This document shows, piece by piece, positions 1 through 35,473 of a stretch of DNA of 35,473 bases. Under the pieces are notes generated by a model, which made no database searches, was not told where the DNA came from, and saw only the letters and a program-made list of their open reading frames with translations. The DNA is taken from assembly GCA_020160875.1 (NCBI GenBank), contig JAIUPE010000017.1:1-35473 (forward strand). The letters are read 5' to 3'. Made by a program: the position numbers and the translations under genes. This DNA is from Pseudomonadota bacterium. Its GTDB lineage: Bacteria; Pseudomonadota; Alphaproteobacteria; Rhodospirillales; Rhodospirillaceae. Each line of letters begins with the position of its first letter. Positions within the stretch are counted from its first letter, which is position 1.

Positions 1-501
1 CGATAAGCGCTGCACGACGCCGCGCGCGATGCCCCCGAAACCGAAAATACCGACCGTCTTGGCTTTGAGCATGCGCGCCGTGAGATGCGGCTGGCCCCAG
101 ACGTGTTCGCGGAAGCGTTTCTGGGTCGCATTCACATCGTAGAGACATGAGAGCAGCATCAGGACCGTGGCCTCGGCCATGCTTTCCGCGTTCTCAGGCA
201 CCGCGCCATTGCCCACTACGATACCGAGCGCCGTGGCCGCCTTCTCATCGAAGCCTTCCGTTCCCATCCAGGTGGAGATCACGGCCGTCAGATGCGGCGC
301 GCGCGACAGGGTTTCGCGCGAGACCGGAATGAAACCGTGGGCGTAAAGCACGGTCGCATTCGCGAGCGCATCCTGATTGGCGAGAAAGTCCGCCGCGGTG
401 CGGTAATGGACAGATTTATATCCCTTGGCGGCCAGCGCGGCGGCCACGGGTTCGAAAAAGAAATCGAGATGACCGGCGAAGACAACTTCAAGCTGACTCA
501 T
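1..501 (-). CDS. D-isomer-specific 2-hydroxyacid dehydrogenase, N-terminal part (cut by window edge)
   Basis: The reading frame is open from an ATG at 501 to the left edge, giving 167 residues without a stop. Residues 1-100 look like the substrate-binding part of the family, which oxidises or reduces 2-hydroxy/2-oxo acids with NAD(P). The segment PENAESMAEATVLMLL (about 102-117) matches the conserved helix before the nucleotide domain, and GIFGFGGIARG (151-161) is the dinucleotide-binding glycine motif of the Rossmann fold. The catalytic Arg/Glu/His region lies outside the window. AAGAG about 8 nt upstream can serve as ribosome binding site. The substrate (phosphoglycerate, glyoxylate or other) cannot be told from this half. 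Confidence 0.85.
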   Translation of the reverse strand, partial: MSQLEVVFAGHLDFFFEPVAAALAAKGYKSVHYRTAADFLANQDALANATVLYAHGFIPVSRETLSRAPHLTAVISTWMGTEGFDEKAATALGIVVGNGAVPENAESMAEATVLMLLSCLYDVNATQKRFREHVWGQPHLTARMLKAKTVGIFGFGGIARGVVQRLS

Positions 502-731
502 GTTGTGACTCTTGCGTATCGCTCGCCGCACATATGGGGGAGACGCGTTTGTGGGAGGGTCCTTTTTTGCCAGCGCACGCTGCCCGCGCATACCGCAAAG
601 TGGAGGAATACGAGTCGGCGATCGCGCGGGCCGCCGCCGCGTAAATACACTATAGAGGACATAGGGACGATGGACTGTTCGGCATGCCCCTTACTTTTGC
701 AGCCCGAAATCAACCGGCAGCGCGGGGTCAT

Positions 732-896
732 ATGAGTCCACGCATTACGCGGTTGGAGGCGGAAGTGGAACGTCTGGAGGGCACGACCACGGCTGGCCAT
801 CCGGATGCCCAGGTTGAATTGAAAACCCTGATCGAGAACATGAAGGCGCATTTCATCGAACTCGAAGGCGTCGCGCCCGCGGTGGAGGACGACTAG
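732..896 (+). CDS. Small coiled-coil protein, 54 aa (hypothetical)
   Basis: A 54-residue ORF beginning MSPRITRLEAEVERLEG, with a heptad-like N-terminal helix and an acidic C-terminus (VEDD). I do not recognise a family; the start resembles short SlyX-like coiled coils only superficially. An in-frame ATG at 684 would add 16 residues of low-complexity sequence, so 732 is preferred, although no strong ribosome binding site precedes it. The stop overlaps the stop of the convergent gene at 893 by a few bases. It could be a real small protein or chance; the charged heptads favour real. Confidence 0.4.
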   Translation: MSPRITRLEAEVERLEGTTTAGHPDAQVELKTLIENMKAHFIELEGVAPAVEDD

Positions 897-1543
897 GGCG
901 TCTTCTCGACCTTGACGCGCCCCAGCGCACGCGTGATCAGAGCCTTCTCGATCTCCTGCCATTGCAGCGTGGGCTTACCGTCCTGGATCAAGGCGGCGGC
1001 TTTGACGCCAGCGAACGCGAGATCCTCGATATAGATGATCATCAGCTCCCGGCGGCGCGTCGCGTCGAGAAGATTCACCAGCCGCACATTCATGGTTTCC
1101 GTAGGCATCGCGTAGCCGGCCCTTTTCACCATCGCCAGCATATGCGCGGCGTCGGAACCCTCGCGGATCGGATCGGCCGCCGTGCCGAAACGTGCACGGA
1201 CATAGTAGTCGTCCGCACCGATCTTCACGGTAGCGCCGTTGTAGCCGTAGGTGGAGTCCGGTTTTGAGGGCAGATAGCCTTCGAACTGCACCCAATAGAG
1301 CCGCTGCACGGCCTTCTTGGCATCGGCCTCGACGAAGACGTGGATCTCGCAGTCGGCGATGCCATAGAGATCGAAGCGCTCCGCGCCGAGATAGACGGCT
1401 TCTTTCGGGAGCACCACACGGGCCGCAGGCTCGCGTGCGGAGGCGATCACCGACCCCACGACTTTTCGTTCGGGGGCGCGTTCCTGCGCGTGAGCTGAGG
1501 ATAGGAGGAAACAGGCGAGAAGCGCGGGGCGGAGTATATTCAT
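893..1543 (-). CDS. Secreted protein of unknown function, 216 aa
   Basis: The protein begins with a clear signal peptide (MNILRPALLACFLLSSAHA, cleavage after about residue 19), so it is exported to the periplasm or beyond. The mature part has alternating hydrophobic strands and aromatic pairs, such as LYWVQFEGYLP and DDYYVRARFG, suggesting a compact beta-rich fold. No catalytic motif or named family is recognisable. GAGGGA lies about 7 nt before the ATG. The C-terminus (ALGRVKVEKTP) is charged. The gene stands alone, with about 85 bp to the DUF2000 gene upstream on the same strand. Confidence 0.75.
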   Translation of the reverse strand: MNILRPALLACFLLSSAHAQERAPERKVVGSVIASAREPAARVVLPKEAVYLGAERFDLYGIADCEIHVFVEADAKKAVQRLYWVQFEGYLPSKPDSTYGYNGATVKIGADDYYVRARFGTAADPIREGSDAAHMLAMVKRAGYAMPTETMNVRLVNLLDATRRRELMIIYIEDLAFAGVKAAALIQDGKPTLQWQEIEKALITRALGRVKVEKTP

Positions 1544-1629
1544 GATCGTCCCTCAAATAAGCCGCGGACTGCGACGCGCGCGATCCGTACAGCGACCCCA
1601 TCGGCAGACTAGCATATTCCGGTTCAGTG

Positions 1630-2037
1630 CTAAGGGTGCATGCGTGCACCTTTGGTGATTTTATCGACGATCTTCTTTTCTTCACGCAAGGCGATACCGA
1701 CCACCTTGGCGTCCCCGGGACCATGCTGAGCAAACACGGCGCGGTTGGCCGCGTCGTGGCCGGTCGAGAACATTTCTTCAATATAAAGACCGTGGGGCAC
1801 TTGCCGTTCCAGCGCGCGCGTATGGATGGTCTTTAAAGCCGCCGCATCGGCGGCCAGCACAATGATCGGTTGGACGCAGAGGCTGCTGTAGGTGTTGTTC
1901 GCGGCATCCCGGTAGGGCTCACCAATGATCTGCGGCGCGGCGCCGACCACACCGCTCATCAGGAATGCCGTGACGTTTAATTTTTGCCAGGTGGCGAGAT
2001 CCTCGCGCACCACGATTGCGATCTTTGTATCGAACAT
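1630..2037 (-). CDS. DUF2000 family protein
   Basis: A 135-residue soluble protein starting MFDTKIAIVVREDLATWQKL. This opening, the following AFLMSGVVG and the IGEPYRDA motif are typical of the DUF2000 family, small alpha/beta proteins of unknown activity. No signal peptide or membrane segment is seen. GAGG lies about 5 nt upstream of the ATG. It lies just downstream of the HxlR regulator on the same strand (27 bp gap), so the two may be co-transcribed. Confidence 0.75.
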   Translation of the reverse strand: MFDTKIAIVVREDLATWQKLNVTAFLMSGVVGAAPQIIGEPYRDAANNTYSSLCVQPIIVLAADAAALKTIHTRALERQVPHGLYIEEMFSTGHDAANRAVFAQHGPGDAKVVGIALREEKKIVDKITKGARMHP

Positions 2038-2064
2038 GACGCCTCTTACTTTGCGGGTGAATAC

Positions 2065-2553
2065 TTAGGCGGACTTGCGGCGCTTCTGGCGTTCGGCGGC
2101 GAACGCCGGACCAATCGTGACGACGGCATCTTTCGCGCCGAAGGGCGCGTCGCAAGACCCGCAGCGGAGCTGAAATCCGGTCTCATGGCCGCAGGTCTTG
2201 TGGACAATAGAGAGCGCGGGCGCGGCGCCGCGCTTAAGGCCGCCCCACTTCTCGCCCCATGCCTTGAGGCTGAGCATCAACGGGTAGAGATCGAGCCCTT
2301 TCTCCGTAAGCCGGTACTCATGCCGCGCGGGGCGCTTGCTGTAGAGGCGGCGCGCGATGATGCCATCGGCTTCCAGGCGCTTGAGGCGTGTGGACAGCAG
2401 GTTCGACGACATTCCTGTCTGCACCTGAAATTCCTCGAACCGTTTCACACCCAGAAACAGCTCGCGCAGGATGAGCATCGTCCAACGATCCCCCACAACA
2501 GCGAGGGTTCGCGCGCTGGGACATACGGTTTCCGCGACCTTTGCCCACCCCAT
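2065..2553 (-). CDS. HxlR-family transcriptional regulator with C-terminal Cys cluster
   Basis: A winged-helix regulator of the HxlR type, 162 residues from the ATG at 2553. CPSARTLAVVGDRWTMLILREL (11-32) is the conserved family start with Cys11, and the recognition helix region is SSNLLSTRLKRLEADGII. The C-terminus carries CGH (121-123) and CGSC (131-134), a zinc-ribbon-like arrangement present in some members. An in-frame TTG at 2568 would add five residues, but GGGAG 5 nt before 2553 and the overlap of 2568 with the operator favour 2553. It is divergent from the MaoC-type gene and probably controls it and itself. The ligand is unknown; Cys11 may sense thiol or electrophile stress (inference from HxlR relatives). 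Confidence 0.88.
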   Translation of the reverse strand: MGWAKVAETVCPSARTLAVVGDRWTMLILRELFLGVKRFEEFQVQTGMSSNLLSTRLKRLEADGIIARRLYSKRPARHEYRLTEKGLDLYPLMLSLKAWGEKWGGLKRGAAPALSIVHKTCGHETGFQLRCGSCDAPFGAKDAVVTIGPAFAAERQKRRKSA

Positions 2554-2562
2554 ATTGACTCC

Positions 2563-2577
2563 CTTCAAATTTTGAAG
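2563..2577. promoter_or_regulatory. Palindromic operator between hxlR-like and maoC-like genes
   Basis: A perfect 7-1-7 inverted repeat, CTTCAAA-T-TTTGAAG. It fills the spacer after a plus-strand -35-like TTGACT (2555-2560) and covers the likely transcription start of the minus-strand gene, so a bound dimer could block both directions. Position and symmetry suggest the HxlR protein itself as binder; this is inference. Confidence 0.65.
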
Positions 2578-2582
2578 TCACT

Positions 2583-2610
2583 ATTATGCGTGAAGATTTG
2601 GGAAGTTCAA
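2583..2610 (-). promoter_or_regulatory. Candidate promoter of the HxlR gene
   Basis: Reading on the minus strand, TTGAAC (2605-2610) is separated by 16 nt from CATAAT (2583-2588), five of six matches to the -10 consensus. The start would fall near 2576, inside the palindrome, which fits autorepression. Confidence 0.45.
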
Positions 2611-2619
2611 GGAGGCGTC

Positions 2620-3093
2620 ATGCCCCAGGCCGACGTCGCGCCGCGCTATCTGGAAGACTTCGCCGTGGGCGATGTGACCAAAACCGGCGACCTCACGGTC
2701 ACGGCCGAGATGGTGCGCAATTTTGCAGAACTCTATGACCCGCAGCCCATGCATCTGGACGAAGACGCCGCGCGCGCGAGCGTGTTCGGCGATTTGGTGG
2801 GCAGCGGCTGGCAAACGCTGGCGGTGACCATGCGCCTGCTGGTGGACGCGCGGCTTTTGGGCGGTACGCCCATTGTCGGCGCGGAATTCAAGGAAACGCG
2901 GTTCCACGCCCCGATGAAACCGGGCGATACTTTACGCGTCACCGCCGAAGTCCTGGCGGTCCGTTCCTCGAAAAGCCGGCCGGACCGGGGTTTCATGGAC
3001 ATGAAAGTGACCACGCGGACCCGTGAAGGCACGGCGCTGGTGACGCAGCAGTGGACGCTCGTCCTGCCCACGCGTGCGGGGCTTGCCGCTTAA
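2620..3093 (+). CDS. MaoC-like (hot-dog fold) dehydratase
   Basis: A 157-residue single hot-dog-fold protein of the MaoC/(R)-specific enoyl-CoA hydratase type, which hydrates or dehydrates acyl-CoA or related thioesters. The N-terminus RYLEDFAVGDVTKTGDLTVTAEMVRNFAELYDPQPMHLDEDAA contains the characteristic D-P-x-P-x-H segment (about 43-48) with the catalytic Asp and His, followed by SVFGDLVGSGWQT and GAEFKETRFHAPMKPGDTL. AAGGAGG stands 5-11 nt before the ATG. The frame is open far upstream, but the ribosome binding site and homology fix the start here. It is divergent from the HxlR gene. The substrate is unknown. Confidence 0.88.
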   Translation: MPQADVAPRYLEDFAVGDVTKTGDLTVTAEMVRNFAELYDPQPMHLDEDAARASVFGDLVGSGWQTLAVTMRLLVDARLLGGTPIVGAEFKETRFHAPMKPGDTLRVTAEVLAVRSSKSRPDRGFMDMKVTTRTREGTALVTQQWTLVLPTRAGLAA

Positions 3094-3095
3094 CC

Positions 3096-3560
3096 TCACC
3101 GCATCCCGAAACCACGCGCCATCAAGACGGCGGCGAGCGGGATGACGAGGATGATCCCCCATTCGATCTGGATATGACGCTGGACACGGCGCAGGGATTT
3201 GGCGTCGGGCTGGTAGTTCGCGTCCACGAGGGCGGCCTTGCGCCACTTGAGGATGGCGAGGGTGACCGGAATGGAGGCGAGCGCCACGAGCGCGAACATG
3301 GTCATCTTGGTCCAGAATATATGGTTGGCGACGTAGAACGCAGACCCCTTCAATCCGTACATCACGCGGCCCACGCCGGCGAAGAGGATAAGCGCGGCGG
3401 CGAAACCGGTGCCGGAATCGATACGCGCGAGACGGGTGATGAGCGTGGAGGTGAAGGGCTGGCGCAGCAGGGCCGTTTCCATGGCGAGGCAAACGATGAG
3501 AAGCCCGATTCCCAGGTGATGAAGGTAGGCGAGGATGGCGTCGATGAGCACGGCGTCCAT
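3096..3560 (-). CDS. DUF2214 family integral membrane protein
   Basis: A 154-residue protein with four hydrophobic segments (about 8-28, 48-66, 82-102, 133-150). The opening DAILAYLHHLGIGLLIVCLAMET with its paired histidines, and the conserved R-x-x-YGLKGSAFYVANHIFWTKM, match the DUF2214 family of inner-membrane proteins. The histidines could bind haem or metal, but no function is established. AAGGA lies 9 nt before the start. It is convergent with the MaoC-like gene, with only 2 bp between the stops. Confidence 0.75.
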   Translation of the reverse strand: MDAVLIDAILAYLHHLGIGLLIVCLAMETALLRQPFTSTLITRLARIDSGTGFAAALILFAGVGRVMYGLKGSAFYVANHIFWTKMTMFALVALASIPVTLAILKWRKAALVDANYQPDAKSLRRVQRHIQIEWGIILVIPLAAVLMARGFGMR

Positions 3561-3681
3561 ATCCGGGTCCTTATAATAGGTAAGAGCGGTTCCAAAATTA
3601 GCATGGCGGGCCGGGCGCGGGGGAGGTCATAGTAGCGGCGGGAAGGGCGTGCTTCACCGGGGAGAAGGAACAGGGGATTCC

Positions 3682-5388
3682 ATGAAGAACAGAATATTCG
3701 CGACAACGTTGCTGACCGCCGCCGCGCTGGTGCTGTCGTCTTGCGAGAAAGCCGCGCCGCCAGAAGCCAAAGTGGCTTTCAATGTCGTTGAAGCCTCCAT
3801 TCCGCAGATGCAGAAGGCGATGCAGGAGGGCCGCGTGACGGCCGAGGAGTTGGTGCGCCAGTACCTGATCCGCATCGCAACTTATGAGAATGTCATCAAC
3901 GCCACCATCGCGGTAAATCCGAATGCACTAGCGGAGGCGCGCGCGCTGGATGAAGAGCGTAAGGCGGGCAAGATCCGCGGGCCGCTTCACGGGATTCCGG
4001 TCGCGCTGAAGGACAATATCCAGACCGTCGACATGCCGACGACGGGAGGCACCATTGGCCTCGCGGGTTTCATGGCGCCGTGGGACGCGCCGCTGGCGAA
4101 GAACCTGAAGGACGGCGGCGCGATCATCATCGCGAAGACCACCCTCACCGAACTTGCGAACTACTTCGGCAGCGGCATGCCGGGTAATTACAGCTCGATC
4201 TCGGGCTATTCCTATAACCCGTACGATCCGCGGCGCGACCTGCGCGAAGGTCAGAACGACGGCCGCCCCGTGATGAGTACTGGCGGGTCTTCGTCGGGCG
4301 CCGGTACCGCGGCGAACTTCTGGGCCGTCAACGTCGGCACGGAAACCTCGGGCTCCATCCTCTCGCCGTCGAATCAGAACATGCTGGCGGGCATCAAGCC
4401 GACGGTGGGCCGCATCAGCCGTTATGGCGTGATCCCGATCACCGCCGACCAGGATACCGCCGGCCCCATGGGCAAGAGCGTGACGGACGTGGCGATCATG
4501 TTCGGCGTACTGGAAGGCAAGCAGCCGGACCCGAACGACAGCGCCACCACGCGCTGCGCGCCGCCGGCCAACAACGACTACACGCCGCATCTGAAGGCCG
4601 ACGCCTTGAAGGGCGCGCGCATCGGCGTGCCGCGCATCGGTTACGGCACCGTCGTGACACCACCGGGTATGAAGGAAACGCGCGGCGAAGTGCCGGAAGA
4701 CCAGATGAAGGCCTTCGAAGAAGCGATCGCGATCCTGAAGCAGGCGGGTGCGGAGATCGTCGACCCGGCGGATTTCCCGAGCTACATGTCGACCGACCCG
4801 CAAACCAATCCATTGTCGATCGGCGGCTGCGACCGTCCAGGCAGCGAAGCGAGCACGGCCTGCTCGTCGGTGCTGGCGTACGGGATGCACAGGGATTTCA
4901 ACGCCTGGCTGGCGGCGCAGAACGGCAAGGCGCCGTTCAAGACATTGGACGAATTGGTGGCCTGGAACGAAGCCAACAAGAACCTGGGCACGCTGAAGTA
5001 TACGCAGTCAGCCCTTCTGGGCGCACTCGCCAACGATCTGGAGAAGAACAAGGCGAAGTACGAAGCGGACCGCAAGCGCGACATCGCGTTGAACGGCGCG
5101 CAAGCTATCGACGCGGTGATGGCCGAGAACAAGCTGGATGCCCTGTTGTTCGCCGGTGCGCGCGGCGCGGGGGTCGCGGCCAAGCCGGGATATCCGACCG
5201 TGATCGTCCCGTTCGCGATGGTGGCGAATCCGCCGACGCCGGCTTATCCGGCGGACTTCACCCCGCTACCGATGCCGATGGGAATCTCCTTCACCGGCAT
5301 GGCCTGCAGCGAACCGCGCCTGATCGAGCTGGCCTACGCGTTCGAGCAGCTGACGAAGAAGCGGCAGCCTCCGCCGAACATGCCGTAG
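3682..5388 (+). CDS. Lipoprotein amidase, amidase-signature family (tandem copy 1)
   Basis: A 568-residue amidase-signature hydrolase carrying a lipoprotein signal (LVLSSC, Cys21), so probably anchored in the periplasm. The signature lysine is Lys110 in HGIPVALKDNIQ; the serine-rich strand is STGGSSSGAGTAANF (199-213); the presumed nucleophile is Ser225. Around that serine the protein reads ETSGSILSPS, whereas copy 2 has the usual ETGGSILGPS, so the residue two before the nucleophile has changed from Gly to Ser. This may alter the oxyanion hole. The ATG at 3682 is chosen over 3649 because the signal peptide starts there and GGGGA precedes it. It ends with a terminator before the second copy. 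The substrate is unknown. Confidence 0.9.
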   Translation: MKNRIFATTLLTAAALVLSSCEKAAPPEAKVAFNVVEASIPQMQKAMQEGRVTAEELVRQYLIRIATYENVINATIAVNPNALAEARALDEERKAGKIRGPLHGIPVALKDNIQTVDMPTTGGTIGLAGFMAPWDAPLAKNLKDGGAIIIAKTTLTELANYFGSGMPGNYSSISGYSYNPYDPRRDLREGQNDGRPVMSTGGSSSGAGTAANFWAVNVGTETSGSILSPSNQNMLAGIKPTVGRISRYGVIPITADQDTAGPMGKSVTDVAIMFGVLEGKQPDPNDSATTRCAPPANNDYTPHLKADALKGARIGVPRIGYGTVVTPPGMKETRGEVPEDQMKAFEEAIAILKQAGAEIVDPADFPSYMSTDPQTNPLSIGGCDRPGSEASTACSSVLAYGMHRDFNAWLAAQNGKAPFKTLDELVAWNEANKNLGTLKYTQSALLGALANDLEKNKAKYEADRKRDIALNGAQAIDAVMAENKLDALLFAGARGAGVAAKPGYPTVIVPFAMVANPPTPAYPADFTPLPMPMGISFTGMACSEPRLIELAYAFEQLTKKRQPPPNMP

Positions 5389-5426
5389 GGGATTGAGCGG
5401 AAATAAAAGGCGCTTGAGTGAAATCG

Positions 5427-5460
5427 AAAGGCCGGGGTGAAAGTCCCGGCCTTTTTATTT
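5427..5460 (+). terminator. Rho-independent terminator after amidase copy 1
   Basis: A perfect 10-bp stem, AAAGGCCGGG / CCCGGCCTTT, with an 8-nt loop, followed by TTTTTATTT. It lies 38 bp after the stop of the first amidase, so the two copies are probably transcribed separately. Confidence 0.9.
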
Positions 5461-5510
5461 GAGCGGCGTTCTTTTTCACCCATACTGCATTCATTCCTGG
5501 GGAGGATGTC

Positions 5511-7208
5511 ATGAAGAACAGACTGTTCGCGACCACGTTACTGACCGCGGCTGCGTTTGTGCTGAGTTCCTGCGAGAAGGCCGCGCCACCGGCAGAGACC
5601 AAGGCGCCGTTCAATGTCGTCGAAGCGACGATCCCGGAGATGCAGAAGGCGATGCAGGAGGGCCGCGTCACGTCGGAAGAATTGGTGAAGCAATATCTGA
5701 TCCGCATCGCGACCTATGAGAATGTGATCAACGCCGCCATCGCGGTCAATCCACAAGCCCTGGCGCAGGCGCGCGCGCTGGACGAAGAGCGCAAGGCGGG
5801 CAAGGTGCGCGGACCGATGCACGGCATTCCCGTCGCACTGAAGGACAATATCCAGGACACCGAGATGCCGACCACCGGCGGCAACATCGGCCTCGCGGAC
5901 TACATGGCGCCGTGGGATGCGCCGCTAACCAAGAATTTGAAGGACGGCGGCGCGATCATCATCGCCAAGACGACGCTGAGCGAATTCGCGGGCTACTTCG
6001 GTACCGGCGCGCCGGGCACTTACAGCTCGATCTCGGGTTACTCGTTCAATCCCTATGATCCGCGGCGCGATCCGCGCGAGGGGCAGAACGACGGACGCGG
6101 CGTAATGAACACCGGCGGCTCGAGCTCGGGCACCGGCACCACCGCCAACTTTTGGGCCGGAAACGTGGGCACGGAAACGGGCGGCTCGATCCTTGGCCCC
6201 TCGAACCAGAACATGCTGGCGGCGATCAAACCCACCATCGGCCGTGTCAGCCGTTGGGGCATCATCCCGATCACGATGGACCAAGACACCGCCGGCCCCA
6301 TGGCCAAGAGCGTGTCCGACGTCGCCGTCATGCTGGGCGTTCTGGAAGGCAAGCAGCCGGACCCGAACGATCCGGCCACCAGCAAATGCGCGCCGCCGGC
6401 GGGCAACGACTACACGCCGCACTTGAAGGCGGATGGGCTGAAGGGCGCGCGTATTGGTGTGCCGCGTTTGGGTTACGGCGTCGAAGTGACGCCGCCGGGC
6501 GAGAAGGAACCGCGCGGCGGCATGCCGGCGGATCAGCGCAAAGCCTTCGACGAAGCGATCGAGGTGTTGAAGGCGGCGGGCGCGGAAATCGTCGATCCCG
6601 CCGACATCCCGAGCGCGAGCGAGAAGGACCCGATGCGCAACGTGATGCTGGCGGGCGAATGCGACCGCGAGGAAACGCCGCAATGCATGTCGATCATGAA
6701 TTACGGCATGCACCGCGACTTCGACATCTGGCTGGCGGCGCAAAACGGCAAGGCGCCGTGGAAGAACATCGGCGAGTTCATCGCCTGGCAGGAGGCCAAC
6801 AAGAACCTCGGCACGATGAAATATGGCACCGATGCGCTAAACGACGCGCGCGACACGGACCTCGAGAAGGCCAAGGCGAAGTACGAGATGGACCAGAAGC
6901 GCGCGCTGGACATCGGCGGCACCAACGGGATCGACGCGGCGATCAAGAACAACAAACTCGACGCGATCATCTATATGGGGTCGCGCGGCGCGAGCATCGG
7001 AGATCGGGTCGGATATCCTGCGATCACCGTGCCCTTCGCGATGGTGAACAACCCCGGCCCCCCGCTGCCGGATGGCTTCGAAGCCAAGCCCATGCCGATG
7101 GGAATCATGTTCCAAGGGCTGGCGTGTACGGAGCCGCGCCTGATCGAGCTGGCCTATGCGTTCGAACAAGCGACGAAGCGACGCGTGCCACCGCCGAATA
7201 TGCCGTAG
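5511..7208 (+). CDS. Lipoprotein amidase, amidase-signature family (tandem copy 2)
   Basis: A 565-residue paralogue of the preceding gene, roughly three quarters identical by eye over its whole length. The lipobox is FVLSSC (Cys21). Signature residues are Lys111 (ALKDNIQ), NTGGSSSGTGTTANF, and Ser226 within the canonical GTETGGSILGPS. The two copies differ most in the region after residue 370, including the cysteine-containing segment (GECDREETPQC here, GGCDRPGSEASTAC in copy 1). GGGGAGG lies about 6 nt before the ATG. It probably hydrolyses an amide in the periplasm. Together with the opposite-facing acetamidase-like gene it forms an amide-hydrolysis neighbourhood. Confidence 0.92.
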   Translation: MKNRLFATTLLTAAAFVLSSCEKAAPPAETKAPFNVVEATIPEMQKAMQEGRVTSEELVKQYLIRIATYENVINAAIAVNPQALAQARALDEERKAGKVRGPMHGIPVALKDNIQDTEMPTTGGNIGLADYMAPWDAPLTKNLKDGGAIIIAKTTLSEFAGYFGTGAPGTYSSISGYSFNPYDPRRDPREGQNDGRGVMNTGGSSSGTGTTANFWAGNVGTETGGSILGPSNQNMLAAIKPTIGRVSRWGIIPITMDQDTAGPMAKSVSDVAVMLGVLEGKQPDPNDPATSKCAPPAGNDYTPHLKADGLKGARIGVPRLGYGVEVTPPGEKEPRGGMPADQRKAFDEAIEVLKAAGAEIVDPADIPSASEKDPMRNVMLAGECDREETPQCMSIMNYGMHRDFDIWLAAQNGKAPWKNIGEFIAWQEANKNLGTMKYGTDALNDARDTDLEKAKAKYEMDQKRALDIGGTNGIDAAIKNNKLDAIIYMGSRGASIGDRVGYPAITVPFAMVNNPGPPLPDGFEAKPMPMGIMFQGLACTEPRLIELAYAFEQATKRRVPPPNMP

Positions 7209-7223
7209 CGAATGGTCACCTCA

Positions 7224-7264
7224 CCCCGTCCCCATCAAAGGGAGAAGCTTTGATTGAGACGGGG
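7224..7264. repeat. Imperfect palindromic intergenic element
   Basis: Two nested stems, CCCCGTC / GACGGGG (7224-7230 and 7258-7264) around ATCAAAG / CTTTGAT (7234-7240 and 7248-7254). It resembles the short CTCACCCC...GGGGAGA-type palindromes scattered between genes in many proteobacteria. It lies between two convergent genes and may help end transcription, but has no T-tract. Confidence 0.5.
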
Positions 7265-7383
7265 AAGAGGCCGGCCTTAGCCGTTCAGCCTTCGTGCGCG
7301 CGGCGCGCGCTTTGATCGCGCCGCGCGGAGAGATCGGCGATCGCACGGGCGGCACACGCTGATGACGGAAAGATGGGGGGCGG

Positions 7384-8367
7384 TCAGCGTTTCGGCAGAA
7401 GCTCCTTGCGCATCTTCGCGACCACAGTGAACGCCGGATCAACGACATTCGCGATCTCGTACTCGGCCGCCTGCCCCATGAGCAGCTGGGCGCCGCGTTC
7501 GGTGAAACCGTAGTCCTGCATCAGGACCTGCTGCAGCTCCATGGTGGCAAGCTGCATCGCTTCCAGGGTATTGCGCGAGCTGCCGAGCACGGTGATGTGG
7601 GTCGCGTTCTCGAGGCGCGGCCAGGCGACGGTTTTCTTTTTCACGAGTTCGACCGTGAAGACAACGTCCATCGAAGTCTCCAGACCCGACCCGACCACCT
7701 CGCCCTCCCCCTGGCGCGCGTGACCATCGCCGAGGAACAGGAGCGCGCCGGGTTCGAACACCGGGAGCGTGACTTTCGCGCCCGCGCCGAGATAGGCGTA
7801 GTCCATGTTGCCGCCGAAGTTGCCGGGCGTATTGGCCGCGATCGCTTCCTTGCGCGCAGGCGCGACACCGATACAGCCGAGCATGGGGCGCAGCGGCAGC
7901 GAGAAACCTTCGGGAAAGATGCCTGCGTCCGCGAGCGTGGCAACGTTTCTGGCCTTGTCGAGATTCCAAGTGACGCGCTTGGCCTCGCTGTCTTTCCGCG
8001 CGGCAATGCCTTGTGGATGCGCGGCATAAGGCGCGAGCAGGCTGCCCGACCAGGCGGTCGCGCGGTTGATCTCGACCTTCTCAATGGTGACAACAATGGA
8101 ATCGCCGGGCTCGGCGCCTTCGATGAAGAAGGGACCCGTCTCGGGATTCCCGCCGGTGGAAACGGTTTTGCCCTCGAAGTCGACGCCACCGGCGTCGATG
8201 GTTTTGGTGATGACGCGATCACCGGACTTGATACGCAGCGCCGGCGGATGGGCGAAGGAGTAGGTGGTGTAATAGGTCTTCGGCGTGAAGGTATGCGTTT
8301 CGGCATGGGCATGGGATGCGAACGCGAAAACGGCGGCGGCGTGGAGCAGCGGTCGGATGGTCATCAT
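7384..8367 (-). CDS. Secreted acetamidase/formamidase family protein
   Basis: A 327-residue protein of the FmdA/AmdA fold with a signal peptide (about 1-22, ending SHAHA), unlike the cytoplasmic family founders. Family features are IKSGDRVITKTIDAGG, the NPETGPFFIEGAEPGDSIVVTIEKVEIN stretch, PLRPMLGCIGVAP and TPGNFGGNMDYAYLGAGAKVTLPVFEPGALLFLGDGHARQGEGEV, which holds the conserved acidic and His residues. It probably cleaves formamide, acetamide or a related amide in the periplasm. It faces the two amidase genes. GGGGG precedes the ATG pair at 8362-8367. The first of the two ATG codons is used here; the second is equally possible. Confidence 0.88.
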   Translation of the reverse strand: MMTIRPLLHAAAVFAFASHAHAETHTFTPKTYYTTYSFAHPPALRIKSGDRVITKTIDAGGVDFEGKTVSTGGNPETGPFFIEGAEPGDSIVVTIEKVEINRATAWSGSLLAPYAAHPQGIAARKDSEAKRVTWNLDKARNVATLADAGIFPEGFSLPLRPMLGCIGVAPARKEAIAANTPGNFGGNMDYAYLGAGAKVTLPVFEPGALLFLGDGHARQGEGEVVGSGLETSMDVVFTVELVKKKTVAWPRLENATHITVLGSSRNTLEAMQLATMELQQVLMQDYGFTERGAQLLMGQAAEYEIANVVDPAFTVVAKMRKELLPKR

Positions 8368-8598
8368 GTCCCCCAGAGTGAGAATCCCCGATCCTCACTC
8401 TGCGCTGTCCGCGAGTCCCTCCAAACTACATCGCATTGCAGCAAATCTTAATTGACGGTTCGCCTTCCCGCCCTTCAATCTATGTGCGGCGCACAAAGCG
8501 GACAGGGGCCCACAATGGGTCGTCCCCTCATTGCCGTTGCCGCGCCGTTCTCGCCGGAGATCGACTGCGCGTTCGCCGCCGGGGTTAGATCACTTCTG

Positions 8599-8682
8599 TT
8601 CCGCGGGATCGGCTTATTTCTTTTCCGCGGGATCAGCTTATTTTTGTTCCGCGGGATCAGCTTATTTTTGTTCCGCGGGATC
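8599..8682. repeat. 24-bp tandem repeat, about 3.5 units, spanning a stop codon
   Basis: Units start at 8599, 8623, 8647 and 8671 (the last is partial); the core is TTCCGCGGGATC followed by AGCTTATTTTTG or a close variant. On the minus strand each full unit reads Asp-Pro-Ala-Glu-(Gln/Lys)-Lys followed by a stop codon, so the last seven codons of the cupin gene, stop included, are repeated beyond its real end. The inner units end in TAA and the outermost in TGA. Confidence 0.9.
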
Positions 8683-9186
8683 GCGGTGCACGGGATCGAC
8701 CCAGAGCACCGCCTCTGGCTTTTCCACCGGCTCGATCTCGAGGTTGATGGCGACAGCTTCGTTGTCGCTGCGCACCAGCACGCATTCCAGGGTTTCGTCG
8801 CGAGAAGCGTTGATCTCCTGGTGAGGCACGAAGGGCGGCACGAAGATGAAGTCGCCCGGCCCGGCTTCGGCGGTGAACTCGAGCTTATTGCCCCAGCGCA
8901 TGCGGGCGCGGCCCTTCACCACATAGATCACGCTTTCGAGATGGCCATGATGGTGAGCCCCGGTCTTGGCCCCGGCGTGGATATGCACGGTACCGGCCCA
9001 TATTTTTTGAGCCCCGACGCGGGCGAGATTGATAGCGGCCTGGCGGTTCATGCCGGGCGTCTGGGCGGTGTTGGCATCGAGCTGATCGCCGGGGATCACC
9101 TTCACGCCGTTGTGCTTCCAATCCACATGCTCGTGGCTGTGGTCATCGTGGTCATGGTCGTGATGATGGTGATCACCGTGCGGCAT
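8662..9186 (-). CDS. Cupin-domain protein with His/Asp-rich N-terminus
   Basis: A 174-residue protein from the ATG at 9186 (AGGAG 9 nt upstream); upstream in-frame ATGs lack support. Residues 4-20 are a metal-chelating tail of His and Asp. The single cupin domain follows: IHAGAKTGAHHHGHLESVIYVVKG holds the first metal motif (G-x5-H-x-H-x3,4-E type) and AGPGDFIFVPPFVPHQEIN the second. Mononuclear metal binding is likely; activity cannot be named. No signal peptide is seen, so the His-rich tail probably acts in the cytoplasm as a metal store or loading segment (inference). The 3' end, including the stop, is part of the 24-bp tandem repeat. Confidence 0.85.
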   Translation of the reverse strand: MPHGDHHHHDHDHDDHSHEHVDWKHNGVKVIPGDQLDANTAQTPGMNRQAAINLARVGAQKIWAGTVHIHAGAKTGAHHHGHLESVIYVVKGRARMRWGNKLEFTAEAGPGDFIFVPPFVPHQEINASRDETLECVLVRSDNEAVAINLEIEPVEKPEAVLWVDPVHRDPAEQK

Positions 9187-9365
9187 CGCGAAGCGCTCCT
9201 GACGGAAAGACCTGAACAACTTTAGCATGATGGGACCGGTTTCCTCCAAGAGGACTTGAGCCACGCACCGTTCCGGGCATCGTCTGTTGCTCGTGCGGCC
9301 GGCTCTCATGTCCGGCGCCGCCCGACGCCGACGGTAGGAAAACACCGATGCGCGCAAGAAGCGCG

Positions 9366-9713
9366 CTAATCCCACTTGTTAAATGAGAAGTAGGCGGCGA
9401 GCACGAGACAGCCGAACGCGGCGAGGTGATTCCATTTGAAACTTTCGCCGAGATAGGTGACCGAGAACACCGCGAAGACCGCAAGCGTGATCACCTCCTG
9501 CATCGTCTTCAACTGCGCGGCGGTGTAGACGGTGTAGCCGATGCGGTTGGCGGGCACCGCAAGGCAGTATTCGAAAAAAGCGATCCCCCAGCTTATGGGG
9601 ATCACCAGCCACAGCGACGTGCCCGGGAATTTGAGCTGCCCGTACCATGCGAAAGTCATAAAGACGTTCGAGATCAGCAGAAGGCCGATCGGCGCCGCGT
9701 AAGCCCAGGTCAT
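9366..9713 (-). CDS. DUF486 (DMT superfamily) small membrane protein
   Basis: A 115-residue protein with four hydrophobic segments, matching the DUF486 family: WYGQLKF, SWGIAFFEYCLAVPANRIGY, the LKTMQEVITLAVFAVFSVTYLGE stretch and the C-terminal YFSFNKWD region are its hallmarks. The family belongs to the drug/metabolite transporter superfamily; substrate unknown. GGAGAG lies 7 nt upstream of the ATG at 9713, and the upstream open frame has no membrane-protein character. Confidence 0.88.
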   Translation of the reverse strand: MTWAYAAPIGLLLISNVFMTFAWYGQLKFPGTSLWLVIPISWGIAFFEYCLAVPANRIGYTVYTAAQLKTMQEVITLAVFAVFSVTYLGESFKWNHLAAFGCLVLAAYFSFNKWD

Positions 9714-9872
9714 TCGTTCTCTCCGGTATATTGATAAGCGCCAATTTTCCGCACGGGCGGCCGCAGACGTCACCGGCGGGCGAGTTATTCCCTGGCCCTT
9801 CAAAAATTAAGCGCTGGCTTCTTTTATCCAATGTAACAAATTCTTGGAACCGCAAGGCGTTAGGGAGCCACC

Positions 9873-10703
9873 TTGTCCCGGTTCAAATCAGCATGTGTCG
9901 GATTTACCGCGCTGCTTATCGGCGCGCCAGCCCTAGCCGGCAATGACCTCGTCATTCCGGGCTTCAACACCGGCGTTTCCGTGCAGTCCTATCTGCGCCT
10001 GTCCAACAACGACGGTGCGCCGGCCCAGGTCAGCGTGCGTATGCACGACGCCGCGACCGGGATCGCGATCGGCACATGGACATCACCGGTGTTGCCCGCG
10101 GGCGGTACGATGGAAACATGGGCGCAACAGATGCTCACGGGCGCCGATCCTAAACCCGACATGGCGCACCTGCCGCCGGTGCTGGTGCTGGCAATCTCGG
10201 GCTTCGCCGGTCACGTTCAGCACGCAACCTGGACGCCATCCAGCGGCACATGGAGCCATATATCGACCTGCGGCATGGTGTTGATGGCCGACCCCTTGTC
10301 GTTGCCTTTCGTCATCGGACCCGCGCGGGGCGGCTTGACAGGCATTGTGCGCGTCTCCAACGCGACCGCTGAAACACGCGCGCTGAAAGTGACGTTTCAC
10401 GACAGCGCGAATACACCGTACGTCTGGCAAAGCCCTGCCATCCCCTCCTACGGCGCGGCCGCTGCGACCATGGAGACCATCGCGCGCGAAACGTCACCGC
10501 CGATCCCCCCGACCGTCACATCGCTGATGGCCATGGCCGAGGCGGCGCCGGCCGGCGTCGCGCTGTCTTATAGCGAAGGCCTCGCGGGCGGAAACACCTT
10601 CGATGACTTCAGCGCCGGGTGCATGTCCACGATGGCCGCGCCGGTGGGCCCCGGCACGCCGACGACGCCGACCACTCCCGTGCCGGGCATGCCGCACGCC
10701 TAG
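9873..10703 (+). CDS. Secreted two-repeat protein of unknown function, TTG start
   Basis: A 276-residue exported protein: signal peptide 1-22 (ending GAPALA), two related beta-rich repeats and a Pro/Thr-rich tail (GPGTPTTPTTPVPGMPHA). Repeat 1 (about 38-90) reads SYLRLSNNDGAPAQVSVRMHD ... SPVLPAGGTMETWAQQ; repeat 2 (about 163-210) reads GIVRVSNATAETRALKVTFHD ... SPAIPSYGAAAATMETIARE. This suggests two copies of one beta-sandwich. GGGAG 6 nt before the TTG supports that start. I recognise no family. It precedes the CHRD-autotransporter gene by 72 bp and may belong to the same envelope locus. Confidence 0.75.
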   Translation: MSRFKSACVGFTALLIGAPALAGNDLVIPGFNTGVSVQSYLRLSNNDGAPAQVSVRMHDAATGIAIGTWTSPVLPAGGTMETWAQQMLTGADPKPDMAHLPPVLVLAISGFAGHVQHATWTPSSGTWSHISTCGMVLMADPLSLPFVIGPARGGLTGIVRVSNATAETRALKVTFHDSANTPYVWQSPAIPSYGAAAATMETIARETSPPIPPTVTSLMAMAEAAPAGVALSYSEGLAGGNTFDDFSAGCMSTMAAPVGPGTPTTPTTPVPGMPHA

Positions 10704-10775
10704 GCGCGACGGACCGCTTCAATCTTGTTTGTTCTGTTGCTTCGACTCACACATCCCAAAGGGGGGGAGGAACCC

Positions 10776-12287
10776 ATGAGAAAGTCGAGACTGCTTTTGA
10801 GCACGGCGCTCGCCGTAATGGCGGCGACCAGCGCGCACGCTGGAACGCTCTACATCAGCAACATGCAGTATGAAGGCGCGCCAAACCCGTCCCAGGCCCG
10901 TGGTACCGGCTTCCTGATCCTCGACGATGCGCAGGCCAACGCGACCGTCTATGCCACGCACGACATCGCCACGCGCGGCACGAGTCCGCTCACGCTCGGC
11001 CACATCCATCGCGCGCCGGCGGGCGTCAACGGTCCGGTGATCTTCGGCTTCACCCCGGTTCCGCCCGTGAGCCCCGTCGGTCCCTTGGTGTGGGCGATCC
11101 CGCAGGCCGAGCTGGCGAACCTCAACAACGCCGGGCTGTACATGCAGTTCCACACCCAGCTCAATCCGGCGGGCGAAATTCGCGGACAAATCGTGCGCGC
11201 GGCGTTCGCGCCGGCAGCGACGACGGATACGCAGATGCTGGTGGCCAATGCTCTCGATGTATCAGCGGGCCGCAACACAGACCTCGACCAGGTGTTGATG
11301 GGCCGCTTCGCCTCGACCGTAACGACAGCTGCCCGCACGCAGAGCCTCGACGACCTGTCCGGCCGCACGCTGTACGCGGCAGGCCGTCAAGCCGTGGAGT
11401 CGATGCAGGGGTTCCAGGATTCGCTCTTCGAACATGCCGAAGACGTGGCGGGAAAAGACACCGAGGGCTTCGGCGGCTTCGTCGGCGGCGGCATGGTATT
11501 CGGCACCCGCGAAACCGACAGCGCGACGGCCGGCGCGAAAATCTCGCGTCCCTATGTGATCGCGGGCTTCGACTACGGCATGGGCAGCGGCGCCAACGTG
11601 GGCCTGTCGGTGGGCTATGCGGATGGCAAAGACGAATTCCGCAACGCCCTCGGCGAAACCAACGTGAAGACCACGGCGGTGCAGGCGCACGTCTCCGGCG
11701 GCAATGAAAGCGTCGTGTTTGCCGCGGCCGTGGGATACGGCTGGGTGGACGCGGACTCGACCCGCGCCATCACGAGCCTTGCCCGCACGGCGACCGGCGC
11801 GCAGGACGGCAAGGTCCTGTCGGCGGGCGTGAAACTCTCGGTACCGCTGAAGCTGGACGGCGATTCCACCATCGCGCCGTACGGCCTCATCGACTATCAG
11901 GTCGCCAAGATGGACGCCTACACCGAAACCGGCGCGAACAGCGTCTCGCTGATGGTCGGCGAACATAAGGAAAAGAGCGCGGCCGCCGAACTGGGCGCGG
12001 CATTCGAAGTGCCGATGGGTGCGGGCGGCGACACGCATATCCGCCTGCTGGCCGGATACCGCTATCTGCTCGAGGACGGCAAGGACACCATCGAGAGCCG
12101 CTTCGTCGGTTCGGCGGCGACCTTCAACACCCTCGTCCGCTCGCCCGGCATCAACGGTGTGCGCGTGGGCGCGAACCTCGGCGCCAAGGTCAGCGATAAC
12201 ATGTTCATTTCCGCTGGCTACAACGGCACCATCTCCGGCCGAACCAAACTGCACGCCCTGGAAGCGCGCCTGACCTTGAAGATGTAG
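10776..12287 (+). CDS. CHRD-domain autotransporter (surface protein with beta-barrel)
   Basis: A 503-residue protein: signal peptide 1-22 (TSAHA/GT), CHRD domain about 23-145 and an autotransporter-type beta-barrel about 230-503. CHRD hallmarks are GHIHRAPAGVNGPVIFGF (75-92) and LYMQFHTQLNPAGEIRGQI (121-139). The barrel has alternating strands such as YVIAGFDYGMGSGANVGLSVGYADG. Between them lies a linker with LMGRFASTVTTAARTQSLDDL. The CHRD domain is thus probably displayed at or passed through the outer membrane. The C-terminus is LTLKM, not the usual aromatic residue. A very strong purine-rich ribosome binding site lies at 10761-10770. Ligand unknown; bacterial CHRD proteins are poorly characterised. 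Confidence 0.88.
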   Translation: MRKSRLLLSTALAVMAATSAHAGTLYISNMQYEGAPNPSQARGTGFLILDDAQANATVYATHDIATRGTSPLTLGHIHRAPAGVNGPVIFGFTPVPPVSPVGPLVWAIPQAELANLNNAGLYMQFHTQLNPAGEIRGQIVRAAFAPAATTDTQMLVANALDVSAGRNTDLDQVLMGRFASTVTTAARTQSLDDLSGRTLYAAGRQAVESMQGFQDSLFEHAEDVAGKDTEGFGGFVGGGMVFGTRETDSATAGAKISRPYVIAGFDYGMGSGANVGLSVGYADGKDEFRNALGETNVKTTAVQAHVSGGNESVVFAAAVGYGWVDADSTRAITSLARTATGAQDGKVLSAGVKLSVPLKLDGDSTIAPYGLIDYQVAKMDAYTETGANSVSLMVGEHKEKSAAAELGAAFEVPMGAGGDTHIRLLAGYRYLLEDGKDTIESRFVGSAATFNTLVRSPGINGVRVGANLGAKVSDNMFISAGYNGTISGRTKLHALEARLTLKM

Positions 12288-12306
12288 TGCACGAAAGATG
12301 TAGCAT

Positions 12307-12990
12307 TTGAAGAAAACGTGGTCCGCGATCCGCATCGCTTTCTTTGTGTTCGCCGCGGGGCTTCTCCATCACCCGGGAAGCGCCTTTGCGAAACCGGTGA
12401 GCTATGTGGGCGGACTGATGCTGATGCAGGAGAACGATGCCGGCGGCCATACGGTGGGGCTCGATTACACCGTGACCCCGCGTATGGCCGTCGCGTTCCA
12501 TGCGCAGTATCATATCCGCGGCGATAACTTCACGATGCTCGGGCCGCAGATGAACTTTCTGATCAACCGGTGGAACGCACCGCGCAGCCAGGGGAACATC
12601 TTCGCCAATGTGGGCGGCGGCACGACCATCGACCGGAACGGCGATATGAGGCCGGCCACATGGACCGGCCTTCTCGCCGACTTTGAGACCCGTCGGCTGT
12701 TCGTCTCCTACGAAGTGCGGGCGATGTATGCACCGAAGGTGGAACGTTCATTGTGGCAGCGCGCGCGGGCGGGGGTCGCGTTCAGTCCCGTCGACTACAC
12801 GAAGGTAAGCCCCTGGGCGATGGTGCAGGTCGACTACCGCGATGAGAAACACCTTGGTCTGCATGTGGGCGCGCGCGAACCGAAGATGGAAATCACGCCG
12901 CTGATCCGCGTGATGTACCGGGCCTTCCTGATCGAAGGCGGTGTGAGTCACCGGGGTAAATTAATGTTCAACTGGGTGAAACAGTTTTAG
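12307..12990 (+). CDS. Outer-membrane beta-barrel protein, unknown family, TTG start
   Basis: A 227-residue protein with a signal peptide (about 1-28, ending GSAFA) and strand-like alternation throughout, ending in a C-terminal phenylalanine (NWVKQF), the usual signal for outer-membrane barrel insertion. Each barrel strand is followed by short polar turns (LDYTVTPRMAVAFHAQYHI, GLLADFETRRLFVSYEVRAMY). It starts 19 bp after the CHRD gene with TTG; no ATG in frame would preserve the signal peptide. One base separates its stop from the start of the HMA-domain gene, so the two are almost certainly co-expressed. This tight link suggests a role in metal export or sensing at the outer membrane (inference). 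Confidence 0.75.
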   Translation: MKKTWSAIRIAFFVFAAGLLHHPGSAFAKPVSYVGGLMLMQENDAGGHTVGLDYTVTPRMAVAFHAQYHIRGDNFTMLGPQMNFLINRWNAPRSQGNIFANVGGGTTIDRNGDMRPATWTGLLADFETRRLFVSYEVRAMYAPKVERSLWQRARAGVAFSPVDYTKVSPWAMVQVDYRDEKHLGLHVGAREPKMEITPLIRVMYRAFLIEGGVSHRGKLMFNWVKQF

Positions 12991-12991
12991 G

Positions 12992-13285
12992 ATGAGACCC
13001 ATGCGTGTCATCGCCTTCATCAGCGTTCTTCTGGCCGCAGGCGCCGTAAATGCGGAGACCATCACCGCTTCCGTGAACGGCATGGTGTGCGCGATCTGCG
13101 TGACGGGGATCGAGAAGAGTTTCCAAAAGAACCCGGCGGTGGACAAGGTGAAGGTGGATCTGGAGACGGGCAAAGTGACCGTCGACACCAAGGCCGGCGC
13201 GACCCTGGACGACGCCACCGTCACGAAGACCATCGTGAATGCCGGTTACGCGGTGACCGAGATCACCCGCGCAAGCGGCCGGTAG
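12992..13285 (+). CDS. Periplasmic heavy-metal-associated (MerP-like) protein
   Basis: A 97-residue protein with signal peptide (about 1-21) and one HMA domain carrying the metal motif GMVCAIC (30-36; Cys33 and Cys36). The ferredoxin-like order of strands and helices follows: ITASVNGMVC, VTGIEKSFQK, VDKVKVDLETGKVTVDTK, VTKTIVNAGYAVTEI. Such proteins bind Hg(II), Cu(I) or similar soft metals through the two cysteines. A second ATG at 13001, with AGGA 10 nt upstream, is an equally good start and gives a tidier signal peptide. It lies between the barrel gene and a MerT-like membrane protein. No MerA or MerR is present, so classical mercury reduction is not indicated. Confidence 0.88.
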   Translation: MRPMRVIAFISVLLAAGAVNAETITASVNGMVCAICVTGIEKSFQKNPAVDKVKVDLETGKVTVDTKAGATLDDATVTKTIVNAGYAVTEITRASGR

Positions 13286-13291
13286 CCTTCC

Positions 13292-13675
13292 TTGCAGAAC
13301 AGTGAGCGTCCGACATCGGCGCTGGTCTGGATCGCGCTGTTCACATCCTTCGGAACGCTGATCTGCTGCGCGCTGCCGGCGATGCTGGTCGCGCTCGGCG
13401 CGGGCGCCGTGGTGGCGGGCCTGGTGACCGCCGTGCCGCAGGTCGTGGCGATCTCGATCTACAAAGACTATATGTTCGCGGGCGCGGGTGTTCTGCTTCT
13501 CACGGCTGCAGTCATGAGATACGCGACCCGTAACGCCCCCTGCCCCATCGATCCCCATGAGGCCGATGCCTGCCGCCGCCTGCGCCGGCTCAGCGGCTGG
13601 ATTTTGGGAGCCGCAGGCCTCGTCTACGCCGTCGGGTTCTTCTTCGCCTATATTGCAATTTATGTACTGGGTTGA
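13292..13675 (+). CDS. MerT-like small membrane protein, TTG start
   Basis: A 127-residue protein with three or four membrane segments (about 11-31, 34-52, 59-76, 103-126). The vicinal pair Cys25-Cys26 in FGTLICCALPAMLVALGAG lies in the first segment, as in mercuric transporter MerT. A second conserved-looking motif, APCPIDPHEADACRR (Cys84, Cys94), lies in a loop. It starts with TTG 6 bp after the HMA gene. MerT-type proteins receive a soft metal from a MerP-type partner and move it across the inner membrane; a similar handover is likely here, but the metal is unknown. It could also be a thiol-sensing protein. Confidence 0.75.
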   Translation: MQNSERPTSALVWIALFTSFGTLICCALPAMLVALGAGAVVAGLVTAVPQVVAISIYKDYMFAGAGVLLLTAAVMRYATRNAPCPIDPHEADACRRLRRLSGWILGAAGLVYAVGFFFAYIAIYVLG

Positions 13676-13696
13676 GCGGTCGATTTCCGGAAGCCT

Positions 13697-13726
13697 TTGA
13701 CAGGCGTCTGGGCGTTCCAGCATTGT
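13697..13726 (+). promoter_or_regulatory. Candidate promoter for the MBL-fold gene, possibly leaderless
   Basis: A perfect TTGACA (13697-13702) is followed after 18 nt by CATTGT (13721-13726, three of six matches). The start codon is at 13734, seven bases beyond, and no ribosome binding site is visible, so the transcript may begin at or next to the ATG. Confidence 0.35.
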
Positions 13727-13733
13727 CCCGCCT

Positions 13734-14597
13734 ATGACCCATCCGCACGTCCAGTCGTTTTTCGACACCACGACCAATTCCGTCAGCTACGTCGTTTCAG
13801 ACCCTGCGACCAACGCCTGCGCCATTATCGACCCGGTGCTTGATTATGACGCTGTATCCGGACGCACCTCGCGCAGATCGGCCGAGTCCTTGCTCGCCTT
13901 TGTCCGCGCCGAAGGCTTGACGCCGCACTGGCTCCTGGAAACCCACGCGCACGCCGATCACGTTTCCGCCGGGCATGTCCTGCGCCAGGAGACGGGTGCG
14001 AAGATCGGTATCGGCGCCAGAATCGTCGAGGTCCAAAAAACCTTTGGCTCGCTGTTCAACATGAAGGACCTCGCGACCGACGGGCGGCAGTTCGACCGGC
14101 TGTTCGCCGACGGCGAGGAAATCGCCCTTGGGAAGATGAAGATTCGCGTGATGCACACGCCTGGGCACACACCCGCCTGCGTCACCTACCTGGTCGGCGA
14201 TGCGGCTTTCATCGGCGATACGATGTTCATGCCCGACTATGGCAGCGCCCGTGTCGACTTCCCAGGCGGCAACGCCGCGGCGCTCTATAAATCCGTGCGC
14301 AAGATCCTCGCGTTGCCGGAGAGCACCCGCATCTTCTGCTGCCACGACTACAAAGCGCCGGGCCGCGATAAATTCGCCTGGGAGACCACGGTCGCTCAAC
14401 AACGCCGCGCGAACCTGCATGTGCGTGATGGCGTGAGCGAAGATGAATTCGTCGCCATGCGCACGGCACGCGATAAGACCCTCAACATGCCCGCGCTGCT
14501 GATCCCCGCCATCCAGCTCAACATCCGGGCGGGCGCGCTACCGCCGGCGGAGGACAACGGCGTGGCTTACGTGAAAGTCCCGCTGAACGCGATTTAG
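13734..14597 (+). CDS. MBL-fold metallohydrolase, ETHE1/Blh persulfide dioxygenase-like
   Basis: A 287-residue metallo-beta-lactamase-fold enzyme close to the ETHE1/Blh persulfide dioxygenases. Metal ligands are visible: HAHADH (71-76) in LLETHAHADHVSAGHVL, His145 in HTPGHTPACV, Asp162 in FIGDTMF and His203 in IFCCHDY. DYGSARVDFPGG (168-179) is typical of the subgroup. In that family a single iron oxidises glutathione persulfide to sulfite, detoxifying sulfide-derived sulfane sulfur. The gene follows the MerT-like gene by 58 bp and probably has its own promoter. It could instead be another glyoxalase-II-like hydrolase, but the motif set favours persulfide dioxygenase. Confidence 0.85.
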   Translation: MTHPHVQSFFDTTTNSVSYVVSDPATNACAIIDPVLDYDAVSGRTSRRSAESLLAFVRAEGLTPHWLLETHAHADHVSAGHVLRQETGAKIGIGARIVEVQKTFGSLFNMKDLATDGRQFDRLFADGEEIALGKMKIRVMHTPGHTPACVTYLVGDAAFIGDTMFMPDYGSARVDFPGGNAAALYKSVRKILALPESTRIFCCHDYKAPGRDKFAWETTVAQQRRANLHVRDGVSEDEFVAMRTARDKTLNMPALLIPAIQLNIRAGALPPAEDNGVAYVKVPLNAI

Positions 14598-14620
14598 GCC
14601 CCGCACCGTACGCCGCGGCC

Positions 14621-15109
14621 TTATTTCTTTTCCGGGACTCCCTTCGCCGTCGGTGACGGCTTTGAGGCCGCGGGACCGACGCCGACGATGGCGATGATGG
14701 TGTCCTCGTTCTTGGCGCCGTCCCAATGCACTTGCTTGGCATGGTGGACCACGTAGCTGCCGGCGGGCATGGGCACGGTCGCGTTCTCGGGATCGAAGAC
14801 ATCACCGGTGCCGACCCACCAGGTGCCCGAGAGCACGTAGATATAGCGGTCGTTTTCGTGGAAGTGCGGCCGGCTGAAGTTGTTGCCGGCTTTCCACTTG
14901 TTCAAGAGCACATAGAGTTCGCCCGGTTTCTGCGGATCGCCCTGCAAGACCGCGACTTCGGCGCCCGGCGAGCCCGGCGCCCATTTGATGTCCTTGGGCA
15001 GGACAAATTTCAGCGCCTTCGGATCCAGGATGGACGCGTCGGCGGCCATGACGGGCGCGGACACGAGAAGCGTGGCGGTGGCAGCCAAAGCAAAACGCAG
15101 CGCTGTCAT
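14621..15109 (-). CDS. Exported cupin-domain protein
   Basis: A 162-residue protein with signal peptide 1-22 (ending APVMA) and one cupin domain. NFSRPHFHENDRYIYVLSGTWWVGTGDVFDP holds the first metal motif (His-x-His-x(n)-Glu-like, here HFHENDRY) and MPAGSYVVHHAKQVHWDG the second. A periplasmic metal-binding cupin is likely; function unknown. It is unrelated in its details to the His-rich cupin at 8662. The ATG at 15109 is preceded by GGGGAGG, which lies inside a perfect hairpin. It is convergent with the MBL gene and lies 56 bp downstream of der on the same strand. Confidence 0.85.
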   Translation of the reverse strand: MTALRFALAATATLLVSAPVMAADASILDPKALKFVLPKDIKWAPGSPGAEVAVLQGDPQKPGELYVLLNKWKAGNNFSRPHFHENDRYIYVLSGTWWVGTGDVFDPENATVPMPAGSYVVHHAKQVHWDGAKNEDTIIAIVGVGPAASKPSPTAKGVPEKK

Positions 15110-15116
15110 GACATGA

Positions 15117-15138
15117 CCTCCCCTCAAGTCAGGGGAGG
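15117..15138 (-). promoter_or_regulatory. Hairpin covering the cupin ribosome binding site
   Basis: A perfect 8-bp stem, CCTCCCCT / AGGGGAGG, with a 6-nt loop. On the minus strand the 3' arm is the Shine-Dalgarno sequence of the exported cupin gene, 7 nt before its ATG. It may also serve as the end of the der transcript, although no T-run follows. Confidence 0.5.
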
Positions 15139-15165
15139 ATGATGGCACAGCTTGGCACAGAGCGG

Positions 15166-16569
15166 TTAGCCCTTCTCGTCCTCGAACGGATTCTTGGGCT
15201 TACGCAGATGGATGCGGATCGGCACGCCATCCAGGTCGAAGGTGTCGCGCAGGCCGTTCGTGAGATAGCGCATGTACGCGTCCGGCAAGTCGCCGGCACG
15301 GGTCGAGAAGATGACGAAGGTGGGCGGACGCGTCTTCGCCTGGGTCATGTAACGGAGCTTGATGCGCTGCTTGTGGATCGACAGCGGCGGCGGATGAGCC
15401 CGGGTGGCGGAGGCCAGCCAGCGATTGAGCGGGTTGGTCGGGATATGTTTGTTCCAGGTCGCATGCACCGCGAACACAGCTTCCATCAGCGTGTCGACGC
15501 GCTGACCTGTTTTGCCGGACAACGTGACGACGGGGATGCCGCGGATCTGGGCGAGCGAAGATTCAAGCGTGTCCTCGACCTTCGACAGGACCGAGCGCTT
15601 TTCCTTGATGAGGTCCCACTTGTTCACCGCGATGACGAGCGCGCGGCCTTCCTCGGCGACATGACGCGCGAGGGTGAGTTCCTGATTGTCGAGCGGGCTT
15701 TCGGAATCGACCACCAAGACGACAACTTCGGCGAGGCGGATCGCTTCGAACGTTTCACCCACCGAGAGCTTCTCGACCGCATCGGTGATCTTGGTGCGCT
15801 TGCGCACGCCGGCCGTATCCACAAGACGGATCTCGCGCGTGGCGCCGTCGGGCGCGGTGTAGGTCCAGTCGACGGGAATGGCGTCGCGGGTGACGCCCGG
15901 CTCGGGACCCGTCAGCACGCGGTCTTCGCCGACCAGACGATTGATGAGGGTCGACTTGCCCGTGTTGGGACGGCCGATGATCGCGAGCTGTAGCGGACGC
16001 ACCGGCGCGGGCGGCGGCGCTTCACCCTCAGCCAGCGGCGCGGGTTCTTCATCGTCCTCGAGCGCCTCAAGATCCTCGGGCGGCGCGAACGGCGCCATCG
16101 CGGCATAGAGCGCGTCGAGGCCCTGCCCGTGCTCGGCGGCGATGGCGATCGCTTCACCAAGGCCCAGGCGGAAGGCGTCGTAGAGCGCGCTTTCGCTGCC
16201 TTTGCCCTCGGTCTTGTTCGCGACGAGCAGGATCGGCGTGCGGCTCTTGCGCAAAAGATCGGCGAAATGTTCGTCGAGCGGCGTGATGCCGGCCTTGGCG
16301 TCGACGAGGAAGAGAGCGACGTCGGCTTCGGCGATGGCCTTTTCGGTCTGGCGGCGCATACGCCCTTCAAGGGTCTCGGCGTCGGCGTCTTCAAAACCGG
16401 CCGTGTCGAAAACGGTGAAAGTGAGACCACCGAGCGTGCCGAGGCCCTGGCGGCGGTCGCGCGTGACGCCGGGGCGGTCATGCACGATGGCTTCGCGGCG
16501 GCCGATGAGACGATTGAACAGCGTGGACTTGCCGACATTGGGGCGCCCGACGATGGCGGCCGTGAACAT
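15166..16569 (-). CDS. der: Ribosome biogenesis GTPase Der (EngA)
   Basis: A 467-residue protein with two tandem GTPase domains, needed for 50S subunit assembly. The first P-loop is GRPNVGKS (8-15), with DTAGFED as switch II and NKTEGK as the G4 motif; the second is GRPNTGKS, with DTAGVRKR and NKWDLI. A KH-like C-terminal domain ends FEDEKG. Between the domains lies an acidic linker (EALEDDEEPAPLAEGEAPPPAP). An in-frame ATG at 16659 would add 30 basic residues; homologues normally begin a few residues before the P-loop, so 16569 is preferred although both starts have weak ribosome binding sites. It follows bamB on the same strand, separated by a large inverted repeat. Confidence 0.95.
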   Translation of the reverse strand: MFTAAIVGRPNVGKSTLFNRLIGRREAIVHDRPGVTRDRRQGLGTLGGLTFTVFDTAGFEDADAETLEGRMRRQTEKAIAEADVALFLVDAKAGITPLDEHFADLLRKSRTPILLVANKTEGKGSESALYDAFRLGLGEAIAIAAEHGQGLDALYAAMAPFAPPEDLEALEDDEEPAPLAEGEAPPPAPVRPLQLAIIGRPNTGKSTLINRLVGEDRVLTGPEPGVTRDAIPVDWTYTAPDGATREIRLVDTAGVRKRTKITDAVEKLSVGETFEAIRLAEVVVLVVDSESPLDNQELTLARHVAEEGRALVIAVNKWDLIKEKRSVLSKVEDTLESSLAQIRGIPVVTLSGKTGQRVDTLMEAVFAVHATWNKHIPTNPLNRWLASATRAHPPPLSIHKQRIKLRYMTQAKTRPPTFVIFSTRAGDLPDAYMRYLTNGLRDTFDLDGVPIRIHLRKPKNPFEDEKG

Positions 16570-16683
16570 CGGCTTTTCGTCGCCCCGCTTCTCGCGCGTG
16601 CGGGCCAGCTCCTTGCGCGGAGAGCCGCCAGCTTGCTTGCGATGGGTTTTACGAGGCATTCAAAATATCCAGCGTGTCTGAGC

Positions 16684-16773
16684 GCGAAATTTATCTCCGA
16701 TAAAATTTCGCCCTCGGGACTTGGTCCCGGGGGCGAATTCTCTGAGCGAAATTATATCGGAGATAAATTTCGC
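16684..16773. repeat. Long inverted repeat (28-bp arms) between bamB and der
   Basis: The left arm (16684-16711) and right arm (16746-16773) are reverse complements at 27 of 28 positions; each arm is itself near-palindromic (GCGAAATTT ... AAATTTCGC). The 34-nt spacer contains a further hairpin, CGGGAC-TTG-GTCCCG (16715-16729). TCTGAGCG precedes both arms as a direct repeat. The arms are much richer in A+T than the surrounding genes. Confidence 0.9.
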
Positions 16774-16787
16774 TTCCTCTGCGCCTG

Positions 16788-18122
16788 CTACCGATAGGCG
16801 GTCAGGTCGCCGTCATCGTCGAGCAGGAACATGGTGGCGTTTGCGAACACCGGCGCCATGGTGGCCGAGGCCGGCAGGTCCATCGTGCCCATCACCTCGC
16901 CCGAGTAGGGCGAGATCGAGATCGCTTCGCTCAAAGAATTGACCAGGATAAGCCGATCGCTGGCGAGCACGGGACCGGCCCAGATCACGCGGTCTTCACG
17001 GTCGTTCTCATCTTCCCAGGCGCGCAGCTGCGTCACCCACAAGATGCGGCCCGAACGCGCGTCGATGCAGACCGCTTCGGCGTCGATGGTGACGGTGTAG
17101 AGGAAGTCGCCGGCGATCCACGGCTGATAGATGCCCGCGACGGGCGCTTCCCAGAGACGATTGCCTGTACGCAAGTCGATGGCGACGATCAGGCCCGATT
17201 GACCCACCGCATACACACGGCCACGATCGATGACCGGACGCGCGGCGATATCCGGCAGGCTGGCGGCGGCTTCGGTGCGGCGGATGGCCACGACCGTTTC
17301 GCTCCAGAGCAGCGAGCCGTTGTCGACGCGCAACGCCGCGAGTTCACCGGTGGAGAGCGCCGCGACGACCACGCCGCCATCCACGGCCGGGGCGGAGCCG
17401 CCGAGCAGGATGGTCGGCGTCGAGGCGCCGGCGTAGGTCCAAAGTTGCGCGCCGTCGTTGGCGGCGAAGGCGATGACTTGGTTTTCGATGGTCGTGACGA
17501 ACACGCGGCCGCCGTTGACGGCCGGCGCGGCGCGCACCGGCGTTTCGGTGGTCGCACGCCAGATGATCTTGCCGTCGGCGGCGCTCATGGCCAGCACTTC
17601 GGCAGCACCCGAGGTCGCGAAGATGCGGTCGCCTTCGATCGCAATCGCACCGCCCAGGAACTTGTTGTCGCGTTCCATCCGCGGCGCCGTGTCGGCGCGC
17701 CACTCGCGCTTCCCGGTCTTGACGTCGAAAGACGTAACGCGGCCGTCGGCGTCCATGGTGTAGATGTGGCCGTTGGCGACGATCGGCTCGGCGAACATAT
17801 GGTTGCGCAGGCCGGAGCCTTCGCCGATGCCGACGGTCCAGGAGCGGCGCGGCACGTCGCTGATCACCATGTGATGCATGGCGTGGTGAGAGAAACCGCC
17901 CGCGCCCGGCCACAGCGTTGTGTCCTGCGGGGTGGGCAAAACGATGCGCGTGTCCGTGGTTTCAATGGACGGGCGCAGTTCACGTTCCAGCGCGAGCACC
18001 GAGATGCGCGTGCCCGGCAACACCTCGTTGCTATCCTTGCTGAACATGTCGCCGATGGACGAACAGCCCGCCAAAGCAGCTGTCACGAGAACGAGCGAAA
18101 AAACGCGGGCAAAACGCATCAT
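16788..18122 (-). CDS. bamB: Outer-membrane assembly lipoprotein BamB (PQQ-like propeller)
   Basis: A 444-residue lipoprotein (lipobox AALAGC, Cys20) with repeated PQQ/WD-type blades: Y-x-x-DADGRVTSFDVKTGKREW, ILAMSAADGKIIWRA-like, VIAFAANDGAQLW, LAALRVDNGSLLW, IVAIDLRTGNRLW and AVCIDARSGRILW. This is the eight-bladed propeller of BamB, which helps BamA insert outer-membrane proteins. It is 15 bp downstream of the TPR-anchor gene and upstream of der, the usual alphaproteobacterial order. Conserved segments near the N-terminus (GGFSHHAMHHM) are typical of the alphaproteobacterial forms. Confidence 0.92.
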   Translation of the reverse strand: MMRFARVFSLVLVTAALAGCSSIGDMFSKDSNEVLPGTRISVLALERELRPSIETTDTRIVLPTPQDTTLWPGAGGFSHHAMHHMVISDVPRRSWTVGIGEGSGLRNHMFAEPIVANGHIYTMDADGRVTSFDVKTGKREWRADTAPRMERDNKFLGGAIAIEGDRIFATSGAAEVLAMSAADGKIIWRATTETPVRAAPAVNGGRVFVTTIENQVIAFAANDGAQLWTYAGASTPTILLGGSAPAVDGGVVVAALSTGELAALRVDNGSLLWSETVVAIRRTEAAASLPDIAARPVIDRGRVYAVGQSGLIVAIDLRTGNRLWEAPVAGIYQPWIAGDFLYTVTIDAEAVCIDARSGRILWVTQLRAWEDENDREDRVIWAGPVLASDRLILVNSLSEAISISPYSGEVMGTMDLPASATMAPVFANATMFLLDDDGDLTAYR

Positions 18123-18137
18123 GATTTGGGAATAAGA

Positions 18138-18989
18138 CTAGGGTTTCGCGGCGGGACGCGCCGGCGTGGGTTCGGTTTCGGCGGCGGGCGCGACGAGATC
18201 GGTCACGGACGGCGCCTTGCCGGCGTCGATCGGCGGCGGCGGCAAAGTCGCAGGAACAACACCGGCTTTGTAGAGCGCGGCATATTCCTGGGCGCGTCCG
18301 CGCATCGCCTGCGGCGTGGCGGCGTCGTCGACCAGACTTTGCGCGAGCGTGGCGGCACGGACGGTGTCGCCCTGCTTGGCCGCGAGCAACGCGGTGAGTT
18401 CGATGGCCGAGGCCTTGAACGTGCTGTCCTTCGTCAACGGCGCGATTTCAGCTTCAAGCTTCTTCGGGTCTTCGCTGTCGACGCTGTGTAGCGCCTTCAG
18501 GATCGTGGCGACGTCGCGGAACAGGGTGTCGGCTTTTTCGTCGGCGGCGAGCGCGGCATAGAGATCGACCGCGCCCTTCGTGTCGTTGTTTTGCAGGCGA
18601 AGGCCCGCTTCGGTCAGGCGCGCGAGCGCGGCGTACGGCTGATCTTCCGACTTCGCGACTTCAGCGAACTTCGCCTTGGCGTCGTCCACCTTGCCTGCGG
18701 CGGCGTCGTTCATGCCCGCGTCGTAGACCATGGAGATGTTCGCGTGCGCGCGGCCGGCGTAGGCTTTCCAGCCCTCGTAGCCGGCGACCGCGACAAGGAA
18801 CAACACGGCGACGACGACGAACGTCGAGCCGTGCTGACGCCAAAGACGCTTGAGTTCATCTTCGCGAAGATCGGACTCGATCTCGGACATGAGACCGTCG
18901 AGTTCGACGTCCTTCTGGATAGGAGCCTTGCTGAGGGCGGTTCCGCCCTTCTTTTGCTCCGGCGCCGCCTTGGCGTCCTTGTCGCTCAA
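18138..18989 (-). CDS. YfgM-like membrane-anchored TPR protein
   Basis: A 283-residue protein with a charged cytoplasmic N-terminus, one membrane segment (about 56-72, STFVVVAVLFLVAVAG) and a periplasmic TPR region (about 75-230). The ELKRLWRQHGS segment before the membrane helix and GYEGWKAY after it are typical of the YfgM/TPR_21 family, linked to the Sec translocon and periplasmic chaperones. The C-terminus is Pro/Ala-rich and disordered (EPTPARPAAKP). It is the first gene of the run leading to bamB and der. Confidence 0.88.
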   Translation of the reverse strand: MSDKDAKAAPEQKKGGTALSKAPIQKDVELDGLMSEIESDLREDELKRLWRQHGSTFVVVAVLFLVAVAGYEGWKAYAGRAHANISMVYDAGMNDAAAGKVDDAKAKFAEVAKSEDQPYAALARLTEAGLRLQNNDTKGAVDLYAALAADEKADTLFRDVATILKALHSVDSEDPKKLEAEIAPLTKDSTFKASAIELTALLAAKQGDTVRAATLAQSLVDDAATPQAMRGRAQEYAALYKAGVVPATLPPPPIDAGKAPSVTDLVAPAAETEPTPARPAAKP

Positions 18990-19095
18990 TGGAACTCCTT
19001 ATCTCTATCTACACGGGACCGGAGACGGCCCCGAAATGCGCCGGAAACATAAAGAACCGGAGGAGGTTAGGCAATTCAAAGGGATGAGGGCGAAA

Positions 19096-19120
19096 CCTGA
19101 CTGAAAAGACAGGCTTTTTT
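19096..19120 (+). terminator. Terminator-like hairpin in a divergent intergenic region
   Basis: CCTG-A-CT / AG-A-CAGG with a GAAA loop (one A-A mismatch), followed by six T residues reading plus. No plus-strand gene ends here, so it may be an attenuator for the small lipoprotein gene downstream or a chance structure. The rest of 18990-19231 shows no gene. Confidence 0.3.
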
Positions 19121-19231
19121 GGGGCAGGCGCGCCCGCGTGGACCGCCCGCCCGGGACGGCGTTTTCAAGCCTTTGTTAACGCCCTGGGGATATATGAAAG
19201 ATGGCTTAAAGTCGGAAAAAAGGGCCCTTTC

Positions 19232-19498
19232 ATGCGCATTTCGGTTTTCGCGACGGCGGGCGCGCTCTGCCTCGTGCTGGGCGGATGCGGCGGCGATCCC
19301 GATCCGGTGTGGCAGCAGGCCTTTGGTTATGTGTGCTCGAACCACGGCGGCCGCGGCGCCGACGTGACGTGCAAGACCCGCCCGCCCGAGCCCGAGAACG
19401 TCAGCCGTTACTGCTACGACACGCTCGGCGATTCGAACTGCTTCGATCGACCGGACGAGATCAGTAAGAACCAGGAATTGGGTTCGTCGGGAAAATAA
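19232..19498 (+). CDS. Small cysteine-rich lipoprotein (hypothetical)
   Basis: An 88-residue protein with a lipoprotein signal (LVLGGC, Cys19). The mature part is short, polar and contains four further cysteines (YVCSNHGG, VTCKTRP, RYCYDTLGDSNCFD), suggesting two periplasmic disulfides. No family is recognised. AAAAAGGG lies several bases before the ATG. It is divergent from the TPR-bamB-der run. Confidence 0.75.
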   Translation: MRISVFATAGALCLVLGGCGGDPDPVWQQAFGYVCSNHGGRGADVTCKTRPPEPENVSRYCYDTLGDSNCFDRPDEISKNQELGSSGK

Positions 19499-19604
19499 CG
19501 CGGCCCGCAGATCGCGATTATTTCAACCGGTTTTCCTTGATCAAAATGCCCGTGTCTGGAAAAATGACGGTTATGCGTCATGGTGTTCCGGTTTAACGGC
19601 CCTC

Positions 19605-19946
19605 ATGTCCGCGGTAGTCCGCCTCAAAGACTTCCGGCGCCGCGCACCGTACCTTCATTTCACGCGAGCTGAACTCAACCGCCTTCTCGGGCTTTACGCG
19701 AGCCGCGTCAGTCGTGGGGAGTGGCGCGACTACGCCATCCATCACGGTCCCGAGGCGGCGAGCTTCATGGTGTTCGCGTCGAGCAACGAGCAACCGCTGT
19801 TCACCGTGTCCAAACTCGCCAAAGCCAAGAGCGCGGACCGGCGCTTTGTGGTGATGAGCCGCGGCGCGGTGAAGCTGAAACAAAGCGGCGATCTCGCGGA
19901 TGCCCTCGCGATTTTCGACCGGCCGATCAAGTTAGTTTCAGGCTGA
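19605..19946 (+). CDS. DUF2794 family protein
   Basis: A 113-residue soluble protein. FTRAELNRLLGLYASRVSRGEWRDYAIHHGPEAASFMVF and the following PLFTVSKLAK match the DUF2794 family, which is common in Alphaproteobacteria and of unknown function. No signal or membrane segment is seen. It lies about 105 bp after the small lipoprotein gene. Confidence 0.85.
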   Translation: MSAVVRLKDFRRRAPYLHFTRAELNRLLGLYASRVSRGEWRDYAIHHGPEAASFMVFASSNEQPLFTVSKLAKAKSADRRFVVMSRGAVKLKQSGDLADALAIFDRPIKLVSG

Positions 19947-20065
19947 ATTCATCAGCGATTGTAACGGTTTATGTCATGCGGGCGCCGCATGACTGCTCTG
20001 CGCCCGCATACGTGGCAAAGCGCCCTTTCGCACCCGAAATAGGGTTCACGAAAGGATGGTGCGTC

Positions 20066-20167
20066 ATGACTGAACGAACCGCGCTTCTCGACAATGCCTA
20101 CACCTTCGTCGTGTCAGGCTTTTTCACCAGCGCCGTGATCGCGACTGTATTTGCGGGGCTGTTCTAG
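20066..20167 (+). CDS. 33-aa single-pass membrane peptide (hypothetical)
   Basis: A short ORF, MTERTALLDNAYTFVVSGFF then TSAVIATVFAGLF, with AAAGGA about 10 nt before the ATG. A polar N-terminus of 11 residues is followed by one hydrophobic helix reaching the C-terminus, the layout of small membrane regulators or subunits. No partner gene is adjacent. The good ribosome binding site and the absence of any other ORF here support it. Confidence 0.5.
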   Translation: MTERTALLDNAYTFVVSGFFTSAVIATVFAGLF

Positions 20168-20229
20168 AGTCTGTTTCGTCGCCTGTTGAACGGCCGAACC
20201 GATGCCCACTTCGGCCTAACATGCTCTAG
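20164..20229. other. Nested inverted repeats after the 33-aa ORF
   Basis: CTAGAG (20164-20169) pairs with CTCTAG (20224-20229) around an inner stem GGCCGAA / TTCGGCC (20192-20198, 20210-20216). There is no T-tract. It may be a weak bidirectional terminator between convergent genes. Confidence 0.3.
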
Positions 20230-20248
20230 GGACTCGCGCGTGGCGGCG

Positions 20249-20749
20249 TCAGATCGCCACGCGCTGTTCGTTTGCGCCGGCGAATAAGTCATCCATTGCC
20301 GGGCACCATCTCACTCCATCGCCGACCGCGATCTTTCCCGCCGCGATGACCCGGCAGGTTACGCCGCCATGTCCATGTGGCGTCAGGGCCGTGCGCAGAC
20401 CCTGGTGCTGTTCATCCATCCGCTTGCAGGGGTCGGTTTCGCCGGTGACTTCCAAAATGACTTCGCCGATGACGATCCGCGAACCGGCGAGCGGCTGAAG
20501 TGGGATTCCCGCGACAAGGAGATTCGCCCGGCGCGTCGTCCACGGCAGGGCCGCGCCCAACGCATCGCAGGCCGCTCGCCACGCCTCTTCGCTCAGTACC
20601 GTGACCTGACGCTTGCCGCGCTTGCGCGCAAAATCGCCGGAGACGCCCGCGCGCGCCAGAATCTCAGCCGCCGTCTTGGTGACCATGGCGGCACGTTTAG
20701 CGGGCCGTGTGGCGATGCCGCGCAGGCGACCGAGAACATCGCTTGTCAT
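20249..20749 (-). CDS. MOSC-domain protein
   Basis: A 166-residue stand-alone MOSC domain. The start GRLRGIATRPAKRAAM, then GIPLQPLAGSRIVIGEVILEVTGETDPCKRMDEQHQGL and GGVTCRVIAAGKIAVGD, follow the MOSC pattern; the conserved Cys is Cys108 (TDPC), with a second at Cys132. MOSC domains occur in molybdenum-cofactor sulfurases and in amidoxime-reducing enzymes, where the cysteine handles sulfur or molybdenum. The gene begins 9 bp after the methyltransferase stop on the same strand, so they are probably co-transcribed. Confidence 0.85.
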   Translation of the reverse strand: MTSDVLGRLRGIATRPAKRAAMVTKTAAEILARAGVSGDFARKRGKRQVTVLSEEAWRAACDALGAALPWTTRRANLLVAGIPLQPLAGSRIVIGEVILEVTGETDPCKRMDEQHQGLRTALTPHGHGGVTCRVIAAGKIAVGDGVRWCPAMDDLFAGANEQRVAI

Positions 20750-20758
20750 GGCGCGATA

Positions 20759-21460
20759 TTAGTCCGATTTGCGCAAGAGGTCGACGCGTGTCGGGATCTG
20801 GAAGGCGGCCCCCTTCGGCCCCATATGCCGCTCGAACTTCTTTTGCGCGTCCGCCTTCTGGGCGCCGGACAAACGCGCGTCCGGCGGGAGATAGCCGCGT
20901 TCGACCGCCGCGAAATCCGCAATCACGACCGGCATCTGAAAGAATTTCTGTGCGACCAGCGCCATCGCACCCGACGAGACGGTGCCGCGGATAAGATCAA
21001 ACGCCGCAAGGCGATCCTGCTTCTCATCCTTGAAGACACGCGTGATCTCGTTGAACGCGCCGCCGGGCGCGGGCTCGGCGATGTAGGCCAGACCGCCAGG
21101 GCGCAGCACGCGGCGCATTTCGCGCAAGACCGGCGAACGGCGGTCCTCGGGGATACGGGAGAGAAACCCGTTCACGATGACGATATCGAAGCTGTCGTCT
21201 TCCGCCGGAATACGGTCCGCGCCACCTGACTTATAGGTGAGGTTCGACAGAGGCGGCGGATCGTCCGTGGCGCCTTGGGTCTCAAGCACGGTCACGGTCG
21301 CGGATTTCACGGCCGCCGCGATGGCCGGTGCGATATCGCCCGCGCCGACGGCAAGGCTGAGAATCTCGGAGTCTTTCAGGGGCAGAAGCGCGCTCGCGAT
21401 ATCCAAGTGCGAACTCACCACGGCACCGCGCGGATCCCAGCTTTGCATGGTGTCGGACAT
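20759..21460 (-). CDS. Class I SAM-dependent methyltransferase
   Basis: A 233-residue protein with a Rossmann-like methyltransferase core of the Methyltransf_11 type: SLAVGAGDIAPAI (motif I, slightly unusual), DDSFDIVIVNGFLSRIPE (motif IV region) and LREMRRVLRPGGLAYIAEP (post-motif). The C-terminal half (VAQKFFQMPVVIADFAAVERGYLPPDARLSGAQKADAQKKFERHM) is specific and of unknown role. AAAGGCGG precedes the ATG. A good promoter lies about 50-80 bp upstream. The substrate cannot be named. Confidence 0.8.
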   Translation of the reverse strand: MSDTMQSWDPRGAVVSSHLDIASALLPLKDSEILSLAVGAGDIAPAIAAAVKSATVTVLETQGATDDPPPLSNLTYKSGGADRIPAEDDSFDIVIVNGFLSRIPEDRRSPVLREMRRVLRPGGLAYIAEPAPGGAFNEITRVFKDEKQDRLAAFDLIRGTVSSGAMALVAQKFFQMPVVIADFAAVERGYLPPDARLSGAQKADAQKKFERHMGPKGAAFQIPTRVDLLRKSD

Positions 21461-21514
21461 CGGACCGCCTTTTGGGGTGCTTTTTTATCGCGAGAGAGAC
21501 AGGGAATAGAGAGG

Positions 21515-21543
21515 AGCCGATCTCCCTTGTCAACGCGGGGCGG
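21515..21543 (-). promoter_or_regulatory. Sigma-70-type promoter for the methyltransferase/MOSC genes
   Basis: On the minus strand a perfect TTGACA (21538-21543) is followed after 17 nt by TCTATT (21515-21520, four of six matches). The transcript would start near 21508, about 48 nt before the methyltransferase ATG. Confidence 0.5.
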
Positions 21544-21551
21544 CGACAAAG

Positions 21552-21911
21552 TTATTTGGCGAAGGCTTTCGCGAAGTCCGCGGGCTTGAAGCCGACGAGC
21601 AATTTTCCGCCGTTGTCGACGACCGGGCGCTTGATCATGGAATGTTGGTCGCGCATGAGCTTGAGGGCCTTGGCCTCGGTCAGATCCACTTTGTCCGTGT
21701 CATCGAGTTTGCGAAACGTCGTGCCCGCGCGGTTCAACAGCGTCTCCCAGCCGACGTCCTTCGCCCAACCCGCAAGCGTCGCTTTATCGATGCCGTCGGT
21801 TTTGTAGTCGTGGAACGCGTACACGACGCCGTGAGCGTCGAGCCAAGCGCGCGCTTTCTTCATGGTGTCGCAATTTTTGATGCCGTAGACAACCGTTCCG
21901 CGCGCACTCAT
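21552..21911 (-). CDS. ArsC/Spx-family thioredoxin-fold protein (YffB-like)
   Basis: A 119-residue protein of the ArsC/Spx/YffB family: VVYGIKNCDTMKKARAWLD carries the active-site Cys14, and MIKRPVVDNGGKLLVGF the conserved Arg-Pro loop. The CDTMKK context fits the YffB branch, not true arsenate reductase. It is probably a glutathione-linked reductase; the activity in vivo is unknown. Its ATG overlaps the end of the histidine kinase gene (ATGA), so translation is likely coupled to the kinase. This pairing is unusual. Confidence 0.88.
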   Translation of the reverse strand: MSARGTVVYGIKNCDTMKKARAWLDAHGVVYAFHDYKTDGIDKATLAGWAKDVGWETLLNRAGTTFRKLDDTDKVDLTEAKALKLMRDQHSMIKRPVVDNGGKLLVGFKPADFAKAFAK

Positions 21912-24160
21912 GACACTCTCACATCCGCGAAGAATTCATCGAAAGCACCGGCGGTTTCGTTCAGACAAAGTTCCAGCGCGTCGGCGCCGGACATGTCCGC
22001 CATCCCCAATTTACTTTGATTTTCGATGGCACGCGCGAGTCCGGTCGCACGCTCGGCGCCGACCTGCCCCGCCGCGCCCTTTATTTGATGCGCGAGCCGC
22101 ATGGCCTGCGTGAGATCGCACGCCGCCAGGAGCCGTTTGAGCTCGGCGAGATAACTGCGCAGATTGCCGAGGGTCGAAGTGGCGAGCATCACCAGCGTTT
22201 CCTCGCCCAGGGATCCGGAAAGCTCGCCGAGCAGCGCCCGGTTGAGGAGCGGCAATTCGCGCCACGGGGCAATGGCCGTGAGCCCGGGCACGGTTTTCTG
22301 CGGCGCCTCGCCGCCGTGACCGAGCAGCATCGCAATGTGATGGGCCAGAATCGCCCAGTCGATGGGCTTGGTGGCGACGACGTTGCAGCCGGCGTCGAGA
22401 TAGATTTTGCGGTTTTCGATCACCGCATCGGCGGTGAGCGCGATGATGGGCACGTCCTTCGACGGACCGTTGCCCTCGCGAATGAGCCGCGTAGCCTGCG
22501 GCCCGTCCATGACGGGCATCTGCATATCCATCAGGATGATGTCCCACTGGCGCTCGTTCGCCACCTTCACGGCTTCCTCGCCGTTTTGCGCGAGAGTCAC
22601 AGTATGGCCCCAGAGCGTGAGCATGCGCGTGACAAGGAACTGCGTCGCAGGCGTGTCTTCAGCCAAGAGGATGTCGAGTTTAAGCCCGTCGAGCCGGCGG
22701 CTGGCCTCGGCGCCCCCCGACAGCCGCGCCAAAACTTTCGCCGGATCACCGTCAGCCAGCGGCAGCGAAAAAAAGAAACACGATCCACGACCCTTGGTGC
22801 TGGTGGCACCGATGGAACCGCCGAGCGTTTCGACGATGTGCTTGGAAATAGAAAGGCCCAATCCACTGCCGCCGTAGCGACGCGAGGTGGAGACGTCCTC
22901 CTGCTCGAACTCGCGAAATAGGCGCGTCATCGCCTCGTCGGAGACTCCTTCGCCCGTGTCCTCGACCTTGACATCGAGCACGGTGCGTCCGTCCTCGGCC
23001 ACCGACTGACGCGTGGACACCACAACCTGGCCGCGCAGCGTGAATTTGATCGCATTGCCAATCAGATTGACCATGACCTGTTGCAGACGCTTCGGGTCGC
23101 CGCGGAAAATATCCTTTGGGCCGGGGTTGGGCGCGATCTTGAGAACAAGCCCCTTCTGGCTCGCCACCGGCCCGAACAGCGCTTGTACGTCGTCGAGCAC
23201 CGTCGACAGCTTGAAATCGACGCTTTCGAAAGTCAGGCGGCCGGCCTCGATCTTGGACAGATCGAGAATATCGTTGAGAAGGCCGAGCAGGCTTTGAGCA
23301 TTGCGCGCAATGAGTTGCGTGACCTGGCGCTCGTCGGGGCTCTGGCGTCCGGCAAGCAGGAGATCGCACATGCCGATGATCGCGGTCATGGGCGTGCGCA
23401 ATTCGTGGCTCATGGTGGCGAGGAACGCGGACTTGGCGCGGTTCGCGGCCGTGGCCGAAACAATCGCGGCGGCCTGGCTTTCGCGGATGTCGCGTTGCGC
23501 GTCGCGGGTCAGCCTTGATTGACGGAAGATGACGATGGCCGTGAAGCCGAGCACGATCATGCCGAAAGCCTCGACGATGCGTACCCAGATGATGGTGCCG
23601 TCGAGACGCGCCTGCTGATCGATCAGCAGCTTTTCACGCGCCGTATTGATTTCGCCAACGATGGCGCGGATCTCGTCCATGCGCGCCTTGCCGCGCCCAC
23701 TTTTGACAAAATCGATGGCCGCCTCGCGTTGACCGCTTTCCTGAAGATCGAGCGCCTCGCGAAGAAGCGCGAGCCGTTCCGTGATAAGCGTGTACAAACG
23801 CTCGGCGCGGCTACGCGCGGCTTCGTCGGCGAAGACGCTGGTCTTGAAGCTGTCGCGCAATTGCGCGATCTCGGTCACCGCGTCCGCGTAAGGCTTCAGG
23901 AACATCTCGTCCTGCGTGAGCAGATACCCGCGTTGGCCGATTTCCGTGTCCTGCAGAAGCGACAACATTCGCACGGTTTCAAGCTCACGCTCTTGCGTCT
24001 CGAAGGCCTCCTTGGCGTAAAGGCTGGCCTGACGCTCGCCCCACAACGCGGCGCCGATGACGAGCGCGAGGAGAACGAAGGAGACCAGCATGAGGCGCGC
24101 GCTGGCCGGCAGCCGGTCAGCGTGTTCGGACGTTCCAAGGGTCTCGGGCAGGTCCTGCAT
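21908..24160 (-). CDS. Hybrid histidine kinase: CHASE3-HisKA-HATPase-REC-Hpt
   Basis: A 750-residue membrane kinase. TM1 about 22-40, periplasmic CHASE3-like domain about 42-187 (QDTEIGQRGYLLTQDEMFLKPY is diagnostic), TM2 about 192-212. HisKA follows with SHELRTPMTAIIG (phospho-His252), then HATPase_c (NLIGNAIKF, DTGEGV, GGSGLGLSISK), a receiver domain (about 494-612, Asp545 in ILMDMQMPVMDG, Thr577, Lys598) and an Hpt domain with His691 (LAHQIKGAAGQVGA). The full phosphorelay can therefore run within one protein up to an external receiver. A single-domain response regulator lies divergently 164 bp upstream and is a likely final acceptor. The stop overlaps the start of the ArsC-like gene. Confidence 0.95.
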   Translation of the reverse strand: MQDLPETLGTSEHADRLPASARLMLVSFVLLALVIGAALWGERQASLYAKEAFETQERELETVRMLSLLQDTEIGQRGYLLTQDEMFLKPYADAVTEIAQLRDSFKTSVFADEAARSRAERLYTLITERLALLREALDLQESGQREAAIDFVKSGRGKARMDEIRAIVGEINTAREKLLIDQQARLDGTIIWVRIVEAFGMIVLGFTAIVIFRQSRLTRDAQRDIRESQAAAIVSATAANRAKSAFLATMSHELRTPMTAIIGMCDLLLAGRQSPDERQVTQLIARNAQSLLGLLNDILDLSKIEAGRLTFESVDFKLSTVLDDVQALFGPVASQKGLVLKIAPNPGPKDIFRGDPKRLQQVMVNLIGNAIKFTLRGQVVVSTRQSVAEDGRTVLDVKVEDTGEGVSDEAMTRLFREFEQEDVSTSRRYGGSGLGLSISKHIVETLGGSIGATSTKGRGSCFFFSLPLADGDPAKVLARLSGGAEASRRLDGLKLDILLAEDTPATQFLVTRMLTLWGHTVTLAQNGEEAVKVANERQWDIILMDMQMPVMDGPQATRLIREGNGPSKDVPIIALTADAVIENRKIYLDAGCNVVATKPIDWAILAHHIAMLLGHGGEAPQKTVPGLTAIAPWRELPLLNRALLGELSGSLGEETLVMLATSTLGNLRSYLAELKRLLAACDLTQAMRLAHQIKGAAGQVGAERATGLARAIENQSKLGMADMSGADALELCLNETAGAFDEFFADVRVS

Positions 24161-24324
24161 CGCGCATCCAGGGTGAAGGCCTCAACTTTAGCAGAAGCGC
24201 GAGGGGCGCATAATCATTAATAAAAACAACGTCATTACGCCGTTTAGAAGATTGAAATATTGGCTCACCTATGATGAATTTGCTTGAAATGGCCGGCTGG
24301 CCACCGGTTTGAGAATTCGGGACC

Positions 24325-24807
24325 ATGAACCAGACGCAGAGTAAAGTCGGCGACAACGAGGACCTGAGTAACCTGCACGTTCTCCTGGTCGACGACGACA
24401 ACGCCTTCCTCGATTTGGTACACGCCATGCTCAACGCCATCGGCGTGGCGAACGTGAGCCGCGCCCATAGCGGCCGCGAGGCGTTTGAAATCCTCATGGG
24501 CGGCCAGCGCGTGGTCGACGTGACCCTGTGCGACCAGAACATGGCCGAGGGCACGGGCCTGGAGCTGTTGTGGGTGGTGCGCACCGGCCAGGTAAAATCG
24601 TTTCGCCCCGACGCTTGTTTCGTGCTGGTGACCGCCTCGGGCGACCACGACACGGTGGCCACAGCGGCGCGCCTGGACGTATCGGGCTATCTGGTGAAAC
24701 CCGTAACCCCGCAGAAACTGCGGGCGGCTATTTCACAGGGGCGCAAACGCGCCATCAAAATCGACTTCAATAAATATAAGCAAGTCCAACTGCCGCAACC
24801 GAGCTAG
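24325..24807 (+). CDS. Single-domain response regulator (CheY-like)
   Basis: A 160-residue receiver without an output domain. Acidic residues are Asp23-Asp25 (LLVDDDNAF), phospho-acceptor Asp70 (TLCDQNMAEGTG), Thr103 (LVTASGD) and Lys125 (YLVKPVTP). A basic tail (GRKRAIKIDFNKYKQVQLPQPS) follows the domain. It is divergent from the hybrid kinase, which ends in an Hpt domain able to phosphorylate such a protein. It probably acts by protein-protein contact. The 164-bp divergent region is AT-rich for this genome and likely holds both promoters. Confidence 0.92.
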   Translation: MNQTQSKVGDNEDLSNLHVLLVDDDNAFLDLVHAMLNAIGVANVSRAHSGREAFEILMGGQRVVDVTLCDQNMAEGTGLELLWVVRTGQVKSFRPDACFVLVTASGDHDTVATAARLDVSGYLVKPVTPQKLRAAISQGRKRAIKIDFNKYKQVQLPQPS

Positions 24808-24821
24808 CCCCGCGGCGTTGT

Positions 24822-25292
24822 ATGGCCATGCGCAATATCCTCGCCCTGATCGGCTTCATAGCGGCTTGTTTCGCCGTCTCGGCGCTGGGTGCGCTGGCGA
24901 CGGCCAACAGCGTCGGCACCTGGTATCAGACCCTCGCCAAACCCTCTTTCAATCCGCCGGACTGGATATTCGGACCGGTCTGGACCACGCTTTACGTCCT
25001 GATCGCGATTTCAGGTTGGCGGGTGTGGCGGAAGACCGGCTTCTCCGACCATAAAGCGTTCGCAGCCTATGGCGGACAGCTCCTTCTCAATCTCCTGTGG
25101 TCAGTGCTGTTTTTCGGTTTTCGACAACCGGCCATCGCCATGGTCGATCTGATCGTGCTGTGGATCACGATCGGCGCGAACATGATCCTGTTCGCGCGCC
25201 ATGACCGTCCCGCCGCACTTCTGCTCGCCCCTTATCTTCTCTGGGTCAGCTTCGCGGGCATCCTGAATGTCGCGATCGTGGTTTTGAATTAG
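24822..25292 (+). CDS. tspO: TspO/MBR family tryptophan-rich sensory protein
   Basis: A 156-residue membrane protein with five helices. The family signature is complete: WYQTLAKPSFNPPDWIFGPVWTTLYVLIAISGWRVWRK, then LLLNLLWSVLFFGFRQPAIAMVDLIVLW, and LLAPYLLWVSFAGILN. TspO binds porphyrins and related ligands, and in Alphaproteobacteria affects tetrapyrrole-linked gene control. hemH lies about 3 kb away but is not adjacent. It starts 14 bp after the response regulator on the same strand and overlaps by 4 bp at its 3' end with the convergent glycosyltransferase. A second ATG at 24828 is possible. Confidence 0.95.
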   Translation: MAMRNILALIGFIAACFAVSALGALATANSVGTWYQTLAKPSFNPPDWIFGPVWTTLYVLIAISGWRVWRKTGFSDHKAFAAYGGQLLLNLLWSVLFFGFRQPAIAMVDLIVLWITIGANMILFARHDRPAALLLAPYLLWVSFAGILNVAIVVLN

Positions 25293-26485
25293 CCGGCGAT
25301 CTTGCGGATGAAATTCAACGCGCGCGATGTAACGCCGCCGCCCGGCGCCGCGGGCTGCGTTTCATTGTCGCCAACGATATCCTCGACGTCGCGCCGGTAA
25401 GCGAGGAACGCCATCAGGTGCTGCATCTCGGCCGCGCGCGTCTCCGGGTTGAAGAGCTTCGGGTATTCGTTGCGTGCGTGTGCTTTCCACCAGGCGAGAT
25501 ATGTCCCGTCACCCGACGCAAAGGGGTCCGGATGGGCGCGCTGCACATCGGGGCGTGCGCGATAGACAAGCCGCTGTTCCATCAAGATGGGTGAACCATC
25601 GTCGAACCGGCCGAACGCATAGTGCGGCGAGACGGCTTTCTCGGCGGCGGTGGGCGTGGTCTCCGCGCGGTACCACGCGACGAGTTCGGCGGCCGCCGCC
25701 TGCCCACCGGTGGTGCGCGCGTCCGGCATGACCCCGAGCTGGCTGAAGTGGAAGAAGACCAGAGGTTTCGCATCGACCGTAAATCCGCCCGCGAGGCTTC
25801 CGCCCATCTCACGCGTCGACAGATTCCACGGCGCCGCGTTGAGGCCGGGGGAGCGCAGGACTTTCACGCGGTCGAAAAAAGCCGGCGCGAAATCGACCCA
25901 GCGCTGATCGGTGTAGATGCCGTCCGGGATATCCTCGCGGCAGTATCTATATGTGCGGTCGGACCACCACTGCGCAAACCTTTGCCCCTCGTCGCGCGCG
26001 GCCACGGCGATGAAGCCGAGGTTGTAGATGCCGTGCTGCATGGTGGAGATTTCGTTGGCGACGATGCCGGCGACCGTCTGCTCGGGCGAGGTCATATGCG
26101 GCGTGAGCACGATGTCGGCGGTCTGAAGCGTCTCCGCGACCTCGATCATCGGCGACATCACCGCGATATCGGGATCGAGGTAGATCGCCGCTTCGCAATC
26201 CTCGCGCGCCAGCAGTTTCTTCAAGACGAACGGCTTGATGGCGGTCGCGAGCTCGATGAGCGTGTGCGAGAAGGCCCAGCGGCGCAGGTTGGGAATGCCG
26301 AGAGAGTCGAGCTGATGGATTTCGTCGGCACCGAGGCCGGCCAAGGCTTCGGCGGGCGGCGACGCGTCGGAGACAGCGAAATGCAGGCGCCAGGTCGGGT
26401 GCTGACGGCGCAGCGAGGCGAGCAGGACGCGCGCCTTGGGCAGGTAGTTGCCCGCGGCAACGGTGAAGACGTGAACTGTTTTCAT
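25289..26485 (-). CDS. Glycosyltransferase (GT-A fold, DxD type)
   Basis: A 398-residue soluble protein resembling nucleotide-sugar glycosyltransferases of the GT-A type. The N-terminus VHVFTVAAGNYLPKARVLLASLRRQHP is the nucleotide-binding strand and helix, and IYLDPDIAV (101-109) is the metal-binding D-x-D. TMQHGIYNLGFIAV and GIYTDQRWVDFAPAFF are acceptor or sugar-binding regions, and PLVFFHFSQLG carries a late conserved His. Transfer of a sugar to a surface glycan is likely. It lies 11 bp downstream of the methyltransferase/deacetylase fusion, in one operon. Sugar and acceptor are unknown. Confidence 0.82.
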   Translation of the reverse strand: MKTVHVFTVAAGNYLPKARVLLASLRRQHPTWRLHFAVSDASPPAEALAGLGADEIHQLDSLGIPNLRRWAFSHTLIELATAIKPFVLKKLLAREDCEAAIYLDPDIAVMSPMIEVAETLQTADIVLTPHMTSPEQTVAGIVANEISTMQHGIYNLGFIAVAARDEGQRFAQWWSDRTYRYCREDIPDGIYTDQRWVDFAPAFFDRVKVLRSPGLNAAPWNLSTREMGGSLAGGFTVDAKPLVFFHFSQLGVMPDARTTGGQAAAAELVAWYRAETTPTAAEKAVSPHYAFGRFDDGSPILMEQRLVYRARPDVQRAHPDPFASGDGTYLAWWKAHARNEYPKLFNPETRAAEMQHLMAFLAYRRDVEDIVGDNETQPAAPGGGVTSRALNFIRKIAG

Positions 26486-26496
26486 CAGGCTCGCAA

Positions 26497-28068
26497 CTAA
26501 CGACGGAAAAGCCGCATCATTTTACGCAAAGGCGCGGTGACTTTCCATGAGGTCGACCGGCGCATGGCGTCGAGCTCCTGCTCGCGGTCGTGCAGGAGTC
26601 GGCGCATCTTCTGGATTTCCTGCTGGGCATAGGCGGTTTCGGCGAGATAGCGCTCGGTCTCGGGCCGGTGGAATTTCAAGGGATCGGCGTTCAGCTCTTC
26701 CGCGCTGACGATGAAGAACGCCTCGGCCGCCGTGACGTTGCCGAGCAGCGTATAGGTGCGGTAGCGGTTGAGCGCCGCGATCTGTTCGTCGTAGCGCTGG
26801 GTTTCGAGCTGTGAGCGGAAGCAAGCGATGGCCTTCTGCTTGAGGGCCTGTACCGGCGAAATGTCGAGCAGCAGGTTGGGACGCTGGGGCGCGCCGATTT
26901 CATAGAAAGCAAGGCGCGTGCCGGGCTTGCGTTTCACCGCCTCCACCGCCGCCATGGCGAGGATGCGGTGATCCGGATGTTGTTCGGAAACGGCCGGCGC
27001 ATAGACAAGATCGATGCCGTCCATGGCCGCGAGGACCTTGGCAATCAAAGGCTCGCCATAAGCCAGCGCGCGGTCGGGCAGATTCCAGAACAACGGTTCG
27101 CCGTAGCCGAGCACCTGCGCGGCCGCGCGGGCTTCGTCCTCGCGCGTGCGCGCGCGTTGGCGTTCGATGTCCGTCGCGCCGATCTCACCTTTCTTATAAG
27201 CACCGTCGGTGGCGACGATCACCTGCACCGGAACTTTCGCCGCCACATGGCGAGCAATAGCGCCGCCGCAACCGAACACCTCGTCGTCGGGATGCGGCGC
27301 GAGCACGAGCACGGATGTGGCGGGAATTTCGCTGACCGACTTATGCGGAACGATGGCATCTTCCGGCGTCTTGAAGCTTGCGCCGGGCAGCGCGCTGTTC
27401 GCGTCACGCGTATAGCTAACGATGCGCGTGTCCTCGCCCCAGTAGGAGCCCTGACAGGACGCGCGGTTGGTTTCGCGGAGCGTCCGCTCCCACTCGCGCA
27501 TGGTGGTTTCGGCGCCGGCGCCGAGCAGACCCCAGCGCTTGGTGACGCTATCGATCGCCGACCCGAAAACGAGCAAGCCGCCCGGCGCGAGCTTCGAGGC
27601 AATACGATCGACGGCTCGCGCGAGAGTCTCGTGATCGGGCAAATAACAAAGCACCTCGGCGACGACAATTACATCGAAGGTCTTTCCGGCGGCGAAGTCG
27701 TCGGTGACCGAGCTGACCTCCCACTGGATGTTACCATGGTCCTTCAATTTCGCCGCCGCGCGCTCGACGGCGGCGGGCATGACGTCGACGACGTGCAGCG
27801 ATTTGCATTGCGGGGCAAGCAGCGAAGTGAAGACACCGGCCGCGCAGCCGATTTCGAGCCCGCGCTCGAACGCGGGCGCGCCCACGCCGGCATGCGCGCG
27901 CATCATGTCGAGAATGATGGCGTAACGCCGCGCCTCGAACAGATTGGTGCCCAGCCGCCAGGGATCCTCCGACGCCATTTCGGCCGAGAGGTGCTCAGCG
28001 ACATTTAAAGGTCCGGCCATCTTTTCGGCCCCCACAGACCGATAGAGTAGTGTTTTTTTTGACACCAT
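26497..28068 (-). CDS. Bifunctional NodS-like methyltransferase / PIG-L deacetylase
   Basis: A 523-residue fusion. Residues about 20-215 are a SAM methyltransferase of NodS type: DPWRLGTNLFEARRYAIIL, GLEIGCAAGVFTSLLA (motif I, 70-85), VVAEVLCYLPD. Residues about 250-420 are a PIG-L/LmbE deacetylase with the zinc motif APHPDDE (257-263) and a second HPDH (364-367). The C-terminus has a coiled coil and the S-x-SWKVTAPLR motif common at the ends of cell-surface glycan enzymes. PIG-L enzymes remove N-acetyl from GlcNAc-type substrates; NodS N-methylates the freed amine of Nod-factor precursors. A deacetylate-then-N-methylate role is inferred. It precedes a glycosyltransferase gene in the same operon. 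Confidence 0.88.
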   Translation of the reverse strand: MVSKKTLLYRSVGAEKMAGPLNVAEHLSAEMASEDPWRLGTNLFEARRYAIILDMMRAHAGVGAPAFERGLEIGCAAGVFTSLLAPQCKSLHVVDVMPAAVERAAAKLKDHGNIQWEVSSVTDDFAAGKTFDVIVVAEVLCYLPDHETLARAVDRIASKLAPGGLLVFGSAIDSVTKRWGLLGAGAETTMREWERTLRETNRASCQGSYWGEDTRIVSYTRDANSALPGASFKTPEDAIVPHKSVSEIPATSVLVLAPHPDDEVFGCGGAIARHVAAKVPVQVIVATDGAYKKGEIGATDIERQRARTREDEARAAAQVLGYGEPLFWNLPDRALAYGEPLIAKVLAAMDGIDLVYAPAVSEQHPDHRILAMAAVEAVKRKPGTRLAFYEIGAPQRPNLLLDISPVQALKQKAIACFRSQLETQRYDEQIAALNRYRTYTLLGNVTAAEAFFIVSAEELNADPLKFHRPETERYLAETAYAQQEIQKMRRLLHDREQELDAMRRSTSWKVTAPLRKMMRLFRR

Positions 28069-28175
28069 AACGGTGCTTATCGATTATTGAAACCGGGAGA
28101 CAAGGCGGACGAGACGTGGGACAAGAGGCCGCCGTTTCACCTTACGTTGTAACGGCCTAGAGCGAGTGAGCGCGG

Positions 28176-29210
28176 ATGGACGAGCGGCTAGCGATTGTGG
28201 TGTTCAGCCTGGGGGGCCCGGATAGCCCCGAGGCCGTGCGCCCGTTCCTGTTCAACCTTTTCAACGACCGTTACATCATTCCTTGGGTCCAGCCGTTCCG
28301 CTGGCTGCTGGCGCGCACCATCTCGGGCCTGCGCGCCAAGAAGTCCCGGGGCTATTACGCCCGTCTCGGCGGACGTTCGGTGCTGCTTCCGGAAACGACC
28401 GCGCAGGCCAAAGCCCTGGAAAACGCCGCGGCGCATTACGCCAAGGACGTGCGCGCTTTCGTTTACATGCGCTACTGGCACCCGATGGCGCCGGAGGTTG
28501 TGGCGCAATTGAAAGCCTATGCGCCGACGCGCATCGTGGTCGTACCGATGTATCCGCAATATTCCACCACGACCACCGGTACGTCGGTCGATGCGCTGGC
28601 CAAGGAAGCGCGCGCGCAAGGGCTGACGACGCCCTTTGAAGTCATATGCTGCTTCCCCACGGCCGCGGGCTTCATCGCGCCGATGGTGTCGATGATCGGC
28701 AAAGCTTACGCGGAGGCGGCCGCCACGGGACAAAGGCCGCGCCTGCTGCTGACGGCGCACGGTCTGCCGGAAAAGACCATCGCCAGCGGCGATCCTTATC
28801 AGTGGCAAGTCGAACAAACCGCCGCGGCGGTGGTCGCAGGGCTGAAGATCGAGAATCTAGATTGGGCGATCTGCTATCAGAGCCGCGTTGGCCCTGCGAA
28901 ATGGATCGGCCCGTCGACCGAAGCGGAGATCCAGCGCGCGGGCAAGGACGGCGTTTCGCTGATCGTCGCGCCGATCTCGTTCGTTTCGGAACATGTCGAG
29001 ACGTTGGTGGAACTCGACGAGACCATGCGCGATCTGGCCAAGGAGTCCGGTGTACCGGACTACAAGCGCATCCCCGCGGTGCGCACCGATGCGACCTTCG
29101 TCGCGACGCTGGCTGGCTTCATCGGCTTCCTGAAGGGGCGCACCACGCCTTGTTCAGACACCGGCGCCAGATTGTGCCCCGCAAAGTTCGGCGCCTGCCC
29201 GCACAAATAG
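28176..29210 (+). CDS. hemH: Ferrochelatase
   Basis: A 344-residue ferrochelatase, which inserts Fe(II) into protoporphyrin IX to make haem. Signatures are VVFSLGGPDSPEAVRPFL at the start, PMYPQYSTTTTG, the catalytic LLTAHGLPEK (His195), CYQSRVGPAKWIGP, and ISFVSEHVETLVELDE with the acidic active-site residues. The C-terminus carries Cys326, Cys334 and Cys341. Some bacterial ferrochelatases, including that of Caulobacter, bind a [2Fe-2S] cluster, and this tail is a good candidate for such ligands. It is divergent from the methyltransferase/deacetylase gene. Confidence 0.96.
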   Translation: MDERLAIVVFSLGGPDSPEAVRPFLFNLFNDRYIIPWVQPFRWLLARTISGLRAKKSRGYYARLGGRSVLLPETTAQAKALENAAAHYAKDVRAFVYMRYWHPMAPEVVAQLKAYAPTRIVVVPMYPQYSTTTTGTSVDALAKEARAQGLTTPFEVICCFPTAAGFIAPMVSMIGKAYAEAAATGQRPRLLLTAHGLPEKTIASGDPYQWQVEQTAAAVVAGLKIENLDWAICYQSRVGPAKWIGPSTEAEIQRAGKDGVSLIVAPISFVSEHVETLVELDETMRDLAKESGVPDYKRIPAVRTDATFVATLAGFIGFLKGRTTPCSDTGARLCPAKFGACPHK

Positions 29211-29225
29211 TCGCGCACCGCGCGA

Positions 29226-29242
29226 GGGATTCATCGAATCCC
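29226..29242. other. Hairpin after hemH
   Basis: A perfect stem GGGATTC-ATC-GAATCCC, 15 bp after the hemH stop, followed by a second small stem CACATT-CCT-AATGTG (29257-29271). No T-run. It possibly ends or protects the hemH transcript. The rest of the gap to 29375 shows nothing else. Confidence 0.4.
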
Positions 29243-29374
29243 GGCGGAACCGGCCCCACATTCCTAATGTGATATCCCCGTCAAACCCATGACGGGTCAT
29301 GAAAGGCGTCGGACTTATCATCGCGAGGGCGCCGTCGCGAGGGCCGGCGGCGATCCGCGCCTTCTACGCGCGCG

Positions 29375-29794
29375 TCACTCCGCAAAAACAAGCGCGGGCG
29401 CCTTGCCCCGTTCTACAACAACGACAGCATATTGCCCAAAGCGGCGGGCCAGCGCGAGCGCATCGTCGCGCGGAAGATCGAACACAAAAAGACCGGCCTC
29501 GGTCGGACCGCTATCGTCCGCGTCACGGCCGCGCGCGAGCACGTATTCTTTGCCCGCACGCCGCACAGCCTCAAGCAGCGCGCCGTGGGCCACCGCGTTC
29601 TTTTCTTCGGCCTGGACTTCACTATGCGGGTTGTAGGCGGTCACGAACACGCCCGTCGCCGCGCCGCGCTTTACCAGGTATCCGTCCAAAGCCGAATTTT
29701 GTTCATCCACTTGGAAGGCCAGCGGCTCGCCGTCCACATCAATTTCGTAAATAGCCGCACGATAAGCGGCGATCAGATCGGACGGAACGGGCAC
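29375..29794 (-). CDS. DUF3293 family protein, GTG start
   Basis: A 139-residue soluble protein. GVFVTAYNPHSEVQAEEKNAVAHGALLEAV is the DUF3293 hallmark (TA-x-NP followed by the N-x(n)-L helix), and the C-terminus (FDLPRDDALALARRFGQYAVVVVERG) matches its second half. Function unknown. The start is GTG at 29794, with AGAGG 5 nt upstream. It is convergent with hemH. Confidence 0.78.
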   Translation of the reverse strand: MPVPSDLIAAYRAAIYEIDVDGEPLAFQVDEQNSALDGYLVKRGAATGVFVTAYNPHSEVQAEEKNAVAHGALLEAVRRAGKEYVLARGRDADDSGPTEAGLFVFDLPRDDALALARRFGQYAVVVVERGKAPALVFAE

Positions 29795-29926
29795 ATGAAC
29801 CTCTGAAGCGAAATATCGGCGAACACCGGACAGCGATCAGAAGCATAGGCCGGAATGACAGGCAAGTGCGGTGGTGTGTTCGTGGCGGCAATACCGCCCC
29901 CGACGCGGCGTTTATGGGACCGCGCG

Positions 29927-30700
29927 TCAGGTCATCGACCAGCCATGACTTACATTGAGCGATTGGCCGGTCAGCGCGTTGGTCTCGAACGCGGCGAAGA
30001 ACAGCACTGCTTGTGCGACGTCGTCGACGGTTGAGAACTCTCCGTCCACGGTGCCCTTGAGCATGATGTTCTTCACGACGTCTTCTTCGGAAATACCAAG
30101 GGTCTTCGCCTGCTCCGGAATTTGTTTGTCCACCAGCGGCGTGCGTACAAACCCCGGGCAGACGACGTTGGCGCGCACGCCGTGAGCGGCGCCTTCCTTG
30201 GCCACGACTTTCGCAAGCCCCATGAGACCATGCTTCGCGGTCACATAGGGCGCCTTCAGCGGCGAGGCTTCCTTCGAATGGACGGACCCCATGTATATGA
30301 CGGCGCCGCCGGTGCCCTGTTTATACATATGACGCAGTGCGGCGCGCGTGGTGAGGAACGCGCCGTCGAGATGGATCGCCATCAGACGCTGCCAATCCTT
30401 ATAGGCGAAGTCCACGAGTGGCGCGACGATCTGGATGCCGGCGTTGCTGACGAGAATGTCGATCTTGCCGAAATGCTGCACGGCGCGGTCGATGCCCGCG
30501 TCCACTTGGGATTCCTGGGTGACGTCCATGGCGACGCCAAGCGCATTCGGCCCGAGTTCGCGCGCCGTCGCTTCGGCTTGCGCGGCGTTGAGGTCGGCGA
30601 TGACGACTTTCGCGCCGGCTTTCACGAAGACCTCGGCGATGCCGCGGCCTATGCCGCTGGCCGCGCCGGTGACGACCGCGACCTTACCGACCACACTCAT
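29927..30700 (-). CDS. bdhA: 3-hydroxybutyrate dehydrogenase (SDR family)
   Basis: A 257-residue short-chain dehydrogenase. [17 protein letters not shown] (9-25) is the NAD site, [13 protein letters not shown] follows, and the active site is [22 protein letters not shown] with Ser, Tyr and Lys. The [20 protein letters not shown] sequence and the C-terminal [16 protein letters not shown]-like end are typical of D-3-hydroxybutyrate dehydrogenase, which oxidises the PHB breakdown product to acetoacetate. AAGGAG lies before the ATG at 30700; the longer frame upstream is Arg-rich and not coding. It is downstream of a GST gene and near phaZ, consistent with PHB use. Confidence 0.9.
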
Positions 30701-30765
30701 GTATTTCTCCTTTTTCGCGGGCGACGTTTTCGGAACCCCGCTTCGCACGTTTCCGAATCGCGCGC

Positions 30766-31419
30766 TTAGAACTCCGCTTCCAGTTCTTCGACCTCGTCCG
30801 GTTCGGTCTTGGCGGCTTCCGTCCAAGCGACGACCGGTTCCCACGCGCGGATTGTATCGCAATAAGCGCGACACACGGGATCGAGTTTTATGTCATAGGT
30901 GACGAAGCGTGTGCACACCGGCGCGTACATCGCGTCGGCCATGCTGGGCGTTTTGCCGAAAAGATAAGGTCCGCCATAGCGCGCGAGACAATCGCGCCAA
31001 ATCTCGCATACGCGCTCGATGTCCGGCTTCGCGCCCGTCCAAACCTTGAAACCGGGAAATTGAGCCTTGAGATTCATGGGGAGCGCCGAGCGCAGGTTCA
31101 TGAATCCGGAGTGCATCTCACCGCTGATGGAACGGCAATGCGCACGCGCCTTTGGATCGGACGGCAGCAACCCCGCATCCGGCCTCAGCTCGGCGAGATA
31201 TTCGGCGATGGAGAGCGTGTCCCAGACGGTTATGCCGCGGTGCTCCAGTCTCGGCGTCAGGAACGACGGCGATAATAAAAGGAGTTCCGCGCGGGTGGCG
31301 GGATCATCGATCCCGGCGATCTTTTCCGCGATCTCCAGGCCCGCCATTTTGCATAGGAGCCATCCCCGGAAAGACCAGGATGAGTAGTTTTTACTGGAAA
31401 TCGTAAGTGTCGCCGCCAT
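30766..31419 (-). CDS. Glutathione S-transferase family protein
   Basis: A 217-residue protein with the thioredoxin-like N-terminal domain ([24 protein letters not shown], with candidate catalytic serines in NYSSWS) and a helical C-terminal domain ([47 protein letters not shown]). The [14 protein letters not shown] box is the GST C-terminal signature. Substrate unknown. The stop is 65 bp before the bdhA start on the same strand, so they may be co-transcribed. The C-terminal tail is acidic ([10 protein letters not shown]). Confidence 0.88.
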
Positions 31420-31550
31420 TGGACCTCATGGCGGCCCCGGAGTTCCTCAACCCTATGGTTCGGCGCCGCAAAAGGATCATCTCGCACCGCAGCAAAAATT
31501 GCACTAGGCTTTTTCTGGGGAGAAGCCAGAATGCAACGAGCTGGGGATAG

Positions 31551-32765
31551 ATGCTTTATTCGTTTTATGAACAACAGCGTACGTGGAGCGAGCCGCTTCG
31601 CCAGATGGCGGGGCTAGCGCGCGATACGCTTATGCCGCTTACAATGTGGCCCGGCGGCGTCGGCATGTCGCATGTGACCGCGGCGTTCGACCTCCTCTCA
31701 CGGACCGCACTCACCCACGAGCATCCCGGTTACGATATCGATCATGTGTTGATCGACGGTCACCCGGTGCCGGTGACTGAGGAAATCGCGGCGACATCCC
31801 CCTTCTGTACCTTGTTGCGATTCAGAAAACCGAGCATCACCGGCCAGCCGAAGGTTCTGGTGGTCGCGCCGCTGTCCGGCCATTTCGCGACCCTTCTGCG
31901 CGATACCGTGCGCACGCTGCTCGCCGATCATGACGTTTTCCTGACCGACTGGCACAACGCCCGTGACATCCCCGTGACCCACGGCGACTTCGGTTTCGAC
32001 GACTGCATCGAACACATCATCAGCTTCCTGGAGACCATCGGCCCAAAAGCGCATGTGATCGCGGTGTGCCAGCCGTGCGTGCAAGTGTTGGCCGCCGTCG
32101 CGGTGATGGCCGAGAGCAAAAATCCGGCGACGCCGTTGTCCATGACCTTGATGGCCGGCCCCATCGACACCCGCGTGCAGCCGACGAAAGTGAATGAACT
32201 CGCCCTCAGTCACCCGATCGAATGGTTCGAGCAGAACCTGATCACCGAAGTGCCCGCGCCCCTCGCCGGCGCGGGGCGCAAGGTATATCCGGGCTTCCTG
32301 CAATTGACGGCGTTCATGTCGATGAACGGCGCACGCCATATGAAAGCGCATAGCGATCTTTATTCGCACCTCGCCACCGGCGATGTCGAACGCGCCAACG
32401 ACATCAAAACGTTTTACGATGAATATTTCGCGGTGTTCGATCTACCTGCGCGTTTCTATCTCGAGACAGTGAAGCGTGTGTTCCAGGACGCAGATCTCGC
32501 GCGCGGCGCCCTCACTTATAAAGGTAAGCCCGTAGACCCATCAGCGATCAAGAAGACCGCGCTGCTGACGGTCGAAGGCGAGCATGACGACATCTGCGCG
32601 GTGGGACAGACCTTAGCGGCTCATGACTTGTGTACGGGCCTGAAGCCTTTCCTGAAGCGCCATCACCTTCAACCGGGCGCGGGTCACTACGGTGTCTTCA
32701 GCGGCCGCAAATGGCGGACTCAAATTTATCCGCTGGTGCGCAACCTCATGCTTTCGGCGACCTGA
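31551..32765 (+). CDS. phaZ: Intracellular polyhydroxyalkanoate (PHB) depolymerase
   Basis: A 404-residue alpha/beta hydrolase of the intracellular PHB depolymerase family, which degrades native PHB granules. Family features are the start LYSFYEQQRTWSEPLR, VLVVAPLSGHFATLLRDTVRTLL, the DVFLTDWHNARDIP block, and the lipase-box-like AVCQPCVQVL where Cys176 replaces the usual nucleophilic serine. The charge relay is completed by Asp346 or Asp347 (VEGEHDDICAVGQT) and His379 (GAGHYGVFSG). GGGG lies close upstream of the ATG. The last ten codons and the stop are duplicated downstream as part of a 62-bp repeat. Confidence 0.95.
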   Translation: MLYSFYEQQRTWSEPLRQMAGLARDTLMPLTMWPGGVGMSHVTAAFDLLSRTALTHEHPGYDIDHVLIDGHPVPVTEEIAATSPFCTLLRFRKPSITGQPKVLVVAPLSGHFATLLRDTVRTLLADHDVFLTDWHNARDIPVTHGDFGFDDCIEHIISFLETIGPKAHVIAVCQPCVQVLAAVAVMAESKNPATPLSMTLMAGPIDTRVQPTKVNELALSHPIEWFEQNLITEVPAPLAGAGRKVYPGFLQLTAFMSMNGARHMKAHSDLYSHLATGDVERANDIKTFYDEYFAVFDLPARFYLETVKRVFQDADLARGALTYKGKPVDPSAIKKTALLTVEGEHDDICAVGQTLAAHDLCTGLKPFLKRHHLQPGAGHYGVFSGRKWRTQIYPLVRNLMLSAT

Positions 32766-32880
32766 TCGTCTTTCAGTTTGCCGGCCTTCGCCGGCGGGTG
32801 CGCAACCTCATGCTCCCGGCGACCTGATCGTCTTTCAGTTTGCCGGCCTTCGCCGGCGGGTGCGCAACCTTATGCCTTCG
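32735..32880. repeat. 62-bp tandem repeat (2.3 units) made from the 3' end of phaZ
   Basis: Units start at 32735, 32797 and 32859 (the last about 22 bp). Each full unit holds the last codons of phaZ (V-R-N-L-M-L-S/P-A-T-stop), TCGTCTTTCAGTTT, and a hairpin GCCGGC-CTTC-GCCGGC (32780-32795 and 32842-32857). Units 1 and 2 differ at two positions. From 32881 to 33020 I see no gene. Confidence 0.92.
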
Positions 32881-33020
32881 ACAATCGAGGCATCTTCGCG
32901 CGATGCGCGTATTTCTCACGCGATTGTGCCTACGACCTCTCATTCGATCCAATCCGGTCGCATTTTCTCCTCAATGTCGCGTTCAGCTTGTTGCCGAAGT
33001 GACGCGGATTGTTCGCGCAC

Positions 33021-33046
33021 GGAACCGGAGTTCCTTCTGTAACGTT
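33021..33046 (+). promoter_or_regulatory. EcfG-type general-stress promoter
   Basis: GGAAC (33021-33025), 17 nt, CGTT (33043-33046): an exact match to the alphaproteobacterial EcfG consensus GGAAC-N16/17-CGTT. The start would be near 33053, about 60 nt before the GTG of the RcnB-like gene. I found no second match to this pattern in the intergenic regions I checked. Confidence 0.6.
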
Positions 33047-33113
33047 TACACCCGGACTCGGTTCGTACGTGCCGGCTTCCCCCGAGTCACACCGGCGATT
33101 TAGGAGAACCCCC

Positions 33114-34007
33114 GTGAAAAAGCTCATCTTGAGCGCCACCGCCCTGACCTTCCTGGCCAGTTCCGTCGCGACGGCCATGCCTGTGGCGAAGGCGCATCCC
33201 GCCGTACAGAACGCAACCCTGTCTCAGCTGGTGCAATATCGCGGCGACGACCGTCGCGATTACGATCGCCGCCGCGACGACCACGATTTCAAACGCGGCG
33301 ACCGTTTGCCGCGCGGCCTGCGCGATAAACATCACGTCTATTACGGTTGGCGTGAAAGCAATCTGCCGCGCCCGCCCCGGGGTTATCAGTGGCTGATGAT
33401 CGGCGACCAATACGTGCTCGCCTCGATCTTCAACGGCCGGGTACGGGAGGTGCGCGATGTGGAGCGTGTGGAACGCCGCGCGGACCGTGAGGAACGCCGT
33501 GCGCGGCGTGAATACAGCCGCGCCGAACGTGAAGCACAGTGGCGTGCTCGCTATGCCCGCCAGTACAATCTGAATGACGACCAGTACTATCGCGAGTGCT
33601 CACGCAAGCCCGACCCCGCCGGCGCGCTCGTCGGCGCGGTGATCGGCGGGCTGCTTGGCAACGCCGCCGGGAACCGCCGCAATGAAACGACGACGACGAT
33701 CGTGGGCGTGGTCGCCGGCGGCGCCATCGGCGCGGCGCTGACCAGCAAGCTCGACTGCAACGACCGCAGTTACGCCTATAAGACCTACACCACCGGTTTC
33801 AACGCAGGCAAAGCCAATGCCTACTATGATTGGCGGAATCCACAGTCCGGCACGCGCGGCCAGCTGCATGTGCTCGACTATTACGAGGACGAAGACAACT
33901 TCAACTGCACCGTCTACAGCCAGAAGATCTGGATCGACGGCCGTCCGCAAGAAGCTCGAGGGCGCGCATGTCAGCAACCTGACGGTGCGTGGGCCATCAT
34001 CGACTAA
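33114..34007 (+). CDS. RcnB-like envelope protein with glycine zipper, GTG start
   Basis: A 297-residue exported protein. Signal peptide about 1-21; RcnB-type domain about 60-112 (KRGDRLPRGLRDKHHVYYGWRESNLPRPPRGYQWLMIGDQYVLASIFNGRVREV); a basic helix of Arg/Glu repeats 113-148; a glycine-zipper hairpin 170-212 (GALVGAVIGGLLGNAAG, IVGVVAGGAIGAAL) able to enter a membrane; and a C-terminal domain with paired cysteines (ECSRKP, KLDCND, NFNCTVY, RACQQP) ending AWAIID. The GTG at 33114 has TAGGAG about 7 nt upstream. A likely general-stress promoter precedes it. RcnB domains in E. coli affect nickel/cobalt homeostasis; here a structural or stress role in the envelope is as likely. Confidence 0.85.
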   Translation: MKKLILSATALTFLASSVATAMPVAKAHPAVQNATLSQLVQYRGDDRRDYDRRRDDHDFKRGDRLPRGLRDKHHVYYGWRESNLPRPPRGYQWLMIGDQYVLASIFNGRVREVRDVERVERRADREERRARREYSRAEREAQWRARYARQYNLNDDQYYRECSRKPDPAGALVGAVIGGLLGNAAGNRRNETTTTIVGVVAGGAIGAALTSKLDCNDRSYAYKTYTTGFNAGKANAYYDWRNPQSGTRGQLHVLDYYEDEDNFNCTVYSQKIWIDGRPQEARGRACQQPDGAWAIID

Positions 34008-34110
34008 CGGTGTGTGAAACAGCGCGCCCTCTAAACAAAAAATGCCGGCCGCCGCCGGCGGGGCGCGCATGTCAGCAACCTGACGGTGCGTGGGCCATCA
34101 TCGACTAACG
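33960..34110. repeat. 50-bp exact direct repeat duplicating the 3' end of the RcnB-like gene
   Basis: 33960-34009 and 34061-34110 are identical over 50 bp and include the final codons and TAA stop of the gene. The 51-bp spacer carries GCCGGC-CGCC-GCCGGC (34044-34059), preceded by an A-tract; read on the minus strand this is a hairpin followed by ATTTTTTG, a terminator shape. Confidence 0.95.
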
Positions 34111-34158
34111 ACCAGTGCCTTTCGCGCTGAACCCACGAAAGATTTGACGCCGAGGAAA

Positions 34159-34195
34159 GCCCGGCAGGTTGACGACCTGCCGGGCGACGGTTTTT
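34159..34195 (+). terminator. Rho-independent terminator after the RcnB-like gene
   Basis: A perfect 11-bp stem, GCCCGGCAGGT / ACCTGCCGGGC, with a 5-nt loop TGACG, then GACGG and TTTTT. It lies beyond the duplicated gene end. Confidence 0.88.
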
Positions 34196-34776
34196 AGCCG
34201 CGCGCGCCGAAATGGGGCGGCCTTCGCGGCCTCACTCATCGTGACGGCCTCAAAGTCGATCTCATTTCGCAGCCCAACAACACGTTCGGCCGCTCTTTTC
34301 CCAAAATCGTCGCGGTTTTGAAGTTTACGCCACGCGCATTACGCGCACGCCGGTGAAGCGATGGCGAGTCCGATCACGTCGGCGTTACCTCGGGCACCGT
34401 AAGACAAGCCGGCGATGCTAAAACTCAAGCGGGGCGCCGACGTGCAATATAACCACATCACCGGCGGGCATTTTTTGTCGTGGCGGCCCTTTTATGCGGT
34501 GACCGCGCCACAAATCACCAAGTCGATGGCAGACCACCGGCGATGCCCGCGGCACGTCCGTCCAAAGTGACGCGCGCACGGTTCAGCGCGGCGCCGCGGT
34601 CATCCGCCGCACATTGTGCAGCGCAGCAAAACCACAACGAGGTGAGCGGACTAAAGACCAACTCCATTTACAAGAAAAAGCTGTGCGGTTGATCAAAGGT
34701 GCGCGCGTTCGCTTGCTATTTAGGGCGTCTTTTGTTTCAGTCGCAGAATCAATCTGCAACGGAGGGGGTTTGTTCT
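34196..34776. other. Non-coding or degenerate region before cstA
   Basis: About 580 bp with no ORF I can defend. Short open stretches (for example 34415-34570, 51 codons) lack ribosome binding sites and recognisable motifs. GGCATTTTTTGT at 34467-34478 is the reverse complement of ACAAAAAATGCC at 34035-34046, hinting at a related terminator-like fragment in the opposite orientation. The last 100 bp probably hold the cstA promoter, but no clear boxes are visible. Confidence 0.5.
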
Positions 34777-35473
34777 ATGGGCAAGACAGCACAATGGGTG
34801 CTTTGGGGAGGTGTCGCCATACTTGGCGCTGCCTGTATGGGTGTTCTCGCGCTCCATGAAGGAGAGTCGATCAATGCCGCGTGGCTCGTCGTGGCCGCGG
34901 TCTGTACGTATGCGATCGGCTACCGGTTCTACAGCGCCTATGTGGCGAACACGGTTCTGGGCGTCGACCCGAACCGCCCGACGCCCGCCGTTCTGAAGAA
35001 CGACGGTCTCGATTACGTCCCTACGAATAAGTACGTGCTGTTCGGCCACCATTTCGCCGCCATCGCCGGCGCGGGTCCGCTCGTCGGTCCGACGCTCGCC
35101 GCGCAGATGGGTTATCTGCCGGGAACGATTTGGATCTTGGTGGGGGCCGTGTTCGCAGGCTGCGTGCAGGATTACGTGATCCTGTTCTTCTCCACGCGCC
35201 GCAACGGCAACACCCTGGGTCAGATGATTCGCGACAACCTCGGCAAGGACGCCGGGATCGTGGCCATCGTCGGCATCCTTTCCATCATGATCATCCTGCT
35301 CGCGGTGCTGAGCCTGGTGATCGTCAAAGCGTTGGCGGACAGCCCGTGGGGCGTGTTCACCGTCGCGATGTCGATCCCGATCGCGGTGCTGATGGGCCTT
35401 TACATGCGTCGCGGGATGAAGGCCCGCTTCGATCAGTGCTTTCGACGTCTGCACCGAACAGGTCACGCCTTCG
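34777..35473 (+). CDS. cstA: Carbon starvation protein CstA, N-terminal part (cut by window edge)
   Basis: The frame is open from an ATG at 34777 (GGAGGGGG upstream) to the window end, 232 residues. CstA family features are AYRFY-like YAIGYRFYSAYVANTVLGVDPNRPTPAVLKNDGLDYVPTNKYVLFGHHFAAIAGAGPLVGPTLAAQMGYLPGTIWI and GAVFAGCVQDYVILFFSTRRNG. CstA is an inner-membrane peptide/pyruvate transporter induced in starvation. Up to MGLYMR (about 211) the match is close; after that (RGMKARFDQCFRRLHRTGHAF) the sequence no longer resembles the expected RYxRPGR continuation. A frameshift or a misjoin near 35407 is likely. Confidence 0.9.
   Translation, partial: MGKTAQWVLWGGVAILGAACMGVLALHEGESINAAWLVVAAVCTYAIGYRFYSAYVANTVLGVDPNRPTPAVLKNDGLDYVPTNKYVLFGHHFAAIAGAGPLVGPTLAAQMGYLPGTIWILVGAVFAGCVQDYVILFFSTRRNGNTLGQMIRDNLGKDAGIVAIVGILSIMIILLAVLSLVIVKALADSPWGVFTVAMSIPIAVLMGLYMRRGMKARFDQCFRRLHRTGHAF

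Follow-up and report, generated by a model that had tools for sequence, protein, structure and literature searches.

The window analysed here, a stretch of 35,473 nt, is part of a 219-contig draft of the 3.76-Mb genome of an uncultured alphaproteobacterium. The original prediction was that three of its genes, encoding a cupin, a PhaZ-like and an RcnB-like protein, have their 3' ends repeated downstream together with the stop codon, and these repeats exist at the positions predicted (Table 1). The phaZ array consists of 2.3 copies of a 62-bp unit (32735-32875, 96% matches), comprising two complete TGA-bearing units and a partial third. The 50-bp tail of the rcnB-like gene is repeated exactly, with a spacing of 101 bp between the first copy (A1) and the second copy (A2). 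As predicted, the new copies begin one base past a hairpin GCCGGC-N4-GCCGGC, at 32797 and 32859 in phaZ and at 34061 in the rcnB-like locus.

Table 1. Genes, repeats and hairpins at the three loci of the window.
Feature	Position	Strand	Basis
Cupin gene (PF07883)	8662..9375	-	domain match
In-frame tandem repeat of the last cupin codons and stop, no hairpin seen	8594..8682	-	24-bp unit x3.7, 93% matches
phaZ-like gene, PHB depolymerase C-terminus (PF06850)	31551..32765	+	domain match
First 62-bp unit of the phaZ tail, containing the TGA stop and a hairpin	32735..32796	+	repeat analysis
Hairpin GCCGGC-CTTC-GCCGGC, edge of phaZ copy 2	32780..32795		pattern search
Second unit of the phaZ tail (copy 2), including the stop	32797..32858	+	repeat analysis
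Second phaZ hairpin, edge of partial third copy	32842..32857		pattern search
Partial third phaZ tail copy, without stop	32859..32880	+	repeat analysis
rcnB-like gene with RcnB domain (PF11776); C-terminus weakly similar to the 17-kDa antigen, under that family's cut-off	33114..34007	+	domain match
A1, first copy of the 50-bp rcnB tail with stop; opening 8 bases are arm R	33960..34009	+	repeat analysis
R' (GCGCGCCC), inverted copy of arm R	34022..34029	+	repeat analysis
AT-rich 14-nt spacer, R' to rcnB hairpin	34030..34043	+	R' scan
rcnB hairpin GCCGGC-CGCC-GCCGGC	34044..34059		pattern search
A2, second copy of the 50-bp rcnB tail, identical to A1	34061..34110	+	repeat analysis

The three genes had been expected to share one outcome. 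This was borne out for phaZ and the rcnB-like gene, which belong to the same hairpin-junction class, but at the cupin gene the repeat is a tandem array of the ordinary sort, in frame with the gene. It reads DPAEQK*A per unit and, since the 24-bp unit is in frame, every unit repeats the stop codon. The units lie head to tail without an intervening palindrome, and no looped hairpin was seen in 8594-8682.

Nearby direct repeats were surveyed in 1.59 Mb out of the 3.76-Mb genome, and 28 were found. In 12 of them the second copy begins at the edge of a palindrome: seven were detected by an objective test on short hairpins at that edge, and five have longer palindromes that were judged by eye. The objective edge test gave 7/28 against 0.76 expected (P = 8e-6). 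Two of the sampled stretches had been chosen for containing known cases, and without them the result was 4/24 (P = 0.004). The loci share one architecture: the gene, A1, a short new sequence with a small GC-rich palindrome at its end, A2 starting from the palindrome edge, and the original downstream flank. The duplicated part measures about 17-67 bp, and its end is often no more than a few bases away from that of the gene. Eight of the 12 loci copy a gene end with its stop codon, one nearly does so, one copies a gene start and two copy tRNA ends. The recurrent process postulated from the window is thus supported, and it mostly affects gene ends, with tRNA ends and one gene start also among the copied sequences.

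When the edge test was applied to 1.07 Mb of control sequence (400 kb from a congener, 205 kb from a sister genome and 463 kb from other alphaproteobacteria), 1 of 13 repeats passed (0/1, 0/5 and 1/7, respectively), and this one is a short tandem repeat. No comparable duplication was seen at 15 hairpin loci from other members of the genus. Windows of 14 bases repeated upstream numbered 8-10 at the hairpin edge and 12, 5 and 9 at 10-40 nt away; because the copies are long, this count does not locate the boundary. One direct repeat in the controls (L113) reflects a duplicated gene, the repeat ending with the gene's stop codon.

The motif GCCGGC-N4-GCCGGC, with at most one mismatch, occurs 5 times in the window versus 1.25 times in shuffled sequence. 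The whole genome contains 14 sites compared with 3 for the reversed control pattern, and therefore the motif alone is only modestly enriched. It is present at 3 of the 12 junction loci, and 4 of its 14 genome sites lie at such junctions. Thus, a hairpin at the junction is recurrent as proposed, but this particular motif is not required, and it was rejected as a specific trigger.

The original prediction had suggested looking for single-copy states in relatives, and these are present at 11 of the 12 loci. The hairpin-plus-copy class also occurs at some loci in the two nearest relatives. The greA and usp copies are present in the sister assembly, and the rcnB and methyltransferase copies in an outgroup assembly, each with their own substitutions, which indicates that these four are not assembly artefacts. 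For rcnB, 1 of 6 plus-strand tails is duplicated (in genome G004), a count restricted to the plus-strand tails of 13; the usp locus was not found in G004. Among the gap-free sites at which two genomes have different first copies, in both genomes the second copy agrees with the first at 9/9 sites in rcnB, 4/5 in greA, 3/7 in usp and 4/12 in the methyltransferase locus. Within the genome, the rcnB and greA copies are identical, and those of marR and both tRNAs show no or hardly any differences. In six pairs that we chose, the proximal and distal coding copies differ at 22 silent and 3 non-silent codons; silent changes account for 8/10 changed codons in lepA, 4/4 in usp and 5/5 in the e9 locus.

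Five of the 12 loci, and one further locus, carry an inverted copy of the start of the repeat 14 nt upstream of the hairpin. Direct-inverted-direct copies were found at six loci (rcnB, purD, tRNA-Gly, CoA-transferase, the L052 locus and greA), with an inverted part of only 7-15 nt. The phaZ, lepA, usp, marR, tRNA-Val and e9 loci have a weak R' or none, and the methyltransferase spacer is 13. The greA arrangement was fitted by eye with a gap, and the rule used to scan for R'-spacer-hairpin-R misses the L052 locus. When an exact third copy was demanded, the direct-inverted-direct scan gave a spacer of 14 in 4 of 5 cases (2 of 3 without the chosen stretches), and the controls gave one match with a spacer of 19. 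A separate scan added a 14-nt case that adjoins truA. At threshold 7, R'-spacer-hairpin-R matches were scattered across many spacers, controls included, and only the exact-third-copy matches favour 14. Such matches numbered 45 in the genome itself, 5 in G002, 4 in G012 and 21 in other alphaproteobacteria, of which 15, 2, 1 and 8, respectively, have a third copy with at most one mismatch. One compensatory R/R' change was seen in each of rcnB and greA, and greA also has one break, as judged by eye. We know of no template-switch model that predicts a constant 14-nt spacer, and few loci stand behind this spacer.

We favour, with a probability of roughly 0.5, replication template switching around REP-like palindromes, the products of which survive at gene ends since the gene stays whole. 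A replication fork would stall at the palindrome, and the nascent strand would switch template and copy the sequence just upstream again, yielding A2; at 5 of the 12 loci the switched strand would also lay down R', the inverted copy of the repeat start. Later slipping of the same sort would keep the copies alike and may amplify (phaZ, lepA, e9) or remove a unit. The preponderance of gene boundaries would have two reasons: an insertion does no harm if it restores the gene end, and selection on one copy keeps the repeat recognisable. Under template switching the repeated stop codon needs no benefit. The loci are probably products of a recurring type of DNA-copying error that does not damage the gene and is new in detail but known in kind. 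Hairpin stems can be created and repaired through template switching, as described in the cited part of PMC8794818, and DUP/INV/DUP small triplications in yeast are attributed to it in that of PMC13334657. Several observations count against template switching: palindrome cores recur, R' is absent or weak at six loci, the models known to us do not predict a constant 14-nt spacer (which is seen at few loci), and at marR and CoA-transferase no source was shown for the new sequence that separates A1 from the palindrome. In addition, the proximal and distal coding copies differ almost only silently, more so than would be expected of an inert distal copy. More tentatively, a replicative process of this clade might build small cruciforms from any gene end. 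It would place a hairpin, put an inverted copy of the flank exactly 14 nt upstream and a direct copy immediately downstream, and hold all copies in step; palindromes would thereby spread into gene ends and leave the genes unharmed.

The prediction had named slippage or template switching and a palindromic mobile element as candidate causes, and each fits part of the data. Mobile palindromes of the REP or YPAL kind, perhaps moved by a Y1/RAYT transposase, could insert near dyad-symmetric gene ends, and A1 and A2 would then be a target duplication of variable length. This is the main rival, possible but less probable. The relatives provide empty and filled sites, and the duplications do vary in length. 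Unlinked loci share the cores of two longer palindromes (marR with tRNA-Val, usp with methyltransferase), and therefore at least those palindromes travel, which local slippage alone does not explain. The genome has three Y1 tyrosine transposase genes (Y1_Tnp, PF01797, above the cut-off). YPAL/RU-2 of Yersinia, in the cited part of PMC2229807, likewise comprises intergenic palindromes with variable duplications of 3-26 bp, with targets near dyad symmetry and with empty and filled sites. However, YPAL is one 168-bp family, whereas the units here are small and diverse: most short hairpins differ in sequence between loci, only the two longer cores recur, and there is no single conserved element. 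The duplications are often above the YPAL range and often end near a gene end. A third copy of one core (C62), with 3 mismatches, has no flanking duplication, and none was seen beside the double hairpin that the sister genome carries downstream of lepA. IS200/IS605 elements, as described in the cited part of PMC2817692, do not make larger target duplications.

If the gene end of a related strain had been imported, through homologous recombination on one side and an illegitimate join at the hairpin on the other, the native tail would have been left behind. Such an import could account for the nearly exclusively silent differences between proximal and distal tails in lepA, usp and e9 and for copy matching that stops close to the gene end, as it does between species. 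It is nevertheless unlikely, as the within-genome identity or near-identity of the rcnB, marR, greA and both tRNA copies does not suit an import, and no lepA donor was found among 15 readable tails of the genus, its own included.

It is very unlikely that R, R' and the hairpin form a selected mRNA end or terminator in which the repeated stop codon guards against readthrough. The greA geometry is kept between this genome and the sister genome, with a 14-nt spacer by eye and one compensatory change, but a consistent T-run after the stem is lacking and the architecture is missing at most loci in relatives. The readthrough safeguard that had been proposed found no support because tRNA ends and a gene start are duplicated in the same arrangement. 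A known structured RNA was rejected, since an Rfam search of seven loci matched only a tRNA. Tandem placement of two strain alleles in the draft assembly, which the 219 contigs and the strain-like silent differences might suggest, is highly improbable given the four copies shared with other assemblies. For phaZ, purD, marR and others the copies come from one assembly. Diversity-generating retroelements, group II introns and retrons were rejected because no match to the reverse transcriptase family RVT_1 was found in the assembly, which is about 91% complete; for the first of these, adenine-directed differences between copies were also not seen, the rcnB and greA copies being identical within the genome.

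The present loci have parallels in known systems. The DUP/INV/DUP triplications of yeast and human resemble the R'-bearing loci in their direct-inverted-direct order, short inverted-repeat junctions and spacer of tens of bases, as given in the cited part of PMC13334657. The present cases differ from these in being bacterial, in copies of about 17-67 bp, in a palindrome that does not come from the copied sequence, in the 14-nt spacer at several loci, in the gene-end location and in that some are kept over species divergence. Quasipalindrome mutation by template switching, described in E. coli and yeast, likewise keeps nearby inverted arms complementary; it corrects existing arms, whereas at the present loci the flank is also copied in direct orientation. 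REP/BIME sequences with a RAYT transposase are also similar in their small hairpins and Y1 genes. The cited part of PMC2817692 gives four cases in which a BIME has incorporated the 3' end of rayt together with the sequence between its stop and the following REP; at the present loci it is the ends of unrelated genes and of tRNAs that are copied. If template switching is the cause, REP-like palindromes, template-switch mutation and gene-end evolution, usually studied apart, would be joined, and the empty and filled loci in relatives would allow the origin and upkeep of hairpins to be followed in nature. The 14-nt geometry, if it holds at more loci, would be a concrete clue to the machinery. It would also follow that a duplicated gene or tRNA end adjoining a hairpin is no sure sign of an integrated element.

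The genome that contains the window is a 3.76-Mb draft of 219 contigs, and we scanned 80 stretches of it (1.59 Mb) for direct repeats with copies 15-400 bp apart. The scan detected 28 places, 21 within the initial 1.2 Mb and another 7 within the 0.39 Mb scanned afterwards, and at 12 of them the second copy starts at the edge of a palindrome. These are phaZ, the rcnB-like gene, purD, lepA, marR, usp, a methyltransferase gene, greA, e9 (a locus encoding a protein without a Pfam match), the start of a CoA-transferase gene, the 3' end of a tRNA-Gly gene and the 5' half of a tRNA-Val gene; protein family names were taken from Pfam, and the gene names are our own assignments. The copied part includes the stop codon at 8 of the 12 loci, stops just before it in the methyltransferase gene, and covers a gene start at one locus and tRNA ends at two. 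Thus, the direct repeats over stop codons with a hairpin at the junction, as proposed in the original prediction, recur in the sampled genome. When the edge was tested objectively, as a short hairpin no more than 6 nt from a copy boundary compared with random positions, 7 of the 12 loci passed (28 places tested, 0.76 expected, P = 8e-6); the remaining five, which have longer palindromes, were judged by eye. Two of the stretches had been picked because they hold phaZ, rcnB and purD, and without them 4 of 24 places pass (P = 0.004). The remaining 16 of the 28 places did not pass, and at least two of these (L055:14158 and L271:9754) also bear palindromes. In a separate scan for genes whose last ten codons and stop are encoded again downstream, eight matches were obtained in the first 1.2 Mb, of which seven were real and the eighth was a chance match in arginine-rich sequence.

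The three repeats first noticed in the window were all re-found at their positions. At phaZ and the rcnB-like gene, every new copy begins one base beyond a GCCGGC-N4-GCCGGC hairpin, and no hairpin was visible by eye in the cupin array.

Repeats and neighbouring features in the window and in sampled loci or stretches (L numbers). A1 and A2, first and second copy of the gene end; G012, sister genome.
Feature	Position	Observation
Cupin array	window 8599-8682	24-bp tandem repeat, in-frame; Cupin_2
phaZ tail	window 32735-32880	62-bp units, two complete and a third truncated; PHB_depo_C
rcnB-like tail	window 33960-34110	A1, 51 bp, A2; A1 and A2 identical at 50/50; RcnB
rcnB-like protein	window 33114-34004	RcnB domain (62-110) joined to a weak C-terminus, glycine-zipper and 17-kDa-antigen-like, both below cut-offs
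Adjacent ORFs	window 3649-5388, 5511-7208	resemble tandem paralogues; DNA likeness 76-82% across several segments
tRNA-Gly loci	L070:4770-4800; L214; L217	inverted T-arm copy, then ~14 nt and GCGGC, kept in three genomes; sequence beyond GCGGC different in each
Tandem duplication	L271:9754-10351	299 bp, opening with a palindrome-like stretch around GGGGACAGTATACTTAATT; in G012 (L224), a long inverted repeat next to truA is made up of this motif
Repeat adjoining a Y1 transposase gene	L034:18210-18250	direct repeat of ATTATCTCTGATATAATTT; motif also repeated in G012 (L199:589)
Dispersed ~106-bp repeat	L074:10817-10922 and 7 similar places (1.2-Mb sample)	nested palindromes; 8 similar copies and one partial; flanking duplication not noticed

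Control genomes gave one direct-repeat place in the congener G002 (400 kb), five in G012 (205 kb) and seven in other alphaproteobacteria (77 loci, 463 kb). One of these 13 places passes the edge test, a tandem repeat of 30-bp period (L083). The order of gene end, novel stretch, palindrome and gene end was seen by eye at none of the 13; about eight such places would be expected in the 1.07 Mb of controls at the rate of the window's genome, and the Poisson probability of finding none is 3e-4, rising to 0.002 with the chosen stretches left out. Re-encoded gene ends gave no matches in the G012 and alphaproteobacterial sets.

We estimate a probability of about one half that the copies arose by replication template switching at the palindromes. 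This reading is favoured by the precise palindrome junction, the direct-inverted-direct order, the exchange between copies and the amplification. Template switching has been described both for RNA hairpins (PMC8794818) and for the formation of small inverted triplications (PMC13334657). At rcnB, purD, tRNA-Gly and CoA-transferase, the arm that starts the first copy (R) is followed by its inverted copy (R'), 14 nt, the hairpin, 0 or 1 nt, and R again at the start of the second copy. When this arrangement was scanned for, the spacer was 14 in four of the five matches whose third copy of R is exact (two of three without the chosen stretches), and the three control sets contained 0, 0 and 1 such matches, the single one with a spacer of 19. 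A separate earlier scan showed a spacer of 14 in 4 of 16 matches and every other value at most twice, and provided a further 14-nt locus beside truA (L052:3801). The methyltransferase gene has a weak R' with a 13-nt spacer, greA fits the geometry only with gaps and by eye, and a clear R' was not found at phaZ, lepA, usp, marR, tRNA-Val or e9. Support for the 14-nt rule thus comes from few loci. At the tRNA-Gly loci of three genomes, breaks at the hairpin apex are possible.

The closest relative found was G012 (95% protein identity), and the outgroup genome G004 is more distant (85%). Single-copy states were observed, mostly by eye, in at least one of the two for 11 of the 12 loci, all except usp; that of greA is in G004. 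At tRNA-Gly, R' and the spacer are present and the second copy is absent in both. The search for lepA covered 19 genomes of the genus; of the 15 tails that could be read, counting that of the window's genome, only the latter is duplicated. The greA and usp duplications are common to this genome and G012, and that of CoA-transferase is also found in G012, partly collapsed. Those of rcnB (degenerate) and the methyltransferase gene are shared with G004 and are single-copy in G012, which indicates that loss or repeated gain must have occurred. The cupin gene of G012 has one copy and the beginning of a second; the array had probably already begun in the common ancestor.

The empty sites in relatives favour a mobile palindrome accompanied by a variable duplication, as described for YPAL (PMC2229807), and so do the travelling palindrome cores; we consider this explanation rather unlikely. 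A 38-bp palindrome pattern is present at two sites in the genome (marR and tRNA-Val). For a 26-bp core there are three sites when up to three mismatches are allowed, two of them exact (methyltransferase and usp). These recurrences indicate that some palindromes have been copied between different sites. The exact copies of the core sit between duplicated flanks, and the repeat scan found no flanking duplication at the third, 3-mismatch copy (C62). Six double hairpins with 10-12 AT-rich linker bases were present in the sample of the window's genome and none in the three control samples; a similar one lies downstream of lepA in G012, outside its control sample. The genome has three Y1 transposase genes and gave no match to a reverse transcriptase. 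Among REP elements, one study reports four cases in which the rayt 3' end, together with the sequence reaching to the next REP, was incorporated into a BIME (PMC2817692). Full-text searches of an open-access collection yielded no title or abstract beginning that presents copied gene ends beside hairpins as a recurrent feature. Template switching and a mobile element may be steps of one process.

The copies evolve in step, as judged at gap-free sites where the first copies differ between two genomes. Both second copies matched their own first copy at 9/9 sites in rcnB and 4/12 in the methyltransferase gene (against G004), and at 4/5 in greA and 3/7 in usp (against G012), or 20 of 33 sites together. 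An independent origin in each genome would produce the same pattern at rcnB. In six pairs of proximal and distal coding copies that we picked, 22 codon changes were silent and 3 non-silent. In one reading, the proximal copy evolves under selection and the rest is kept similar by exchange; in the other, the tails were imported from other strains. The last nine codons of lepA, stop included, differ silently only, and the 199 compared bases upstream of them are 94% identical to G012.
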